From Oxalobacteraceae bacterium OTU3CAMAD1 (GTDB taxonomy: Bacteria; Pseudomonadota; Gammaproteobacteria; Burkholderiales; Burkholderiaceae_D), in NCBI GenBank assembly GCA_024123915.1, contig CP099650.1, positions 558,001 through 622,000 on the forward strand: DNA of 64,000 bases, given 5' to 3'. Position 1 is the first letter of the stretch. Every line of letters starts with the position of its first letter. Both the position numbers and the translations under genes were made by a program. The notes under the pieces are model-generated. The model saw nothing but the letters and a program-made list of their open reading frames with translations. It made no database searches and was not told where the DNA came from. This document shows positions 1-64,000 of this stretch, in pieces.

Positions 1-2
1 GC

Positions 3-245
3 GAGGACCAGTTGATCCGCGATATGGACCGCATCGCCCACCTGCCGGCGGTGATCGTGCAGGGCCGCTACGATGTGATTTGCCCGCCGTCGTCGGCCTG
101 GCGCCTGCGCGAAGCGTGGCCCGGCGCGGTGCTGCACATGATTCCCGACGCAGGCCACGGCGCGATGGAAAAGGGGATCGCGCGCGCGCTGGTCGGCGCG
201 ACCGAACAGTTCAAACGCAGTCGCGCGTTTGTCGCAATTGTCTAG
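3..245 (+). CDS. Prolyl aminopeptidase, C-terminal fragment (5' end outside window)
   Basis: The reading frame is open from the window edge to a stop at 243-245, so the start lies upstream. The visible 80 residues form the last part of an alpha/beta hydrolase. VIVQGRYDVICP is the strand carrying the catalytic Asp, and DAGHGAMEKG carries the catalytic His. The QGRYDxxCP wording is typical of proline iminopeptidases (family S33), which release N-terminal proline from peptides in the cytoplasm. The nucleophile Ser is not in the window, so activity cannot be judged. Confidence 0.8.
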   Translation, partial: EDQLIRDMDRIAHLPAVIVQGRYDVICPPSSAWRLREAWPGAVLHMIPDAGHGAMEKGIARALVGATEQFKRSRAFVAIV

Positions 246-369
246 GGAGGCCGCACATTCGTGCGCGCGCGGCGCCGAGAATCGGCCCGCGCACGCTCCG
301 GGCTGCTACACTATGGCTTGACTAGCAATATCGACGGCCCAGAGAGGCAAGCATAAAAACCCAGCACTT

Positions 370-825
370 ATGGCACTCATGAATCTTCAGATCGGCGATA
401 TCGGCCACATTATCCAGCTGGCCATCGCGCCGGTGTTCCTGCTGACGGGCGTGTGCACCAACTTGATGGTGCTGACCAACCGGCTGGCACGCATCATCGA
501 CCGTTCGCGGGTGCTGGAGGACCGGCTCGACATCGGTTACAGCGACGTTTATCTCAACGAACTCGACGTCCTCTACCGGCGATCGCACCTGATCAATGCC
601 TCGATCACCCTGTCGACCGCCTGCGGCCTGCTGATTTGCCTGGTCATCGCGATGCTGTTTTTGGGCGACATCACCAACACCCCGCTGGACAAATACATCG
701 CCGGCATGTTCGTGGTGGCGATGGTGGCGCTGATCGGCAGCTTCTGCTACCTGCTGCGCGAGATCTTCATCGCCTCGGCGGCGATGCGCTCGCACCGCCA
801 CGTGCGCCGCGCTCCGGTCAAATAA
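370..825 (+). CDS. DUF2721 family membrane protein
   Basis: This 151-residue protein has three hydrophobic segments, at roughly residues 12-32, 78-100 and 110-130. It carries the conserved TNRLARIIDRSR stretch after the first segment that marks DUF2721 proteins. The family has no established function; it is an inner-membrane protein here. An in-frame ATG at 379 (MNLQIGDIG) is an alternative start and neither has a strong ribosome site. The next gene begins 23 bases downstream on the same strand, so the two may be co-transcribed. Confidence 0.75.
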   Translation: MALMNLQIGDIGHIIQLAIAPVFLLTGVCTNLMVLTNRLARIIDRSRVLEDRLDIGYSDVYLNELDVLYRRSHLINASITLSTACGLLICLVIAMLFLGDITNTPLDKYIAGMFVVAMVALIGSFCYLLREIFIASAAMRSHRHVRRAPVK

Positions 826-848
826 CCTGTAAAGAATAGAGTACCAAC

Positions 849-1288
849 ATGCACGACTACCAACGCCCTCCGACCCTGCACCGCTATGGCGTGCGCGAAG
901 ACCTGGAACTGGCGCTGACCCAGGGCCAGTTCATCCTCGTCCCGGCCTCCAATTGCCTGACCCTGAGCTTCTCGAAGGCGTGGGACCGCAAGCTGTTCGA
1001 GCTGTTCTCGTCGGACGCCTGCCTGATCATCCACAACACCGAGGAATTCGGCGAGCGCCTGCACCGCGCGGTGCAGCGCGCGCTCCCCAGCTGGGCGGGC
1101 ATCGACGGCGCGGTGGAATACGGCACCCGCGCCGCGCTGGGCGCCGCCTTCACCAAGACGGCGGCCGAAGCGCAGGAGCAGGAATGGCAGTTCGCCTGGC
1201 GCTCGATGCAGAGCAAATTGAGTTTGAATCCGGTGCTGGTGAAAATCGGCGGCCTGGAAAACTTCGCCGAGCTGCGCTCGCGCGATAC

Positions 1289-1301
<13 letters not shown>
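849..1301 (+). CDS. Conserved hypothetical protein, 150 aa
   Basis: I do not recognise this protein. It is soluble-looking, with no signal peptide or membrane segment, and mixed charged and hydrophobic composition as in a real globular protein. It follows the DUF2721 gene by 23 bases and is probably in the same transcript. Its last 13 bases overlap the convergent gene at 1289-1954. The reading frame has the high third-position GC of its neighbours, which supports coding. Confidence 0.6.
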
Positions 1302-4158
<2,857 letters not shown>

Positions 4159-4191
4159 CGTCCGCGCTAAACCCGCACGGCGATCAGCCCC

Positions 4192-4218
4192 GGGGTCGTA
4201 CCCATGGGGTACGACCCC
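4192..4218. repeat. 27-bp palindrome, GGGGTCG family, copy 1
   Basis: Perfect 12-bp arms (GGGGTCGTACCC and its complement) around a 3-base loop, between the convergent fadH and antiporter genes. Outer partial arms, AACCCGC near 4170 and GCGGGTT near 4230, extend the dyad. Related copies are at 16587-16613 and 27018-27045. There is no T-run, so it may act as a weak terminator or be a mobile REP-like repeat. Confidence 0.7.
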
Positions 4219-4241
4219 TCTCACGGTGGCGGGTTAAAAGC

Positions 4242-5966
4242 TTAATGCCCACCACTCTTCCGCTCGAAATTGGTGACCACGAAATCGGTCATGCCGTTGG
4301 CCAGCTCCTCCTCGCCGATGAAGATCTTGCCGGCCAATTCGCTGCGCAGCAGCTCCGCTTCCTCTTCGTTGTGCGTGCGCACCACGGTCTTGATATTCGG
4401 GTTGAGCAAACGCGCCGTCTCCACCATCGCCCGCACATGGAAGGTATCCGGCGTGGCGATCACCAGCATGCCGGCGCGCGCGATGTGCGCCTGGATCAGC
4501 ACCGCCGGCTCGCCCGCGTTGCCGGCCACCGCGTGGATGCCGTCCTTGCGCAGCTGGTCGACGATCTCGCGGTTCTGCTCCGCCACCACGAACGGGATGC
4601 TGTGCTTGACCAGCACCTCGGCGATGCGCCGGCCCACGCGGCCATAGCCGACCAGCACCACCTGCCCGTCCAGATGCTCGTGCGGCACCGACATCGGCAG
4701 CTCGGCCAGCGGATCGGCCGTGCGTTCGAACCTCGACACGATCGAACCGTCCTTGCCCATCCAGCGTTCCAGCGGTTTGGAAAGACGGAACACCACCGGA
4801 TTCAACGCGATCGAGATGATGGCGCCGGCCAGGATCAGGCTTTGGCCTTCGATCGGCATCAGCTTGAGCGATAAGCCCAGCGCCGCCAGGATGAAGGAGA
4901 ACTCGCCGATCTGCGCCAGGCTGGCCGACACCATCAGCGCCGTCTTGGCCGGATAGCGCAGCAACACCACCAGCACGAAGGCAGCCAGCGATTTGCCGAA
5001 TACGATGATGGCCACCACCGCCAGCAGTTTGAGCGGCTGTTCCGTCACGATGCTCGGTTCGAACAGCATGCCCACCGAAACAAAGAACAACACCGCAAAC
5101 GCGTCGCGCAGCGGCAGCGATTCCTGCGCCGCGCGGTGCGCCAGTTCGGACTCGCGCAGCACCATGCCGGCGAAGAACGCGCCCAGCGCGAACGAGACGC
5201 CGAAGTAGTGCGTCGAGCCGTAGGCGATGCCGACGGCGGCGGCGATCACGCACAAGGTGAACAGCTCGCGCGAACCGGTGCGCGCCACCTGCCACAGAAT
5301 CCACGGGAACAGCTTGCGGCCTACCACCAGCATCAGCGCGATAAAGGCGCCGACCTTGCCGAGCGTGACGGCCAGGGTGCCCCACAGATCGACTTCGCCG
5401 GCGGGGATGGCGACGCCGTGTTCATCGAGCGAGACGCCGCCCAGCGAGCCGGCCAGCGCCGGCAGCAGCACCAGCACCATGACGGTGACCAGGTCTTCCA
5501 CCACCAGCCAGCCGACCGCGATGCGGCCGTTGAACGTATCGAGGATGCCGCGTTCCTCCAGGGCGCGCAGCAGCACCACGGTGCTGGCCACCGACAGCGC
5601 CAGGCCGAACACCAACCCGCCGCCGATGCTCCAGCCCCAGAAGTGGGCCAGCGCCATGCCGAGCGCCGTGGCGACGGCGATTTGCAGCACCGCGCCGGGC
5701 AGCGCCACCTTGCGCACCGCCCACAGGTCGTCGAGCGAGAAGTGCAGGCCGACGCCGAACATCATCAGCATGACGCCAATTTCGGCCAGCTGCGACGCCA
5801 GGGCGGCGTCGGCGACGAAGCCCGGTGTAGCGGGTCCCAACATGATACCCGCAGCCAGATAACCAACCAGCGCCGGTAGTTTAAGGCGCGTTGCAAGGTA
5901 GCCGAACACCAGGCCGAAGCCCAGTGCCGCTGCGATTGTGGTGATCAGACTGATATTGTGGGGCAT
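4242..5966 (-). CDS. Kef/YbaL-type monovalent cation:proton antiporter (CPA2) with TrkA-N domain
   Basis: This is a 574-residue inner-membrane exchanger. Residues ~1-390 hold about twelve hydrophobic helices of the Na/H exchanger fold. VVLVGYGRVGRRIAEVL (~residue 425) starts a Rossmann TrkA-N domain that binds NAD(H) or a nucleotide and gates transport. Order and length match the YbaL/RosB branch, and no KefF-type partner is adjacent. I chose the ATG at 5966 because AGAGGAG lies about 12 bases upstream and the protein then begins MPHNISLITTIAAALG; an open extension reaches 6050. The transported ion (probably K+) cannot be settled from sequence. Confidence 0.88.
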   Translation of the reverse strand: MPHNISLITTIAAALGFGLVFGYLATRLKLPALVGYLAAGIMLGPATPGFVADAALASQLAEIGVMLMMFGVGLHFSLDDLWAVRKVALPGAVLQIAVATALGMALAHFWGWSIGGGLVFGLALSVASTVVLLRALEERGILDTFNGRIAVGWLVVEDLVTVMVLVLLPALAGSLGGVSLDEHGVAIPAGEVDLWGTLAVTLGKVGAFIALMLVVGRKLFPWILWQVARTGSRELFTLCVIAAAVGIAYGSTHYFGVSFALGAFFAGMVLRESELAHRAAQESLPLRDAFAVLFFVSVGMLFEPSIVTEQPLKLLAVVAIIVFGKSLAAFVLVVLLRYPAKTALMVSASLAQIGEFSFILAALGLSLKLMPIEGQSLILAGAIISIALNPVVFRLSKPLERWMGKDGSIVSRFERTADPLAELPMSVPHEHLDGQVVLVGYGRVGRRIAEVLVKHSIPFVVAEQNREIVDQLRKDGIHAVAGNAGEPAVLIQAHIARAGMLVIATPDTFHVRAMVETARLLNPNIKTVVRTHNEEEAELLRSELAGKIFIGEEELANGMTDFVVTNFERKSGGH

Positions 5967-6065
5967 GCGCGGGGGGCTCCTCTGGAGATGGGGACAGTCC
6001 AAAGGGTAGCACACGAGGGCCCGCCGACAACACCCCGACCTTCGATGCAAAGCCGCGCGCGTCGC

Positions 6066-6518
6066 CTATTTGGTCAACGCCGCCGGCACCAGGCGCATGC
6101 CGACGCCGATGCGGTTGAAAGCGTTCATCAACGCCACGGCCATCGTCAGGTCGGCCAGTTCTTTTTGACCCAGCACGGCGGCGGCGTTTTGGTAGTCGGC
6201 GTCCGGCGCGTTGGTCTCGGCCACGCGGGTGAGCGTCTCGGCCCAGGCCAGCGCGGCGCGTTCCTTGTCGGTGAACAGCGCCTCGGCCTCCTGCCACACC
6301 GGCACCAGCACGACCTTGTCGACGCTGACGCCATGGCTCAGCAGATCGCGCGAGTGCATATCGATGCAATAGGCACAGCCGTTGATCTGCGACACGCGCA
6401 GATAGACCAGCTCCAGCAACTCGCGCGGCAGGCTGGATTCCTGCAAGGCGTTTTTAGCGATGCCGAGGCCCTTGTAGGCTTGCGGAGAGAGCGTGAAGAT
6501 GTCGAGACGTACGGTCAT
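6066..6518 (-). CDS. AhpD-like / carboxymuconolactone decarboxylase family protein
   Basis: This 150-residue cytoplasmic protein contains CAYCIDMHSRDL at about residues 48-59. That is the CxxC-x3-H redox motif of the alkylhydroperoxidase AhpD core, so peroxidase or thiol-redox activity is expected. It lies 73 bases downstream of the MocR-type regulator on the same strand, possibly in one transcript. The substrate is unknown; many such proteins are only loosely linked to oxidative stress. Confidence 0.82.
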   Translation of the reverse strand: MTVRLDIFTLSPQAYKGLGIAKNALQESSLPRELLELVYLRVSQINGCAYCIDMHSRDLLSHGVSVDKVVLVPVWQEAEALFTDKERAALAWAETLTRVAETNAPDADYQNAAAVLGQKELADLTMAVALMNAFNRIGVGMRLVPAALTK

Positions 6519-6591
6519 GGCGTTGCCTTGGTTGATTGCGGATAGCCGTATTGTGCGATTTCATGGCTTAGCCAGGAAGTGCCAAGATCGG

Positions 6592-8013
6592 TTAACTTAG
6601 CTGGGCCATGATTCGCAGGGCCAGTTCGCGCGCCCGCTGCGGCGTTTCGATATTGGTAAAGCTCAGCAGCAGCGCGGAGGACGCGTGCGGCAGCGCGCTG
6701 CACTCGGACAGTGCTAGGGCGAACATGCCGTCCTGGCGCAGGCGTGCCGCCAGCGCGCGGTCGGTGTGACGGCCCGGCATGCGCAGCACCAGGTGCATGC
6801 CGCCCGGCTGCGGATCGATGCGCAGGCGCTTGCCCAGCACCTTGGCCAGTTCGGCCGCCACCATCTCCCGGCGCTCGCCATACAGGCGCCGCATGCGCTG
6901 GATGTGGCGGGCGAAGTGGCCTTCGTTCATGAAGCTGGCGACGATGTCCTGGGTCAGCGCCGGACCGCCGGCGGCGAAGGTCTCGCAGACCGCCTCGAAG
7001 CGCACCACCTGCGCCGGCGGCACCACCAGATAGGCCAGCCGGATCGCCGGGAACAGCACCTTGCTGAAGGTGCCCGCGTACAGCACGCGGCCCACGCGGT
7101 CCAGGCTTTTGAGCGCCGGCAGCGGGCGGCTCACGTAGCGGTACTCGCCGTCGTAGTCGTCCTCGATGATCCAGGCGTCGCTTTGCGCCGCCCAATCCAG
7201 CAACGCCAGGCGGCGCGGCAGCGACAGCGACACGCACAGCGGGCTTTGATGGGCGGGCGTGACGACGGCCGCCCGCGCGTCGGGCGCGCTGGCGACGCCG
7301 TGCGCCACTTGCAGCCCTTCGTCGTCGACCGGCACCGGCGCCGGGCGCATGCCCGCCTGCGCCAGCAGCTCGCCGGTCGGCGCATAGCCGGGATCTTCGA
7401 TCCACACCCGGTCGCCGGGATGCAGCAGCGCGCGCGTGGCCAGCTCCAGCGAGTTGCGGTAGCCGGAGGTGACGAACACCTGCGACGGCGCGCAGTCGAT
7501 ACCGCGCGAGAGTTGCAGGTAGGTGGCGATGGCCGTGCGCAGCGCCGGCGTGCCGAAATAGGGCGGATAGGCCATGTCGGCGGCCTGCGTGGCGCGGATC
7601 GCGCGCGCCGCCAGCGCGGCCCACACCTTGCGCGGAAACGCATCAAGCGCCGGAAGTCCCATCTGAAACGGCTTGTGAAACGCCGTTGGCGACCCGCGCA
7701 GGTCGGCGGCGGCGTCGTTCGGCCGGGCGGGCAGCGCCACCGGCGCGTGGCGCACCAATGCCGGCGTGACGACGGTGCCGGCCTGGCCGCGTGTTTGCAG
7801 GTAGCCCTCGGCGCCAAGCAGCGAGTAGGCCGCTTCCACCGTGCCGCGCGCCAGCCCCAGGTCCAGCGCCAGCGCCCGCGCCGAAGGTACGCGGGCGCCC
7901 GGCTGCAGCATGCCGCTCGCGATGGCGGCCCGAAAGCGTGTGTAGATCTGGCGGTACAGCGGCTCGGTCGCGCCGTGGTCCAGCTGGAGGAATGTCGGAA
8001 TGGTTGTCGTCAT
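6592..8013 (-). CDS. MocR/PdxR-type regulator (GntR domain fused to aminotransferase fold)
   Basis: The protein has 473 residues. Residues ~12-80 form a GntR winged helix (LYRQIYTRFRAAIASGMLQPGARVPSARALALDLGLARGTV). Residues ~110-465 form a fold-type-I PLP domain. FVTSGYRNSLEL and EDDYDGEYR are present, and TFSKVLFPAIRLAYLVVP carries the Lys that binds PLP. Such proteins sense PLP or an amino-compound adduct and activate a divergent target. Here the divergent operon is the GNAT/azoreductase pair at 8102-9186, an unusual target, since PdxR itself usually faces pdxST. The effector is unknown. Confidence 0.88.
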   Translation of the reverse strand: MTTTIPTFLQLDHGATEPLYRQIYTRFRAAIASGMLQPGARVPSARALALDLGLARGTVEAAYSLLGAEGYLQTRGQAGTVVTPALVRHAPVALPARPNDAAADLRGSPTAFHKPFQMGLPALDAFPRKVWAALAARAIRATQAADMAYPPYFGTPALRTAIATYLQLSRGIDCAPSQVFVTSGYRNSLELATRALLHPGDRVWIEDPGYAPTGELLAQAGMRPAPVPVDDEGLQVAHGVASAPDARAAVVTPAHQSPLCVSLSLPRRLALLDWAAQSDAWIIEDDYDGEYRYVSRPLPALKSLDRVGRVLYAGTFSKVLFPAIRLAYLVVPPAQVVRFEAVCETFAAGGPALTQDIVASFMNEGHFARHIQRMRRLYGERREMVAAELAKVLGKRLRIDPQPGGMHLVLRMPGRHTDRALAARLRQDGMFALALSECSALPHASSALLLSFTNIETPQRARELALRIMAQLS

Positions 8014-8101
8014 GGCCTACTCGTGTTGTTAATTTATGGCTCTAGGGATTATGCCATTGCGCTTCTAAGATATCGCCATCGATTTTGAAAGGGAGAGCGG
8101 C

Positions 8102-8545
8102 ATGAATGAACAATTGAGGGACGTTGACGATGAACGGTCGCTGCGCGCCTGTTATCCGGTGATGAAGGAGTTGCGTCCGCACCTCGTGTCAGAGCAGGAC
8201 TTCGTGGCGCGGGTGGAGCGCATGCGGCTGCAAGGGTATCGCATCCTCGCTGCATGGGATGGGGAGATGGTGGTGGCGCTGGCCGGCTATCGCTTGCAGG
8301 AGAATTTGGTTCACGGCCGCTTCCTGTACGTGGACGACCTGGTCTCTTCAGAGACGCACCGTGGCCAGCGCTGGGGCGCGCGCCTGTTGGAACAGTTGAC
8401 CGGCTACGCGCGGCGCGAAGACTGCGTCAAGCTGGTGCTCGATACCGGCTTGTCGAACGTGCTGGCGCAGCGTTTTTACTTCCGCGCCGGCCTGCTGCCG
8501 GGCGCCACGCGCTTCGGGAAGCTGCTGTCGGAGGTTGCGGCATGA
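8102..8545 (+). CDS. GNAT family N-acetyltransferase
   Basis: The 147-residue protein has the GNAT fold. FLYVDDLVSSETHRGQRWGARLLEQL covers motif A, with the acetyl-CoA pyrophosphate loop RGQRWGARL near residues 86-94. The acceptor substrate is unknown. A GGGAGAG ribosome site precedes the ATG. Its stop overlaps the start of the azoreductase gene (ATGA), so translation is probably coupled. It is divergent from the MocR-type regulator, its likely controller. Confidence 0.85.
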   Translation: MNEQLRDVDDERSLRACYPVMKELRPHLVSEQDFVARVERMRLQGYRILAAWDGEMVVALAGYRLQENLVHGRFLYVDDLVSSETHRGQRWGARLLEQLTGYARREDCVKLVLDTGLSNVLAQRFYFRAGLLPGATRFGKLLSEVAA

Positions 8546-9186
8546 AGATCCTGCATATCACTTGCAGCGCGCGCGGCGGCGCCTCGTCCAGCTATCGTAT
8601 GAGCCTGCGCATCATGGAAGGTCTTCTGGAACGCCATCCGGAGGCGCGGATCGTCGCGCGCGACCTGGCGAGCCACCCGCTGCCGCACATCGACGGCCGG
8701 TACGCGGCGGCGCTGGGCGGCTTCAATGGCGGCGCCGCGACGGATCCGGGTCGCTCGTCGCTGGCATGGTCCGACCTGTTGATTGAAGAACTGAAGCAGG
8801 CCGATTGCGTGGTGATCGCCACGCCGATGCACAACTTCACGGTGCCGTCGGTGCTGAAGGCCTGGCTTGACCACGTGGTGCGGATCGGCGTCACCTTCAA
8901 TGCGACGCCGCAGGGAAAAATCGGCACGCTGGCCGACCGCCCGGTATATGTCGCGGTCAGTTCGGGCGGGCACCGCACCGGTGAGCGCGCGCGCCAGCCC
9001 GATTTCCTCGAGCCCTATCTGCGCGCCATTCTGCCGACCATCGGCCTCAAGGACTTGCGTTTCTTTTCCCTGGAGGCGACGGCCGCCGGCCCGGACGCCG
9101 CGACGGCCGCGTGGGCGGCATTCGACAGTGAACTGAGCGAGGGCCTACCTCAGACCTTGCGCACCACCACGCAGCCGATCGAGTAG
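8542..9186 (+). CDS. FMN-dependent NAD(P)H azoreductase/quinone reductase, AzoR-like
   Basis: This 214-residue flavodoxin-fold enzyme would reduce azo dyes or quinones with NAD(P)H and [24 protein letters not shown] is the FMN phosphate-binding start of the AzoR family, and [26 protein letters not shown] is its hallmark mid-region. The ATG at 8542 overlaps the stop of the GNAT gene; longer in-frame extension upstream lies inside that gene and is not needed. Its last 37 bases overlap the convergent FabH-like gene. Confidence 0.9.
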
Positions 9187-10271
9187 CCGGCGCCGAAGGA
9201 GCAGATCACGCCCAGCTGGCCCGGGGCCATGTCGTCGGAGTGCTTGTGGAAGGCGATGATGGAGCCGGCCGACGAGGTGTTGGCGTATTCGTCCAGGATC
9301 ACCGGCGCCTCGCCCGGCTCGGCGTCGCGGCCCAGCACCAGGCGGCTGATCAGCAGGTTCATGTTCAGGTTGGCCTGGTGCAGCCAGTAGCGGCTCACCT
9401 GCGGCACTTCCAGGCCGGCGCCGGCGATGGTGGTCTTGATCATCTCGGCGGCCATCGGGCACACGTCCTTGAACACTTTGCGGCCCTGCTGGCGGAACAG
9501 CTTGTCCGGCTGGCCGATGCCCGACTCGTCGAAACGATTCAGGAAGCCGAAGTTGTTGCGGATGTTGTTCGAGAAGCTGGTCTTGAGCTTGGTATCGAGG
9601 ATTTCCCAGCGCTGCGAGCCCTTGGCCGTGTCGGCCGCTTCGATGACCATCGCCGTGCAGGCGTCGCCGAAGATGAAGTGGCTGTCGCGGTCGCGCCAGT
9701 TCAGGTGTCCGCTGGTAATTTCCGGATTGAGCACCAGCACCGCGCGCGCCTGGCCGCTTTGCACCGCCGCCACCGCCTGCTGGATGCCGAAGGTGGCCGA
9801 CGAGCAGGCCACGTTCATGTCGAAGCCGTAGCCGTCGATGCCGAGCGCGCCCTGCACCTCGACCGCCATCGCCGGGTAGCCGCGCTGCATGTTCGAGCAG
9901 GCCACCAGCACCATGTCGATGTCGGCCGGCACGCGGCCGGCGCGGTCCAGCGCCTGGTGGGCGGCGGCCACGCAGATTTCGGCCTGCAGCGACAGCTCCT
10001 CGTCGGTGCGCTCGGGGATGCGCGAGACCATGCGCTTAGGGTCCAGGATGCCGGACTTTTCCATCACATAGCGCGACTTGATGCCGGACGCTTTTTCGAT
10101 GAAGGCCACGCTCGACAGCTCCAGCGGCGTGACGGTGCCTTCGGCGATGGCGGCGGCGTTGTCGGCGTTGAACTGCTCGGCGTAGGCGTTGAAGCACTCG
10201 ACCAGCTCTTCATTGGAGATCGATTGCGATGGCGTAAAAAGGCCGGTACCGCTGATGACGGCTTGTTTCAT
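9150..10271 (-). CDS. Beta-ketoacyl-ACP synthase III-like protein
   Basis: The 373-residue thiolase-fold protein has the FabH catalytic triad: Cys156 in [10 protein letters not shown], His in [11 protein letters not shown], and Asn in [10 protein letters not shown]. It is longer than housekeeping FabH (~320 aa) and resembles the group including Pseudomonas PA3286, which feeds medium-chain acyl-CoA into fatty acid synthesis. That assignment comes from recalled similarity of the N-terminus. No acyl carrier or other fab gene is adjacent, so it is probably an accessory enzyme. The start at 10271 fits the family N-terminus [14 protein letters not shown]. Confidence 0.85.
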
Positions 10272-10360
10272 GATTAAACTTTCGAATTTGGCAATGGCTT
10301 GCGCCAATAATGAGCCAAATTCTACACAATGGCAGCACGATCCGCGTAATAAAGGGACGA

Positions 10361-10387
10361 AAATAAAACGGCGCCCCGAAGGCGCCG
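10361..10387 (-). terminator. Rho-independent terminator of the NTF2-like gene
   Basis: Read on the minus strand: a 7-bp GC stem (CGGCGCC / GGCGCCG) with a TTCGG loop, followed by TTTTATTT. It lies downstream of the NTF2-like gene and upstream of the FabH-like gene, so it separates the two transcripts. Confidence 0.7.
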
Positions 10388-10436
10388 CCGATTACTGTCC
10401 GGCTCGTGTAGCAATGGCGGACCTGACCCCGGATTG

Positions 10437-10826
10437 TTAACTTCCCCAAAACAGGTCTTCCTGCTGCTGGTCGCTGGAGAACAGCCGGACTGCGACGATT
10501 TTGCCTTCTTCGATGCGGAGCAGGTCCACGCCGCGCTGTCGCAGCTTGACACCATTGGCCTCGCCGGCGAATTCGATCGTGATGGCGACCAACTCGCCGT
10601 TGGCCATGTAGTCGTCGGCGCGGGTGATCGCGAAGGTACCGTTCGATACTTCCATCATCTTGGCCAGCATCGGTCCGACGGCGGCCATGCCCCGATGCGT
10701 GCCGGAGAACTGGTTGTTGCCAGGCTGGTACCACATCACGTCGGGCGAGATGATGGCGCCCAAGGTGGCCTGGTCGCCGGCTTGTACTGCCTTGATGTAG
10801 GTTTGTGCGATGTCGATGTTGGTCAT
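10437..10826 (-). CDS. Nuclear transport factor 2-like (SnoaL) protein
   Basis: This 129-residue protein has the cone-shaped NTF2-like fold pattern. IAQTYIKAVQAGDQATLGAIISPDVMWYQPG opens it, and a GVDLLRIEEGKIVAVRLF strand closes it. Members bind or isomerise small hydrophobic molecules; no catalytic role can be assigned. I chose the ATG at 10826 (MTNIDIAQ), preceded by GGAA, over upstream in-frame starts at 10871 and 10916. It is divergent from an AraC-type regulator, which may control it. Confidence 0.72.
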   Translation of the reverse strand: MTNIDIAQTYIKAVQAGDQATLGAIISPDVMWYQPGNNQFSGTHRGMAAVGPMLAKMMEVSNGTFAITRADDYMANGELVAITIEFAGEANGVKLRQRGVDLLRIEEGKIVAVRLFSSDQQQEDLFWGS

Positions 10827-10903
10827 GGTTGGTTCCGGGTTCGGTTGGTCGATAGGGTTATTATTGGACATCTCTGGCAAAATTAAACGGTCTAAACGGG
10901 ACA

Positions 10904-11809
10904 ATGACTGATACATTCAAGACATTCGGCGACGAGATCCGGCCTCTGCGTTATCGGCCGAAGGCGCCTTATCTGCTCGACCTGGAAATCTTCGCCATGG
11001 CAGACCTGCGGCGCCGGGGCAGCAAGGAAAATGTGCAGGCGACGCACCGGTACGAGTTCCACACGCTGGTGTGTGTCACGCGCGGCGTTTGTACGCAGAT
11101 GGTTGATTTCAAGGCTATCGCCTGTGCGCCGGGCTCCTTGCTGGTGCTGCGGCCGGGGCAGGCGCACAGCTTCGGATCGGACGAGGATTGGGAGGGCTGG
11201 AACGTGCTGTTTCGTCCGGAATTCGTTTTGCCGGTGTCGACTTCGCCGCGCGAACTCAAACTCGCCGTCGATATGATGCGGTTGGGGGAGCACCTGCGGC
11301 TAGGCAGTGATGAGCTGCGCCAAGTGACGGACGCGATCCAGCAGATGGGCGAGGACTCGCGGATGGCGGCGTCGGCGGAAGATGTGCATGCGCTGCTGCG
11401 CCATCAGCTCCACGCGCTGTTGACGCGGTTGAGTATTCTGCAAGGCAGGCCGCCCGCGCAGGAGGCGCCGGTGTCGCCCGCGTCGCAACGCTTCGGGCGC
11501 TTCCAGCAGCTGGTGGACGAGCGCTTCGCGCAGTGGCATCAGGTGGCCGACTACGCCGATCAACTCGGCTACACAGAAAAGAGCCTGGCGCGCGCGGTGA
11601 CGGCGGTGCGGGGCACGACCGCCAAAGCCTTTATCGCCGCGCGTATCAACCTGGAGGCGAAGCGGCTGTTGGTGCATACCGATCTTTCGGTCGCCGGCAT
11701 CGCGGAGAAGCTGGGCTTCGACGAGGCCACCAATTTCAGCAAGTTCTTCAAGCGGGAAGTGGGCTGCGCGCCGGCGGAGTTCCGCAAACGACAGCGGGAT
11801 ACGATCTGA
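10904..11809 (+). CDS. AraC family transcriptional regulator
   Basis: The 301-residue protein has an N-terminal cupin-like sensing domain (~20-150; HRYEFHTLVCVTRG and GSLLVLRPGQAHSF) and a C-terminal double helix-turn-helix (~205-298). DLSVAGIAEKLGFDEATNFSKFFKREVGCAPAEFR is the classic AraC signature. The effector is unknown. It is divergent from the NTF2-like gene with only a short gap, which makes that gene the most likely target. Confidence 0.88.
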   Translation: MTDTFKTFGDEIRPLRYRPKAPYLLDLEIFAMADLRRRGSKENVQATHRYEFHTLVCVTRGVCTQMVDFKAIACAPGSLLVLRPGQAHSFGSDEDWEGWNVLFRPEFVLPVSTSPRELKLAVDMMRLGEHLRLGSDELRQVTDAIQQMGEDSRMAASAEDVHALLRHQLHALLTRLSILQGRPPAQEAPVSPASQRFGRFQQLVDERFAQWHQVADYADQLGYTEKSLARAVTAVRGTTAKAFIAARINLEAKRLLVHTDLSVAGIAEKLGFDEATNFSKFFKREVGCAPAEFRKRQRDTI

Positions 11810-11837
11810 GGCCACCGCATTGAGCGATCTTCTGAAC

Positions 11838-11920
11838 CACGTAGGGCGGATTAGCGTAGCGTAATCCGCCAATGCGTGCGCCGTCGGTGGCGCATGCATG
11901 GCCGATTACGGCGTGGGCGG
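11838..11920. repeat. 98-bp palindromic element, partial inverted copy
   Basis: Starts with the family terminus CACGTAGGGCGGATTA. It then continues with the half that sits on the right side in the copies at 20768 and 23721, so it is inverted relative to them. The far end is degenerate and lacks the closing 16-bp arm. It lies between the convergent AraC and CtpA genes. Confidence 0.7.
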
Positions 11921-11957
11921 CCTCAGTTCGTGTCCGAATGACAGACTTGACCCCGGA

Positions 11958-13382
11958 TTATTTCTTGACGTCGGCCTGCACGACCTTGGTTTCCTGCTTG
12001 GCCAGTTGCACCGGCAGGCCCTTGAGGTGGTTCAGCGCCTGCGCCAGCTGGAAGTCGTCGCCGCTGCCGTATTCGAGCGGCTTGCGGTTCTTTTCCATCG
12101 CGACGATGCGCAACTGCTCTTCCAGCTCGTCGCGCTTGGTCTTGGCGACTTCCTTCTCTTTATCGTTGCTCAGGTGCTTGTCCAGATCGGCCTCGCGCGT
12201 GCGCAGCGCGTTCAGGCCGTCGCCGTCGGCGTTCTCGTCCACCGCCAGGTCCGGCGTGATGCCCTTGGCCTGGATCGAGCGGCCGTGCGGCGTGTAGTAG
12301 CGCGCCGTGGTCAATTTGACGGCGGTGTCGGCGGTGAGTTGGCGTATCGTTTGCACCGAGCCCTTGCCGAACGTTTGCGTGCCGATGATGTCGGCCCGCT
12401 TGTAATCCTGCAGCGCGCCGGCGACGATTTCCGACGCGGACGCCGAGCCGGTGTTGACCAGCACCACCATCGGCACCTGCTTGACGGCGGCCGGCAGCTT
12501 GGCCAGCGCGTCGGCCTCGCTGCGCAGCGTGTAGTACTCGGGACGGCCGTAGAAAATTTGCTTCTGGTCCGGCAACTGGCCGTTGGTCGAGACGATCGCC
12601 GCGTCCTTCGGCAGGAAGGCGGCGGCCACGCCGATGGCGCCTTGCAGCACGCCGCCCGGGTCGTTGCGCAGGTCCAGCACCAGGCCCTTGATGTTCGGGT
12701 CTTGTTTGTACAGTTCGACAATCTTGGCGGCCATGTCGTCGATGGTCGGCTCCTGGAACTGCGAAATGCGCAGCCACGCGTAGCCCGGTTCGACGATCTT
12801 GCCCTTGACGCTCTTTTGATGGATCTCTTCGCGCGTGATGTTGAACACCAGCGGATCGGTCTCGCCCTTGCGCAGGATCGTCAGGCTGACCTTGGAGTGC
12901 GGCTCGCCGCGCATCTTCTTGACCGACTCGTCCAGGCTCAGGCCCTTGACGGCTGTGCTGTCGAGGCGGCTGATCAGATCACCCGCCTTGATGCCGGCGC
13001 GCCAGGCCGGCGAATCCTCGATCGGGGCGACGATCTTGATGTAGCCGTCCTCGCTTTGGCCGATCTCGATGCCGAGGCCGACAAACTTGCCCTGCGAACC
13101 TTCGCGCAGTTCGGCGTAGGCTTTCTTGTCCAGGTAAGCGGAATGGGGGTCGAGCGAGGCGACCATGCCGGAGATGGCCTCGGTCAGCAGCTTCTTGTCC
13201 TCGACCGGCTCGACGTAGTCGGACTTGATCAGTCCGAACACATCGGCCAGCTGGCGCAGCTCCTCGAGCGGCAGCGAGGGCTCGACCGGCTTTTGCGCCA
13301 TGGCGGAAAATTGAAGGGAGACGGCGATGCCGGCGACGACACCGAGGCCGACCAAACCGGAATTCTTGAGTTTCTTGCCCAT
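11958..13382 (-). CDS. S41 family C-terminal processing peptidase (CtpA type)
   Basis: This periplasmic serine protease trims C-termini of exported proteins. The 474-residue protein has an N-terminal hydrophobic anchor or signal (8-28), a PDZ domain (~95-185; GLGIEIGQSEDGYIKIVAPIEDSPAWRAGI), and a protease domain. The catalytic Ser lies in GSASASE (312-318), with Lys340 in QTFGKGS. The last ~80 residues are charged and helical. The gene is single and divergent from the Spy-like gene across a 365-base gap. Confidence 0.92.
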   Translation of the reverse strand: MGKKLKNSGLVGLGVVAGIAVSLQFSAMAQKPVEPSLPLEELRQLADVFGLIKSDYVEPVEDKKLLTEAISGMVASLDPHSAYLDKKAYAELREGSQGKFVGLGIEIGQSEDGYIKIVAPIEDSPAWRAGIKAGDLISRLDSTAVKGLSLDESVKKMRGEPHSKVSLTILRKGETDPLVFNITREEIHQKSVKGKIVEPGYAWLRISQFQEPTIDDMAAKIVELYKQDPNIKGLVLDLRNDPGGVLQGAIGVAAAFLPKDAAIVSTNGQLPDQKQIFYGRPEYYTLRSEADALAKLPAAVKQVPMVVLVNTGSASASEIVAGALQDYKRADIIGTQTFGKGSVQTIRQLTADTAVKLTTARYYTPHGRSIQAKGITPDLAVDENADGDGLNALRTREADLDKHLSNDKEKEVAKTKRDELEEQLRIVAMEKNRKPLEYGSGDDFQLAQALNHLKGLPVQLAKQETKVVQADVKK

Positions 13383-13703
13383 GTTTCACCTGTTGGAACA
13401 ATGTACAGAGAGCCATCACCAGCGAGCGAATGCGCGCGCGATGTGCATGAGCTGAGTATAAACCTGATTTCGAGCAATCGTAGTAGCCGTCACGAAATGA
13501 TTTATACCTTTACGGAATTTTACAACGGTTGGCGTTGACTTTGAATCTACACCAACGCCCGCTTGGCGTTACATCAAGTTTGCATAATTTTACGCAGTGT
13601 TTCCCCTACGTTCACGTCGGTAAGCATTTGTAAGAAGTGCCGCAGCAGCGTAGGGCGCGGCCTACACTGAACTCGTATTTCTCTCTACCCTGAAGTGGTT
13701 TTC
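13383..13703. other. Divergent intergenic region upstream of ctpA-like and Spy-like genes
   Basis: No open frame here looks coding. It must hold promoters for both divergent genes. GGCCTACACTGAAC near 13670 has a plausible -10 hexamer (TACACT) for the rightward transcript, but no convincing -35. If that is the start, the leader up to the terminator at 13704 would be about 60 nt. Confidence 0.4.
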
Positions 13704-13732
13704 GCCTGCGCCCCAAGCGCAGGCTTTTTTTT
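13704..13732 (+). terminator. Intrinsic terminator in the leader of the Spy-like gene
   Basis: An 8-bp stem GCCTGCGC / GCGCAGGC, loop CCCAA, then eight T. It ends only 15 bases before the ATG at 13748. No gene on this strand lies directly upstream (the upstream gene is divergent). So it either attenuates the Spy-like gene or ends a short RNA starting in the intergenic region. Confidence 0.75.
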
Positions 13733-13747
13733 ACCTACGGAGTTCCC

Positions 13748-14347
13748 ATGCGTTCATCGTTCTTCCCCTTCACCGCTTCGCGCGCGTTGGCTTTGGCCGG
13801 CGCGCTGCTGCTCGCCGGGTCCCTGCCGTCGCCGGCCCTCGCGGTTCCCGTCCTCGACATGCATGCCGAGGACTTCCTGCCGATGGCGGACGATCTGAGG
13901 AAGGCGCTGAACCTGAATCCGAACCAGCAGATACTTTGGCAACAAACCGAGAGCAAGACGCGCAACCTGCTGCGCGAGCGCAAAGCCCGCCGCGAGCGCC
14001 TGCAGGCGGCAACGCAGGCCGGCACGCAGGGCGCCAACGTGGAGTTGCGCGATCTGACCAAGGCCATCGACGTGGAAACCGACGCCGCCGCCGCCGAGGA
14101 AAAGCTGCTGCGCGAATGGTGGCTGACCGTCAACGATGCGTTAAATGAAAGCCAGCGCAAGATCGTCGCGCAGCAGGTTAGCGAGCATTTGCTGCGGGTG
14201 CCGGACACCGGCGGCGGTCCGCACAGCGCCAGCGAGCGCAAGGAGGAGGGCGGCGAGCGTCGCGGCGGCGGCCGCAGGGGCGGTGGCGCCGGCGGCATAG
14301 GCGTTGGCGCGGGTGGCGCCAATATCACCTTGCCGGGTGGCGGCTAA
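13748..14347 (+). CDS. Exported Spy/CpxP-like protein with glycine-rich tail
   Basis: The 199-residue protein has a signal peptide (~1-32, ending SPALA). A helical, charged mid-region follows (LRKALNLNPNQQILWQQTESKTRNLLRERKARRERL and LNESQRKIVAQQVSEHLL). That layout resembles periplasmic LTXXQ-type proteins (Spy, CpxP, heavy-metal sensors), which buffer misfolded envelope proteins. The assignment is from overall pattern only. Residues ~165-199 are Gly/Arg-rich and probably disordered. GGAG precedes the start, immediately after the leader terminator. Confidence 0.55.
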   Translation: MRSSFFPFTASRALALAGALLLAGSLPSPALAVPVLDMHAEDFLPMADDLRKALNLNPNQQILWQQTESKTRNLLRERKARRERLQAATQAGTQGANVELRDLTKAIDVETDAAAAEEKLLREWWLTVNDALNESQRKIVAQQVSEHLLRVPDTGGGPHSASERKEEGGERRGGGRRGGGAGGIGVGAGGANITLPGGG

Positions 14348-14491
14348 GGAAACGCGCGGCGACCGGGCGTGTATCGTAAAGTAACAAAGCGGAACGGTGG
14401 CATTTAGACACGAGCTCAAGCGGTAGAATATTTGCGCGGCCGTCACAAGCGGCCGACAATGATGACTTGAAGTTCTAATCAAAGGACCGCC

Positions 14492-16534
14492 GTGAACCGC
14501 TTTCTGCTGAGTACCCTGACCCTGAGCCTGGCCGCCGCCTTCGCCTTCGCCACCGCCGCCGACGCTGAGGCGCCGCTGACGTCCGGCATCGAAGTGAAAA
14601 ACATCGATCCGAGCGTGCGCGTGCAGGACGACTTCTACACCCACCTCAACGGCCAGTGGCTGAAGACGACGGAGATCCCGGCCGACAAGTCGAGCTGGGG
14701 CACCTTCGCCAAGCTGCGCGACGATACCCTGTCCGAACTGCGCGGCATCGTCGAGAAGACCGAGGCGCAACAAGGCAAGAAGGCCGGCAGCGAGGCGCAG
14801 AAAATCGGCGACCTGTACGCCAGTTTCATGGACGAGAAAAAGCTGGACGCGCTGGGCATCCGTCCGCTCACGGGCGAACTCAACCGCATCCGCGCGATCA
14901 AGGACAAGAAAGCCTTCCCGATGCTGATCGCGCGTCTGGACAAACTCGGCGTCGCCACGCCCTACGGCCTGAACGTGCGCCAAGACGCGCGCGAATCGAC
15001 CAAGTACGCGGTGAGCATTTCGCAAAGCGGCCTGGGCCTGCCGGACCGCGACTATTACCTGAAAAAGGACGACGCCAAGCTGGCCGCCATCCTGGTCAAG
15101 TACGAGGCGCACATCGCCAAGACCCTGAAGCTGGGCGGCGACAAGAATCCGGAAGCCAACGCCAAGGCCATCGTCGCGCTGGAAACGGCGCTGGCCGAGG
15201 CGCAGTGGACCAAGGTGCAAAACCGCGACCCCGTCAAACGCTACAACAAGACGCCGATCGCCAAGCTGCCGGAACTGGCGCCCGCCTACGACTGGGGCCA
15301 CGCGCTGGCGTCGGCCGGCGTGGCCAACAAGGTCGACTATGTGATCGTCAGCCAGCCGAGCTACCTGGCCGGCTTCAACGCGGCGCTGGAGCAGACCGAC
15401 CTGGCGACGTGGAAGGCATACTTCGAATGGCAGCTGCTGCGCAGCGCCTCGCCCTACCTGTCGAAGGACTTCGCCGACGCCAGCTTCGATTTCTACAGCA
15501 CCGTGCTGACCGGCGTGGCCGTGCAGGAGCCGCGCTGGAAACGCGGCGTGGCGCTGGTCGAGCGCTCGATCGGCGAAGGCCTGGGCAAGCTGTACGTGGC
15601 CGAGTATTTCCCGCCGGAGCGCAAGGCGCGCATGGACCAGCTGGTGAAGAACCTGCTGGCCTCGTACCAGACCAGCATCGACGCGCTCGACTGGATGGGG
15701 CCGGAGACCAAGAAGGAGGCGCAGGCCAAGCTGGCCAAGTTCACGCCCAAGATCGGCTACCCGAGCAAGTGGCGCGACTACTCGTCGCTGGCGATCGTCA
15801 AGTCGGACCTCATCGGCAACGTGCTGCGCGCAGCCAACTTCGCCAACCAGCGCATGATCAACAAGCTGGGCAAGCCGATCGACCGCGAGGAGTGGGGCAT
15901 GACGCCGCAGACCGTCAACGCCTACTACAGCTCGACGATGAACGAGATCGTGTTCCCGGCCGCCATCCTGCAACCGCCGTTCTTCGACGTCAAAGCCGAC
16001 GACGCCGTCAACTACGGCGCCATCGGCGCGGTCATCGGCCATGAGATCAGCCACGGCTTCGACGACGGCGGCAGCCAGGCCGACGGCGACGGCAACCTGC
16101 GCGACTGGTGGACCAAGGAAGACCGCGCCAACTTCAAGGCCAAGACCGACGCGCTGGTCAAGCAGTACGGCGCCTACAGCCCGATCAAGGGCTACAACGT
16201 CAACGGCGAGCTGACCCTGGGCGAGAACATCGCCGACAACAGCGGCGTGGCGATCGCCTACAAGGCCTACAAGTTGTCGCTGGGCGACAAGCCGGCGCCG
16301 GTGATCGACGGCCTCAGCGGCGACCAGCGCTTCTTCATGGGCTTCGGCCAGGTGTGGCGCGTGCGCATGCGCGACGAGCAGCAGATTTTGCAGGTGAAAA
16401 CCGATCCGCACTCGCCGGGCCAGTTCCGCGCCAACGGCACCATGGTCAACCAGCCGGGCTTCTACGACGCCTTTGGCGTCAAGCCCGGCGACAAGATGTA
16501 CGTGGCGCCGGAACAGCGTGTCATCATCTGGTAA
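14492..16534 (+). CDS. M13 family zinc metallopeptidase (neprilysin/PepO type), first copy
   Basis: The 680-residue exported endopeptidase begins with GTG after AAAGGA and has a signal peptide of ~22 residues. Zinc ligands are visible: HEISH (~515-519) and the downstream Glu in GENIADNSG. A C-terminal NQPGFYDAFGVKPGDKMY block is typical of the family. The next gene is a close paralog, with long identical stretches around the active site. A GGGGTCG palindrome lies between them, so separate promoters are possible. Substrates are unknown; family members cleave short peptides. Confidence 0.9.
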   Translation: MNRFLLSTLTLSLAAAFAFATAADAEAPLTSGIEVKNIDPSVRVQDDFYTHLNGQWLKTTEIPADKSSWGTFAKLRDDTLSELRGIVEKTEAQQGKKAGSEAQKIGDLYASFMDEKKLDALGIRPLTGELNRIRAIKDKKAFPMLIARLDKLGVATPYGLNVRQDARESTKYAVSISQSGLGLPDRDYYLKKDDAKLAAILVKYEAHIAKTLKLGGDKNPEANAKAIVALETALAEAQWTKVQNRDPVKRYNKTPIAKLPELAPAYDWGHALASAGVANKVDYVIVSQPSYLAGFNAALEQTDLATWKAYFEWQLLRSASPYLSKDFADASFDFYSTVLTGVAVQEPRWKRGVALVERSIGEGLGKLYVAEYFPPERKARMDQLVKNLLASYQTSIDALDWMGPETKKEAQAKLAKFTPKIGYPSKWRDYSSLAIVKSDLIGNVLRAANFANQRMINKLGKPIDREEWGMTPQTVNAYYSSTMNEIVFPAAILQPPFFDVKADDAVNYGAIGAVIGHEISHGFDDGGSQADGDGNLRDWWTKEDRANFKAKTDALVKQYGAYSPIKGYNVNGELTLGENIADNSGVAIAYKAYKLSLGDKPAPVIDGLSGDQRFFMGFGQVWRVRMRDEQQILQVKTDPHSPGQFRANGTMVNQPGFYDAFGVKPGDKMYVAPEQRVIIW

Positions 16535-16586
16535 CAATGATATCGCTGTGATATAAAGTCGTGTCCTGCAACCCGCAAGGCCACAC

Positions 16587-16613
16587 GGGGTCGGACCCCC
16601 GGGGTCCGACCCC
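16587..16613. repeat. 27-bp palindrome, GGGGTCG family, copy 2
   Basis: Perfect 12-bp arms (GGGGTCGGACCC and its complement) around CCG, between the two tandem M13 genes. AACCCGC lies to the left (near 16570) and a GGGTTT motif to the right, echoing the outer arms of the other copies. Confidence 0.7.
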
Positions 16614-16683
16614 TAAGCTGGGACGCGTGCGCATCGCCAAACGCGCACCGGGTTTCCCGTTTTTTACATTTGAAGGAATTTCT

Positions 16684-18762
16684 GTGAAACGTCATCTCGT
16701 AAGTGCATTGATGCTGAGCCTGATCGCAGGTTTGGCCGGCGCCGCGGACACCACCAAAAGTGCGACTCCGACCGCAGCCACCACCAACGCAGCCGCTAGC
16801 AAAATGACCTCCGGCATCGCCACCGAATACATCGACCCGGCCGTGCGCGTGCAGGACGACCTGTTCACCCACATGAACGGCAAATGGTTGGCCACGACGG
16901 AAATTCCGGCCGATAAGGCCAGCTGGGGCAGCTTCGCGAAACTGCGCGACGATATCCAGCCGCAACTGCGCGCCATCATCGAAGGCGCCGCCAACCAGCC
17001 GAACAAGGCCGCCGGTTCCGACGCCCAGCGCATCGGCGACTTCTACGCCAGCTTCATGGACGAGGCCAAGCTCGAGCAACTGGGCGTGACGCCGCTCAAG
17101 GCCGAGTTCGACCGCATCGCCGCCGTCGGCGACAAGAAGCAATTGCCGGCGCTGATCGCGCACTTCAACCAGATCGGCGTGAGCGCGCCCTACACCTTCG
17201 GCATCCACCAGGACAACAAGGATTCGACCAAGTACGTGGCCGACCTGTACCAGAGCGGCCTGGGCTTGCCGGACCGCGACTACTACCTGAAAGCCGACGA
17301 CGCCAAGCTGGCGGACGTGCTGGCCAAGTACGAGTTGCACGTCGGCAAGATGCTGACGCTGGCGGGCGATCCGCACGGCGCCGTCACCGCGCACGGCATC
17401 GTCGAGTTCGAGAAGGAACTGGCCAAGCTGCAATGGACCAAGGTCGAGCTGCGCGATCCGATCAAGGCCTATAACAAGGTCGAGGTCGCCAAGCTGGGCG
17501 CGATGGCGCCGGGCTACGACTGGAACGCCTACCTGGACGGCACCGGCATCGCCGGCAAGGCCAGCTATGTGATCGTCAGCCAGCCGAGCTACCTGAAAGG
17601 CATGGCGGCGCTGCTGGACAAAACCCCGCTGGAAACCTTGAAAGCCTATTTCCACTGGCACACGGTGCGCGCATTCGCACCCTACCTGAGCAAAGCCTAT
17701 GTGGACGAGAACTTCTCCTTCTACGGTACCGTGCTGAGCGGTGTGACCGAGCAGCGTCCGCGCTGGAAGCGTGGCGTTTCGGTGGCCGAGGGCGCGCTGG
17801 GCGAGGCGGTCGGCAAGCTGTACGTCGAGCAGCATTTCCCGGCGGACCGCAAGGCGCGCATGGAAGCGCTGGTCAAGAACCTGCTGGCGTCGTACAAGAC
17901 CAGCATCGACAAGCTGGATTGGATGAGCCCGGTCACCAAGAAGCAGGCGCAAATCAAGCTGGCCAAGTTCACCACCAAGATCGGCTATCCGAACAAGTGG
18001 CGCGACTACTCGAAGCTGGAAGTGGCCAAGGACGACCTGGTTGGCAATGTGATCCGTTCGACCCAATTCGAGTACAACAAGGAATTGAACAAGCTGGGCA
18101 AGCCGATCGACCGCGACGAGTGGGGCATGACGCCGCAAACCGTCAACGCCTATTACAACCCGGAGATGAACGAGATCGTGTTCCCGGCGGCCATCCTGCA
18201 GGCGCCGTTCTTTAACGCCGACGCCGACGACGCAGTCAACTACGGCGCCATCGGCGGCGTGATCGGCCACGAGATCAGCCACGGCTTCGACGACCAGGGC
18301 GCCCAGTACGACGGCGACGGCAACCTGCGCGACTGGTGGACCAAGGCCGACCACAAGAACTTCGCGGCCAAGACCAAGATGCTGGTCAAGCAATACAGCG
18401 AGTTCAGCCCGCTGCCGGGCTACAACGTCAACGGCGAGCTGACCCTGGGCGAGAACATCGCCGACAACAGCGGCGTGGCGATCGCCTACAAGGCCTACAA
18501 GCTGTCGTTGAACGGCAAGCCGGCGCCGGTGATCGACGGCCTGACCGGCGACCAGCGCTTCTACATGGGCTTTGCGCAGGTGTGGCGCATGAAGATGCGC
18601 GAAGCGGCGCAGATCCAGCAGATCAAGACCGATCCGCACTCGCCGGGCCAGTACCGCGCCAACGGCACGATGCGCAACCAGCCGGGCTTCTATGACGCCT
18701 TCGGCGTCAAACCGGGCGACAAGATGTACCTGCCGCCTAAAGACCGCGTCATCATGTGGTAA
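16684..18762 (+). CDS. M13 family zinc metallopeptidase, second copy
   Basis: This 692-residue paralog of the preceding gene starts with GTG after AAGGAA. A signal peptide of ~20 residues is followed by a Thr/Ala-rich linker. HEISHGFDD, GENIADNSGVAIAYKAY and the closing GFYDAFGVKPGDKMY block are intact, so both copies should be active. The main differences are in the N-terminal third and in substrate-pocket segments, suggesting divided specificity. A strong bidirectional terminator follows. Confidence 0.9.
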   Translation: MKRHLVSALMLSLIAGLAGAADTTKSATPTAATTNAAASKMTSGIATEYIDPAVRVQDDLFTHMNGKWLATTEIPADKASWGSFAKLRDDIQPQLRAIIEGAANQPNKAAGSDAQRIGDFYASFMDEAKLEQLGVTPLKAEFDRIAAVGDKKQLPALIAHFNQIGVSAPYTFGIHQDNKDSTKYVADLYQSGLGLPDRDYYLKADDAKLADVLAKYELHVGKMLTLAGDPHGAVTAHGIVEFEKELAKLQWTKVELRDPIKAYNKVEVAKLGAMAPGYDWNAYLDGTGIAGKASYVIVSQPSYLKGMAALLDKTPLETLKAYFHWHTVRAFAPYLSKAYVDENFSFYGTVLSGVTEQRPRWKRGVSVAEGALGEAVGKLYVEQHFPADRKARMEALVKNLLASYKTSIDKLDWMSPVTKKQAQIKLAKFTTKIGYPNKWRDYSKLEVAKDDLVGNVIRSTQFEYNKELNKLGKPIDRDEWGMTPQTVNAYYNPEMNEIVFPAAILQAPFFNADADDAVNYGAIGGVIGHEISHGFDDQGAQYDGDGNLRDWWTKADHKNFAAKTKMLVKQYSEFSPLPGYNVNGELTLGENIADNSGVAIAYKAYKLSLNGKPAPVIDGLTGDQRFYMGFAQVWRMKMREAAQIQQIKTDPHSPGQYRANGTMRNQPGFYDAFGVKPGDKMYLPPKDRVIMW

Positions 18763-18772
18763 AAAGCAGATG

Positions 18773-18806
18773 AAAAAAAACCCCCGCCACGGCGAGGGTT
18801 TTTTTT
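18773..18806. terminator. Bidirectional intrinsic terminator
   Basis: Eight A, a GC-rich stem (CCC-CGCC / GGCG-GGG) and eight T lie between the convergent M13 and LivK-like genes. The A-run on one side and T-run on the other let it work in both directions. Confidence 0.85.
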
Positions 18807-18822
18807 CGTCGGTGCGCTCCGG

Positions 18823-19968
18823 TCAGAGCTTGTTGGTCGGTACCGGTTTGCCCTTTTGTATCTTGGTCAGGTACACCGTGTTCAGGCCCTGGTGGTCGGT
18901 GGGGCTGAAGGCAATGTCGAGTCCGCCGAGGTTGACGCTCAGTTTTTCCATCGCCGCCAGGAAGCTGGCGCGCGTCAGGTCCGGCCCGGTCTTCTTCAAG
19001 GCTTCGACCAACGCCACTGCGTTGATATAGCCTTCCAGCGACGTGTAGTCGCCGTCGTTGACGCCGGCGGCCTTCATGTCGGCGCGGTACTGCTTAACGA
19101 TGGGAATCGATTCGTCGAACGGCGACGGCACCACCTGCGTGATGTAGACGCCTTCGGCCGCGTCGCCGGCCGCCTTGATGAAGTTGGCGGTGCCGACGAA
19201 CGACAGGTTGAAGAACTTCGGCTTGAAGCCGGCGGCGGCGGCCTTCTGCACGAACGCCGCGCAAGCTTTATAGGTGCCGACCATCAGCACCGCCTCCGGC
19301 TTGGCGGCGATCAGCGCGGCCAGGCCGGCGTCGACGTCCTCGGTGTTGCGCTGGTAGAAGCCCTCGCCGGCCATCGTCATTTTGCGCTTTTGCAGCGAGA
19401 CCTGCAGACCTTCCTTGCCGACCTTGCCGTAGGTGTCTTCCTGGTAGAACAGGCCGATCTTGGTGACGCCGGCATCGGTGACCAGGCGCTCGACCTGCAA
19501 TTCGATTTCATTGAAGTAGGACGAGCGGATGTTGAAGACGTTCTTGTTCAGCGGCGTGCGCAGGAATTCGGCGCCGGTGAACGGCGCGAAGAACGGAATA
19601 TTCGCCTCGTTGACCAGGGACATCGCGGCCTTGCTGGTCGGCGTGCCGACATAGCCGAACAGCGCAAACACGCCATCCTTCTTGATCAGCTTTTCGGTGG
19701 CGGCGGCGGTGCGCGGCGGATCGTAGCCGTCGTCCTCGCTCACCAGGGTGATCTTGCGGCCATTGACGCCGCCGGCGGCGTTGATCTTTTTGAAGTAGGC
19801 CTCGGCGCCGGCCTTGATGCCCAGCCCCAGTCCGGCAGTCGGTCCCGTTTGGGCGTTGGCCATGCCGATCTTGATCTCGGTGGCGGTGACGCCGGGTTCC
19901 GCCGAGGCGGTCGAGACCAGCGTTGACAACAGCAATCCCAGCGCAGCGGTAAACAATTTGTTTTTCAT
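18823..19968 (-). CDS. Branched-chain amino acid-type ABC transporter substrate-binding protein (LivK-like)
   Basis: The 381-residue periplasmic protein has a signal peptide (ending ASA, ~23). The type-I fold starts ATEIKIGMANAQTGPTAGLGLGIKAGAEAYFKKINAAGGVNGRKI, the usual opening of the Leu/Ile/Val-binding family. No permease or ATPase is adjacent, so it either works with a remote transporter or is a stand-alone receptor. Ligand unknown: the family binds amino acids, amides, urea and aromatics. Confidence 0.87.
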   Translation of the reverse strand: MKNKLFTAALGLLLSTLVSTASAEPGVTATEIKIGMANAQTGPTAGLGLGIKAGAEAYFKKINAAGGVNGRKITLVSEDDGYDPPRTAAATEKLIKKDGVFALFGYVGTPTSKAAMSLVNEANIPFFAPFTGAEFLRTPLNKNVFNIRSSYFNEIELQVERLVTDAGVTKIGLFYQEDTYGKVGKEGLQVSLQKRKMTMAGEGFYQRNTEDVDAGLAALIAAKPEAVLMVGTYKACAAFVQKAAAAGFKPKFFNLSFVGTANFIKAAGDAAEGVYITQVVPSPFDESIPIVKQYRADMKAAGVNDGDYTSLEGYINAVALVEALKKTGPDLTRASFLAAMEKLSVNLGGLDIAFSPTDHQGLNTVYLTKIQKGKPVPTNKL

Positions 19969-20168
19969 ATTATTGCTTCCATAGTATGCCGGCGCACCGG
20001 CGTTACAAAATCGAATAATTGCCCGACGAGAACTGTTACCTCACCTTAGTCCTTTGTGTGTCGCGTGACAAGGCCGGTTTTGCAACGTTTGGCTAGCCAA
20101 ATGCGAGTCGCCCGGGACGGCCGCGTACTGGTAAACTGGGGGTTCTACTCCATAGGAAAGCCGTCTTC

Positions 20169-20726
20169 ATGCGTCTGCGTTATCTGGCACCGATATTTTT
20201 TCCACTGTTGCTCGGCGGCTGCGGCGAGTCCTATACGCCCGGCAATCTTTACATGGCGACCACGCCCGAGTGCAAGACGTGGCAGGACGGCTCGCGCTTT
20301 GAACTGCCGCGCGGCATGAGCGTGGCGACCACGCCGCCGGTCACGTTGCCGGAGGGCGGCGCGGAGTTCACTTTCGTGTACATCATCCCGCGTGGCGAGC
20401 GTGCGCGTTTCCTCACACGCGATTACAACGTCACCGCGCCGAAGGGGGCGGTGCTGCACAAGGCCGAGCTGGTCACGTTGTATCAGCGCACAACCAACTC
20501 CCGGCCGGAGATCGTCGACTCGATTCCCAAGGTGCCGGACATGTTCGTCGCCAGCGCGTCTGGTGAGGAGACGTTGTGGCGGGTGCGGGTGCGGGTCAAG
20601 GCAAAGCTGCCGGAGCGTTTCGACATCGTCTCGCCGGGGTTCGAGATCGGGTTGAAGGAATATCCGGTGCGCACGTTCACCTACCGCTACTTCCCGGAGC
20701 GCAAAGCGTTCGGGTTGTGCAGCTAG
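20169..20726 (+). CDS. Putative lipoprotein of unknown function, 185 aa
   Basis: I do not recognise the mature protein. A lipobox LLGGC at residues 14-18 follows a short signal sequence, so it should be lipid-anchored in the envelope. The mature part is rich in beta-strand patterns, with Cys34-like and C-terminal Cys residues. A palindromic element follows 41 bases after the stop. Confidence 0.6.
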   Translation: MRLRYLAPIFFPLLLGGCGESYTPGNLYMATTPECKTWQDGSRFELPRGMSVATTPPVTLPEGGAEFTFVYIIPRGERARFLTRDYNVTAPKGAVLHKAELVTLYQRTTNSRPEIVDSIPKVPDMFVASASGEETLWRVRVRVKAKLPERFDIVSPGFEIGLKEYPVRTFTYRYFPERKAFGLCS

Positions 20727-20767
20727 GCTGCGTAGCGAGGCCAGCGACGTTTGAATAAACGTGGATC

Positions 20768-20865
20768 CACGTAGGGCGGATTAGGCGGAACGCCGTAATC
20801 CGCCAATCCATGAGCCGTCGAAACGCATGCATGGCGGATTACGCTGCGCTAATCCGCCCTACGTG
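20768..20865. repeat. 98-bp palindromic element, full copy 1
   Basis: Terminal arms CACGTAGGGCGGATTA and its exact complement (16 bp) bound the element. Inside are two hairpins, each built from GGCGGATTA/TAATCCGCC, with different inner stems and a ~28-base linker. This two-hairpin layout is that of REP doublets (BIMEs) or a miniature transposable element. A same-length copy is at 23721-23818. Confidence 0.85.
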
Positions 20866-20901
20866 TCTCCGAGGTTTGCAGGCGTTCGCGGCCTCGTGCG
20901 A

Positions 20902-20950
20902 TTGCGCGGATTTCCGCAAAACCGTCTGCGCGGATTGTGGTTTGCCGCAG
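20902..20950. promoter_or_regulatory. Candidate activator sites upstream of the sigma-54 promoter
   Basis: Two dyads: TTGCG-N8-CGCAA at 20902-20919 and CTGCG-N15-CGCAG at 20926-20950, both containing GCGCGGATT. They sit about 65-115 bases before the -24 element, the usual distance for NtrC/DctD-class enhancer sites. Binding by the DctD-type regulator encoded at 25627 is inferred. Confidence 0.4.
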
Positions 20951-21014
20951 TAGCCGTCGATCTCCACATTCCCTCATCCTTTAAGAATCAAGCACTTGCC
21001 ACCCACCCGGGCGC

Positions 21015-21030
21015 TGGCACAGAAGCTGCA
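21015..21030 (+). promoter_or_regulatory. Sigma-54 promoter of the ABC operon
   Basis: TGGCAC-N5-CTGCA matches the -24/-12 consensus TGGCAC-N5-TTGCA at all but one listed base, with the invariant GG and GC correctly spaced. Transcription would start near 21040, about 28 bases before the ATG at 21068. The downstream regulator carries the GAFTGA loop that contacts sigma-54. Confidence 0.72.
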
Positions 21031-21067
21031 ATGTCTCCACCAACAACAACCACAATGGAGACAAGTA

Positions 21068-22048
21068 ATGCCTAAATTCGTGCCCAAATTCCGTCTGTTA
21101 GCCCTGACCGCCGCCATCGCCTTCGCATCCACCGCGCAAGCGCAGGAAGTGGTCCGCCTCGGCAACCTCAAATTCGCCCACTACGGCGCCGTCTCATACA
21201 TCAAGGAAATCGCACCGAAGTGCGGCCTCAAGGTCGAAGAGCACATCTTCGCCAAAGGCCCCGACGTCATGCAAGCCATCCTCGCGGGCGAGCTCGACGT
21301 TGGCGCCACCGCCTCGGAAGCGGCCATCTCCGGCCGCGCCAACGGCGCGCCGATCTACGTCGTGGCCGGCTTCGCCAAAGGCGGCGCCCGCCTTGTCGCC
21401 CGTCCCAACGAAGGCATCAAGTCCATCAAGGATTTGAAAGGCAAGAAAGTCGGCGTCACGCGCGGCGGCATTCACGAGGTGCTGCTGATCGCCGAACTGG
21501 CGCAAGCCGGCCTGACCTCGTCCGACAAGCCGGGCAAGGACGTGCAGCTGGTGTTCCTCGCCTTCGCCGACCTGAACCAGGCGCTGATGGGCAAGAACCT
21601 CGACGCCATCATGCAGAGCGAGCCGCAGTCGTCGCAGGCCATCAACAAGGGCTACGGCGTCGAAGTGATGAAGCCGTACGACACCGCCATCGGCGAGCCG
21701 GTGCGCACCCTGGTGATGAGCGAGAAGTTCTACAACGAGAAGCGTCCGCTGGCGCAGAAGTTCATGAACTGCTTCGTCCAGGCCACCAAGACCTTCATCG
21801 ACAACCAGGCCGTGGCCGAGAAATACGTGCGCGAATCGATGTTCAAGAACCAGATCACCAAGGACGACTTCGAGGACGCGATCAGCAATTCGCCTTACAG
21901 CTACGACGTCACTGCCGAGCACATCCAGATCACCACCGACATCATGCTCAAGACCGGCGTTGGCCGCATGAGCAAGCCGCCGGTCGCCAAGGATTGGGTC
22001 AAGACCGATTTGCTGGACGCGTCGAAGAAAAGCCTGGGCATCAAATAA
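21068..22048 (+). CDS. ABC transporter substrate-binding protein, SsuA/TauA/NMT1 type
   Basis: The 326-residue periplasmic type-II binding protein has a signal peptide (~1-25, ending AQAQ). The body follows the pattern of the nitrate/sulfonate/taurine family: LAGELDVGATASEAAISG, IKSIKDLKGKKVGVTRGG, and LMGKNLDAIMQSEPQS. GGAGAC precedes the chosen ATG; an upstream in-frame start at 20996 would include the sigma-54 promoter and is rejected. It is first in a three-gene transporter operon. The ligand cannot be read from sequence. Confidence 0.87.
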   Translation: MPKFVPKFRLLALTAAIAFASTAQAQEVVRLGNLKFAHYGAVSYIKEIAPKCGLKVEEHIFAKGPDVMQAILAGELDVGATASEAAISGRANGAPIYVVAGFAKGGARLVARPNEGIKSIKDLKGKKVGVTRGGIHEVLLIAELAQAGLTSSDKPGKDVQLVFLAFADLNQALMGKNLDAIMQSEPQSSQAINKGYGVEVMKPYDTAIGEPVRTLVMSEKFYNEKRPLAQKFMNCFVQATKTFIDNQAVAEKYVRESMFKNQITKDDFEDAISNSPYSYDVTAEHIQITTDIMLKTGVGRMSKPPVAKDWVKTDLLDASKKSLGIK

Positions 22049-22072
22049 ACCCATCATAAAGCAGGAGACACC

Positions 22073-22894
22073 ATGAACAAACAAGACTGGCGCCAGAGCG
22101 CCACCGGGGCGGTGGTCCCGATTCTGATCGTCGTGCTGTGGCAGGCCAGCGCCATGCTCGGCTGGGTCAATCCGCAAGTGCTGCCGTCGCCGGTGGCGGT
22201 GGTCAGCAAATGGATCGAGTATCTGTTGCCGCTGACCGCCTACGATCCGGCGGCCAGCTCGTGGCTGAGCTGGGCGTTCTCCGGCGAACTGCTGGGCGAC
22301 ACCTTGAGCAGCCTTTACCGCGTGGTGGTCGGCTTCGCAGTGGGCGCCGGCCTGGCCTTGCCGCTGGGTCTGATGATGGGCGCGAGCCAGCGCATGTATG
22401 CCTGGCTCAATCCGCTGATGCAGGTGCTGCGGCCGATTCCGCCGATCGCCTATATTCCGCTGGCCATCCTGTGGTTCGGCCTGGGCAACGCGCCGGCCGT
22501 GTTCCTGATCGCGCTCGGCGCCTTCTTCCCGGTGTTGGTCAACACCATCGCCGGCGTGCGCCAGGTCGACGGCATCTACATCCGCGCCGCCCGCAATCTG
22601 GGCGTCAACCAGCGCACCATGTTTATCCGCGTGATGCTGCCGGCGGCCGTGCCGTACATCCTGTCGGGCGTGCGGATCGGCATCGGTACCGCTTTCATCG
22701 TCGTGATCGTCTCGGAGATGATCGCCGTGAACAACGGCCTCGGCTTCCGCATCCTCGAAGCGCGCGAATACTTCTGGTCGGACAAGATTATCGCCGGCAT
22801 GATCAGCATCGGCCTGCTGGGCCTGATCATCGACGTGGGCATGAACAAACTGAATAATCATTTGCTGCGGTGGCACCGTGGTCTGGAGAATTAA
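22073..22894 (+). CDS. ABC transporter permease, SsuC/TauC type
   Basis: The 273-residue inner-membrane protein has six hydrophobic segments and the EAA-loop region (RAARNLGVNQRTMFIRVMLPAAVPYILSGVRIGIGTAF) that docks the ATPase. Placed 24 bases after the binding-protein gene and 1 base before the ATPase gene, it completes a taurine/sulfonate-type importer. Confidence 0.9.
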   Translation: MNKQDWRQSATGAVVPILIVVLWQASAMLGWVNPQVLPSPVAVVSKWIEYLLPLTAYDPAASSWLSWAFSGELLGDTLSSLYRVVVGFAVGAGLALPLGLMMGASQRMYAWLNPLMQVLRPIPPIAYIPLAILWFGLGNAPAVFLIALGAFFPVLVNTIAGVRQVDGIYIRAARNLGVNQRTMFIRVMLPAAVPYILSGVRIGIGTAFIVVIVSEMIAVNNGLGFRILEAREYFWSDKIIAGMISIGLLGLIIDVGMNKLNNHLLRWHRGLEN

Positions 22895-22895
22895 T

Positions 22896-23693
22896 ATGAA
22901 CGCTACCCATATTCAAGTCAGCGGCGTTAACAAAGTCTTCAAGACCGACAGCCGTGACGTTGTCGCACTGAAGGACATCAACCTCGACATTCCACAGGGC
23001 CAGTTCGTCTGCCTGCTGGGGCCTTCGGGCTGCGGCAAGTCGACCCTGCTGAACGCGGTCGCCGGCTTCTCGTTGCCGTCGTCCGGCACCATTACCGCCG
23101 ACGGCAAGCTGGTCACCGGTCCGGGACCGGAGCGCGGCATGGTGTTCCAAGAATACGCGCTGTTCCCGTGGATGACGGTGGAAAAGAACATCGCCTTCGG
23201 CCTGGAGATCAAGGGCATGGACCAGTCCGCGATCACGGCCAAGGTCGATGAGCTGCTGGCGATGTTGTCGCTGAGCGATTTCCGTCACCGCTTCCCGAAA
23301 GATCTGTCGGGCGGCATGCGCCAGCGGGTGGCTATCGCCCGCGTGCTGGCGCTGGACTCGCCGATCATGCTGATGGACGAGCCTTTCGGTGCTTTGGACG
23401 CGCTGACGCGCCGCAATCTGCAAGACGAGCTACTGCGCATCTGGGCCGAGCTGAAGAAGACCATCATCTTCGTCACCCACAGCATCGAGGAAGCGATCTA
23501 CCTGGCCGACCGCATCGTGGTGATGACCTACCGTCCCGGCACCGTCAAGCGCGACATGCTGGTCGACCTGCCGCGCCTGCGCGATCCAGCCGCCGCCGAG
23601 TTCAACGCTCTCAAGCGCGAACTGGGACAACTGGTCATGGAAGAGCAGCAACGTCACCACAACGACGAGATGCGGATGGCCGCAGTAGATTAA
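22896..23693 (+). CDS. ABC transporter ATP-binding protein, SsuB/TauB type
   Basis: The 265-residue ATPase has Walker A GPSGCGKST, signature LSGGMRQR, Walker B IMLMDEPFGALD and the switch His in FVTHSIEEA. The ATG at 22896 follows TGGAGA and is preferred to the upstream in-frame start at 22878. It ends the importer operon; a 98-bp palindromic element separates it from the sensor kinase gene. Confidence 0.92.
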   Translation: MNATHIQVSGVNKVFKTDSRDVVALKDINLDIPQGQFVCLLGPSGCGKSTLLNAVAGFSLPSSGTITADGKLVTGPGPERGMVFQEYALFPWMTVEKNIAFGLEIKGMDQSAITAKVDELLAMLSLSDFRHRFPKDLSGGMRQRVAIARVLALDSPIMLMDEPFGALDALTRRNLQDELLRIWAELKKTIIFVTHSIEEAIYLADRIVVMTYRPGTVKRDMLVDLPRLRDPAAAEFNALKRELGQLVMEEQQRHHNDEMRMAAVD

Positions 23694-23720
23694 AATCATT
23701 TGGCCACCTGACCACTGTTC

Positions 23721-23818
23721 CACGTAGGGCGGATTAGGCGGAACGCCGTAATCGGCCAATGCGTGCGCCGTCGAGACGCATGCATGACGGATTACGCTAC
23801 GCTAATCCGCCCTACGTG
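23721..23818. repeat. 98-bp palindromic element, full copy 2
   Basis: Same length, orientation and 16-bp terminal arms as the copy at 20768, with a few internal substitutions. It sits between the ATPase gene and the sensor kinase gene, so the ABC operon is bracketed by two copies. It may stop or stabilise the ABC transcript. Confidence 0.85.
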
Positions 23819-23852
23819 TTTCAGAAGAGCTCGTGTGAAGTAGAATCCGTTG

Positions 23853-25625
23853 ATGCGCGCCAAAAAACCCCTGCTCCTTCTGTTCGCGTTGATCTGCGCG
23901 GTGGGCGTCATCGCCGGTTCGTATCTGGCCGGCACCTCGCGCGCCCGCGCCGACCTGCGCTTGCAAGGCCAGCGGCAATTGCAGCTGATGGCGCCGGACC
24001 TGCAATCGCTGCTGCAAAAATACGAGACGCTGCCGTTCGTGCTCGGCTTCCAGCCCGACCTGATCGAAGCGCTGGCGAACCCGTCCGACGCGCGCGCGAT
24101 CAGCCGCCTCAACAGCACCTTGAAAACCATCCAGCAACAGGCCAACGTCGGCGCCATCTACGTGATGGACCGCGACGGCCTGACCATCGGCGCCAGCAAC
24201 TGGGACCAGCCGCTGGGCTTTGTCGGCAAAAACTTTTCCTACCGCCCCTACTTCGACGCCGCGCTCAAGGGCAGGGCGGGGCGCTTCTACGGCATCGGCA
24301 CCAGCACCACCGAGGCCGGCTACTTCATCGCCCAGCCTGTCTACGGCAACGGCAGCGCCGGCGGACCGGTCACCGGCGTGGTCGCCGTCAAGATCAGCCT
24401 GGCCGACTTCGAACGCACCTGGCGCAGCAGCGACGATGCCATCGTGCTGGCCGATCGCAGCGGCGTCATTTTCCTTAGCAACCGGCCGGACTGGATCTAC
24501 CGCAGCCTGACCCCGCTGGACGCCGCCACCGAGCGTCAACTGGCGCATACCCAGCAATACATGGGCAAGACCGTCACGCCGCTGAGTGGCCAGCCCGACC
24601 TGTTCGTCACGCAGTCGGTCGGGCAGCTGGGCTGGCAGCTGATGCTGTTCCCCGGGCAGTCGCGAGTGCTGCGCGCCGGCCTGCAATGGGCGCTGGCGGC
24701 GGTCCTGTTGCTGGCTTGCGCCGCGCTGGCGGGCTGGGCCTCGCACCAGCGCCGGCGCCGGCTGGAGGAGCGGCTGGCCTCGCGCGCCGCGCTGCAAAAG
24801 GCTGAGCTGGAGCTGCACGACAAAATCGTCGAACGCACGCAGCAGCTGCGCACCACCAACCAGCACCTGGAAAGCAAGTACGCCAAGCTGCAGGAAACCG
24901 AGCACCTGCTGCGCTCGACGCAGAACGAACTGGTCCAGGCGGGCAAGCTGGCGATGCTGGGACAGATGGCGACAGGGATCACCCATGAACTGAACCAGCC
25001 GCTTGCCGCAATTCGCGCCTTTGCCGACAACGCCCGCGTCTTCCTTGAACGCGGGCAGGGAGAGCAGGTCGCGGGCAATCTCGGCCATATCAGCGAGGCG
25101 AGCGCGCGCATGGGCGCCATCATCGGCCAGCTCAAGGGATTCGCGCGCAAGGATGAAACCCTGGGTACGGTCGAGCTGGCCACGTCGGTGCGGGCGTCGG
25201 CCTTCTTGCTGGAGAGCGAATTCCGCCGCCACGCCGTCAGCCTCGATATCGACGTCGGCGTGGAGAATCTGAAAGTGACCGGCGACAGCGTGCGCATCGA
25301 ACAAGTGCTGATCAACCTGCTGCGCAACGCGCTTGACGCCGTCGAGAGCACCGAGCGTCGCCTTGTCGCCATCCGCCTCGCGCGCGACGGCGACAGCGCG
25401 CTGGTCAGCATCAGCGACAGCGGCGAAGGCATCCCGGAGCAAGTGGTAGCGCACCTGTTCGAGCCGTTTTTCACCACCAAGCCGTCCGGCAAGGGCCTGG
25501 GCTTGGGGCTGGCGATCTCGTCGTCGATCGTGCAGGCGATGAACGGCCAGCTAACGGCGCATAATCAGACCGACGGCGGCGCGCGCTTCGAGCTGCGCCT
25601 TCCACTACAAAAGCAAGGAGCATGA
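23853..25625 (+). CDS. DctB-type sensor histidine kinase
   Basis: The 590-residue inner-membrane kinase has TM1 at ~7-27, a periplasmic double-Cache-like domain ~30-290 (VGAIYVMDRDGLTIGASNWDQPLGFVGKNFSYRPYF), and TM2 ~285-305. A coiled linker follows, then the phospho-acceptor helix (ATGITHELNQPLAAIRAFADNA) and the ATPase domain (GEGIPEQVV, GKGLGLGLAIS). This is the DctB layout known for sensing C4-dicarboxylates, but the ligand here may be that of the adjacent importer. The TTG at 23850 is a possible start; ATG 23853 was chosen. It pairs with the next gene. Confidence 0.9.
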   Translation: MRAKKPLLLLFALICAVGVIAGSYLAGTSRARADLRLQGQRQLQLMAPDLQSLLQKYETLPFVLGFQPDLIEALANPSDARAISRLNSTLKTIQQQANVGAIYVMDRDGLTIGASNWDQPLGFVGKNFSYRPYFDAALKGRAGRFYGIGTSTTEAGYFIAQPVYGNGSAGGPVTGVVAVKISLADFERTWRSSDDAIVLADRSGVIFLSNRPDWIYRSLTPLDAATERQLAHTQQYMGKTVTPLSGQPDLFVTQSVGQLGWQLMLFPGQSRVLRAGLQWALAAVLLLACAALAGWASHQRRRRLEERLASRAALQKAELELHDKIVERTQQLRTTNQHLESKYAKLQETEHLLRSTQNELVQAGKLAMLGQMATGITHELNQPLAAIRAFADNARVFLERGQGEQVAGNLGHISEASARMGAIIGQLKGFARKDETLGTVELATSVRASAFLLESEFRRHAVSLDIDVGVENLKVTGDSVRIEQVLINLLRNALDAVESTERRLVAIRLARDGDSALVSISDSGEGIPEQVVAHLFEPFFTTKPSGKGLGLGLAISSSIVQAMNGQLTAHNQTDGGARFELRLPLQKQGA

Positions 25626-25626
25626 C

Positions 25627-26958
25627 GTGCAGGCCATCCTGATCGAAGACGAAGCCGCGCTGCGGCTGGCCACCAGCCAGACGCTGGAGCTGGGCGGCTT
25701 CAGCGTGCAAGCCTGCGCCAGCGCGGAGGAGGCGCAGGCGCTGCTGCGTGCCGACTACGCCGGCGTCATCGTCACCGACGTGCGCCTGCCCGGCCGCTCC
25801 GGCCTCGAGTTGCTGGCGCAGATCGCCGCGCTCGACGCCGAGTTGCCGGTCATCGTCGTCACCGGCCACGGCGACGTCGAGATGGCGGTGGCCGCCATGC
25901 GTGGCGGCGCCTACGACTTCATCGAAAAGCCCTTCGCCAGCGGCCGCCTGCTGGACGCCGTGCGGCGCGCGCAGGAGCGGCGCCGCCTGGTGCTGGAAAA
26001 CCGCCAGCTGCGCACCGACCGCGCCCAGCATCCGGACCTGCCCGACCTGATCGGGCGCTCGGCCGCCATCGAGCAATTGAAGGTCCTGGTGCGCAACGTC
26101 GCCCCGTCCGGCGTGGACGTGCTGATCAACGGCCAGACCGGCACCGGCAAGGAAGTCGTCGCCCGCCTGCTGCACGCGGCAAGCGGACGCAAGGGCAATT
26201 TCGTCGCCATCAATTGCGGCGCGCTGCCTGAATCGGTGTTTGAAAGCGAGATCTTCGGCCACGAGGCGGGCGCTTTCACCGGCGCGCAAAAGCGCCGCGT
26301 GGGCAAGCTCGAGTTCGCGCAGGGCGGCACCGTCTTCCTCGACGAAATCGAAAGCATGCCGATGGCGTTGCAGGTCAAGCTGCTGCGCGTGCTGCAGGAA
26401 CGCAAACTCGAGCGCCTGGGCGGGAACGACTCGGTCGCGCTGGAATGCTCGATCGTCGCCGCCACCAAGGTCGATCTGCTGCAGTTGAGCGCGCAGGGCC
26501 ACTTCCGCGAAGATTTGTATTATCGGATTGGCGTGGTCAGCATCGACCTGCCGCGCCTGCGTGACCGGCGCGAGGACATTCCGCTGCTGCTGGCGCACTT
26601 CACCGCAGACGCCGCCGCCCGCTACCGGCGCCCTGTGCCGGCTTGGACCGCGCAGCAAATGGCGCAATGGCAGGCCGAGGACTGGCCGGGCAACGTCCGC
26701 GAACTGCGCAATTTCGCCGAGCGGCTGGTGCTGGGGATCGTCGCCGCGCCCGTGAATGCGCCGGCCGCCGTGGCCGGCGATGCCATCTCACTGCCGCAGC
26801 GGGTCGACCACCATGAGCGCGAATTGATCGTCCAGGCGCTGGCGGCTGTCGACGGCAACGTCGGCCTGGCGGCCGACAACCTGCTGGTGCCGCGCAAGAC
26901 GCTGTACGACAAGCTGAAGAAGTACCAGATCGGCACCGGCCGCGTGAACAAGGAGTAA
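25627..26958 (+). CDS. DctD-type sigma-54-dependent response regulator
   Basis: The 443-residue protein has a receiver domain (1-~120; Asp in VTDVRLPG, Lys in EKPF). The AAA+ domain spans ~135-370, with Walker A NGQTGTGKE, the sigma-54-contacting GAFTGA loop and the GTVFLDEIE Walker B. A Fis-type helix-turn-helix ends it (LAADNLLVPRKTLYDKLKKY). It starts with GTG one base after the kinase stop. It should activate the sigma-54 promoter at 21015 in front of the ABC operon. Confidence 0.92.
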   Translation: MQAILIEDEAALRLATSQTLELGGFSVQACASAEEAQALLRADYAGVIVTDVRLPGRSGLELLAQIAALDAELPVIVVTGHGDVEMAVAAMRGGAYDFIEKPFASGRLLDAVRRAQERRRLVLENRQLRTDRAQHPDLPDLIGRSAAIEQLKVLVRNVAPSGVDVLINGQTGTGKEVVARLLHAASGRKGNFVAINCGALPESVFESEIFGHEAGAFTGAQKRRVGKLEFAQGGTVFLDEIESMPMALQVKLLRVLQERKLERLGGNDSVALECSIVAATKVDLLQLSAQGHFREDLYYRIGVVSIDLPRLRDRREDIPLLLAHFTADAAARYRRPVPAWTAQQMAQWQAEDWPGNVRELRNFAERLVLGIVAAPVNAPAAVAGDAISLPQRVDHHERELIVQALAAVDGNVGLAADNLLVPRKTLYDKLKKYQIGTGRVNKE

Positions 26959-27017
26959 CGACCAAAGGCCCTGAACCAACCCGTGCGCCTTGAGCGATAC
27001 GCTCGCGTTACCACTTA

Positions 27018-27045
27018 GGGGTCGTACACCTCGGGGTACGACCCC
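27018..27045. repeat. GGGGTCG-family palindrome, copy 3
   Basis: Arms GGGGTCGTAC / GTACGACCCC with an 8-base loop, between the convergent dctD-like and cytochrome genes. Outer arms AACCCGTGCG (near 26978) and CGTGCGGGTT (near 27053) enlarge the dyad, as at copy 1. Confidence 0.7.
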
Positions 27046-27062
27046 GTCAGGCCGTGCGGGTT

Positions 27063-27089
27063 AAAAAAAACCGGCCTGAAGCCGGTTTT
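27063..27089 (-). terminator. Terminator of the cytochrome c gene
   Basis: On the minus strand the stem AAAACCGGC / GCCGGTTTT is followed by a run of T (the A-run at 27063-27070). It lies 20 bases past the cytochrome stop. Confidence 0.8.
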
Positions 27090-27109
27090 GATGTGGTGCC
27101 GCGTTCCGC

Positions 27110-27682
27110 TTATTTAGGATTGGCCGGATCGACGGTTTTTTCAGGTCCCGGGGCTGCTGGAGCCGCTGGAGCCGCCGGCACTTCCGGTTCCTTGAACTTG
27201 CCGCCGGACTTGTTGGCCATGAAGACCACGGCGCGCGCCACTTCCACATCGTCCAGATCCGGGTTGCCGCCTTTGGCCGGCATCGCGCGCAAGCCTTCGA
27301 TCGCGTGCTTGACGATAGTGTCGTAGCCTTGCGCGATTCGGGCGGCCCAGCCGCCGGCGTCGCCGACTTTCGGGGCACCGGCGACGCCGGCGCCATGGCA
27401 GGCCGCGCAGGTGGAGGTATAGATGGCTTCGCCCGATTGCAGCACCTTCGGCGCGTTCACATCCTTGAACGTGAAGCCGGCATCGGCGACGGGGGAGAGA
27501 CGGGCGGCGACTTGTTCCGGTGCCTGGCTGTTGGAGCCGGCGCCGGTCAATTTATCTTCCGTGACGTACTTGACGAGCAGGATGATGCCTAAGACGGTGA
27601 CTAAGAAAAAGCCGATCACAGCAGCTGCAAGCTGTTTGGGTGTTCTGATTGCGGATTCGTGTTCGTTATGTGCGTCGCTCAT
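27110..27682 (-). CDS. Membrane-anchored cytochrome c5-type protein
   Basis: The 190-residue protein has an N-terminal anchor (~19-41). One haem-binding motif, CAACH at ~92-96, sits in a c5-like domain (SGEAIYTSTCAACHGAGVAGAPKVGDAGGWAARIAQG). The axial Met lies in GLRAMPAKGG. The tail is Pro/Ala-rich. It carries electrons on the periplasmic face of the membrane; the partner oxidase or reductase is not in the window. Its promoter side faces the tRNA gene. Confidence 0.88.
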   Translation of the reverse strand: MSDAHNEHESAIRTPKQLAAAVIGFFLVTVLGIILLVKYVTEDKLTGAGSNSQAPEQVAARLSPVADAGFTFKDVNAPKVLQSGEAIYTSTCAACHGAGVAGAPKVGDAGGWAARIAQGYDTIVKHAIEGLRAMPAKGGNPDLDDVEVARAVVFMANKSGGKFKEPEVPAAPAAPAAPGPEKTVDPANPK

Positions 27683-27885
27683 GATTTCCTTAACAGACTA
27701 TTGTCGAGCCGGGGTGGCGTGCGAAAAACTGATCAAGCAGCTGCCTTGCAAAACCTTCACCAAACGGGCGATTATAGACTCAAAAATCCCTGTATGGAAA
27801 CGCAAAGGTGCTCAAAACGACACTTTACGTGGACGGGAAGCGATAAAAACGGTATCCTACGGCTCACTTCAAGAAATCCCCCTAC

Positions 27886-27961
27886 GCGGCTGTAGCTCAG
27901 TGGATAGAGTATTGGCCTCCGAAGCCAAGGGTCGTGGGTTCGATCCCCGCCAGCCGCACCA
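27886..27961 (+). tRNA. tRNA-Arg(CCG)
   Basis: A 76-nt cloverleaf. The acceptor stem GCGGCTG / CAGCCGC, the D arm, and the anticodon stem TTGGC / GCCAA with loop CTCCGAA (anticodon CCG, reading CGG) are all present. The T arm GTGGG-TTCGATC-CCCGC and an encoded 3' CCA complete it. Its 3' half is repeated at 56575, so this gene is the insertion site of the genomic island and remains intact at the left end. Confidence 0.96.
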
Positions 27962-27962
27962 G
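27914..27962. repeat. attL core (49-bp direct repeat)
   Basis: From the anticodon stem of tRNA-Arg to one base past CCA. It is identical to 56575-56623. Insertion restored an intact tRNA on this side. Confidence 0.9.
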
Positions 27963-28794
27963 TTTTTCCCATAAAATCAAGAGGTTAGCCATTGCAAGAC
28001 AATGCAATGTTTAGCGATATTATGCGTGGGTTGGCACACTGGCTGTGCCAAATTTGTGCCGTGTTTTTGTTGCATAGGAACATCAGCTTCCCGTCCTCGG
28101 ATAATGCCAAGCAGTTCAGAACATTTTCACAGGGGTGTGAGACTTTTTGAAGTAGATGCGACGCAAAGTGCAGCAGTTCCGGCCGCCGCCCATCTCGTTC
28201 TGCTAATGGCTGCGACAATTTTCGCTGAATAGTTGCGACTAAACCCGAGGGATGTCGAAATGGCTGCGGGTAACTTCGTCCTTGACCTGACGTCCGAATT
28301 AATGCCGCCGCAGATCCAGGGATCTGGGACCGGCTGCTTCCGCACCCGAAGCGGACCTTTATAAGTACGGCATTGGGGTGAGCCCGAATCAACCGGAAAC
28401 GCTGAGGCATCGATAAGTGTACGCGGTGGTTTTTGGCGAGCCGTTGGCGCGAATTGAAGGCTGTTTGTCCTGGGACCGAAGATGTTGCCGGGTAAGCTAG
28501 ACGCATCACCTTGCCAGGATGCCTACTATGCCCAGATACCCATCCACCGCAGCGCAGATGTCGCCGCCTGAGCGCCCAGTCTTGCCGACTCGACAGGATG
28601 ACGTCGGCCGTCCCCAGGCCTATCGCTGTGGATGTTGCATGCCGCGCGGCGACTATCTCGCGCTGTTGGCGTTACACGACAAGAACATGCGCCGCGTCCG
28701 CGCGAAAGCCGGCGCCGCGTCCGAATGGACCGTGCCGGGGCCGCTGACCAATTCCTTAACATGGACTTGCGCAGCCCATCGGTGGAGCACTCAC
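27963..28794. other. Left-end island region without a confident gene
   Basis: About 830 bases in which the longest frames (e.g. 27985-28509 minus) look non-coding, with frequent Cys/His/Ser-rich translations. It holds a putative integrase arm site at 28044. An in-frame extension of the amidohydrolase begins at 28519, but it lacks family similarity. Base composition is more AT-rich near the tRNA, as at decayed insertion ends. Confidence 0.4.
28044..28060. promoter_or_regulatory. Putative integrase arm-type site, left
   Basis: TGTGCCAAATTTGTGCC, containing two TGTGCC repeats; an inverted TTGGCACA lies just before it at ~28031. The same 17 bases occur at 56508, just inside the right end. Repeats flanking an att core in this way are typical arm sites of tyrosine integrases. 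Confidence 0.5.
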
Positions 28795-30465
28795 ATGCCG
28801 GCCCTGGCTGGGGGTAGTGGGGCTGCGGGTCACATGGCGTCCTCGTCCACCGGTGCTGTGCCTGCAGCGGGCCTGCGGCGGCGCACGGCTGACCTGACGG
28901 CCGCGCCTGGAGGGGTCGAGCGGGTGTTTGTGGGCGGTCGCATCTTCACCGCCAACCGCGACCACCTGTGGGCCGAGGCGTTGGCGGTTGATCAAGGCTG
29001 CATCGCCGCTGTCGGCGACCGTGCCGCTATCGAAAAGCTCATCGGCAGGGATACCGAGGTCTTCGAGCTGGACGGGCGGCTCGTCATTCCCGGCTTCAAC
29101 GACGCGCACATGCACCACACACCCGACCCGTGCGGGATACGCTTGCCGAGCGACCCGATCGCCGACACCGGGTTCCACGAGCTCGGGGCGATGATCCAGA
29201 CGGCGGTCCAGTCGTGCGACCCTGGCACTTGGATTTATGGCGTTATGGGCATGCGCTTGCTCGTCGATCGGGCTGTCAATCGCGACAACCTCGATCTGCT
29301 CGCGCCGCACCATCCGTTGATCCTGCTGGGCTTCACCAACCATACCAACGTCTTGAACAGCGAGGCGTTGCGTCGCCTTGGGATCGCGGACGACACCCCC
29401 GATCCAATCGGCGGCTACTACGAGCGCGTTCCCGGCTCGGCTCGGCTGTCGGGGCGTATCAACGAATATGCCCAGTGGGGGCCGCAACGCAGCTTCGCCT
29501 CGATGGCTAGCGTGGACGAGGGCGTCGCCAGTCTGCGTTCGTTGTCGGAGGAATGCGTCCAATGGGGCATCACCAGCATTCAGAACATGTCTTGGACGCC
29601 GGCGGAACGCTACCTGGAGATGCTGCGCTCGGCGGACCTGCCGATCAAGGTTCGCGTCATCCGCTTCCCGTCGTCTGGGCCGGCGGGCCGTCTCGTCAGC
29701 GAGGGCAGAGGTCTTCCAAAGGCTGTTGGCGCGCGTATCCGCGTTGACGGCACCAAATGGATCCTTGACGGCACGCCGGTCGAGCGCGGCGCCGCCCTGG
29801 GCCGGCCGTATGGCGACGATCCGGCCACCTGTGGTCGTGAGAACTTCTCCGCCGCCGAGGTCCGCGAGATGTTGCGCGAAAACTTGGCGCTGGGCGAGCC
29901 ATTGCTGTTACATGCCATTGGCTGGCGTACCCTGGAGACCGTGCTCGATTCTGTCGAGTCCTTCGGGCCGGAGATTGACTGGCGCGCTGCCGGCTTGCGT
30001 ATCGAGCACGGCGATGGTTTGAGTCCGTCGCAAATCGGTCGTGTCAAGGCGCTGGGACTGGTCGTGACGCAGAATCCTACGCATTTCCTGCTGCCGCAAG
30101 CCTATGGTCCGCGTTTCGGCGCGGCCGCCCCGTATGCCGCCTTTCGCTCGCTGTTCGATGCGGGCGTGCCGATGGCGATCGGCTCGGACGGGCCGCTGAA
30201 TCCTTTTCTCGGCTTGTTCGCCGCGATCGTCCATCCAAGCCGTCCCGAGGAAGCTGCGACCCTTGAGGAGGCGCTGATCGCTTACACCTACGGCAGTGCG
30301 GTGGCCGAGGGCCAAGGCGAGCGCAAAGGCCGCCTGAGGCCCGGCGCGGCGGCCGATCTGGCCGTGTTGTCGCAAGACATTTTCACGCTGCCGCCGCAGG
30401 CACTTGCAGCCACGTGCAGCTTGCTGACCATGGTGAACGGAGCTGTTGTGTATGAGGCCCGCTGA
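28795..30465 (+). CDS. YtcJ-like metal-dependent amidohydrolase
   Basis: The 556-residue protein is of the amidohydrolase superfamily (YtcJ branch). RVFVGGRIFTANRDHLWAEALAV is the N-terminal beta-sandwich strand, PGFNDAHMHH carries the first metal-binding His pair, and IEHGDG and GSDGPLNPF carry later ligands. ATG 28795 follows GGAG at 7 bases and gives the usual length; the open frame upstream to 28519 has no family similarity. The substrate is unknown: the branch includes formamide- and hydantoin-like hydrolases. It lies 51 bases before the chemoreceptor gene. Confidence 0.82.
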   Translation: MPALAGGSGAAGHMASSSTGAVPAAGLRRRTADLTAAPGGVERVFVGGRIFTANRDHLWAEALAVDQGCIAAVGDRAAIEKLIGRDTEVFELDGRLVIPGFNDAHMHHTPDPCGIRLPSDPIADTGFHELGAMIQTAVQSCDPGTWIYGVMGMRLLVDRAVNRDNLDLLAPHHPLILLGFTNHTNVLNSEALRRLGIADDTPDPIGGYYERVPGSARLSGRINEYAQWGPQRSFASMASVDEGVASLRSLSEECVQWGITSIQNMSWTPAERYLEMLRSADLPIKVRVIRFPSSGPAGRLVSEGRGLPKAVGARIRVDGTKWILDGTPVERGAALGRPYGDDPATCGRENFSAAEVREMLRENLALGEPLLLHAIGWRTLETVLDSVESFGPEIDWRAAGLRIEHGDGLSPSQIGRVKALGLVVTQNPTHFLLPQAYGPRFGAAAPYAAFRSLFDAGVPMAIGSDGPLNPFLGLFAAIVHPSRPEEAATLEEALIAYTYGSAVAEGQGERKGRLRPGAAADLAVLSQDIFTLPPQALAATCSLLTMVNGAVVYEAR

Positions 30466-30516
30466 CCAGTCGCGTTTTCCTTCTTTTTGCACTCGATATT
30501 TGACGAAAGTAAAGCC

Positions 30517-31719
30517 ATGCTGACCGCAATCTATAGGACGCTCAATAGTTGGTCCATGTTGACGAAGATGATCATCCTGGTCGTCATCGGGGCCACATCG
30601 TCGACCGTACTGGGCATCAGTGGCATTGTGGGCAGCCGGCATGTCATGGTCGCCGCCGGCTTGGCGCAGAACCAGCCGTCCGCCTGCGGGGGTATAACAG
30701 TATGCTTGCGCAGCATCGACCTCAAGGCCCGCCAGATCCAGACGGTGGCGGTCGTCGTCACGCTGCTCACCGTGGCAATCCTGCCAGGCGGATTTTTGCT
30801 CGTCACACTGTCGGTGGTGTCGCGGGTGCGCCGCGCCGAGCAGGCAGCCACGCGCATCGCGCAGCGCCATCTGTCTGACGCGGTGGCCATCGAAGGGAGC
30901 GACGAAATGGGGCGCCTCCTATTCGCGCTGGAGAACATGCGGTGCTCACTGGGCGACACGGTGCGCGACGTTCGTCTGGCAACCGAGGCGGTCGCCGATG
31001 CCAGTGCCGACATTGCCGCCGCCAACGGTGATCTGTCGCTCCGAACCGAGGATCAGGCGCTGCGCGTACGGCAGACCGTTGGCGCGGTGGGACAGCTTAG
31101 TGATGCCGTGCGCGCCAGCCTCGAGAATACTTGCCAAGCCGCCCGCTTGTCCGAAAGCGCGAGTGCCGTGTGCGATGCAGGGGACCGCGCGATGGGGCAG
31201 GTCATCGAACGCATGCAAAGCATCGGCGCGAGTTCCAAAAAAATTTCAGACATAATCGGCGTCATTGATGGCATCGCTTTCCAGACCAACATCCTGGCGT
31301 TGAACGCGGCGGTCGAAGCCGCACGCGCCGGCGACGCTGGACGCGGCTTCGCCGTCGTCGCCAGCGAGGTGCGTGGTCTTGCCCACCGCACCGCAACTGC
31401 CGCACGGGAGGTAACGGCGCTCATCGGCGACGCCGCAGCGCAGGTCGAGCATGGGACGGCGCTGGTTGGCGACGCCGGCCGCACCATGGCCGATATCAAA
31501 AATTCTGTTTCCCAAGTCAATAACATCATTGGCGAGATCAGTCGCGCCAACGCCGACCAAGGCGCGCGCATCACCGAGATCGACGCCGCCACCGGCGGCC
31601 TGGACGCTGCCACGCAGGGCAATGCGGCGATGGTCGAACAATGCGCTGCCGCCACCGTCAGTTTGCGCGATATGGCTGGTTCGCTGCGCCGTTCGGTTGG
31701 ACAGTTTAAGCTCGGCTAG
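30517..31719 (+). CDS. Methyl-accepting chemotaxis protein with a very short periplasmic domain
   Basis: This 400-residue receptor has TM1 at ~12-33 and TM2 at ~72-97, leaving only ~35-40 periplasmic residues where related receptors have ~150. A HAMP segment (~98-145) follows. The conserved signalling tip is intact ([46 protein letters not shown]). It probably signals either without direct ligand binding or through a partner. On the island it follows the amidohydrolase and may give taxis toward the island's substrate. Confidence 0.85.
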
Positions 31720-31745
31720 CTCACCCTTGCAGCGCGCAGGAGACG

Positions 31746-32759
31746 TTAAGGCGCGCCCGCCGCAGCGTTCTTGCGATACTGTTCCGGGCTCATGCCGCAG
31801 TAGCGCAGGAAGCTGCGGCGCAGGTTTTGCTCATCTCCGAAGCCGCAGGTGCGCGCAATCTGTTTGGCGCTCGCGTTCGTATCGGCCATCGCGCGCAGCG
31901 CGGCCTCCATGCGTAGCATGTAAATCGCTTTGGCCGGGGTTGTCCCCGTTTGTTCTGCGTAGCGCCGTGAAAACGTTCTTGGCGTCATGCCGACCTGCGC
32001 GGCCAGCACTTCGACCGAAAGATCGTCGGAGAGACGCTCCATCGCCCACGCGTGCAGCCGGCTGAATTGCCGGTCGGCGGTCGATTGCGTCGACAGCGCG
32101 GCCGACACCTGTGCCTGCTCGCCGCCCCGTTTGACGAACACCACGATCGATCTCGCCGCCTCCATCGCGGCCGCATAGCCTTCGTCGTCCTCCAAAATGG
32201 CCAGCGCCAAGTCCAACGCCGCCGTAAACCCTCCCGACGTCCACAGCCCGCCATCGCGCAGATAGACTCGGTCGGGATCGATCCGCAAGCCCGGGTAGCG
32301 TCTGGTGAGCATATCGGTCGACTGCCAATGCGTGGTGACCTTGCGCTGCCCGATGAGGCCGGCCTCGGCCAAAAGGAAGGTGCCGGTGCAAATGCCGCAC
32401 AAGCGTCTGGCGCGGTGTCCTTCACGGGCCAACCAATCGATCAGATCAGCGGGCATTGGTGGATCGTGCGGCGGGCCGCCGCCGGGGACGACCAGGGTGT
32501 CGATGGTGTCGAGGTCGATCGACGACAGGGCGGTGGTTTCGATGACGATGCCAGAGAAGGTCCGGATCGGCAGACCGGCGACCGAGGCGACGATGACCCG
32601 GTAGCCGGCGCTGCCGGGCGGGCGTATGAAGCGCGTCGCCACAGCGAACACGTCGGCCACGCCGCAGACGTCGGACACGGTCACTTCGTCGAAGGCGATG
32701 ATAACGACGGTGCGCGGCACGCCGGGTGGCGCGGTGTGGAAGTCGCTGGAGGTGGCCAT
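31746..32759 (-). CDS. GlxA-type AraC regulator with DJ-1/PfpI domain
   Basis: The 337-residue regulator has an N-terminal DJ-1/PfpI-like domain (~15-185; VVPGGGPPHDPP, and the elbow Cys in LCGICTGTFLLAEAG). A C-terminal AraC double helix-turn-helix follows (~220-330; SVEVLAAQVGMTPRTFSRRYAEQTGTTPAKAI). It is divergent from the aldehyde dehydrogenase operon across 227 bases containing an 8-bp dyad, so it probably regulates that operon. The effector is unknown. Confidence 0.88.
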   Translation of the reverse strand: MATSSDFHTAPPGVPRTVVIIAFDEVTVSDVCGVADVFAVATRFIRPPGSAGYRVIVASVAGLPIRTFSGIVIETTALSSIDLDTIDTLVVPGGGPPHDPPMPADLIDWLAREGHRARRLCGICTGTFLLAEAGLIGQRKVTTHWQSTDMLTRRYPGLRIDPDRVYLRDGGLWTSGGFTAALDLALAILEDDEGYAAAMEAARSIVVFVKRGGEQAQVSAALSTQSTADRQFSRLHAWAMERLSDDLSVEVLAAQVGMTPRTFSRRYAEQTGTTPAKAIYMLRMEAALRAMADTNASAKQIARTCGFGDEQNLRRSFLRYCGMSPEQYRKNAAAGAP

Positions 32760-32819
32760 AAATGTCTGTTAATTCCGGGTAGATATGGGTTAAAGGATGC
32801 ATGATTTCCGGACCGTTGG

Positions 32820-32858
32820 CAATTGGCGCCAGAGCTGTCCGTTTTTGATGGCCAATTG
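32820..32858. promoter_or_regulatory. Candidate operator for the GlxA-type regulator
   Basis: Perfect 8-bp inverted repeat CAATTGGC-N23-GCCAATTG in the divergent gap between the regulator and the aldehyde dehydrogenase gene. Arm spacing of about three helical turns fits a dimer contacting one face. Binding is inferred from position. Confidence 0.4.
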
Positions 32859-32986
32859 ACCGGTTGCCGTCAAGTTCCGATGCTAACCTCGCCTTTCATC
32901 GTTGCACTTTGCAAGCCCTGCGGCTCTCCGCCAAGGCGATAGATGGACTTTTTCACCAGCGGCGCGAGCGCCAGGGAAACATTGAA

Positions 32987-34417
32987 ATGAAGATATTTTG
33001 CAACACTGTGAACGGGGAGCCGGTGAGTTCGCCGACCACTTTCGGATCGGTCAATCCGGCCACGGGGCAGGAGCTGGGCAGGGTGCCGGCGTCGACGCCG
33101 GAGCAGGTGGACGCTGCGGTTGAGGCCGCAAGAGCGGCCCAGCCGGCTTGGGCGGCCCTGCCGGACGGCCGGCGCCGCGAACTGATGATGGCAGTGGCCG
33201 ATGTGCTGCGGGACAATGCCGATCTGCTGGCCGATTACGTCACGCGGGAGCAAGGCAAACCGCTCGGTGGCCTCGGGCCGGGCCAGGTGCCCGGATCGCG
33301 CTTCGAGCTGTGGGGGTGTGAGACGTGGACCCGGGTGCCGGCCGGCCTCGAGGTGCCGGTGGAGGTGGTGTTCGAGGACGACACACGGCGCGACGAGCTG
33401 CACCGCCGACCCTACGGCGTGGTCGCGGCCATCGCCCCGTGGAACTGGCCGTTGCTGATCGCTGTCTGGCAAATCATTCCGGCGCTGCGCGCGGGTAATA
33501 CCGTCGTGCTCAAGCCGTCCGAGTACACCAGTATCTGCACCCTGGAAATGGTGCGCTTGATCGCCGCCGTGTTGCCGCCGGGCGTGCTCAACACCGTGAG
33601 CGGCGACGGGGCCGTGGGCGCGACATTGGTGAACAACCCGCAGATCGACAAGATCACCTTCACCGGTTCGAGCGCGACGGGGGCCAAGATCAGCGCTCTG
33701 GCGGCGCGCCACCTGACGCCGACGACGATGGAGCTGGGCGGCAACGACGCCGGCATCGTGCTGGCTGACGCCGACCCCAAGGCCATCGCCATGGGCCTGT
33801 TCTGGGGCGCCTTCCTCAACATGGGCCAAACCTGCGCGGCCCTCAAACGCCTGTATGTGCACGCCAGCGTGCACGACGCCGTGGTCGGCGAACTGGCTGA
33901 CCTGGCACGCGCGATGCCGATGGGTGACGGCCTGCTGCCAGACGTGGTGGTTGGTCCGATCCAGAACCGTATGCAATACGACAAGGTCGAGCGCCTGCTC
34001 GCTGCGGCCGTGCGCGGCGGCGCGCGCGTGGTGTGCGGCGGCGAATCGCCCGGTGGTCCCGGCAACTTCTTCCCGTTGACCCTGGTGACCGACATCGCCG
34101 ACGGCGCCGCACTGGTCGACGAGGAACAGTTCGGCCCTGTGTTGCCAATCATTCGCTATACCGACATCGACGACGCGGTGCGCTCGGCCAATGGGCTGGC
34201 AGTCGGGTTGGCTGCCTCGGTGTGGAGCGCCGACGTTGCCGCTGCCAAGGCGGTGGCGCTGCGACTCGAGGCCGGCACCGTGTGGATAAACCAGCACGGC
34301 ATGGTCCATCCCATGGTGCCTTTCGGCGGTAGCAAGCGTTCCGGCTGGGGCACGCAATTCGGCCTGGACGGTCTCAAGGCGGTCACCCAGGCGCAAATCA
34401 TCAGTTTGCCGAAATAA
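32987..34417 (+). CDS. Aldehyde dehydrogenase (NAD(P)+-dependent)
   Basis: This 476-residue cytoplasmic ALDH has PWNWPLL and KPSEYTS (cofactor binding), FTGSSATGAKI, general-base Glu in MELGGNDAG and catalytic Cys in MGQTCAALKR. The ATG at 32987 was chosen because the protein then starts at the normal ALDH N-terminus (MKIFCNTVNGE); the frame is open to 32864. It is first in an operon with the fused hydrolase, the DJ-1 protein and the outer-membrane protein. The aldehyde is unknown. Confidence 0.9.
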   Translation: MKIFCNTVNGEPVSSPTTFGSVNPATGQELGRVPASTPEQVDAAVEAARAAQPAWAALPDGRRRELMMAVADVLRDNADLLADYVTREQGKPLGGLGPGQVPGSRFELWGCETWTRVPAGLEVPVEVVFEDDTRRDELHRRPYGVVAAIAPWNWPLLIAVWQIIPALRAGNTVVLKPSEYTSICTLEMVRLIAAVLPPGVLNTVSGDGAVGATLVNNPQIDKITFTGSSATGAKISALAARHLTPTTMELGGNDAGIVLADADPKAIAMGLFWGAFLNMGQTCAALKRLYVHASVHDAVVGELADLARAMPMGDGLLPDVVVGPIQNRMQYDKVERLLAAAVRGGARVVCGGESPGGPGNFFPLTLVTDIADGAALVDEEQFGPVLPIIRYTDIDDAVRSANGLAVGLAASVWSADVAAAKAVALRLEAGTVWINQHGMVHPMVPFGGSKRSGWGTQFGLDGLKAVTQAQIISLPK

Positions 34418-34477
34418 GTCCTGCAGGCGTGCCCTGCGAATCAAGGACATTTTTTATCACCACTAGAAAGGTAAATC

Positions 34478-35719
34478 ATGCAACACATTTTCATCGAACT
34501 CTGGAAATTCAAAGACAGCTGGCACCAGCTCGGTGTCGAGGGCCGGGCGGCTTATGTCGAGAAGCTGGTGCCCGCCGTGCAGGGTATGCTGGCCGCCGGT
34601 GTCGAAATCGTCTCTTGGGGGTATAACGAGCAGGGCGTCGACCAGCGGGTCGACTACGACGTGTTCGCCGTGTACCGCCTGCCCAACCGGGCGCTGTACG
34701 AGCAATTGCAAAGCTCCATTAGGGCCTCGGGCTGGTATGAGTATTTTCATCATGTGAACGCGGGAGGCGTCGCGATGAGCCCGCAGGCCATCTTGGGCGA
34801 GCACATCGCGCTGGCGCCGCCGTCAACCTTCAGCGAGGACATCGGCGTTGCCATGACCGGCGAGCGCCACACCATCGAGGTGAACGGGCTCAACATGAGC
34901 GTCGCCGTGCAAGGCCGGGGACGACCGATCGTGTTCTTGCATGGCGACATAGGTCAGGCCTATATGTGGCGCAATGTCATGCCTTATGCTGCCAGCCACG
35001 GCCAAGCCATCGGTGTCGATCTGATCGGCATGGGCGCATCGGCCAAGCTGCCCGATTCGCGCGACGGCGCCTACTCGTTCGACACCCATTATCGCTATCT
35101 GGAGCAACTGCTCGCGCAGATGGGGGTGACCAAGGACGTGGTTTTCGTGACCCATGACTGGGGATCGAATCTGGCGTTCGAGTGGGCCATGAACCATCCC
35201 GGCGCTGTCGCGGGCATCGCCTACTGCGAGCCGGTAACGCCGCCGTTCGATTGGAGCGACTGGACGCCGATGATCGAGCCGCTGTTCCGGGGACTGCAAT
35301 CCGAACAGGGCGAAGCCATGCAGCTTGCTAACAATGCGTTTGTCGAGGCGCTGCCGATGGGCGTGCTGCGCACGCTCGCGCCGGCCGAACTGGCAGCGTG
35401 GCGCCGTCCCTTCGAACAAGCCGGCGAAGACCGACGCCCGGCGCTCGACTGGCCGCGCCAAGTGCCGCTTGGCGGTGCCCGGCCCGACGTGCGCGAACGC
35501 GTGGAAGCGCATAGCGCGTGGATGGCGCGTAGCAGTATTCCCAAGCTGTTTATGCGCGGCGAGCCGGGTGCGCTCACCTTCGGCAAACGCCTGGAAGCGT
35601 TACGCCAGTGGAAAGAACAGAAGGAAGTCGCGGTGCGTGGCGTGCACTGGCTGCCGGAGGACGACCCGCACGCCATGGGCCGGGCGTTGAACGACTGGCT
35701 CGGCACGCTCGGTCGTTAG
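34478..35719 (+). CDS. Fusion: small DUF6616-like domain + haloalkane-dehalogenase-like hydrolase
   Basis: This 413-residue protein has two parts. Residues 1-112 (MQHIFIELWKFKDSWHQL through AMSPQAILGEHI) resemble a family of ~110-residue stand-alone proteins of unknown function (DUF6616, recalled). Residues ~125-413 are an alpha/beta hydrolase of haloalkane dehalogenase type. Nucleophile Asp227 and halide Trp228 lie in VTHDWGSNLAF, MWRNVMP is kept, and His390 lies in GVHWLPEDDP. The usual halide-binding Asn of HGNP is Asp157 (HGDI), so the reaction may not be dehalogenation. The frame is continuous. Confidence 0.78.
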   Translation: MQHIFIELWKFKDSWHQLGVEGRAAYVEKLVPAVQGMLAAGVEIVSWGYNEQGVDQRVDYDVFAVYRLPNRALYEQLQSSIRASGWYEYFHHVNAGGVAMSPQAILGEHIALAPPSTFSEDIGVAMTGERHTIEVNGLNMSVAVQGRGRPIVFLHGDIGQAYMWRNVMPYAASHGQAIGVDLIGMGASAKLPDSRDGAYSFDTHYRYLEQLLAQMGVTKDVVFVTHDWGSNLAFEWAMNHPGAVAGIAYCEPVTPPFDWSDWTPMIEPLFRGLQSEQGEAMQLANNAFVEALPMGVLRTLAPAELAAWRRPFEQAGEDRRPALDWPRQVPLGGARPDVRERVEAHSAWMARSSIPKLFMRGEPGALTFGKRLEALRQWKEQKEVAVRGVHWLPEDDPHAMGRALNDWLGTLGR

Positions 35720-35810
35720 GCCGCGCGACATCCTCGTGTATGGCGCTGCGACGGGAGGCTTGCCTCACAGTCCCATACACCTTGCCTCATAAACCTTTTC
35801 TCAGGTCATC

Positions 35811-36491
35811 ATGAAGATACTTGCAACATTGTTTCCGCAGTTCACGGCGATCGACTTGATCGGTCCGACCAACTGCTGGATGTTTATTCCTGGCGTAGAG
35901 ATCCAGCTGGCGGCTGCGCGGCCCGGCCCGGTACGCACCGATATCGGGCTCGATATCGTGGCGACGCATGACTTTGACAGTTGTTTCCAGCAACCCGACG
36001 TGCTGTTGGTGCCGGGCGGCGGCGGCGGCGTGTTCCGCGCACTCCAGGACGACCAGTTTCTCGACCACCTCGCCCGCCTGGGCAAGGACGCGGGCTGGGT
36101 CACCAGCGTGTGTAACGGCTCGCTGCTGCTCGGGGCCGCAGGATTGTTGCGCGGCTACCAGGCCGCTTGTTACTGGTATTCGCGCGAATACCTGCGCCGC
36201 TTCGGCGCCGAGCCGGTCGACAAGCGCACGGTCATCGACCGCAACCGGGCTACCGGCGGCGGCATGACGGCCGGCATCGACTTCGGCTTGGAAATGATGG
36301 GCCTGTGGGGGGGCACGGCGGCCGGCCAATTGACCGAATTGAGCATGGAGTATGCGCCCCGTCCACCTTTCGGTACCGGCTTGCCTGAACTGGCGCCGCC
36401 CGAGATCCTGGCGCGGGCACGCGCGATCCTGGACATCGAAATGCCCAATGCATTGGTCGACCAAGCCGCTATCCGGCGTGGATTCATATAA
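35811..36491 (+). CDS. DJ-1/PfpI family protein (isonitrile hydratase-like)
   Basis: The 226-residue protein has the DJ-1 fold with the nucleophile elbow Cys in TSVCNGSLLLGAAGLL (~residue 103), following VLLVPGGGGG. This pattern is close to the isonitrile hydratase (InhA) branch and to the sensing domain of GlxA regulators. Its substrate is not known here. It is third in the aldehyde dehydrogenase operon; a GC hairpin follows before the next gene. Confidence 0.82.
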   Translation: MKILATLFPQFTAIDLIGPTNCWMFIPGVEIQLAAARPGPVRTDIGLDIVATHDFDSCFQQPDVLLVPGGGGGVFRALQDDQFLDHLARLGKDAGWVTSVCNGSLLLGAAGLLRGYQAACYWYSREYLRRFGAEPVDKRTVIDRNRATGGGMTAGIDFGLEMMGLWGGTAAGQLTELSMEYAPRPPFGTGLPELAPPEILARARAILDIEMPNALVDQAAIRRGFI

Positions 36492-36501
36492 GAACAACAG
36501 C

Positions 36502-36520
36502 GCCGCCGGATCCCGGCGGC
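36502..36520. repeat. GC hairpin between DJ-1 and outer-membrane protein genes
   Basis: Perfect 8-bp arms GCCGCCGG / CCGGCGGC with a 3-base loop and no T-run. It may dampen or stabilise the operon transcript rather than end it. Confidence 0.5.
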
Positions 36521-36550
36521 ATAACACGCCATATCTGGAGGGGACATAAG

Positions 36551-37477
36551 ATGAAAATCAAAAACAATATTCACACAGGCGGCGCGCGCGCGTGGTCGCT
36601 TATCGCCGTATTCGCGGCTGCGTCGATGGCCAGTCCGGTCCAAGCCACCGAAAACGGCGGCTCGCAGTATCGTAACGGCGCCGAGGGATTTTTCGGCTGT
36701 TGCGCGCTGCCGCCACCCGGCATCTATGAGATGCTTTATGTGCAAAGGTACCGCGCGGACAAGCTCTACGGCGACCACGGCCAGGTGGTCTCGCCGCCCG
36801 GTTTCGACGTCGCAGCCAACGCCATCATCGTCCGCGCGCTGTGGGTCACCTCGGTCGAGATAGCCGGCGCCAAACTGGCGGCCCATGCGATTTTGCCGCT
36901 GGTCGACCTCGACCTGCAAATCATGCCAGGAATCGGGCAGCGTCACCGGGGTGCGGGCGACCTGACGATGGGCGCCGGCTTGGGCTGGCAACTGGGCCCG
37001 GCACTGCACGCGGTAGTGGCGCTCGACACCTACATACCCACCGGACGTTACCGGAGCACCGACATCGCCAATATCGGGCGCAACTATTGGGCGGTGCAGC
37101 CCATCGCCGCGCTGACCTGGCGCCAGCGCGAAGGACTGAACGCCGATGTCAAGGCGATGTGGACCATTAACGCCCGCAACAGCGACACCGATTACCGCTC
37201 TGGCCAGGAGGCGACCGCCGACTATTCGCTGGGCTGGGCGTTCGGCAATGGTTGGACGGTCGGGATCGGGGGGTACGCCTATCAGCAAGTCACCAACGAC
37301 GAGCAGGGCGGTGCGACGATAGTTGGCAACAAGGGAAGAGCTTTCGCCATCGGCCCGGCGATCCAGTTCCAGGCCGCTAATGGATTCCAAATCAGCGCAA
37401 AGTTCGAACGCGAATCCAGGGTTCGCAACCGGCCAGGTGGCGAGAGCTTCTGGCTGAAGGGTATATTCCACTTCTGA
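36551..37477 (+). CDS. Outer-membrane transporter-like protein, phenol meta-pathway (MetA/SphA) type
   Basis: The 308-residue protein has a signal peptide (~1-34, ending VQA). The rest is a beta-barrel pattern of alternating strands ending in Phe (IFHF). GAEGFFGCCALPPPGIYEMLYVQRY and DTYIPTGRY-like segments are typical of the Phenol_MetA_deg family found with aromatic and terpene catabolic genes, probably as uptake channels. It ends the aldehyde dehydrogenase operon. Confidence 0.78.
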   Translation: MKIKNNIHTGGARAWSLIAVFAAASMASPVQATENGGSQYRNGAEGFFGCCALPPPGIYEMLYVQRYRADKLYGDHGQVVSPPGFDVAANAIIVRALWVTSVEIAGAKLAAHAILPLVDLDLQIMPGIGQRHRGAGDLTMGAGLGWQLGPALHAVVALDTYIPTGRYRSTDIANIGRNYWAVQPIAALTWRQREGLNADVKAMWTINARNSDTDYRSGQEATADYSLGWAFGNGWTVGIGGYAYQQVTNDEQGGATIVGNKGRAFAIGPAIQFQAANGFQISAKFERESRVRNRPGGESFWLKGIFHF

Positions 37478-37512
37478 CTGCGAACGATAGCGATCGCGGG
37501 GCTCCAGGAAGG

Positions 37513-37530
37513 CCTGCCTTGCCAGGCAGG
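37513..37530 (+). terminator. Possible terminator of the aldehyde dehydrogenase operon
   Basis: A 7-bp stem CCTGCCT / AGGCAGG with loop TGCC, 36 bases after the last stop and between convergent genes. The following sequence TCTGTTG has only a weak T-run. Confidence 0.4.
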
Positions 37531-37677
37531 TCTGTTGCGCGGTGGCGCGTCACACCGCCCCAATTGACATCGCCGTCCCGGTCCAAGTCCTTAAAATAGC
37601 CTGTCATCCTGACAGGACTTCCCATGCAAATATCGCGGTCGATCGTATCGCGTGGAAAGCTACCACCCGCGTTTTCC

Positions 37678-38322
37678 CTAGCTTCGAGGCTTGGCGCGTG
37701 ATCCCGTCAGAATGCGCGGGCCGAACGCCAGCACGACGTCGCGTACCAGGCCTGCGGAGCTGTGCGATCCCAGTTTCTCCTTCACGGCGGCGCGGTGCAC
37801 GTCGACCGTTCGGGCGCTGATGTTTAGCTCGCGCGCGATGACCTTGCTGGCGTCGCCGCGCAGCATGCCGTCGAGCACCTCGCGCTCGCGCGGACTGAGT
37901 TGCTTGAGCCTTTCGCGCAGCTCGACCCGCTTGGCGCGCTCCGGAAAACGCTTTTCCTCCTCGCCCAGCACCAGCTGGATGCGGTCCAGTATCTGCTGCG
38001 AGTTGTACGGTTTTTCGAAAAAGTCGATGGCGCCGGCGCGCAGCGCCCGCACCGACATCGGAATGTCGCCGTGCCCGGAGACGAAGATGATCGGCAGCTC
38101 GCTGCCCAGCTCCTTCAACCGCTCCTGCAGCTGGAAGCCGCTGATTTCTGGCATGCGCACGTCCAGCACCAGGCATGCAGGAACCTGCGCGTCATAGGCG
38201 GCAAGAAACGCCGCTGCGCCGCCAAAGCAGGCAGTGCGGATATTCACCGAATTGAGCAGCCATGCCAGCGACGTGCGGGCGCCGTCGTCGTCATCGACGA
38301 TATACACCACGGAAGTTTCCAT
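37678..38322 (-). CDS. FixJ-type response regulator of the auxin cluster
   Basis: The 214-residue protein has an N-terminal receiver (Asp54 in LVLDVRMPEISG; Lys in EKPYNS) and a C-terminal LuxR/FixJ helix-turn-helix (QLSPREREVLDGMLRGDASKVIARELNISARTVDVHRA). ATG 38322 is preferred because GGAG lies 9 bases upstream. No kinase is adjacent. The only PAS kinase of the island (44605) is its likely partner, as in FixL/FixJ and StyS/StyR pairs. It is divergent from iacG. Confidence 0.87.
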   Translation of the reverse strand: METSVVYIVDDDDGARTSLAWLLNSVNIRTACFGGAAAFLAAYDAQVPACLVLDVRMPEISGFQLQERLKELGSELPIIFVSGHGDIPMSVRALRAGAIDFFEKPYNSQQILDRIQLVLGEEEKRFPERAKRVELRERLKQLSPREREVLDGMLRGDASKVIARELNISARTVDVHRAAVKEKLGSHSSAGLVRDVVLAFGPRILTGSRAKPRS

Positions 38323-38351
38323 CTTTTTCTTCTCCATCTCTGCGTCTCGAC

Positions 38352-38366
38352 TACGTAATTTCCCTA
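38352..38366. promoter_or_regulatory. Candidate FixJ-type operator before iacG
   Basis: TACGTAATTTCCCTA. It shares 12 of 15 bases with 46183-46197 in front of iacA. TACGTA followed by TTTCC resembles sites described for FixJ-class regulators (recalled). It lies 22 bases upstream of the iacG -35. Confidence 0.5.
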
Positions 38367-38388
38367 TCCGGACTGGCGTTCTGCCGCA

Positions 38389-38417
38389 TTGCCCGGGGCT
38401 GGCGCGTCCCGTATTCT
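38389..38417 (+). promoter_or_regulatory. Predicted sigma-70 promoter of iacG
   Basis: TTGCCC-N17-TATTCT, 48 bases before the iacG ATG. The spacing is ideal and both hexamers have mismatches, as expected for an activated promoter. Confidence 0.45.
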
Positions 38418-38464
38418 AGCCATAAACCCGCTGTGCACCGCCCACAACCACCCAGGAGACTTGC

Positions 38465-39010
38465 ATGAGTACTGCCACCGTCAAACCCGCCGCTTCACCG
38501 GCCGCCCTGACCCCGCGCCAGACCGCCTTCCGCCATGCGATGGCGCATCTGCCCGCGGCCGTGTGTATCATCACCACCCATGGCAGCGCCGGCCGCTGCG
38601 GCATCACCGCCAGCGCCGTGTGCTCGGTCACCGACAGCCCGCCGACGGTGCTGGTCTGCATCAACCGCAACAGTGCCATGCACGACGTGTTAAAACAAAA
38701 CGGCCACCTGTGCGTCAATGTGCTCAGCGGCGAGCACGAGCAACTGGCCATGCATTTCTCCGGCGCCACCAAGGTGGCGATGGACGAGCGCTTTACCTTC
38801 GACGACTGGCAGGCTGGCGTGTCTGGGCAGCCGGTGCTCGCCGGCGCGCTGGTCAAGTTGCAAGGGCACATTCAGGACGTCAAGGAGGTCGGTTCGCACT
38901 CGGTGCTGTTCGTCGAGCTGGACGATATCGACGTCAGGGAAGAGCGCGACAGCCTGATATATTTCAACCGCCTGTTCCACACCGTGCGTCCCACTCGCGC
39001 TGTCGCCTGA
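38465..39010 (+). CDS. iacG: Flavin reductase component IacG of indole-3-acetate monooxygenase
   Basis: This 181-residue enzyme of the HpaC/flavin-reductase family supplies reduced FAD or FMN to a partner monooxygenase using NAD(P)H. It shows AVCIITTHGSAGRCGITASAVCSVTDSPPTVLVCINRNSAMHD, the flavin-binding core, and a C-terminal LIYFNRLFHTV. Its partner here is IacA at 46313, 7 kb away; two-component pairing is the rule for IacA. Transcribed alone, rightward, away from the divergent FixJ-type gene. Confidence 0.87.
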   Translation: MSTATVKPAASPAALTPRQTAFRHAMAHLPAAVCIITTHGSAGRCGITASAVCSVTDSPPTVLVCINRNSAMHDVLKQNGHLCVNVLSGEHEQLAMHFSGATKVAMDERFTFDDWQAGVSGQPVLAGALVKLQGHIQDVKEVGSHSVLFVELDDIDVREERDSLIYFNRLFHTVRPTRAVA

Positions 39011-39059
39011 TCGCGCCGCTCCCGCTCTAGAGCGCTCGCCGTTTTCCTATCGTTGCAGC

Positions 39060-39096
39060 AAAAAAGCCGGCCCTCCGCGTGAGCGGATGGCCGGGC
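39060..39096 (-). terminator. Terminator of the iacIHCDF operon
   Basis: On the minus strand, a long GC stem (GGCC-TCCGC / GCGGA-GGCC, extended by CGG) with loop TCAC, then six T (A-run 39060-39065). It lies about 60 bases beyond the iacF stop and could also end iacG from the other side. Confidence 0.75.
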
Positions 39097-39155
39097 GTGA
39101 CGGCTGTGTAAATTGGATTCCGGCCATCGCCTAGCTGCAATCCGCAAACCCATCC

Positions 39156-40112
39156 TTACAGGTCCAACACCAACCGCGCCGAACGCGAACGCGACACGCA
39201 CGCGCAGATCTGGTCGTTGGCCGCCTTTTCCTTCTTCGACAGGCAATGGTCGCGGTGGTCCGGCTCGCCTTCGAGCACGGCCACCACGCACGTGCCGCAA
39301 ATGCCTTCCTTGCACGACGTGTCGAGCGTGATGCCGGCGCGCGCCAGTACGTCGACGATGCTGACACCCGGTGGCACCGCGAGCACTTGGCCGGAGGCAG
39401 CCAGCTCCAGCTCGAAGGCGTGATCCTCGCCAGACTTCGCCACAGGATCGGCCTTGAAGTGCTCCAGGTGGATCGCCTCCGACGGCCGGTCCATCGAGGC
39501 GCGCGCCACCACCTTGTCCATGAATTGCGCTGGACCGCAGGTGTAGACGTGCGCGGCGGGGCCGGTCGACGCCGCCGCCAAGCAGGCGTCCAGCACGGTG
39601 TCCATCGCCTCGGGTGCGACGCCGTAGTGGAAGCGCACGTTGGCGCCGAAGCGCGGCGACAGCAGCAATTTGGCGAACGCGGCGTCGGCTGCGCCGCGCG
39701 CAAAGTAGTGCAGCGTATAGCGCGCGCCGCTGGCGCTCAGCGCGTACGCCATGTTCAGCAGCGGCGTGATGCCGATGCCGGCGCCGAACAGCAGGTGTTC
39801 CGGCGCGCCCTCGTCGAGCGCGAACAGATTGCGCGGCGCGCCGATCTCCAGCACCGCGCCGGCCCGCACGTCGGCGTGCAGCGCGCGCGAGCCGCCCCGC
39901 GAAGTCGCTTCGAGCTTGACGGCGATCAGGTAGCTGGACCGGTCGGCAGGGTCGCCGCACAGTGAGTACTGGCGCACAATGCCGCCGGGCACGGTGACAT
40001 CGACGTGGGCGCCCGGCGTGTAGCGCGGCAATTCGACGCCGGCCGGGTCGGTGAGTCGGAAGGCCAGGATGCCAGGCGCTTCCGTGGTGACGCTAGCGAC
40101 GGTTAGTTTCAT
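39156..40112 (-). CDS. iacF: IacF, phthalate-dioxygenase-reductase-type electron donor
   Basis: The 318-residue reductase moves electrons from NAD(P)H through FMN and a 2Fe-2S cluster to the Rieske oxygenase IacCD. The flavin domain contains RQYSLCGDP; the NAD domain contains GAGIGITPLLNMAY. The C-terminal plant-type ferredoxin has CKEGICGTC plus a later Cys in DHRDHCLS. It is the last gene of the iacIHCDF operon, 6 bases after iacD. Confidence 0.9.
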   Translation of the reverse strand: MKLTVASVTTEAPGILAFRLTDPAGVELPRYTPGAHVDVTVPGGIVRQYSLCGDPADRSSYLIAVKLEATSRGGSRALHADVRAGAVLEIGAPRNLFALDEGAPEHLLFGAGIGITPLLNMAYALSASGARYTLHYFARGAADAAFAKLLLSPRFGANVRFHYGVAPEAMDTVLDACLAAASTGPAAHVYTCGPAQFMDKVVARASMDRPSEAIHLEHFKADPVAKSGEDHAFELELAASGQVLAVPPGVSIVDVLARAGITLDTSCKEGICGTCVVAVLEGEPDHRDHCLSKKEKAANDQICACVSRSRSARLVLDL

Positions 40113-40118
40113 GGTCGC

Positions 40119-40622
40119 TCACAGCAAGAAACCGAGCGCGTTGAGCGCGTCCTGCGAATTCACCAGGCGCACCACCTTGCGCACCAGCCTCGGACCGTCC
40201 TCGGTCAGACGGATGCGGTGCGTCAGGTTGCCCGCGAACAGCGTCGTCGTGCCGCGCTTGTAGGCCGCCAGCAACTGGGCCGAGCGCAACTCGATCTCGT
40301 CGCTGTCGGACTCAACCAAGGTGAAACGCGAGATCGTGCGCACCGTCACGGCCGAATCGGCCGCTGACATCGAGAAGCCCGACGAAAAGCGCTCAATGCG
40401 CAGCTGGCGCATGCGGGCGTCGTCGTAGGCGTAGTTCAAGGTGCTGGCGAAGTCGGTGGTGTCCGGATCGATCGGTACCACGTAGTGGCCGTCGTCGGCC
40501 CACAGCTTGCCCCAGGCTTCGTAGTTTTTGCTGTCGAGCAGCTGGGCTTCGTGCCAGACGAAAGCGATGGCGCGGCCGATCGGCGTCTCAAGGTCGGCGG
40601 TTGGGAGGTTTTCGTTGTTCAT
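40119..40622 (-). CDS. iacD: IacD, Rieske dioxygenase beta subunit
   Basis: The 167-residue protein has the NTF2-like fold of ring-hydroxylating dioxygenase small subunits (AIAFVWHEAQLLDSKNYEAWGKLWADDGHYVVPID; RIRLTEDGPRLVRKVVRLVNSQD). It has a structural role in the oxygenase hexamer with IacC. The start overlaps the iacC stop by 4 bases, which secures coupled translation. Confidence 0.9.
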   Translation of the reverse strand: MNNENLPTADLETPIGRAIAFVWHEAQLLDSKNYEAWGKLWADDGHYVVPIDPDTTDFASTLNYAYDDARMRQLRIERFSSGFSMSAADSAVTVRTISRFTLVESDSDEIELRSAQLLAAYKRGTTTLFAGNLTHRIRLTEDGPRLVRKVVRLVNSQDALNALGFLL

Positions 40623-41905
40623 TTGCTCATCATCCTTTTCCACATGGCATAGGCTTCGCGCATGCCGGTTTCGTCGGTCGAATGCGACACCTTGTCGCCG
40701 TTCTGGTCCTGCCACTCGCGGTTCAAGCCGCGATTGACGAGGATTGGCACGTCGCGTCCTGCACGCGAGCCGGCCTGCACGCGTTCCCACGCCTCGGCGT
40801 CGTCCGGGCTGCCGAAGCCGAACGGTCCCTGGAAATGCTCGTGGATGCGCAGCCGCTCGCGGTTGGCGATTTCCGGGCCGCCATCCATGCCCAGCGCCAC
40901 GTGGCGGATCTCGGTCTCGTCAACGGCGACGGGGCGCAGCACGCGGAAGAACGACATCGACATGGCGACGTTCGGGAACAGGTTCAGGTTGAAGCCGGCG
41001 CCGTGCAGCGAGCGCACGATGCGGCGTACCTGCTCGGGCGGATAGTCCTTGGACAGCGCCTCCGTCACATGCGCGAAGCGCTCTTGCAACACCTCGGTTC
41101 CGTCGTCGATGTCAAGGTCGACGTGCTCGGGCACCATCACCATCACGCTGTGTCCATTGCCCAGCGAGCGGGTGATCGACTCGTCGTCGGTCATGAACGA
41201 CAGCATCGCCGAGGTTTCGGCGTCGACCGATTGCAGGAAGGTCTTGTGCACCACCGGGAAGTGATAGCCGTCGGTGGTGTTCTCCAGCTGGATCTTCCAG
41301 TTGCCCTTAAAGCTGAATTTGTGCTCGCCCTGGGTCTTGACTGGGAAGCCGGCACCCTGTTTCATGAACAGGTCGATCCAGTGGCAAGCGTTGCCGAGGA
41401 AATCCTCCAGCGGTTCGATATCCTGGTTGTAGCTGGCGAAGATCATGCCGCTGTAGACGCCGACCTTCAGGCTTTTAAGCGGCAGGTCGGATTTCTCGAT
41501 AACCTCCTCGTAACCGTCGGCGTAGGGCAGACCGCGCAGCTTGCCGTCCAGCCCATATGACCAGCTGTGGTAAGGGCAGGTGAAGCCGGTGGCGTTGCCC
41601 TTGGTTTTTTCACAGACGGTGGCGCCGCGATGGCGGCAGCGGTTTTCCAGCACATGGATGTTGTCCTGGCGGTCGCGCACCACGATCACCGGGTTGCGCC
41701 CCACGAAGGTCGCGCGGAAGTCGCCCGGCTTGGGCAGTTCGCTCACGTGGGCGACCCAGATCCAGGTCTGGCTGAAGATGCGGTCCATTTCCGCGTCGAA
41801 GATCTGCGGGTCGGTGTACACCGATGGATCTACCAAGGCGTCCTGCACCAGATCGGCGTAGGCGGAGTCCGGAGTGCGCGGATGGAAGCGTAAGGGGGCG
41901 TTCAT
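40619..41905 (-). CDS. iacC: IacC, Rieske dioxygenase alpha subunit
   Basis: The 428-residue catalytic subunit has the Rieske 2Fe-2S ligands Cys90, His92, Cys110 and His113 (CRHRG, CPYHSW). The mononuclear-iron ligands His215 and His220 lie in TTDGYHFPVVH. In the Iac pathway the IacCDF oxygenase acts late, on the ring of the oxidised indole intermediate, and leads to catechol. ATG 41905 overlaps the iacH stop by 4 bases; the longer open frame is not used. Confidence 0.92.
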   Translation of the reverse strand: MNAPLRFHPRTPDSAYADLVQDALVDPSVYTDPQIFDAEMDRIFSQTWIWVAHVSELPKPGDFRATFVGRNPVIVVRDRQDNIHVLENRCRHRGATVCEKTKGNATGFTCPYHSWSYGLDGKLRGLPYADGYEEVIEKSDLPLKSLKVGVYSGMIFASYNQDIEPLEDFLGNACHWIDLFMKQGAGFPVKTQGEHKFSFKGNWKIQLENTTDGYHFPVVHKTFLQSVDAETSAMLSFMTDDESITRSLGNGHSVMVMVPEHVDLDIDDGTEVLQERFAHVTEALSKDYPPEQVRRIVRSLHGAGFNLNLFPNVAMSMSFFRVLRPVAVDETEIRHVALGMDGGPEIANRERLRIHEHFQGPFGFGSPDDAEAWERVQAGSRAGRDVPILVNRGLNREWQDQNGDKVSHSTDETGMREAYAMWKRMMSK

Positions 41906-43074
41906 GATTGCTCCTGTTGTTGGAATGAGACTGCGGTGTTGTTCAATGCCGTCTGCAGATGCAGCGCGAGGGCGCACAGGCGTTCGTCGTCGCCTTTGCG
42001 GCCGATCAGTTGCAATCCCGCCTTCGCGGGCGGTGCGCCGTCAGCGGCGGTGACGGGAATCGGGAAGCTCAGCGCCGGATGACCGCTCAGGTTGAAGGGG
42101 CGCACCAGTCGGCTCAAAGCTAATACCGGATGGCCGGCGGCAACCTCGGCCAAGGTGGGCGGCAGCGATGGTAACGTCGGCATCACCAGCGCGTCGACGC
42201 CGTCGAGCGCGAGGTCGATTTCCTCGGTGAAGGCGCGACGCACATCCTCGGCGGCCATCCGCGCGTCGTCGGTGGTGGCGCCGGCCGCTGTCAGCCGCGC
42301 AGCGACGTCGGCGCCGACATTGCCGGTGGCTAGCAGGTGGCCGAAGGCGGCCCAGGTCTCGATGTTGATGATCGCCACGCCGGCCTGGAATGCGGCTTGA
42401 AGGCCGGGCAGCGAACGCGCGGCGGTGTCCCAGCCGCTGGCGCGCAACGCGGCGGCCAGCGCCGCCTCGATGACGGCGTCGCTCCCGGTGGCGACCACCC
42501 CGATGCGGGCGCGTGCTTGCGGCGTTTTGGCCAGCGTCTCGTTGAAGTCGGGGGCGATGGCACGCATCACGCGGTTCAACACCAGCATGTCGTTGGCGAA
42601 CGGGCCAACGCAATCGAGGCTGCTCTCGCGCGGCCAGGCGCCGACGCGGCTGACGCGGCCGAAAGTCGGCTTGAACCCGATCACGCCGCAGCAGGCGGCT
42701 GGCAGGCGGATCGAACCTCCGGTGTCGCTGCCGAGCGCCGCGTCCACTTCGCCGGCGCCGACGGCCGTCGCCGAGCCGCTCGACGAGCCGCCGGGGATCC
42801 AGTCCGGGTTTTGCGGATTGCGCGGCGTACCGGCCCAGGCGTTAATGCCGGTCATGCCGTAGGCCAGTTCGTGCATCGTGGTCTTGCCAGTGACAAGCCA
42901 GCCGTCGGCCAGCAGTTGGCGCACCACGTCGGCATGGTCGGCGGCCGGCGCGGCGTCAATCAGCGCGGCGCTGCCGCCGCGTGTGGCGTGGCCGGCGATG
43001 TCGATGCAATCCTTGATGGCGATGCTGCGGCCCTCGTTACGGCCCAGCATGAAGCGTTCGGTGAAGGCACTCAT
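41902..43074 (-). CDS. iacH: IacH, amidase-signature protein
   Basis: The 390-residue amidase-signature protein has the Ser-Ser-Lys triad: Lys in AIKDCIDIAG and the GGSSSGSATAVGAG serine loop. In iac clusters IacH is thought to hydrolyse an amide-containing (oxindole-derived) intermediate or to aid the late steps; its exact role is debated. It overlaps iacI upstream and iacC downstream by 4 bases each, a tightly coupled operon. Confidence 0.88.
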   Translation of the reverse strand: MSAFTERFMLGRNEGRSIAIKDCIDIAGHATRGGSAALIDAAPAADHADVVRQLLADGWLVTGKTTMHELAYGMTGINAWAGTPRNPQNPDWIPGGSSSGSATAVGAGEVDAALGSDTGGSIRLPAACCGVIGFKPTFGRVSRVGAWPRESSLDCVGPFANDMLVLNRVMRAIAPDFNETLAKTPQARARIGVVATGSDAVIEAALAAALRASGWDTAARSLPGLQAAFQAGVAIINIETWAAFGHLLATGNVGADVAARLTAAGATTDDARMAAEDVRRAFTEEIDLALDGVDALVMPTLPSLPPTLAEVAAGHPVLALSRLVRPFNLSGHPALSFPIPVTAADGAPPAKAGLQLIGRKGDDERLCALALHLQTALNNTAVSFQQQEQS

Positions 43075-43583
43075 GCCGGTTGCTCCCCGGCCGCTTCGCG
43101 GTTCCACGGCACGCACTCCAGGCGTTCAGTGCGGAAGTGGGCGATCGCCCAGCGCCCGTCCGGCAGCGGCGCGAAGTCGATGGTCAGGCGCGCCGTGATG
43201 GCCTGCGCGGTTTCGTCGTCGTACGTGGACAGTTGCAGCATCAGCCATTGGCCTTGCACGCCGCCGTCCTCTTCGATACAGACCTGGTCGGAGGTCAGGA
43301 AATGGTGGTTGCGCTTGAAGTGCCGTGATGGCGCGAGATAGGCGCCGACGAAGGCGGCGATCGCGGCGCGGCCCTGGTGGCGGCCGAATTTCCCGGCGTA
43401 CAAGGCGCCGATGCCTTCCCATACCGCGTCCTCGGTAAACAGGTCGGCCAGTCGCGGGAAGTTGCTGTCGGCGCAGGGCTGGTCGCATAGGTGCATGTAG
43501 CGCCCGAGCGTGTTGCGGATCTGCTGCTGCGCTTCGACGCGGTGCAGGCGCTCGGTCAGGGCTTGAACTTCGGTGGAGGGCAT
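43071..43583 (-). CDS. iacI: IacI, SnoaL-like protein
   Basis: This 170-residue NTF2/SnoaL-like protein (QIRNTLGRYMHLCDQ, LADLFTEDAVWEG, FLTSDQVCIEEDGGVQGQWLMLQ) matches the small accessory protein of iac clusters. It has been linked to early ring conversion but has no settled reaction. ATG 43583 was chosen as the family-like start; a longer frame reaches 43643. It is first in the leftward iacIHCDF operon and divergent from the LysR gene. Confidence 0.82.
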   Translation of the reverse strand: MPSTEVQALTERLHRVEAQQQIRNTLGRYMHLCDQPCADSNFPRLADLFTEDAVWEGIGALYAGKFGRHQGRAAIAAFVGAYLAPSRHFKRNHHFLTSDQVCIEEDGGVQGQWLMLQLSTYDDETAQAITARLTIDFAPLPDGRWAIAHFRTERLECVPWNREAAGEQPA

Positions 43584-43650
43584 GGTGTCTCGCGATGTTG
43601 TTGTTGGGAGATGACCGCTTGATTCTATGACCGCGACTTGCATAGATCAA

Positions 43651-43678
43651 ATTGATGTGCTGTATGATCTGCATCAAT
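43651..43678. promoter_or_regulatory. Candidate LysR operator between iacI and the LysR gene
   Basis: Inverted repeat ATTGATG-N14-CATCAAT in the 116-base divergent gap, ending 22 bases before the LysR start. Position suits both autoregulation and control of the iacI operon. The wider stretch is rich in T-N11-A patterns. Confidence 0.45.
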
Positions 43679-43699
43679 AGCATGGATTTTGGCGGGAAG

Positions 43700-44623
43700 A
43701 TGACGACCTTCAACAACGTGGACTTGAACCTGCTGCGCGTCTTCCAGGCGGTATCGGAAGAGCGCAGCCTGACCTTGGCGGGGCACCGCCTGCATCTGTC
43801 GCAGCCGGCCGTCAGCGCCGCCGTCAGCCGGCTGCGCGAACTGTTCGGCGATCCGCTTTTCGTGCGCACCCGCGACGGCATGCAGCCGACTCCCGCCGCG
43901 CTGGAGCTGGCCAAGCCGATAAGCCGCGCGCTGCAAGCGGTGCACGAGGCGCTGCGCTACGCCGACGGTTTCGATCCGTCGGCCAGCACGCGCGTGTTCC
44001 GCGTTTCGATGACGGACGTGGCGGAGATGGTATTCCTGCCGCCGATCTGCGAGCAGTTGCGGGTGCTCGCGCCACAGGTGCAGTTGAAGGTGGTGCAAGT
44101 GCGGCAGGAGTCGATCGTCGAGGCGCTGCGCACCGGGCACCTCGATTGCGCGATCGGTAACCTGCCGGCGATTCGCGAAACCACCCGCCACGCCTTGTTG
44201 TTCAGTGAATCGTACTGCTGCCTGACGCGCCGCCGCGCTGGCCTGCCAAAGCGCCAAGCGCTGCGGCTTGACGAGTTTGAGGCCTTGTCGCACGTGCAGG
44301 TGCACTCGGCCGAGAGTAGCCACAGCCAGGTGGCCCAGGCTTTGCACGGGATGGGCGTGGAGCGCCGCGTGGCGCTGGAGATTCCGCATTTCTCGGTGCT
44401 GCCGCTGATCCTGGCGCAATCGGATCTGGCGGCCACGGTGCCGCTGCGGATCGGTCGTCTGTTCAACGCTGGCAAGCAGTTCAACGTCTACGACTTACCG
44501 GTCGCACTGCCGTCGGTGGAGATCATGCTGCACTGGCACGAGGAGTTCGACAACGACCTCGGCGGGAAATGGTTGCGCCAACTGGTGCAGGACCTGTTGC
44601 AGGGCTACGGGCGCAACTCGTGA
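43700..44623 (+). CDS. LysR-type regulator of the iac cluster (IacR-like)
   Basis: The 307-residue regulator has its N-terminal helix-turn-helix in LNLLRVFQAVSEERSLTLAGHRLHLSQPAVSAAVSRLRELFGDPLF. A periplasmic-binding-protein-like effector domain follows. It is closer to NodD/NahR-like LysR proteins than to CatR by its DGMQPTPAA spacing. It is divergent from iacIHCDF and probably activates it with indole-3-acetate or a metabolite. The last 19 bases overlap the convergent kinase gene. ATG 43700 follows GGGA. Confidence 0.88.
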   Translation: MTTFNNVDLNLLRVFQAVSEERSLTLAGHRLHLSQPAVSAAVSRLRELFGDPLFVRTRDGMQPTPAALELAKPISRALQAVHEALRYADGFDPSASTRVFRVSMTDVAEMVFLPPICEQLRVLAPQVQLKVVQVRQESIVEALRTGHLDCAIGNLPAIRETTRHALLFSESYCCLTRRRAGLPKRQALRLDEFEALSHVQVHSAESSHSQVAQALHGMGVERRVALEIPHFSVLPLILAQSDLAATVPLRIGRLFNAGKQFNVYDLPVALPSVEIMLHWHEEFDNDLGGKWLRQLVQDLLQGYGRNS

Positions 44624-46110
44624 TCGTCATCGGCCGCAAGCAGCGGCAGCGCGAAGCGGAATATCGCACCGCCGGGTGCTCCCTGTTCGGCCCAGATATC
44701 ACCCCGGTGGCGGCCGATGATGTTTTTGCACAGCGCCAGCCCGATGCCGTTGCCACTGACCTTGGAGGTGAAGAAGCCGTCGAACAGCCGCTCGTGCAGG
44801 GCCGCATCGATGCCGTCGCCCTGGTCGCGCACCGATAGCAGCGCGCGCCCGTCGTCGTGCTGGCACCAGATGCTGACTCGGCGCCGCGCCGCCGGCGCAC
44901 GCTGCATCTCCTCGATGGCGTTGAAGGCGAGATTCAGGATCACCTGGCCGATCAGCACCTTCTCGCAGTTGACCATCAACGGACGCGGGGCGAAGTCGAA
45001 CGCCAGCCGCACACCCGCTTCGGCGGCTTTCAGTTCGATAAAGTAGCGCGTGTCGGCGAGGATGGCGTTGAGGTCCGCCGGCGCCTCGGTTTGCTCCAGC
45101 TTCACCACGTAGGCACGCACGCTCTGGATGATGGCGCTGGCGTGGTCCACCTGGCGAGCGGCCGAGTCAAGGCCGAACCGAACGTCGTCGCGCGCGATCT
45201 GCGCGCCGCGCAGGCGCATGCCGATGCCCTCGATGTAGTTGCGGATCGCCGCCAGCGGCTGGCTAAGTTCATGGGCGATAGCTCCCGCCATCTCGCCCAT
45301 GGCGTTGTGGCGCGCCAGGTATTCCAGTGCGGCTTGCTGGTCGCGCCGCGCGCGCGCCGACTCGACCTGTTCGGTGACGTCACGGAAGTGCAGCAGGTGG
45401 CCTTTCAGATCGCCCTCGATATCGATATGGCGGCAGGTGCCCTGGAACCAGCGCTTCACATCGCCGTCGAGCACCGTCGAAAAGCTCAATGACAGCGATG
45501 GCCCATCCGGCAAGGCCAGCGCCTGCACCCGTTCCAACTCGTGGCGCGAGTCGGTCGCGCACAGCGCCGCCAGCGAGGGCAGCGACGCTCCGGTGGCGGG
45601 ATCGAGCCGCAACAGCTGGCGTCCGGCCGCGCTTAGGTACTCGAAGCCAGCGTCGGGCGCCAGCACCGCTAGGCCCTCGTCCGAATCCTGCAAGAATTCC
45701 TTGATCCGGCTCTCCAGCCGCTTCATTTGGCGCCTGGCCTGCTCCTCGCGCGCGATGTCGCGGAACTGCACCATGATTACGTCGTGGTTGGAAAGGCGGA
45801 CCAGGGTGGCCACCGCCTCCGACATGATTTCCTCGCCCTGTTTGCTGCGGTAGCACCATTCGATGACGTTGATGCCGCGTTCGACCGCGCCTTGCAGCCA
45901 CCGGTGGCCCACATCGCGGCCGTACTGCTCCGCGCGCGCGCTCATGTCCGGCGCCTTCAGCGGCAACAGTTCGTCGAGTGTGAACCCGAGCACCGAACAG
46001 GCGGCGGGATTGGCCCACAGAATGGATTTGGTTTGCGCGTCATGCACGATGATGCAGGAGGACATGGCCTCCACCATGCGCTGGAAGTCGCCCAGTTCGA
46101 ATTGCGCCAT
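44605..46110 (-). CDS. PAS-domain sensor histidine kinase of the auxin cluster (FixL-like)
   Basis: The 501-residue soluble kinase has no membrane segment. PAS 1 spans ~10-125 (AMSSCIIVHDAQTKSILWANPAACSVLGF) and PAS 2 ~135-255. The phospho-acceptor helix HNAMGEMAGAIAHELSQPLAAIRNYIEG and the ATPase boxes DQGDGID and GNGIGLALCKNIIGRH complete it. ATG 46110 follows AAGGA. A cytoplasmic PAS sensor fits detection of an aromatic inside the cell. Its probable partner is the FixJ-type regulator at 37678. It is divergent from iacA. Confidence 0.87.
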   Translation of the reverse strand: MAQFELGDFQRMVEAMSSCIIVHDAQTKSILWANPAACSVLGFTLDELLPLKAPDMSARAEQYGRDVGHRWLQGAVERGINVIEWCYRSKQGEEIMSEAVATLVRLSNHDVIMVQFRDIAREEQARRQMKRLESRIKEFLQDSDEGLAVLAPDAGFEYLSAAGRQLLRLDPATGASLPSLAALCATDSRHELERVQALALPDGPSLSLSFSTVLDGDVKRWFQGTCRHIDIEGDLKGHLLHFRDVTEQVESARARRDQQAALEYLARHNAMGEMAGAIAHELSQPLAAIRNYIEGIGMRLRGAQIARDDVRFGLDSAARQVDHASAIIQSVRAYVVKLEQTEAPADLNAILADTRYFIELKAAEAGVRLAFDFAPRPLMVNCEKVLIGQVILNLAFNAIEEMQRAPAARRRVSIWCQHDDGRALLSVRDQGDGIDAALHERLFDGFFTSKVSGNGIGLALCKNIIGRHRGDIWAEQGAPGGAIFRFALPLLAADDDHELRP

Positions 46111-46182
46111 GACCCGTCCTTTCGCAGTGAGCTTACCCATGTGAGCACACATTATAGGGTTGAGCGCGCGGAAGGCCGCCAT

Positions 46183-46197
46183 TACGTATTTTCTTTA
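46183..46197. promoter_or_regulatory. Candidate FixJ-type operator before iacA
   Basis: TACGTATTTTCTTTA, the partner of 38352-38366. It lies 43 bases upstream of the iacA -35, against 22 bases at iacG; the 21-base difference is two helical turns. Confidence 0.5.
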
Positions 46198-46240
46198 GGT
46201 GCCACCGTCATTCCACCTAGCGCCACCGGAATCATCCCGA

Positions 46241-46269
46241 TTGAAGCGCATCGGCGTCCTCCCTACACT
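46241..46269 (+). promoter_or_regulatory. Predicted sigma-70 promoter of the iacA operon
   Basis: TTGAAG-N17-TACACT, 43 bases before the iacA ATG, with optimal spacing. Confidence 0.55.
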
Positions 46270-46312
46270 GGCATCAGCCGTCCGCGCCACGCCACATAAT
46301 CAGGAGACCACC

Positions 46313-47485
46313 ATGCTAGCAGTACACGCCGAAGCACCGTCCATCGCCGCCGCTTCCGACGGCCACGCCGAAACCCTCGATCAACTGCTGGCCGACATCC
46401 GCCTGCGCCATGCCGAATTCGCCAGCCTGCGCCACGTGCCGCGCGACGTCATCGACCGCCTCAAACAGCAGGGCGTGTACCGCGCCGCCACGCCGGCCTG
46501 TTTCGGCGGCAGCGGCATGAGCCCGAGCGACTTCCTGGCACTGGTCGAGCGCATCTCACAGGCCGATGGTTCGGTGGGCTGGGTGGCCAGCTTTGGCTCC
46601 GCTTCGATCTACTTGGCCGCTCTGCCGAAGGCGACGCAGGCCAGTATGTACGCCGACGGTCCGGACCTAGTATTCGCCGGCGGCCTGTTTCCGATCCAGC
46701 CGGCAATCCAGGTCGACGGCGGCTGGACCGTCAACGGCACCTGGAAGTTCGCCAGCGGCTGCAAGGGCGCCGACGTGCTGGGCGTGGGCATTGGCACCGC
46801 CACGCCGGGCCAGCCGGGCGGAAAGCCGCGCACCGCCGTGCTGCCGCGCGGCCAGGTCGAGATCATCGACAACTGGGACGTGGTCGGCCTGTGCGGCACC
46901 GGGAGCCATGACTTGCGCGTGGATTCGCGCTTCGTCGCCGACGATTGGACCTTTGTGCGCGGCGGCGAGCCGATGATCGACGAGCCGTTGTACCGCTATC
47001 CGACCATCGCCTACGCGGCGCAGGTGCTGGCCGTGGTCAATCTGGGCATTGCGCGCGCCGCCATCGAGGAGATCAACACCATGGCTGGCGGCCGCGTCGC
47101 CATCACCGGAGCGCCCAAGCTGGCCGACCGCTCCTACGTGCGCATCGAGGTGGCCAAGGCCGAGGCACGCCTGCGCGCCGCACGCGGCTTCTTCTACGAT
47201 ATCACCGGCGAGGTGTGGAACACAGTGCTGGCGGGCGACCCGGTCACACCGTCCCAGGTGGCGATCCTGCGCCTGGCGGCGGTCGACGCCGCGCGCGCCG
47301 GCGATTCGGTCACGCGCCACATGTACGGCCTGGCCGGAACCACCGCCATCTACAGCAGCCACCCGCTGCAGCGCTACCTGCGCGACGCGGCTGTTGTACG
47401 GCAGCACGCCTTCCTCGGCGAGGGTATCTATGACGGCGCCGGCGCCGTCGCGCTGGGCGTGCAGCCGATGCCAGGCTTCCTTTAA
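46313..47485 (+). CDS. iacA: IacA, flavin-dependent indole-3-acetate monooxygenase
   Basis: This 390-residue protein of the acyl-CoA dehydrogenase fold belongs to the group-D monooxygenases that use reduced flavin from a separate reductase (here IacG). It opens the pathway by hydroxylating or epoxidising the indole ring of indole-3-acetate. Diagnostic parts include QADGSVGWVASFGSAS, WTVNGTWKFASGCKGADVLGVG and the C-terminal RYLRDAAVVRQHAFLGEGIYDG. AGGAG precedes ATG 46313. First gene of the iacA-iacB-iacE-tautomerase-catR run. Confidence 0.9.
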   Translation: MLAVHAEAPSIAAASDGHAETLDQLLADIRLRHAEFASLRHVPRDVIDRLKQQGVYRAATPACFGGSGMSPSDFLALVERISQADGSVGWVASFGSASIYLAALPKATQASMYADGPDLVFAGGLFPIQPAIQVDGGWTVNGTWKFASGCKGADVLGVGIGTATPGQPGGKPRTAVLPRGQVEIIDNWDVVGLCGTGSHDLRVDSRFVADDWTFVRGGEPMIDEPLYRYPTIAYAAQVLAVVNLGIARAAIEEINTMAGGRVAITGAPKLADRSYVRIEVAKAEARLRAARGFFYDITGEVWNTVLAGDPVTPSQVAILRLAAVDAARAGDSVTRHMYGLAGTTAIYSSHPLQRYLRDAAVVRQHAFLGEGIYDGAGAVALGVQPMPGFL

Positions 47486-47511
47486 TTTCTCAAAATACAC
47501 TGGAGACATCA

Positions 47512-47874
47512 ATGACCGACACCCGAAAAGATCCGCTGCGCGTTTTATTCTGCATCGGCGTCACGCAAAACTTCTTCGATCTGCCGGAAACCGATATCGG
47601 CGCCGTATGGAAGGGCTACGGCGAGATGATGAGCGCGATGAACGTCATGCCCGGCGTGACCATCCTCGGCACCATGGACGATGATCGCACGATGGTCGGC
47701 GCGTCCGAATCCTGGCCGTGGACCGTCTACATCATGGCCGATGTGGCTGATCTCGACACCGTCGTCGCCGCATGCAACCTGTTCCGTACCGTGAAGGTGG
47801 GCGATTATCGCCTCTGGAAGTTCGGCAAGATCGAAGCGCGCATCGGCCGCGCCCTGATCATCCAGGGAGGCTAG
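47512..47874 (+). CDS. iacB: IacB, small conserved protein of iac clusters
   Basis: This 120-residue soluble protein has no recognised catalytic motif. It is placed directly after iacA as in other iac loci, and its size and start (LRVLFCIGVTQNFFDLPETDIGAVWKGYGEMM) agree with IacB. Fold pattern suggests a ferredoxin-like alpha-beta barrel. Its role in the pathway is not established. Confidence 0.75.
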   Translation: MTDTRKDPLRVLFCIGVTQNFFDLPETDIGAVWKGYGEMMSAMNVMPGVTILGTMDDDRTMVGASESWPWTVYIMADVADLDTVVAACNLFRTVKVGDYRLWKFGKIEARIGRALIIQGG

Positions 47875-47877
47875 GCC

Positions 47878-48624
47878 ATGGATGACAGAAAAGTAGCGTT
47901 GGTGACCGGCGCGGCGCGCGGCCTGGGTGAGTTGATCGCGCGGCGGCTGCATGCTGCCAGCTACCGTGTGGCGCTGGCCGACCTGGACGTGGCGATGGCG
48001 CAAGCTGTCGCCGACAGCCTCGATGACAGTGGCGACACCGCGCTGGCACTGCGTCTCGATGTGCGCGACAAAGCTGGCTTCGAAGCGGCCGCCGCACTGC
48101 TGGAACAGCGCTGGGGCGGCGCCCACGTCTTGGTTAACAACGCCGGTCAATCTCGCGTGGCGTCGCTGATGGAGATCTCCGCCGACGAATTCGACGCCGT
48201 CGTCGCCGTCAACCTGCGCAGCGTGTTCCTGGCGTGCCAAGTGTTCGGCCAGGCATTCGCGCGGCGGGGCTACGGCCGCATCGTCAACGTCGGCTCGCTT
48301 GCCGGCCAAACCGGCGGCACCGCCACCGGCGCCCACTACGCGGCGGCCAAGGGCGGCGTGCTGACCCTGACCAAGGTGTTCGCGCGCGAACTGGCCGCAA
48401 GCGGGGTGACGGTCAACACCATTTCTCCCGGCCCGCTGGACCTGCCCATCGTGCATGAAACGGTGCCGGTTGAGAAGATGGCCGCGATCACGCAAACCAT
48501 CCCGGTGCGCACGCTCGGCGACGCCGGCTTCATCGCCGACGCCGTCGTGCTGCTGGCCGATCCTGCCGCCGGTTCCGCCACCGGCGCCTGCTGGGACATC
48601 AACGGCGGCTTGTTCATGCGCTGA
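47878..48624 (+). CDS. iacE: IacE, short-chain dehydrogenase/reductase
   Basis: The 248-residue SDR has TGAARGLG for the dinucleotide, NNAG, catalytic Ser in VNVGSLAG and YAAAK (Tyr-Lys). In the Iac pathway it acts on the IacA product, giving the dioxindole-type acid. GGGAGG lies before the ATG, 3 bases after the iacB stop. Confidence 0.88.
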   Translation: MDDRKVALVTGAARGLGELIARRLHAASYRVALADLDVAMAQAVADSLDDSGDTALALRLDVRDKAGFEAAAALLEQRWGGAHVLVNNAGQSRVASLMEISADEFDAVVAVNLRSVFLACQVFGQAFARRGYGRIVNVGSLAGQTGGTATGAHYAAAKGGVLTLTKVFARELAASGVTVNTISPGPLDLPIVHETVPVEKMAAITQTIPVRTLGDAGFIADAVVLLADPAAGSATGACWDINGGLFMR

Positions 48625-48635
48625 AGGGACCTATC

Positions 48636-49040
48636 ATGCCAACCATCCACGCCTTCATCATGGCCGGTCATCCGCATGGACCGAAGCAGCGCCTGATCGC
48701 CGCGCTGACCGAAGCCGTCGTCGACTCGGTCGAGGCGCCACCGGCGTCGGTGTGCGTGATGCTGACCGAAGTGCAGCACGAGCATTACGCGGTGGCCGGC
48801 AAGCCGGCGCCGGGACCGCGCGCGGTGTTGCAGGCCTTCCTCATCGCCGGGCGCAGCGACGCGCAGAAAGCGAAGCTGATCGCGCGTCTGACGGCGGCCA
48901 CCGCCTCCATCGGCGTCGCCCCTGAAGTGGTGCGGGTGTTCATCCAGGACCTGCCCAACAGCGACTTCGGGCTCGGCGGCGTGACGGCGGCGGCGCTCGG
49001 ACGCGGCATCGACCGCGCCGCCTTGTTGAACCAGCATTGA
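48636..49040 (+). CDS. Tandem-domain tautomerase-superfamily protein
   Basis: The 134-residue protein has two ~60-residue tautomerase-like halves in one chain (PTIHAFIMAGHPHGPKQRLIAALTEAV and AVLQAFLIAGRSDAQKAKLIARLT). The first half keeps Pro after the initiator Met, the usual catalytic base; the second lacks an equivalent because it is internal. It lies 11 bases after iacE and 11 before catR. It may isomerise a keto/enol intermediate; the substrate is unknown. Confidence 0.78.
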   Translation: MPTIHAFIMAGHPHGPKQRLIAALTEAVVDSVEAPPASVCVMLTEVQHEHYAVAGKPAPGPRAVLQAFLIAGRSDAQKAKLIARLTAATASIGVAPEVVRVFIQDLPNSDFGLGGVTAAALGRGIDRAALLNQH

Positions 49041-49051
49041 CGGGAGTGGCC

Positions 49052-50017
49052 ATGGAACTGCGGCATCTGAAATACTTTCACGCGGTCGCCGAGACGCTCA
49101 GTTTCAGCCGCGCCGCCGAACGGCTGCACATCGCGCAGCCGCCATTGAGCCGGCAGATCCGCCAGCTTGAGGAGCTGCTCGGTGTCGAATTGGTCGACCG
49201 CGACTCACGCCCCATCGCACTGACGGTGGCCGGCAAATTTTTCTACGAGCAGACTTGGCAAGTGATGTCGCGCTTGCGCGAGATCGAGGACGGCACGCGC
49301 CTACTGGCGCGCGGCCAGCGCGTCTGGTTCGGCGTCGGTTTCGTACCGTCGGTGATGTGCGGCTTGCTGCCGGACCTAATACGCCAGTTCCGCGCCGCCG
49401 AGCCGGAGGTGGAAACCGGCTTCACCGAGTTGTTGACGGCGGAGCAGGGGGCCGCGCTCAAGCTGGGGCGCATCGACGTCGGTTTCGGCCGCCTGCCGAT
49501 CGACGATCCCGACATCACCTGCGTCACGCTGCTGCGCGAGCCGCTGTTGGCGGCGCTGCCGGCGTCCCACCCGTTGGCCGAGAGGATGGCGGTGCGCCTT
49601 GCCGATCTGGGGCGTCAGGCGCTGGTCGTCTATCCGGCCCGTCCCCGTCCGGGCTACGCCGACCAGGTGCTGGAGCTGTTCGCGCGCCACCGCGTTCGCC
49701 CGGCCGAGGTGCGCGAGGCCAACGAGATGCAGACCGCGCTGGGGTTGGTCGATGCTGGCATTGGCGTGGCGCTGGTGCCGGCGTCCGTCGCCCATGGCCG
49801 CCGTGGCAGCGTGGTGTTCCGTCCCGTGCTGGAGGCCGATGCCATCTCGCCCGTCATCATGAATTTCCGCCGTGGCGACGAGGGGCTAGTCCTGGCGCGT
49901 TTTCGGACGATGGCAGCGGAACTCCTATCTGAACAAGCGATCAATGTTGCAGAAATGCATGCCGCAAGTGCGCAACCCCCGCCGCAAAAGCGGGCGAGCC
50001 CGTTGGTAGCCGTTTGA
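49052..50017 (+). CDS. CatR-like LysR regulator of catechol degradation
   Basis: The 321-residue protein opens with MELRHLKYFHAVAETLSFSRAAERLHIAQPPLSRQIRQLEELLG, the near-invariant start of the CatR/BenM/CatM group that senses cis,cis-muconate. ATG 49052 follows GGGAG. Unusually it is not divergent from catB. It reads the same way and lies at the end of the iacA transcript, so its dosage should rise with iac expression. Its likely operator is at 50155. Confidence 0.88.
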   Translation: MELRHLKYFHAVAETLSFSRAAERLHIAQPPLSRQIRQLEELLGVELVDRDSRPIALTVAGKFFYEQTWQVMSRLREIEDGTRLLARGQRVWFGVGFVPSVMCGLLPDLIRQFRAAEPEVETGFTELLTAEQGAALKLGRIDVGFGRLPIDDPDITCVTLLREPLLAALPASHPLAERMAVRLADLGRQALVVYPARPRPGYADQVLELFARHRVRPAEVREANEMQTALGLVDAGIGVALVPASVAHGRRGSVVFRPVLEADAISPVIMNFRRGDEGLVLARFRTMAAELLSEQAINVAEMHAASAQPPPQKRASPLVAV

Positions 50018-50154
50018 AAGTCGGGTTATTAGGGCGCGAAGGCGCGCGAACCCTTTCTAATCCAGCCTGTTTGTTTGCGCTGCGGCGCTCGATCCGCGAT
50101 GCGCCGTCGCCTCGCGGGCGTTTGCGCGTGCGTACCGGTCCACATCCTCGTCTT

Positions 50155-50169
50155 ATACCTTGCGGGTAT
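50155..50169. promoter_or_regulatory. CatR/BenM-type operator before catB
   Basis: ATACCTTGCGGGTAT fits ATAC-N7-GTAT exactly, the site bound by CatM/BenM-group regulators. It lies 74 bases before the catB ATG. Confidence 0.75.
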
Positions 50170-50243
50170 GGCACTTGCCTCCATCGGTCTTGGACGCGGC
50201 GCGCGCTTGTTCCTAATATGGTTCGAACATAACAAGGAGCGCC

Positions 50244-51386
50244 ATGAGCCATACCAACATCGGGATCGCCAGCGTCGACGTGCTGCTGCTCGACCTGCCC
50301 ACCATCCGCCCGCATCAGCTGTCGGTCGCCACGATGCGGCGCCAGAAGCTGGTTTTGGTGCGCATCCGCGCCGAAGACGGTGTCACCGGCTGGGGTGAGG
50401 CTACCACCATCGGCGGCCTGGCCTACGGCGAGGAGAGCCCGGACAGCATCTGCGTCAACATCGAAACCTATATGCGACCTTTGCTGACCGGTGCCGACGC
50501 CACCAGTCCCAACGCGCGCATGCGCGACTTGCGCGACAGCCTTCAGGGCAACCGCTTCGCCCTGTGCGCCATCGAAACCGCGCTGCTGGACGGCCAGGCT
50601 CGGCGCCTCGGCGTGCCGCTGTCGGACTTGTTCGGCGGGCGCGTACGCGATAGCTTGCCGGTGGCGTGGACCCTGGCCAGCGGCGACACCGGACGCGACA
50701 TCGCCGAAGCCGAGGAGATGCTCGACCGCCGCCGCCACAACGTCTTCAAGCTCAAGATCGGCGCGCGCGAGGTGCGCGCCGACGCCGCCCACGTCGCGGC
50801 GATCAAGCGTGCGCTGGGCGACCGCGCCAGCGTGCGCGTCGACATCAACCAGGCCTGGAGCCAGACCGACGCCATGCTGGGCATGAGCCTGCTAGAGCAC
50901 GCCGGCGTTGATCTGGTCGAGCAGCCGATCGCCGCGCACGACCACGAGGGCATGCGCCGCCTGCGCGACATGAACCGGGTGCCTTTGATGGCCGACGAGG
51001 CGTTGCACGGTCCATTGGATGCCTTCCGCATCGCCGAGCGACGCGCCGCCGACGTCTACGCCGTCAAGATCACCCAGTCTGGCGGCTTGCGTGCCGCGCA
51101 GCAGGTGGCGGCCATCGCGGAGGCGGCTAACATCGGCTTGTACGGCGGCACCATGCTGGAGGGAGCGGTCGGAACCGTCGCCTCGGCGCAGCTGTTCGCC
51201 ACTTTCCCGGATCTGGCGTGGGGCACTGAGCTGTTTGGACCGCTGCTGCTGACCGAGGACATTCTGCGCACGCCGCTGGTTTACCAGGATTTCGCGCTCC
51301 GCCTGCCGTCCGGCCCGGGCCTGGGTATCGACATCGACGAAGAAAAGTTGCAATTCCTGCAGCGCCAGTACAACACTAACCATTGA
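50244..51386 (+). CDS. catB: Muconate cycloisomerase
   Basis: The 380-residue enolase-superfamily enzyme converts cis,cis-muconate to muconolactone with Mn2+. KLKIG carries the catalytic Lys pair. Metal ligands lie in VRVDINQAW, LVEQP and MADEAL; KITQSGG carries the second Lys. AAGGAG precedes the ATG. It is first of the operon catB-catC-catA-enol-lactonase-MFS-porin. Confidence 0.93.
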   Translation: MSHTNIGIASVDVLLLDLPTIRPHQLSVATMRRQKLVLVRIRAEDGVTGWGEATTIGGLAYGEESPDSICVNIETYMRPLLTGADATSPNARMRDLRDSLQGNRFALCAIETALLDGQARRLGVPLSDLFGGRVRDSLPVAWTLASGDTGRDIAEAEEMLDRRRHNVFKLKIGAREVRADAAHVAAIKRALGDRASVRVDINQAWSQTDAMLGMSLLEHAGVDLVEQPIAAHDHEGMRRLRDMNRVPLMADEALHGPLDAFRIAERRAADVYAVKITQSGGLRAAQQVAAIAEAANIGLYGGTMLEGAVGTVASAQLFATFPDLAWGTELFGPLLLTEDILRTPLVYQDFALRLPSGPGLGIDIDEEKLQFLQRQYNTNH

Positions 51387-51402
51387 AACGGGGAGCACAC
51401 CG

Positions 51403-51693
51403 ATGCTGTTCAAAGTAAGCATGACCGTCCGACTGCCGCATGCGATGCCGGCCGACGAAGCGGCCCGCCTCAAGGCAACCGAACGTGAAGTAGCGCAGGG
51501 CCTGCAACGCAGCGGCAAATGGCGCCACCTGTGGCGCGTGGCCGGCCAGTATGCCAACGTCAGCGTGTTCGACGTCGACAGCCCGGCGGAGCTGCACGAT
51601 TTGCTGGGAACACTGCCGCTGTTCCCCTACATGGAGATCGGGGTCGAGGCGCTGTGCCGCCATCCTTCCTCGATCCACGAAGACGACCGCTAA
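51403..51693 (+). CDS. catC: Muconolactone Delta-isomerase
   Basis: The 96-residue protein of the small decameric isomerase family turns muconolactone into beta-ketoadipate enol-lactone. MLFKVSMTVRLPHAMPADEAARLKATEREVAQGLQRSGKWRHLWRVAGQYAN is the typical N-terminal two-thirds. Length is normal. It lies 16 bases after catB. Confidence 0.93.
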   Translation: MLFKVSMTVRLPHAMPADEAARLKATEREVAQGLQRSGKWRHLWRVAGQYANVSVFDVDSPAELHDLLGTLPLFPYMEIGVEALCRHPSSIHEDDR

Positions 51694-51723
51694 GCCATCA
51701 ACAATTTCAACAAGGGACCCACC

Positions 51724-52635
51724 ATGGACAAGAACGCCATCGACGCGCTGCTGCGCAAAATCGAAAGCACCGAAAAGGACCACGGCAACCTGCGGGTGCA
51801 GACCATCGTCAACCGCATTGTGCGCGACCTGTTCGCTACCATCGAGGAGCACGACGTTCAGCCGCACGAATTCTGGAGCGCGATCAGTTATCTGACAGAG
51901 GCGGGCAAATCGGGCGAATACGGCCTGATCGCCGCCGGCCTGGGGCTGGAGCACTTCCTCGACCTGCGCATGGACGAACAGGAGGCGCGCCAGGGCGTCA
52001 GCGGCGGCACGCCGCGCACCATCGAAGGGCCGCTGTACGTGGCCGGCGCGCCGGAGACCAATGGCCTGGCGCGGCTCGACGTCGACGAGCAGCCGGGCGA
52101 GGTGCTGTTCATGCAGGGGCAGGTGCGCGGCGCCGACGGCAAACCGCTGGCCGGAGCACTGGTCGAGGTCTGGCACGCCAATCACCTTGGCCGCTATTCC
52201 TTCTTCGACCCGAGTCAAAGTGCCTACAACCTGCGCCGCGCCATCCGCACCGACGCCGACGGCCGCTATCGCCTGCGCAGCCGGGTGCCGGTCGGCTACA
52301 GCGTGCCGCCGGACGGCGCCACCGAGAAGTTGCTCAAGGCGCTGGGACGTCACGGCACGCGTCCGGCCCACATCCACTTCTTCGTCACTGCGGTGGACCA
52401 CCGCAAGCTGACAACTCAGATCAACATTGATGGCGACCCCTACCTCTGGGACGATTTCGCTTTCGCCACGCGCGAGGGACTGGTGCCGGCGATGACCAAG
52501 GTCACCGACCCGGCGGAGTTGCGCAGCCACGAGGTGGAACAGCCGTTCTATTCGATCGACTTCGACTTTGACCTGCACGCGCAACGCGATGGCCTGCCGG
52601 CGGACCAGATCGAGCGCGTCCACTTCGTCGCCTGA
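51724..52635 (+). CDS. catA: Catechol 1,2-dioxygenase
   Basis: The 303-residue intradiol dioxygenase opens the ring of catechol to cis,cis-muconate with non-haem Fe(III). Ligand regions are visible: Tyr in GPLYVAGAP, Tyr in GRYSFFDPSQSAYNLRR, and the two His in RPAHIHFFV. An N-terminal helical dimer domain (~1-100) is present. It accepts the catechol made by IacCDF. The ATG follows a short 30-base gap after catC. Confidence 0.94.
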   Translation: MDKNAIDALLRKIESTEKDHGNLRVQTIVNRIVRDLFATIEEHDVQPHEFWSAISYLTEAGKSGEYGLIAAGLGLEHFLDLRMDEQEARQGVSGGTPRTIEGPLYVAGAPETNGLARLDVDEQPGEVLFMQGQVRGADGKPLAGALVEVWHANHLGRYSFFDPSQSAYNLRRAIRTDADGRYRLRSRVPVGYSVPPDGATEKLLKALGRHGTRPAHIHFFVTAVDHRKLTTQINIDGDPYLWDDFAFATREGLVPAMTKVTDPAELRSHEVEQPFYSIDFDFDLHAQRDGLPADQIERVHFVA

Positions 52636-52646
52636 CGGAGCGCGCG

Positions 52647-53435
52647 ATGCCGATACTCGATTTCGGCGATCGCCAGATCGCCTATACGCTGCAAGGACCC
52701 GCCACGGCACCGGTGCTAGTGCTGTCCAATTCCCTCGGTACCACGATGTCGATGTGGGACGCGCAAGCCGACGCGCTGGCGCCAGACTACCGCGTGCTGC
52801 GCTACGACACGCGCGGCCACGGCGGCTCGGGTATAGGCGCCGATCCAGCCGGCGGCTATACGCTCGCGGAGCTGGGCGGAGATGTCCTGCGGCTGCTGGA
52901 TGGCCTGGCGATCGGCCGCGCGCACTTTTGCGGCATTTCCATGGGTGGGCTGACCGGCCTGTGGCTAGGCGTGCACGCCGGCGACCGTCTGCACAAGCTG
53001 GTGGTCGCCAACAGCGCGGCGCGCATCGGCGCCACACAGGTATGGCGCGAGCGCGCCGCGCTGGTGCGCTCGTCCGGCATGGACCAGGTGGCCGATGGCG
53101 CTGCGGGACGCTGGTTCACGCCGGGCTACGCGGCCGGGGCGCCGCGAGTCGTCGCTGGGCTGGTCGAAGGCTTGCGCCGCACCACGCCCGCCGGCTACGC
53201 GGCCTGCTGCCTGGCGCTGGCGGCGGCCGACTTGTCCGACCAGATCGAAGCGATCGGCACGGCCACCTTGCTGGTGGCGGGCGCCGGCGATCCAGTGACA
53301 ACCGTCGCCGACGCCGACTTCCTGCGCAAGCGTATCCCCGGGGCCGCCATGGTCACGTTGCAAGCCTCGCACCTGTCGAACATTGAGGCTGCGGACGCCT
53401 TCACCAATGCGCTGCACGCCTTCCTGGATCGATAG
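52647..53435 (+). CDS. catD: 3-oxoadipate enol-lactonase
   Basis: The 262-residue alpha/beta hydrolase hydrolyses beta-ketoadipate enol-lactone, the last step shown here. It has nucleophile Ser in CGISMGG, the oxyanion strand LSNSLGTTMSMWDAQ, Asp in VAGAGDPVT and His in ASHLSNIE. The symbol catD/pcaD depends on cluster; catD is used because it follows catBCA. The CoA-transfer and thiolase steps (pcaIJ, pcaF) are not in the window. Confidence 0.9.
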   Translation: MPILDFGDRQIAYTLQGPATAPVLVLSNSLGTTMSMWDAQADALAPDYRVLRYDTRGHGGSGIGADPAGGYTLAELGGDVLRLLDGLAIGRAHFCGISMGGLTGLWLGVHAGDRLHKLVVANSAARIGATQVWRERAALVRSSGMDQVADGAAGRWFTPGYAAGAPRVVAGLVEGLRRTTPAGYAACCLALAAADLSDQIEAIGTATLLVAGAGDPVTTVADADFLRKRIPGAAMVTLQASHLSNIEAADAFTNALHAFLDR

Positions 53436-53485
53436 CCGGCACGCTAACCACACCACAAATAATAAAACACACAACGGAGACAACC

Positions 53486-54814
53486 ATGGATCAAGTCCTC
53501 ATCGAAACGGCGGCCAGCCGGCCTGCGACCGCCCGCGACAACGACCACGCGCTATACCGCAAGGTCACTTTGCGCATCGTTCCCTTCCTCTTCATCTGCT
53601 ATGTGGTCTCTTTCCTCGATCGCATCAACATCGGCTTCGCCCAGCTTCAACTGAAGCACGACCTGGGCTTCAGCGACGCCATGTACGGCCTTGGCGCGGC
53701 GGTGTTTTACATCGGCTACGTGCTGTTCGAAGTGCCGAGCAATCTGCTGCTGGCGCGGTTCGGCGCGCGCAAGACCTTCGTGCGCATCATGCTGCTCTGG
53801 GGCGCGGCCTCGGTTGGCATGATGTTCATCTCGACGCCGACGCAGTTTTATCTGCTGCGCTTCGCGCTGGGCGTGTTCGAAGCCGGCTTCTTCCCCGGCA
53901 TCGTGCTTTATCTGACCTATTGGTATCCGCCGCTGCGGCGCGCCTCGGTCCTGTCATACTTCTTCGCCGGGGTTGCGGTCGCCGGCATCGTGGGCGGCTT
54001 GGTCTCGGGATGGATACTGCGCGATCTGGACGGCGTGATGGGCCTCAAGGGCTGGCAATGGATGTTCTTCCTTGAGGGCTCGCCGGCGCTGCTGCTGGCG
54101 GTGATCGCGCACCGCTGGCTGAGCGACTATCCGGAGGATGCCGTCTGGCTGTCCCAGTCCGAGAAAGCGCGTCTGGCGGCCAATCTGGACCACGGCGGCA
54201 GGGCGGCCCATCGCGGCGGCGCCACGCTGGCGGCGTGCCTGCGAGACCCGCGCATTTATCTGTTCTCGCTGCCGTATTTCGCCGTCACCGGCGCGGCGCT
54301 GACCTTGAGCTTCTGGATGCCGCTGATGATACGGGATTTCGGTGTCAAGGACGTGGTGCTGGTCAGCCTGTATTCCGTGATTCCCTACACCATAGGCGCG
54401 ATCGGCGTGCTGCTGCTGGCGCGCAGCGCGGACCGCGACGGCCGCCATGCGCGCTACTTTGCCGGCTGCGTGGTCGCCGGCGCGCTGGCGTTGGCCGCGC
54501 TGACCACGCACCCGACAAACCTGGCGCTGGCGCTGGGATTGTTGTCGGTGGCGGCGGTGGGGCTGTATTCGGCATTGCCGATCTTCTGGGCCATTCCGAC
54601 GGCGCACCTACCGCCCGACATGCGTGCCGGTGGCATAGGACTTATCAGCAGTCTTGGCACCAGCGCAGGCATCGCCGCGCCATGGGCCATCGGCCGTATT
54701 AAGACAGCTACGGGCAGCATGGACCTGGCGCTGCTGGGATTGGGCGTGCTGCTGGTTCTCAGCGCCGTGGTTTTGATGGCGGCGGGCCGCCGCGCGCGCA
54801 AGGGGACCGTATGA
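53486..54814 (+). CDS. MFS transporter, anion:cation symporter (ACS) family
   Basis: The 442-residue permease has twelve hydrophobic segments. The N-terminal motif (RIVPFLFICYVVSFLDRINIGFAQLQLKHDLGFSDAMYGLGAAVFYIGYVLFEVPSNLLL) marks proton-coupled importers of organic anions such as hydroxybenzoates and phthalate. Uptake of indole-3-acetate or another aromatic acid is likely from context. It overlaps the porin gene by 4 bases. Confidence 0.85.
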   Translation: MDQVLIETAASRPATARDNDHALYRKVTLRIVPFLFICYVVSFLDRINIGFAQLQLKHDLGFSDAMYGLGAAVFYIGYVLFEVPSNLLLARFGARKTFVRIMLLWGAASVGMMFISTPTQFYLLRFALGVFEAGFFPGIVLYLTYWYPPLRRASVLSYFFAGVAVAGIVGGLVSGWILRDLDGVMGLKGWQWMFFLEGSPALLLAVIAHRWLSDYPEDAVWLSQSEKARLAANLDHGGRAAHRGGATLAACLRDPRIYLFSLPYFAVTGAALTLSFWMPLMIRDFGVKDVVLVSLYSVIPYTIGAIGVLLLARSADRDGRHARYFAGCVVAGALALAALTTHPTNLALALGLLSVAAVGLYSALPIFWAIPTAHLPPDMRAGGIGLISSLGTSAGIAAPWAIGRIKTATGSMDLALLGLGVLLVLSAVVLMAAGRRARKGTV

Positions 54815-55833
54815 AGCAGTTCCCGATATTGGCGATGACGATGGCGATGGCTGCGGCGGTACCCGCGCATGGGCAAGACAGCGTCGCCATGTCCGGCATC
54901 CTCGACACTTACCTCGACGCCAGCCGCGCAGGCGACGCCCACGCGACACGCGTGCAAAGCGGCGGCATATCCGGTTCGCGCATCAGCTGGCGCGGCGGCG
55001 AGGACCTGGGTGGCGGCAACCGCGCGATCTTTCTGCTGGAGGCGGGCATCAACATGGACGATGGCAGCTCGGGACAGGGCGGTATCCTGTTCGGCCGCCA
55101 GGCATGGGTCGGGCTGGCCGGCCCGGCGGGGGAACTGACGCTAGGGCGCCAGTATTCGCCGAACTTCTACACCATCGTGACCTATGGCCTAGGCGGTGGT
55201 CTCGCATGGGGCAACGCGTCGAACTACTTCACGGACAATTCGCCGTTGCGCGTCAACAACGCCATCAGCTACGCGTCACCGTCGATGGCCGGTTTCAAGG
55301 TACGCGCCTTCATGACATTGGGTGAGAACACCACCCAGCCGGGCGGCACCAACATCGGCGCCATCCACAGCGGTTCGCTGCAGTACGACAGCGGCCCGCT
55401 ATCGGCCGGTATCGCCGTTGAATCGCGCAAGACGGCGCTCGCTAACACCGAGCGCTTTTACGCGGCCGGCGCCAGCTACCGCTTCACGGGCTTCAAGCTG
55501 GGCATTCTCGGCCAGGGACGGCGTGACGATATCGGCGCCACCGCCAGCGACGCCATCGAGCTCGGGGTGTCCATCCCGCTTGGAATGGGCTCGCTGTTGC
55601 TCGATGCCGGCCGTTTCCGACACCGGGATGTGACGGACGGCGACGCCACGGCGCTGAGCGTGCGCTACGACCATAATCTGTCGAAGCGTTCAATGATCTA
55701 CGTGGGCGCAGCGCAGATCCGCAACCAGGCACGCGCGCGGTTCGGCATCAACGGCAACACCGGTCCGGCTTTGGCGGTTTCGCCTGGCGCGGATCCACGC
55801 TCCGTGATCCTGGGCGTACGCCACCTCTTTTAA
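54811..55833 (+). CDS. Gram-negative general porin family protein
   Basis: The 340-residue outer-membrane protein has a signal peptide (~1-20, ending AHG). Sixteen-strand porin-type repeats follow (SVAMSGILDTYLDAS; GNRAIFLLEAGINMDDGSSGQGGILFGRQAWVGLAGPAGELTLGRQYSP) and it ends in RHLF. It is the last gene of the cat operon and presumably admits the aromatic acid through the outer membrane. Confidence 0.85.
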   Translation: MKQFPILAMTMAMAAAVPAHGQDSVAMSGILDTYLDASRAGDAHATRVQSGGISGSRISWRGGEDLGGGNRAIFLLEAGINMDDGSSGQGGILFGRQAWVGLAGPAGELTLGRQYSPNFYTIVTYGLGGGLAWGNASNYFTDNSPLRVNNAISYASPSMAGFKVRAFMTLGENTTQPGGTNIGAIHSGSLQYDSGPLSAGIAVESRKTALANTERFYAAGASYRFTGFKLGILGQGRRDDIGATASDAIELGVSIPLGMGSLLLDAGRFRHRDVTDGDATALSVRYDHNLSKRSMIYVGAAQIRNQARARFGINGNTGPALAVSPGADPRSVILGVRHLF

Positions 55834-56137
55834 GGCGATTCTGGCCGTCGGTCAGATCCGAAATTCGCGAACCTGAAGCGCTACCGGCGGTTGATACGCG
55901 GAGGCGCTCTTACGTGGCGCGAGTGCAGGTCTTGTGCGAAAAGAGTTGCCCGTCGTGACAGCCGTCATTCCACTCTGCCCAAAGCCGTCGTGCGCGGCCA
56001 ACAGTTCGCCGATCACGGACGTGCGATCTGCGTTTTACGGATAATGCGTCGGAGCAGCCACTGTCAAAGCTTATGACAGGTTTGCCACATCCAATTCAAT
56101 AACTCGAGACAAAGTATCGATAACAATGTGAGCTCAA
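55834..56137. other. Gap between porin gene and integrase remnant
   Basis: No convincing gene. It contains a hairpin CTGTCA-N7-TGACAG at 56061-56079. The missing C-terminal two-thirds of the integrase would have occupied this side, so the gap marks a deletion or replacement junction. Confidence 0.45.
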
Positions 56138-56476
56138 TCAACAGAGCACGAAGCCGGATACCTGTGATGAAGTAAGGCTCGCCATGCGATAGTCCCCGAA
56201 TGCGTCGGCCAATGTCTTGATGCGGGATTTGTCGGATTGCTCGCTGCGTTTCGTTGGCAGCACTTCAGTTTCGAAGCGATCCAGCACGTCTTTGATGAGT
56301 GTTGCCTCGGCCTCGTTTCGTGACACGAACACGCCCCGGACCATTTCTGATTCAATGACCGTTGCCCACTCTTCGGCCGCAATCAGCGAAGTGAAGGTCT
56401 TCGTCTGGGTCGGATAGCCCCGCTTACGGATTTGCACGTGGTACTGCTTGTCGCCTTTTTTACGGATCGTTGGCAT
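56138..56476 (-). pseudogene. Tyrosine recombinase/integrase, N-terminal remnant
   Basis: About 112 residues remain. The start (MPTIRKKGDKQYHVQIRKRGYPTQTKTFTS) and the SAM-like core-binding segment (LIKDVLDRFETEVLPTKRSEQSDKSRIKTLADAFGDYRMASLTSSQVSGF) are those of phage-type integrases. The frame then ends at VLC, and the catalytic Arg-His-Arg-Tyr domain is missing. Its 5' end faces the right att repeat 99 bases away, the normal position for the gene that inserted the island. A non-functional integrase leaves the island locked. Confidence 0.8.
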
Positions 56477-56507
56477 AAAAGTCTGCTGCAAGTTCGGAAA
56501 GCAGCAG

Positions 56508-56524
56508 TGTGCCAAATTTGTGCC
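56508..56524. promoter_or_regulatory. Putative integrase arm-type site, right
   Basis: TGTGCCAAATTTGTGCC, identical and same-oriented to 28044-28060, 50 bases inside the right att core and just upstream of the integrase start. Confidence 0.5.
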
Positions 56525-56574
56525 AATAAATGGGAATTTTCTATGTACGCGAAGCGGCTGTTGATGCTATTTTG

Positions 56575-56623
56575 GGCCTCCGAAGCCAAGGGTCGTGGGT
56601 TCGATCCCCGCCAGCCGCACCAG
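56575..56623. repeat. attR core (49-bp direct repeat, tRNA-Arg 3' half)
   Basis: Identical to 27914-27962. The preceding ~21 bases begin with GCGGCTG, matching the acceptor strand of tRNA-Arg, but the D arm is absent, so no functional tRNA is formed. Confidence 0.9.
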
Positions 56624-56702
56624 AATTCTCTCAGTAAAATCAATACGTTAGCCTGTCGATGTACTCTTTTCGAGCGGCGTCACCGGCACCGCCGTCCTCC
56701 AA

Positions 56703-57989
56703 TCATTTTTGCGCCAACACCTCCGCCAACTGCCGCTGTGCGTGCGCGGGCGATATTTTTGGATTGTTGAAGTAGTCGGCGACGATATCGATCCATCCCT
56801 GCGACATTTGCGGCGGCATTAGCATCGATTGCGCGAACACCTGCCCGTGCTTGCGCGAAATTAGATCCAGCCCAATCTTCCCGCACGTATCGAGATTATC
56901 GCGCTGGATGTCGGTGCGCGGCGGAATCGACCCCTTGATCTTGTTGAAGGCGAGCTGGTTGTTGACGTTCATGATCTGGCGCGCGAAGAGCCGCTGGGAA
57001 CGTCGCACCTGCTCGTTGCTTGAGACCGGAAAGGCGAAAGCGTCGATCACCACGAAATAAATCGAATTCGTCCCTGGCGCCAAGGTGCAGCGGAAATCCT
57101 TGTCGACCACCAGCCCGGCCTCCTTCAACTCCCCCTTCGCATAGTCGCCCATGAACTGCATGCCCGCCCGGCCCCGTCCGACCGAGAGGGTCGCGTCGAC
57201 CCAGGTTTTGCCGCCCCGCGCGGGATCGACGAAGACGCTTAAGCGCCGCAGGATGTCCAGCGCTTTCAGCATCGCCGGGTCCATGGCGGCGTTCGAATCG
57301 CCACCGGCCAACAGGCGCGTATAACCTTCGGCGCCATAGACGGAATAGACGATGTCATTGAAGAGCAGGGAGATTTCCCACGCTCCCGATCCGAGTGCGA
57401 TCGGTATATAACCGGCTGCCTTGATTTTGGCGGCACTGGTCAGAACGCTGTCCCAGGTCGTCGGCGGCGGCAATTTCAACTGATCGAATATCTTCTTGTT
57501 GGTCCAGACCCAGTTTTCGGCGTGGATGCTGACCGGCGCAAAATAAATGTGTCCCTTGTAGCTGATGTGGTTGACCAAATTCGGGGGCAGGAAATCGCGC
57601 CAATGATCGGCGGCCGCGATTTCTTCGATATCCTCGATGACCCCCATCGACGCCAGCTCCATGCTTTCCCCGTTGGCATTCCACTGAATGACGGCGGGAG
57701 GATAGCCGTTGGCGATCATGTCGGTGGCCAAGCCGTTTTGCGCCAGCTTGTTCTTGGACGGCATATCGACCCATTTGCCGCCCATTCCCTTCCAGGCGTC
57801 GCGATAGACGTCGAGGGCCTTGCGCTCGCTTGGCGAAATCCAGTAGTGCGCCACCTCCACCGACGGTTGAAACGCGCCCGTCCCGGGCTTGGGAACCGAT
57901 GGCGGCTCCGCGCGGGCGAGCGGCGTGAGGCACATCGCAAGCATCAAGCTTGCGTATCCCGGGAATAGAGGGTGTCTGCGTGTCGTCAT
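56703..57989 (-). CDS. Sugar-type periplasmic binding protein without a transporter
   Basis: The 428-residue protein of the carbohydrate binding-protein family (glucose/mannose GtsA-like) has a signal peptide (~1-28, ending LARA) and no lipobox. Body features include VEVAHYWISPSERKALDVYRDAWKGMGGKWVDMPS, PPAVIQWNANG, PTTWDSVLTSAAKIKAAGYIPIALG and MQFMGDYAKGEL. ATG 57989 lies 16 bases after the GGDEF-EAL stop; a longer frame to 58148 lies inside that gene. No permease or ATPase is near, so a receptor role with the upstream signalling protein is likely. Confidence 0.85.
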   Translation of the reverse strand: MTTRRHPLFPGYASLMLAMCLTPLARAEPPSVPKPGTGAFQPSVEVAHYWISPSERKALDVYRDAWKGMGGKWVDMPSKNKLAQNGLATDMIANGYPPAVIQWNANGESMELASMGVIEDIEEIAAADHWRDFLPPNLVNHISYKGHIYFAPVSIHAENWVWTNKKIFDQLKLPPPTTWDSVLTSAAKIKAAGYIPIALGSGAWEISLLFNDIVYSVYGAEGYTRLLAGGDSNAAMDPAMLKALDILRRLSVFVDPARGGKTWVDATLSVGRGRAGMQFMGDYAKGELKEAGLVVDKDFRCTLAPGTNSIYFVVIDAFAFPVSSNEQVRRSQRLFARQIMNVNNQLAFNKIKGSIPPRTDIQRDNLDTCGKIGLDLISRKHGQVFAQSMLMPPQMSQGWIDIVADYFNNPKISPAHAQRQLAEVLAQK

Positions 57990-58005
57990 GGTCGAACCTG
58001 CTCCG

Positions 58006-60027
58006 TCATGAAATGACCAAGGCCGCGTCCAGGCCAAGGGTCGCGATGTCGAATGGCTGCGGCTGTGCGTAGAAATAGCCCTGCGCGATGGGGCAACCGG
58101 CCTGCCGCAAGAACTGGACATGCTCCTCCGTCTCCACGCCTTCGGCAACGCAGCTTTTTCCCAGACTGGCGGCGAGATCGATCATGGCTTTAATGATCTG
58201 CTCCGATTTGACGTCCTTGCCGATTTCGGAAACGAAGCTGCGGTCGATTTTGATGTCGTCGAAATGAAAGTTCCTGAGGTTGGTCAGGGAGGCGAAACCG
58301 GTCCCGAAATCGTCGAGCGCGATCGACACGCCCCGTTCACGCAGCTTGAGGACGGTCGCCAGTATCTGTTCCGTATATTTGTTCACAAAAACGTCTTCGG
58401 TGATTTCGATGGCGAGATCGTTCCAGTCGAGCGCGTAACGGGTCACCGCGTTCGCCAGCATGAAATAGCCGGCATCGGAAATGAGGGCGATTTCCGGCAT
58501 GTTGATGGCCACGGTTCCGCAATCGAGGCCGGCATCGCGCCAGGCGCGGATGTCGCGGGCCACCCGGTTCACGACAATCTCGGTCATCGCTGTCATCGAT
58601 GACGCCGTGTCGAGAAGATGCAGGAAGCGTCCCGGCGGCAGAACACCGAGCTGCGGATGGCGCCAGCGCACCAGCGCCTCGAACGCCAGATGCTGGCCCG
58701 TTCGGAGGTCGATCTTGGGTTGGTAATACACGAGGAACTCGTCGTCTTCGACCGCCTTGAACAGGGCGGCTCGCAGCTGGCTTTCCGCAAGGCGGTCGGC
58801 CATCATTGCCGCGTTGAAGATGATCTGGCTGTTGCGTTCCGTTTTCGCGGCGTACAGCGCCAGATCGGCGCATCGGATGATGGCTTGGGCGTCGGCGCCG
58901 TGATCGGGGAACACGGCGCCCCCAATGCTGGCCGAGATGCGATGGGTGTGTCCTTCAAAGCTGAACGGAGTGAACAGGCTTTCGAGGATGCGTGCGGCAA
59001 GCACCCCGGCGTCCGCGTTGTCCGCGAGGTCGGGCACCAGGATCGCGAACTCATCGCCGCCCAGGCGCGCGGCGATGGCGCCGGCTTCCACGGTCGAGGC
59101 GATGCGCCCCGCCACTTCCATTAGCAAGCCGTCGCCGGTTTGATGCCCGAAGGTGTCGTTGACCGCCTTGAAATCATCGAGATCGATCAGCAGAAGTGCG
59201 AACGAACCATCCATTGGATATCCGTCAGCCGAATATCGGGGCGCGACCAGCCCGGCGAGCGTTTGATTGAACGACCTGCGATTGCAGAGACCGGTCAGGC
59301 TATCCTTGTTGACGAGAACCGACAGCTCATGTTCGAAGACTTTCTTCTTTTCGTACTCGATGCGCAGTTTCTTGAGCAGCGGGAAAATCATCAGCGCGCC
59401 GACGACGCACAGTGCGATCAACAGCGACAGGATCAACAAAGCGCTGATCCGCTTGGCCGCGACGATGCTCTCCTGGCTTTTGTTGAACGATTGCGCGACC
59501 TCCAGTTGAAAGCCGCGCATGATGGCGCCGTCCGACGCTGCCGCGAAATCGATGGGCCCCCAAAAGGAGTAGTGCTTGCTGCGGCTGACGTTGTCGAACT
59601 TGCTCAGTTTTTCCGCCCTGTCGATGAAGCTGCGCAGACGAATGTCGAGATCGCTTGGCTTGGCGCCCATGTCCAACTGCAGGCGAAGGCGCTGCAGTTG
59701 CGCGCCGGTGTCCCTGATTTTTGCGATCTGCTGGATCATGTCCTCGATCATGTGTTCGAGCACATTAGCCGGCACGACGTCGGCCGTGGAGCCGCGCATC
59801 AATGCGCGCGCGGTGCCTTTGAGTTGCTGGAACTCGATAAATTGATTACTGGTGAGGAAACTGATGTTTTGCTGAACGGAATGACGTTCAAGAACGGTCT
59901 GCATGGAGGCATAAATGATCAACATGATGATGATGACCGCCGCCAATGTGCCCAGATAGTAATGGGAGATGGTCTTTATGTGCCGATCGAGCGAGTAATG
60001 ATTTTTATTGAGATCGCCGAGGCTCAT
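58006..60027 (-). CDS. Membrane GGDEF-EAL protein (c-di-GMP synthase/phosphodiesterase)
   Basis: The 673-residue protein has TM1 (~24-40), a helical periplasmic region (~41-194) and TM2 (~195-217). The GGDEF domain has an intact GGDEF at 323-327, with no RxxD inhibitory site at the expected place. The EAL domain has E450-A-L, plus INMPE, EITEDVF and DDFGTGFASL, so both activities look possible. It is first in an apparent operon with the binding-protein gene. A periplasmic input domain next to an exported binding protein recalls the MbaA/NspS pair. Confidence 0.9.
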   Translation of the reverse strand: MSLGDLNKNHYSLDRHIKTISHYYLGTLAAVIIIMLIIYASMQTVLERHSVQQNISFLTSNQFIEFQQLKGTARALMRGSTADVVPANVLEHMIEDMIQQIAKIRDTGAQLQRLRLQLDMGAKPSDLDIRLRSFIDRAEKLSKFDNVSRSKHYSFWGPIDFAAASDGAIMRGFQLEVAQSFNKSQESIVAAKRISALLILSLLIALCVVGALMIFPLLKKLRIEYEKKKVFEHELSVLVNKDSLTGLCNRRSFNQTLAGLVAPRYSADGYPMDGSFALLLIDLDDFKAVNDTFGHQTGDGLLMEVAGRIASTVEAGAIAARLGGDEFAILVPDLADNADAGVLAARILESLFTPFSFEGHTHRISASIGGAVFPDHGADAQAIIRCADLALYAAKTERNSQIIFNAAMMADRLAESQLRAALFKAVEDDEFLVYYQPKIDLRTGQHLAFEALVRWRHPQLGVLPPGRFLHLLDTASSMTAMTEIVVNRVARDIRAWRDAGLDCGTVAINMPEIALISDAGYFMLANAVTRYALDWNDLAIEITEDVFVNKYTEQILATVLKLRERGVSIALDDFGTGFASLTNLRNFHFDDIKIDRSFVSEIGKDVKSEQIIKAMIDLAASLGKSCVAEGVETEEHVQFLRQAGCPIAQGYFYAQPQPFDIATLGLDAALVIS

Positions 60028-60590
60028 GGTGTGTCCTGACTAGCGCTAGGTTTCCGGAGACACGGTAGCGATATAGGCATCGCTTGCCGAGTCAAGACTT
60101 TGGCGATAGGGCCCGCAGCTTGTCGTGGCCGCGTCCATCGCATCGCCGACCGCGCCGGCTGGGTTTGTTTTGAATTGTATTTAGGAAATTATAATGGCAT
60201 TGGTGCAAGTGCCATATCAGGAAATCCTGATTGTCGCGTCAGGAAAGCGGGGCGACGGCGTTGCAGATTGGATCGCTTTGGCGCAACGATTGGTTTTCCC
60301 TATCCAGGCGAGCGACTTGAAGGCGGCAAGACGGATGAATGGCGTCCGGGAGCGTGTCACACTTGCGGCGTCGAAAAAGGTGGGCCGGCGTGGTGAGCCC
60401 CGGCCAACTCCAACCATGGAGCAAAATTTTCCCGGCCACCGAGGCCGGGGACCACGACGAGAGCGGACGTGCGCCGATTTCTCGTGGACTTTTTTGACTT
60501 GGCGCCTCTGGTTTCCCCTGAGACGCCAGCGTTCCCGCGCGATCGACCCACGTCCTTTGATGAGCCATTTGGCAAAAAAGGACGTTTCTT
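60028..60590. other. Intergenic region before the FAD monooxygenase
   Basis: No confident gene. A frame at 60194 has AGGA before its ATG, but its translation is low-complexity after ~60 residues and runs into the next gene. A perfect 7-bp hairpin CCCGGCC-N5-GGCCGGG lies at 60431-60449. Promoters for the divergent neighbours must lie here. Confidence 0.4.
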
Positions 60591-62120
60591 ATGCATACTC
60601 CCATTCTCGTTGTCGGTGGGTCCCTCGTTGGACTTTCAACTTCGCTGTTCCTCGGCTGGCACGGCGTGCCCCACATCCTTATCGACAAATATCCCGGCAG
60701 TTCGCCACATCCGCGCGCGATGGGCTTCACGGAAACAACGTTGGAGCATTACCGGGCGGTCGGCATCGCCGATCAAATCCCCCAAGTGGCCGCTGGCACC
60801 CGTCTGCGTCGCGTGACGGTCGACAGCCTGGTGGGCGACTGGAAAGGCGAGCAGGCCTGGACGCCGGGTGAAGCGCCGCCGCGCCAGTTCGAGCAATCCC
60901 CGTGCACCGGCGCGGCAATCGCGCAGGACCGGCTGGAGCCGATATTGCGGGCAGCGGCGCGCGCGCACGGCGCCGACCTGCGCCCTAGTACCGAGCTCAC
61001 TGACTTCCAGACGAGCGAAGGCGGCGTGCTGGCACAAGTGCTCGACCGCTCCAGCGGCCACCGCTACGAGATCGGCGCGGACTACCTGATCGCCGCCGAC
61101 GGCGCCAACAGCCCGATCAGGGAGGCGCTGGGTATCACGCGAAGCGGCGTCGGCCATCTTGGCGTCCTTCGTAGCGTGCTGTTCCGTTGCCCCGAAGCGG
61201 ATGCCTTCCTGCGGCGCGGCGCGCAGCAATTCTCCATCGAACAGGAGGGCTTTCGCGGCTTTCTCACCACGTACGGGGACAGCCGCTGGGTGCTGATGCT
61301 CGACGGCGACGAGGAGCGCACCGAAGCCGCGCTGCAGGCGGCGATCCGCCGCGCACTCGGCGCCGACATGGCCTTCGACATCATCACGACCGGGCGATGG
61401 GAGATGGCGGGCCGCATCGCCGATGCCTACCGCCAGGGCCGCGTTTTCCTGGCCGGTGACGCGGCCCATCAACTGCCGCCCACACGGGGCGGCTTTGGCG
61501 CCAACACCGGTATTGACGATGCATGGAATCTCGCCTGGAAATTGCAGCGCGTGATCCAAGGCAAGGCCGCGCCGGCCTTGCTCGACACCTACGACGCGGA
61601 ACGGCGCCCCATCGGCTGGCTGCGGCACCAGCAGACCTTTTCCCGCCCCGATTATGCAGCGCGCGCCGGCGCCGCTTTCGTGCCCGAGGCGCTGTTCAGT
61701 AACGATGCCATGGAGTTCGGACAGTTGGTCCGGTCGCGGGCGGTTGCCGGCGCGGGACCGGAGTTGCCGTCGGCCGCCACACCGCAGCAGTGGGCCGGCC
61801 AACCCGGAACGCGGGCGCCGCACGTGTGGGTGGACAATGCCGGCCAGCGGATGTCCTCGCTGGACCTGTTCGGCAGGGAGTATGTGCTGCTCACGGCAAA
61901 CCCGGATTGGCGGGCGGCGGGAGGGCGCCTGCGGCTACCGTCCATCGCTGTCGGCGATGATGTCATCTTCCCGCCCTTGCAACCGTTCGCCGACGTCTTT
62001 GGCGTGTCCGTGTCCGGCGCGACATTGGTGCGGCCGGACGGCGTCATCGGCTGGCGAAGCCTCCTTGGGCCAGATAAGGGCGGCGTCGAGAACCTGTATG
62101 CCTCTCTCCTCCTCGGCTAA
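60591..62120 (+). CDS. FAD-dependent aromatic monooxygenase (PHBH fold)
   Basis: This 509-residue class-A flavoprotein hydroxylase has VVGGSLVGLSTSLFL for FAD and the DG motif region ADYLIAADGANSPIREALGI. GDAAHQLPPTRGGFGANTGIDDAWNLAWKL binds the flavin ribityl and pyrophosphate. A C-terminal thioredoxin-like domain (~385-509) places it with polyketide/anthracycline-type and phenol hydroxylases. AAGGA precedes the ATG. The substrate is unknown; it lies outside the island. Confidence 0.88.
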   Translation: MHTPILVVGGSLVGLSTSLFLGWHGVPHILIDKYPGSSPHPRAMGFTETTLEHYRAVGIADQIPQVAAGTRLRRVTVDSLVGDWKGEQAWTPGEAPPRQFEQSPCTGAAIAQDRLEPILRAAARAHGADLRPSTELTDFQTSEGGVLAQVLDRSSGHRYEIGADYLIAADGANSPIREALGITRSGVGHLGVLRSVLFRCPEADAFLRRGAQQFSIEQEGFRGFLTTYGDSRWVLMLDGDEERTEAALQAAIRRALGADMAFDIITTGRWEMAGRIADAYRQGRVFLAGDAAHQLPPTRGGFGANTGIDDAWNLAWKLQRVIQGKAAPALLDTYDAERRPIGWLRHQQTFSRPDYAARAGAAFVPEALFSNDAMEFGQLVRSRAVAGAGPELPSAATPQQWAGQPGTRAPHVWVDNAGQRMSSLDLFGREYVLLTANPDWRAAGGRLRLPSIAVGDDVIFPPLQPFADVFGVSVSGATLVRPDGVIGWRSLLGPDKGGVENLYASLLLG

Positions 62121-62149
62121 GAGTTACCCCATATCGGTATGAGCCGACG

Positions 62150-62172
62150 CCCGATAGGTTTTTCCTATCGGG
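62150..62172. terminator. Hairpin after the monooxygenase gene
   Basis: Perfect 9-bp arms CCCGATAGG / CCTATCGGG with a TTTTT loop, 30 bases past the stop. There is no T-run afterwards, so termination is possible but not certain. Confidence 0.5.
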
Positions 62173-62337
62173 CTAATAGATTCAAATTGCTTGCTATTAG
62201 ATCGTACGCTATGTAAAGTACACACATCGGCGCGCTGCGAACGAAACAAGCTGCAAAAAGATCGCTAGCGATTAAATTGATAACGATTGAACGAATCCGC
62301 AGCCCGCCACCATCCAAACACTTTTAGGAGACTTACC

Positions 62338-62715
62338 ATGAAAAACGCCGCCATCGCCCTGACCATCGCCCTGCTGTCCTCCTCGGCCGTGTACGCCCAG
62401 GAAGCTCCACAACTGACCCGTGCCCAGGTTATCGCAGAATACAAAGCCGCCGTCGCAGCAGGCTTGGCGCCGAACTCGGGTGAACTGTACGCCGGTTCCC
62501 AACCAGAGGCTGTCTCGACCAAGACCCGTCAGGAAGTCCGCGCCGAACTGCGCCTGGCCCAGCAACGCGGCGAGATCGTCAGTGGCGAGCAATATCCGCA
62601 GTTCGAGACCGAGTCCGCCGTGTCGAGCATCACCCGGGCGCAAGTGCGCGCCGAGCTGGCCGCCTACCTCAAGGCCAACCCGCATCCGGTCGGCGAAGTC
62701 AGCCTGTATCTGTGA
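62338..62715 (+). CDS. DUF4148 exported protein, copy 1
   Basis: The 125-residue periplasmic protein has a signal peptide (~1-21, ending VYAQ). It contains three related repeats of the form LTRAQVIAEYKAAVAAG, TRQEVRAELRLAQQRGE and ITRAQVRAELAAYLKANP. DUF4148 proteins are common in Burkholderiales and have no known function. AGGAG lies 8 bases before the ATG. A close paralog follows. Confidence 0.85.
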   Translation: MKNAAIALTIALLSSSAVYAQEAPQLTRAQVIAEYKAAVAAGLAPNSGELYAGSQPEAVSTKTRQEVRAELRLAQQRGEIVSGEQYPQFETESAVSSITRAQVRAELAAYLKANPHPVGEVSLYL

Positions 62716-62804
62716 TCACGTATCACAAATATATAGTGTGCGATCTAATCGATAGTTATTTGTAGCGCCAGTCAGCCACCCCAAACATTTTAAGGAGCCT
62801 TACC

Positions 62805-63176
62805 ATGAAAAAAGTTGCCATCGCCCTCTCCCTCGCCCTGCTGGCATCCACTGTCGTGTACGCCCAGGAAGCTCCCCAGCTGACCCGTGCACAAGTCATC
62901 GCAGAATACAAAGCCGCCGTCGCGGCGGGCCAGGCGCCGAACTCAGGCGAACTGTATGCAAGTTCCCTCCCGGAGGCCGTCTCGGCCAAAACCCGTGACG
63001 AAGTGCGCGCCGAGCTGCGCCTCGCCCAGCAACGCGGCGAGATCGCCAGCGGCGAACAGTATCCGCGCTTCGATACCGAACCCGTCGTGCCGGCCGTAAC
63101 CCGTGCGCAAGTTCGTGCCGAACTGGCCGCCTACCGTCAGGCCAACCCGCATCTGGTCGGCGAAGCCAGCCTGTAA
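62805..63176 (+). CDS. DUF4148 exported protein, copy 2
   Basis: The 123-residue paralog of the preceding gene shares the signal-peptide end, the three repeats and most of the sequence. Its leader repeats motifs of the first (CCAAACA, TTTTA, AGGAG, CTTACCATG), so the duplication included the ribosome site. Each copy may therefore be translated with similar strength. Confidence 0.85.
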   Translation: MKKVAIALSLALLASTVVYAQEAPQLTRAQVIAEYKAAVAAGQAPNSGELYASSLPEAVSAKTRDEVRAELRLAQQRGEIASGEQYPRFDTEPVVPAVTRAQVRAELAAYRQANPHLVGEASL

Positions 63177-63215
63177 GCGCGGTCCATCCGTCGAACCCAC
63201 CTCTCGCCGCGCAGC

Positions 63216-63985
63216 TTACTGCCGCGAGGGCAGCGCATATCGCGCGAGGATGCGCGAGTAGCTCTGGTCCTTGCGCATCTCGATCAGCGCGCGGTTAAAG
63301 GCGTCGCGCAGGTCGCGGTCGCGGAAGCCGACCTTGAAGCCGGTGGTCGCGTCGAAAATGGCGTGGTAGTCGAGCGCTACCCGCGTGTTGAACTGGCGCC
63401 GAACTGCTTGCGGTACCACTCGAAGACTTGTTTGTCGACGACGATCACGTCGACCCGGCCGAACCAGAACATCTTGTTTTGGGCTTGCTGGTTGGAGGGC
63501 TGGAAGTAGTTGCTGGGGAAGCGGCCATCGGCGCCCGGCCGGTAGCGCGCTTCGAAGGCGGGACCCAGGTCGCGCCAGCCGTTTTGCCAGATGGCGAAGG
63601 TGTAGCGGTCCAGATCGGCAATCGTCTTGAGCACGATGTGGCGGTCCCGCCGCGAAATGGCGACGTTGTGGAAAGTGACGAACTCGTCGGAGAAATACAC
63701 GCCGCGTCCATCACTGCCGCGCACGCTCACGGCCAGGTCGACGCCGTCGCCCTCCCTGAACGGCAGCAGCCGCACATTGGGCGTCTCGCGAAAAATGACG
63801 TGGCGTCCGGCGCGCCGCAGCGCTTCGGTAACCACGTCCGCCTCGATTCCGCCGGCCTTGCCTTGCGCGTCGCGGAACGAGAACGGCGGCCGGTTGCCTT
63901 GGTAGACCGCCACGAGCTCGTCCGAGCTCGCGAGGGCGGTCAAGCTCACGAAGGCCAGGGTGCACAGTGCTGCCAGTCTTTTCAT
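63216..63985 (-). pseudogene. Family-3 extracellular solute-binding protein, frameshifted
   Basis: The N-terminal ~190 residues (63985 down to ~63400) carry a signal peptide and LVAVYQGNRPPFSFRDAQGKAGGIEADVVTEALRRAGR, the start of the amino-acid-type binding fold. The frame then runs into a stop (63377). The remaining ~60 residues (ATTGFKVGFRDRDLRDAFNRALIEMRKDQSYSRILARYALP) continue in another frame to 63216. One shift at about 63385-63415 accounts for both parts. It may be a real mutation or a sequencing error. Confidence 0.8.
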
Positions 63986-64000
63986 AATCCGCCAAGTGTT

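Follow-up and report, generated by a model that had tools for sequence, protein, structure and literature searches.

The window analysed here, a stretch of 64,000 nucleotides, contains a single tRNA gene detectable by ARAGORN, tRNA-Arg(CCG), and the 3' part of this gene belongs to a 49-bp exact direct repeat whose second copy lies 28,661 bp away (Table 1), as the first-pass annotation had reported. This repeat ranks second in length among the exact direct repeats of the window; the longest, of 85 bp, lies between two duplicated peptidase genes. The 17-bp site TGTGCCAAATTTGTGCC, which had been noticed inside both ends of the island, has two copies in the window, starting at 28044 and 56508 on the same strand. 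Lying near both ends, these TGTGCCAAAwTTGTGCC sites are probably arm-binding sites of the integrase. The catabolic cargo starts within 28160-28519 and stops within 56078-56150, both inside the repeat-bounded island, and comprises a left block and an 18-kb iac-cat-transporter-porin cassette.

Table 1. Features of the tRNA-Arg(CCG) island and its cargo (positions in the window).
Feature	Position	Strand	Remark
tRNA-Arg(CCG), intact copy	27886..27961	+	3' part is left core; ARAGORN
attL core, 49 bp	27914..27962	+	Exact repeat
Left remnant of integrase element	27963..28160	.	GC 0.44
Left arm-type site (TGTGCCAAATTTGTGCC)	28044..28060	+	130 bp from core start; putative integrase binding
Amidohydrolase family 3	28519..30465	+	Pfam PF07969; domain at residues 180-645, true start probably further in
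Methyl-accepting chemotaxis protein	30487..31719	+
AraC/GlxA-type regulator (DJ-1 + HTH)	31746..32759	-
Aldehyde dehydrogenase	32864..34417	+	Under every NCBIfam cut-off shown
DUF6616 + haloalkane dehalogenase fusion	34478..35719	+
DJ-1/PfpI domain protein	35811..36491	+	Matches AraC/GlxA regulators in sensor half only
Outer-membrane MetA-pathway-type protein	36551..37477	+	PF13557
FixJ/LuxR-type response regulator	37678..38337	-	Left end of cassette; collinear in Janthinobacterium and G342
Flavin reductase, IacG-like	38465..39010	+
Ferredoxin reductase, IacF-like	39156..40112	-
Ring-hydroxylating dioxygenase beta subunit, IacD-like	40119..40790	-	Longest ORF, start probably internal
Ring-hydroxylating dioxygenase alpha subunit, IacC-like	40619..41977	-
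Amidase, IacH-like	41902..43116	-
190-aa protein, IacI by position and length	43071..43643	-	No NCBIfam match
LysR-type regulator	43652..44623	+	Candidate LysR-type IacR
Sensor histidine kinase	44605..46182	-	IacS candidate
IacA, flavin-dependent monooxygenase	46199..47485	+
IacB by position and length	47512..47874	+	No Pfam/NCBIfam match
IacE, short-chain dehydrogenase	47878..48624	+
Tautomerase-family protein	48636..49040	+
CatR/BenM-like LysR regulator	49037..50017	+
CatB, muconate cycloisomerase	50244..51386	+	TIGR02534 above cut-off
CatC, muconolactone isomerase	51403..51693	+	TIGR03221 above cut-off
CatA, catechol 1,2-dioxygenase	51724..52635	+	TIGR02439 above cut-off
3-oxoadipate enol-lactonase (PcaD/CatD)	52647..53435	+	TIGR02427 above cut-off
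MFS transporter, HpaX-like	53486..54814	+	IacT candidate
Porin, last cassette gene	54811..55833	+	In G342; not found in Janthinobacterium stretch
Tyrosine integrase, N-terminal 109 residues, then broken	56138..56476	-	112-aa ORF
Right arm-type site	56508..56524	+	67 bp before core; putative integrase binding
attR core, 49 bp	56575..56623	+	Exact repeat
Spacer	56624..56653	.	Like sequence 3' of tRNA-Arg(CCG) in many relatives

The cargo (GC 0.644 and 0.66) differs in GC content from the residual element ends (0.44 and 0.52) and lies close to the flanks (0.639 and 0.641), so GC alone is no mark of foreign origin. The stretch 27886-28160 is 86% identical to the corresponding region of the relative G018; the G018 and G079 sequences stop near the site. 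The left gap (28061-28540) has no second copy in the genome.

The auxin-catabolic gene set

Homologues of IacA, B, C, D, E, F, G, H and I all occur together, with B and I assigned by position, length and collinearity; the iac gene names follow general knowledge and PMC11676955, where IacI of LB400 has 180 aa. All four enzymes of the catechol branch of the beta-ketoadipate pathway, CatA, CatB, CatC and the enol-lactonase, exceed their NCBIfam cut-offs. The reading frames of the iac and cat genes are open, and the full indole-3-acetate pathway claimed in the first-pass annotation is matched by a complete-looking gene set, predicted from homology to convert indole-3-acetate to catechol and then to 3-oxoadipate. 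A MarR-type IacR is usual in iac clusters, though not universal. None was found among the ORFs scanned; LysR and two-component genes are there instead, as has also been reported for PsJN and some Pseudomonas.

The integrase element in relatives

The integrase remnant, which had also been recognized from the sequence, still shares 93% protein identity with the integrase of G054, and its homology to full-length integrases stops at residue 109, at position 56150. The lost C-terminus was not found in the rest of the window, and the N-terminal piece had no second relative in its own genome at E 1e-8, where six PF00589 genes lie elsewhere. Because the integrase is cut after residue 109, adjoining the cassette end, the island is probably immobile and fixed in place.

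Five genomes of the same genus (G006, G049, G054, G056 and G087) show the same geometry at tRNA-Arg(CCG), with a full-length integrase at the position matching the remnant, which bears out site-specific integration into this gene. These islands share core, arm sites, integrase family and position with ours, but cargo and length differ: they measure 5.5-15.4 kb and carry filamentous-phage (G006), plasmid-like (G049, G054) or defence-type genes. The scans, which covered 20 of their 61 predicted proteins with Pfam and 36 of 61 with PADLOC, revealed no catabolic cluster. The element family is present in several Oxalobacteraceae genera with a core of 48-49 bp. Ten other two-ended islands were examined (5.5-16.2 kb), and catabolic operons were absent from the proteins scanned, which for the five islands of other genera were 41 of 53 run through Pfam; GC was 0.46-0.54 in nine (G054 was left out of the measurement).

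Within the genus, the 17-bp motif gave 17 matches in 11 of 74 genomes, every one in register with tRNA-Arg(CCG), and the backward-pattern control gave none. In the family scan, a sample of 392 genomes, 28 of 36 matches were in register with the tRNA; the other eight (G169, G302, G356, G236, G116 and three in G245) lacked a core in the stretch fetched, some of these stretches being short. Genomes were taken one per species and many are drafts.

An empty site was found in the close relative G081, where a single core is followed by 257 bp and then by the homologue of window position 60333. The single core matches the predicted empty site only roughly, as the backbone does not resume directly at 56624: in G081, the best empty-site relative, a further ~3.7 kb to the right (roughly 56650-60332) is also missing beside the tRNA. 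Allowing up to three mismatches, 52 of the 74 genus genomes have one core copy, ten have two and 12 have none, some of the last carrying the tRNA with more mismatches. DNA 3' of tRNA-Arg(CCG) is highly variable, with an alignment longer than 250 bp in 9 of 171 pairs among 19 relatives, and this variability is also seen in relatives without this integrase.

Occurrence of the cargo elsewhere

The iac-cat-transport part (37678-55833) has collinear counterparts in Janthinobacterium sp. PC23-8 and in G342, a member of another genus, and eighteen cassette proteins share 76-96% identity with those of Janthinobacterium. Both cassettes sit at other genome places, with no tRNA gene in the surrounding ~50 kb and 58 kb, respectively; in Janthinobacterium, tRNA-Arg(CCG) and the cassette are on separate contigs. 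In P. namucuonensis, which belongs to the genus of our strain, the cassette proteins that were found show 54-87% identity, and the porin-like match 36%.

IacA occurs in just five of the 74 genus genomes, and of these five G000 alone carries an exact copy of the 17-bp motif at any place in its genome. The core is absent from the stretches fetched around IacA in G061, G043 and G074; that of G079 is a 4.4-kb contig, too short to judge. In the family scan, three of 22 IacA genomes carry the motif (G000, G121 and G298), which in G121 and G298 lies elsewhere, away from iac. The proposed search for the 49-bp core around other iac clusters was thus negative wherever it could be judged, in the genus, the family scan, Janthinobacterium and G342. 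For the left block, 32864-37600 gave just two weak matches outside G000 in the 74 genomes, at 66-67% over an aldehyde dehydrogenase stretch. A plasmid origin was rejected: when 28000-52000 was compared by megablast with 72,556 plasmid records, 27 matched, none covering 80% of the query, and among the 15 of these 27 records listed the longest pieces were 1.0-1.6 kb at 74-78% identity, with shorter pieces up to 87%.

Discussion

Islands of tRNA-targeting tyrosine integrases have their core at the tRNA 3' end, regenerate the tRNA and carry the integrase beside one end. The present island differs in that the integrase is broken and adjoins the end opposite the intact tRNA, and in that its cargo is catabolic. 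Considering the above results, we think it likely that this is a composite genomic island, an integrase element of tRNA-Arg(CCG) with catabolic genes inside. In the proposed model, a small tyrosine-integrase element would have integrated in the 3' half of the tRNA-Arg(CCG) gene, and recombination between its 48-49-bp core and the tRNA would have rebuilt the latter. The interior of the element would here have become ~28 kb of catabolic genes in two parts, the left block (chemoreceptor, aldehyde dehydrogenase, dehalogenase) and the 18-kb cassette; the integrase would have been broken next to the cassette end, probably leaving the island fixed.

Comparison of the two inner ends showed no repeats that would betray how the cargo was captured, apart from the arm sites and some short matches. 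Homologous or illegitimate recombination into an already integrated element, of which the integrase would only ever have moved the ends, is conceivable but somewhat doubtful: the repeat-free inner junctions and the flank-like GC of the cargo are consistent with it, yet the comparison of 32864-37600 with 74 genomes turned up no second case of this cargo next to remnants of the kind. This route is one mechanism within the composite-island explanation, and the two probabilities overlap.

The first-pass annotation held that the pathway was gained in one step, that is, that an element already bearing the whole catabolic load integrated once and its integrase decayed later. We consider this unlikely, even though the entire island is enclosed by one pair of cores and arm sites, identical at both ends, and the remnant has diverged little from the G054 protein, since elsewhere the cassette and the integrase module are found apart from one another, and their GC contents differ; the cassette is found without the element in two other genera, the ten other two-ended islands lack catabolic operons among the proteins scanned and are of low GC in the nine measured, and the integrase is broken. 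A repeat that arose by chance or by duplication of the tRNA, with no relation to the cargo, is highly improbable, for although DNA after the tRNA varies even without this integrase and eight family-scan matches have no core alongside, the repeat is exact, the arm sites keep a fixed register, five same-genus genomes carry the integrase and G081 has the empty site.

Within the composite-island reading, we tentatively suggest that the integrase module may have offered a docking place and taken up a ready-made auxin-catabolism cassette that circulates between genera of the Oxalobacteraceae, which would make the tRNA-Arg(CCG) site a place where phage-like and catabolic DNA are exchanged; the other known bearers of the module carry filamentous-phage, plasmid-like and defence genes.

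An iac cluster inside a predicted genomic island of ~30 kb has already been described, in Pseudomonas putida 1290 (PMC6624763). The strain 1290 island also holds genes for other plant compounds, phenylacetaldehyde included, and upstream of its iac genes lie a LysR regulator, catR-catBCA, a chemoreceptor, an MFS transporter and a porin, kinds of gene that are also present here, although that text is silent on whether cat and the chemoreceptor gene are inside the island (PMC6624763). In contrast to ours, it is an IslandPick prediction for which integration site, att repeat and integrase are not given, and its gene order, iacABCDEFG-R-HI, differs (PMC6624763). The clusters of Paraburkholderia phytofirmans PsJN and P. 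xenovorans LB400 likewise have iac beside cat, LysR-type IacR, MFS transporters and mostly similar protein lengths, but are spread over two chromosomes, and the available part of the source describes no island ends (PMC11676955). No other iac cluster was found between the sites defined here.

Separate occurrence in other genera points to movement of the iac-cat cassette from genus to genus as one unit, apart from the integrase module, and relatives use the same tRNA slot for quite different DNA. The recurrent tRNA-Arg(CCG) integration site in Oxalobacteraceae is now defined, and its diagnostic 17-bp motif can serve in the search for more islands. The island provides a base-precise vehicle for the acquisition of auxin catabolism in a family that has many members associated with soil and plants.

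Island boundaries and their recurrence in relatives

The island lies in a single contig of 7.48 Mb, of which the window covers bases 558001-622000. The last 48 bases of tRNA-Arg(CCG) and 1 further base recur exactly at the right end with a spacing of 28,661 bp, and TGTGCCAAATTTGTGCC is present inside both island ends, 130 bp past the start of the left copy of this core and 67 bp ahead of the right copy. Residues 1-109 of the integrase remnant align with full-length integrases of relatives, and the similarity ends at 56150; the remaining part of the integrase was sought within the window and not found. The perfect 49-bp tRNA repeat, the integrase remnant and the identical 17-bp inner sites claimed in the first-pass annotation were borne out by the sequence. 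The 30 bases 3' of the right core are similar to the post-tRNA sequence of many relatives, as would be expected of the old chromosomal side.

Features of the island and its surroundings (window coordinates)
Feature	Position	Strand	Basis
PepO-like peptidase genes, tandem	14492-16534 and 16561-18762
tRNA-Arg(CCG)	27886-27961
Left block	28519-37477
DUF6616-haloalkane dehalogenase ORF	34478-35719
iac-cat-transport cassette	37678-55833
Integrase remnant ORF, 112 aa	56138-56476	-	similarity to relatives' integrases
Right core	56575-56623
Solute-binding protein and GGDEF-EAL genes	56703-60027

At E 1e-8, the remnant matched 16 of 74 genus genomes (one per species), its own included. Five relatives carry close full-length integrases (G054, 93% identity; G049, G087, G056 and G006, 72-79%), and the other ten matches were at most 46% identical. 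A second core copy adjoins the integrase in all five, at 5.5 (G087), 7.8 (G056), 10.0 (G049), 13.9 (G006) and 15.4 kb (G054) from the core of the intact tRNA. The pattern TGTGCCAAANNTGTGCC occurred 17 times in 11 of the 74 genomes, always in register with the core: 11 matches at 130-132 bp past the core start and six at 66-67 bp before the second core, the latter in the window's own genome and the five with a close full-length integrase. The backward pattern, used as a control, had no match. In a family scan of 392 genomes the pattern was found 36 times in 25 genomes; 13 of these were genus matches already counted, and 15 more were in register (offsets 129-132, or 67, once 78) in ten genomes from outside the genus (G348, G184, G225, G384, G247, G109, G298, G121, G327 and G266), nine of which have a related integrase within the fetched stretch, one match being only partial. 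No core was found in the stretches fetched around the remaining eight. Because this geometry relative to the core recurs, the 17-bp sites can be read as putative integrase-binding sites. The small genome G245, of another genus, has the motif three times (L151, L152, L153) without the tRNA core; two of these sites lie 277 bp away from the end of a contig.

Cargo of the integrase family

Ten other two-ended islands were 5.5-16.2 kb long, with GC of 0.46-0.54 in the nine measured. Scanned proteins included a filamentous-phage replication protein, Zot-type ATPase, secretin and Fic protein in G006, TrfA and TrbL in G049, TrbL and a Schlafen-type helicase in G054, and a secretin in G056. Among 41 scanned proteins from five other-genera islands were three secretins, single Zot, plasmid replication, resolvase and Fic proteins, a GmrSD restriction protein and a phage antirepressor. 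For 36 proteins from the same-genus islands, the PADLOC matches were PD-Lambda-2, Rmr and several defence candidates. The G006 island (L073, G006:C12:23000-40500), which combines Phage_CRI, Zot and secretin with a tyrosine integrase at tRNA-Arg(CCG), resembles a filamentous prophage. In the window island, cargo GC is 0.644 and 0.66, flank GC 0.639 and 0.641, and the outermost island DNA is lower (0.44 left, 0.52 right). The usual cargo of this integrase looks different from the catabolic cargo of the window island.

The iac-cat cassette and the left block

From the right, the cassette encodes a porin, an MFS transporter, an enol-lactonase, CatA, CatC, CatB, a CatR-like regulator, a tautomerase-like protein, IacE, IacB, IacA, a sensor kinase, a LysR regulator, IacI, H, C, D, F and G, and a FixJ-type response regulator. 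CatA, CatB, CatC and the enol-lactonase passed NCBIfam cut-offs. Against the LB400 counterparts given in PMC11676955, most Iac protein lengths differ by no more than about 30 residues, and D, taken as its longest ORF, is 57 residues longer. The iac loci of PsJN and some Pseudomonas reportedly have LysR and two-component regulators.

The cassette is collinear with DNA of Janthinobacterium sp. PC23-8 (37705-54815, 83-86% identity) and of G342, from a third genus (37708-55806, 74-79%). For eighteen cassette proteins, identity to Janthinobacterium is 76-96%; for those matched in Pseudoduganella namucuonensis, which belongs to the genus of the window's genome, it is 54-87%, with a porin-like match at 36%. 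No porin was found in the Janthinobacterium cassette stretch. Past the Janthinobacterium transporter, 95 bp (55984-56078) match at 74% and end 72 bp from the integrase break. Cassette and tRNA-Arg(CCG) are on separate contigs in Janthinobacterium, and no tRNA gene was found near the cassette in 50 kb there or in 58 kb of G342. A search at E 1e-60 detected IacA in 5 of the 74 genus genomes; at E 1e-110 it was detected in 22 of the 392 family genomes, of which 17 belong to one genus (g43, Herbaspirillum by inference). This patchy distribution speaks for transfer between genera.

Left of the cassette are an amidohydrolase, a chemoreceptor, an AraC/GlxA regulator, an aldehyde dehydrogenase, a DUF6616-haloalkane dehalogenase fusion, a DJ-1 protein and an outer-membrane protein. 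The fusion is a single ORF, with the DUF6616 domain followed by a LinB-like dehalogenase above its NCBIfam cut-off. Outside the window's own genome, 32864-37600 had just two weak matches among the 74 genus genomes. The left block was not seen in the cassette stretches of Janthinobacterium and G342; in that of Janthinobacterium, an aldehyde dehydrogenase (37%) and a chemoreceptor (43%) lie at other positions. To judge from these comparisons, the block is not part of the cassette in either genome.

The empty site and downstream DNA

With no more than 3 mismatches allowed, the 48-base core was found in 62 of the 74 genus genomes (one copy in 52, two in 10); the other 12 gave no match at this limit. 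The empty site predicted by the first-pass annotation was recovered in G081 as regards the single tRNA-Arg(CCG), but homology there resumes at 60333 and not right after 56623. The left flank of G081 is 92-93% identical to the window; its tRNA is followed by 257 bp and a homologue of 60333-68281 at 90%, and it also holds a homologue of 69282-76205 at 94% (coordinates extended past the window end). Compared with G081, the window contains an extra 3.7 kb besides the island, including the solute-binding protein and GGDEF-EAL genes, which are not beside the tRNA in G081. Among the matches listed, from 40 relatives, only G011 covers both genes entirely, at another locus. They may be a second acquisition, or may have been deleted in G081. 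Post-tRNA DNA is highly variable, alignments exceeding 250 bp in 9 of 171 pairs of fetched stretches from 19 relatives.

A 26-bp repeat at 62431 and 62898, near a DUF4148 gene, has G081 matches in swapped positions and probably represents duplicated small genes. The tandem PepO-like genes, with exact repeats between them as long as 85 bp, are probably a recent duplication.

Relation to published iac islands and proposed history

An iac cluster in a genomic island is already published: that of P. putida 1290 lies in a predicted island of about 30 kb that also has genes relating to other plant compounds (Laird and Leveau, PMC6624763). Upstream of iac these authors describe cat genes and genes for a chemoreceptor, an MFS transporter and a porin, and they do not specify if every one of these belongs to the island. 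That report gives neither a defined integration site, att geometry nor an integrase. Among the papers listed in searches on iac islands and their transfer (tRNA, Janthinobacterium, Duganella/Massilia, integrative elements), and on filamentous phages or satellites whose integrases use tRNA genes, mostly outside subscription journals, none describes this island or this integrase site in its title or the start of its abstract.

We propose that tRNA-Arg(CCG) already carried, or received, an integrase element of this family and that catabolic DNA in at least two parts replaced the inside of the element, either before or after integration; the integrase is cut. No marks of capture were found at the inner junctions. 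Since no second relative of the remnant was found in its own genome at E 1e-8, the island is probably fixed in place.
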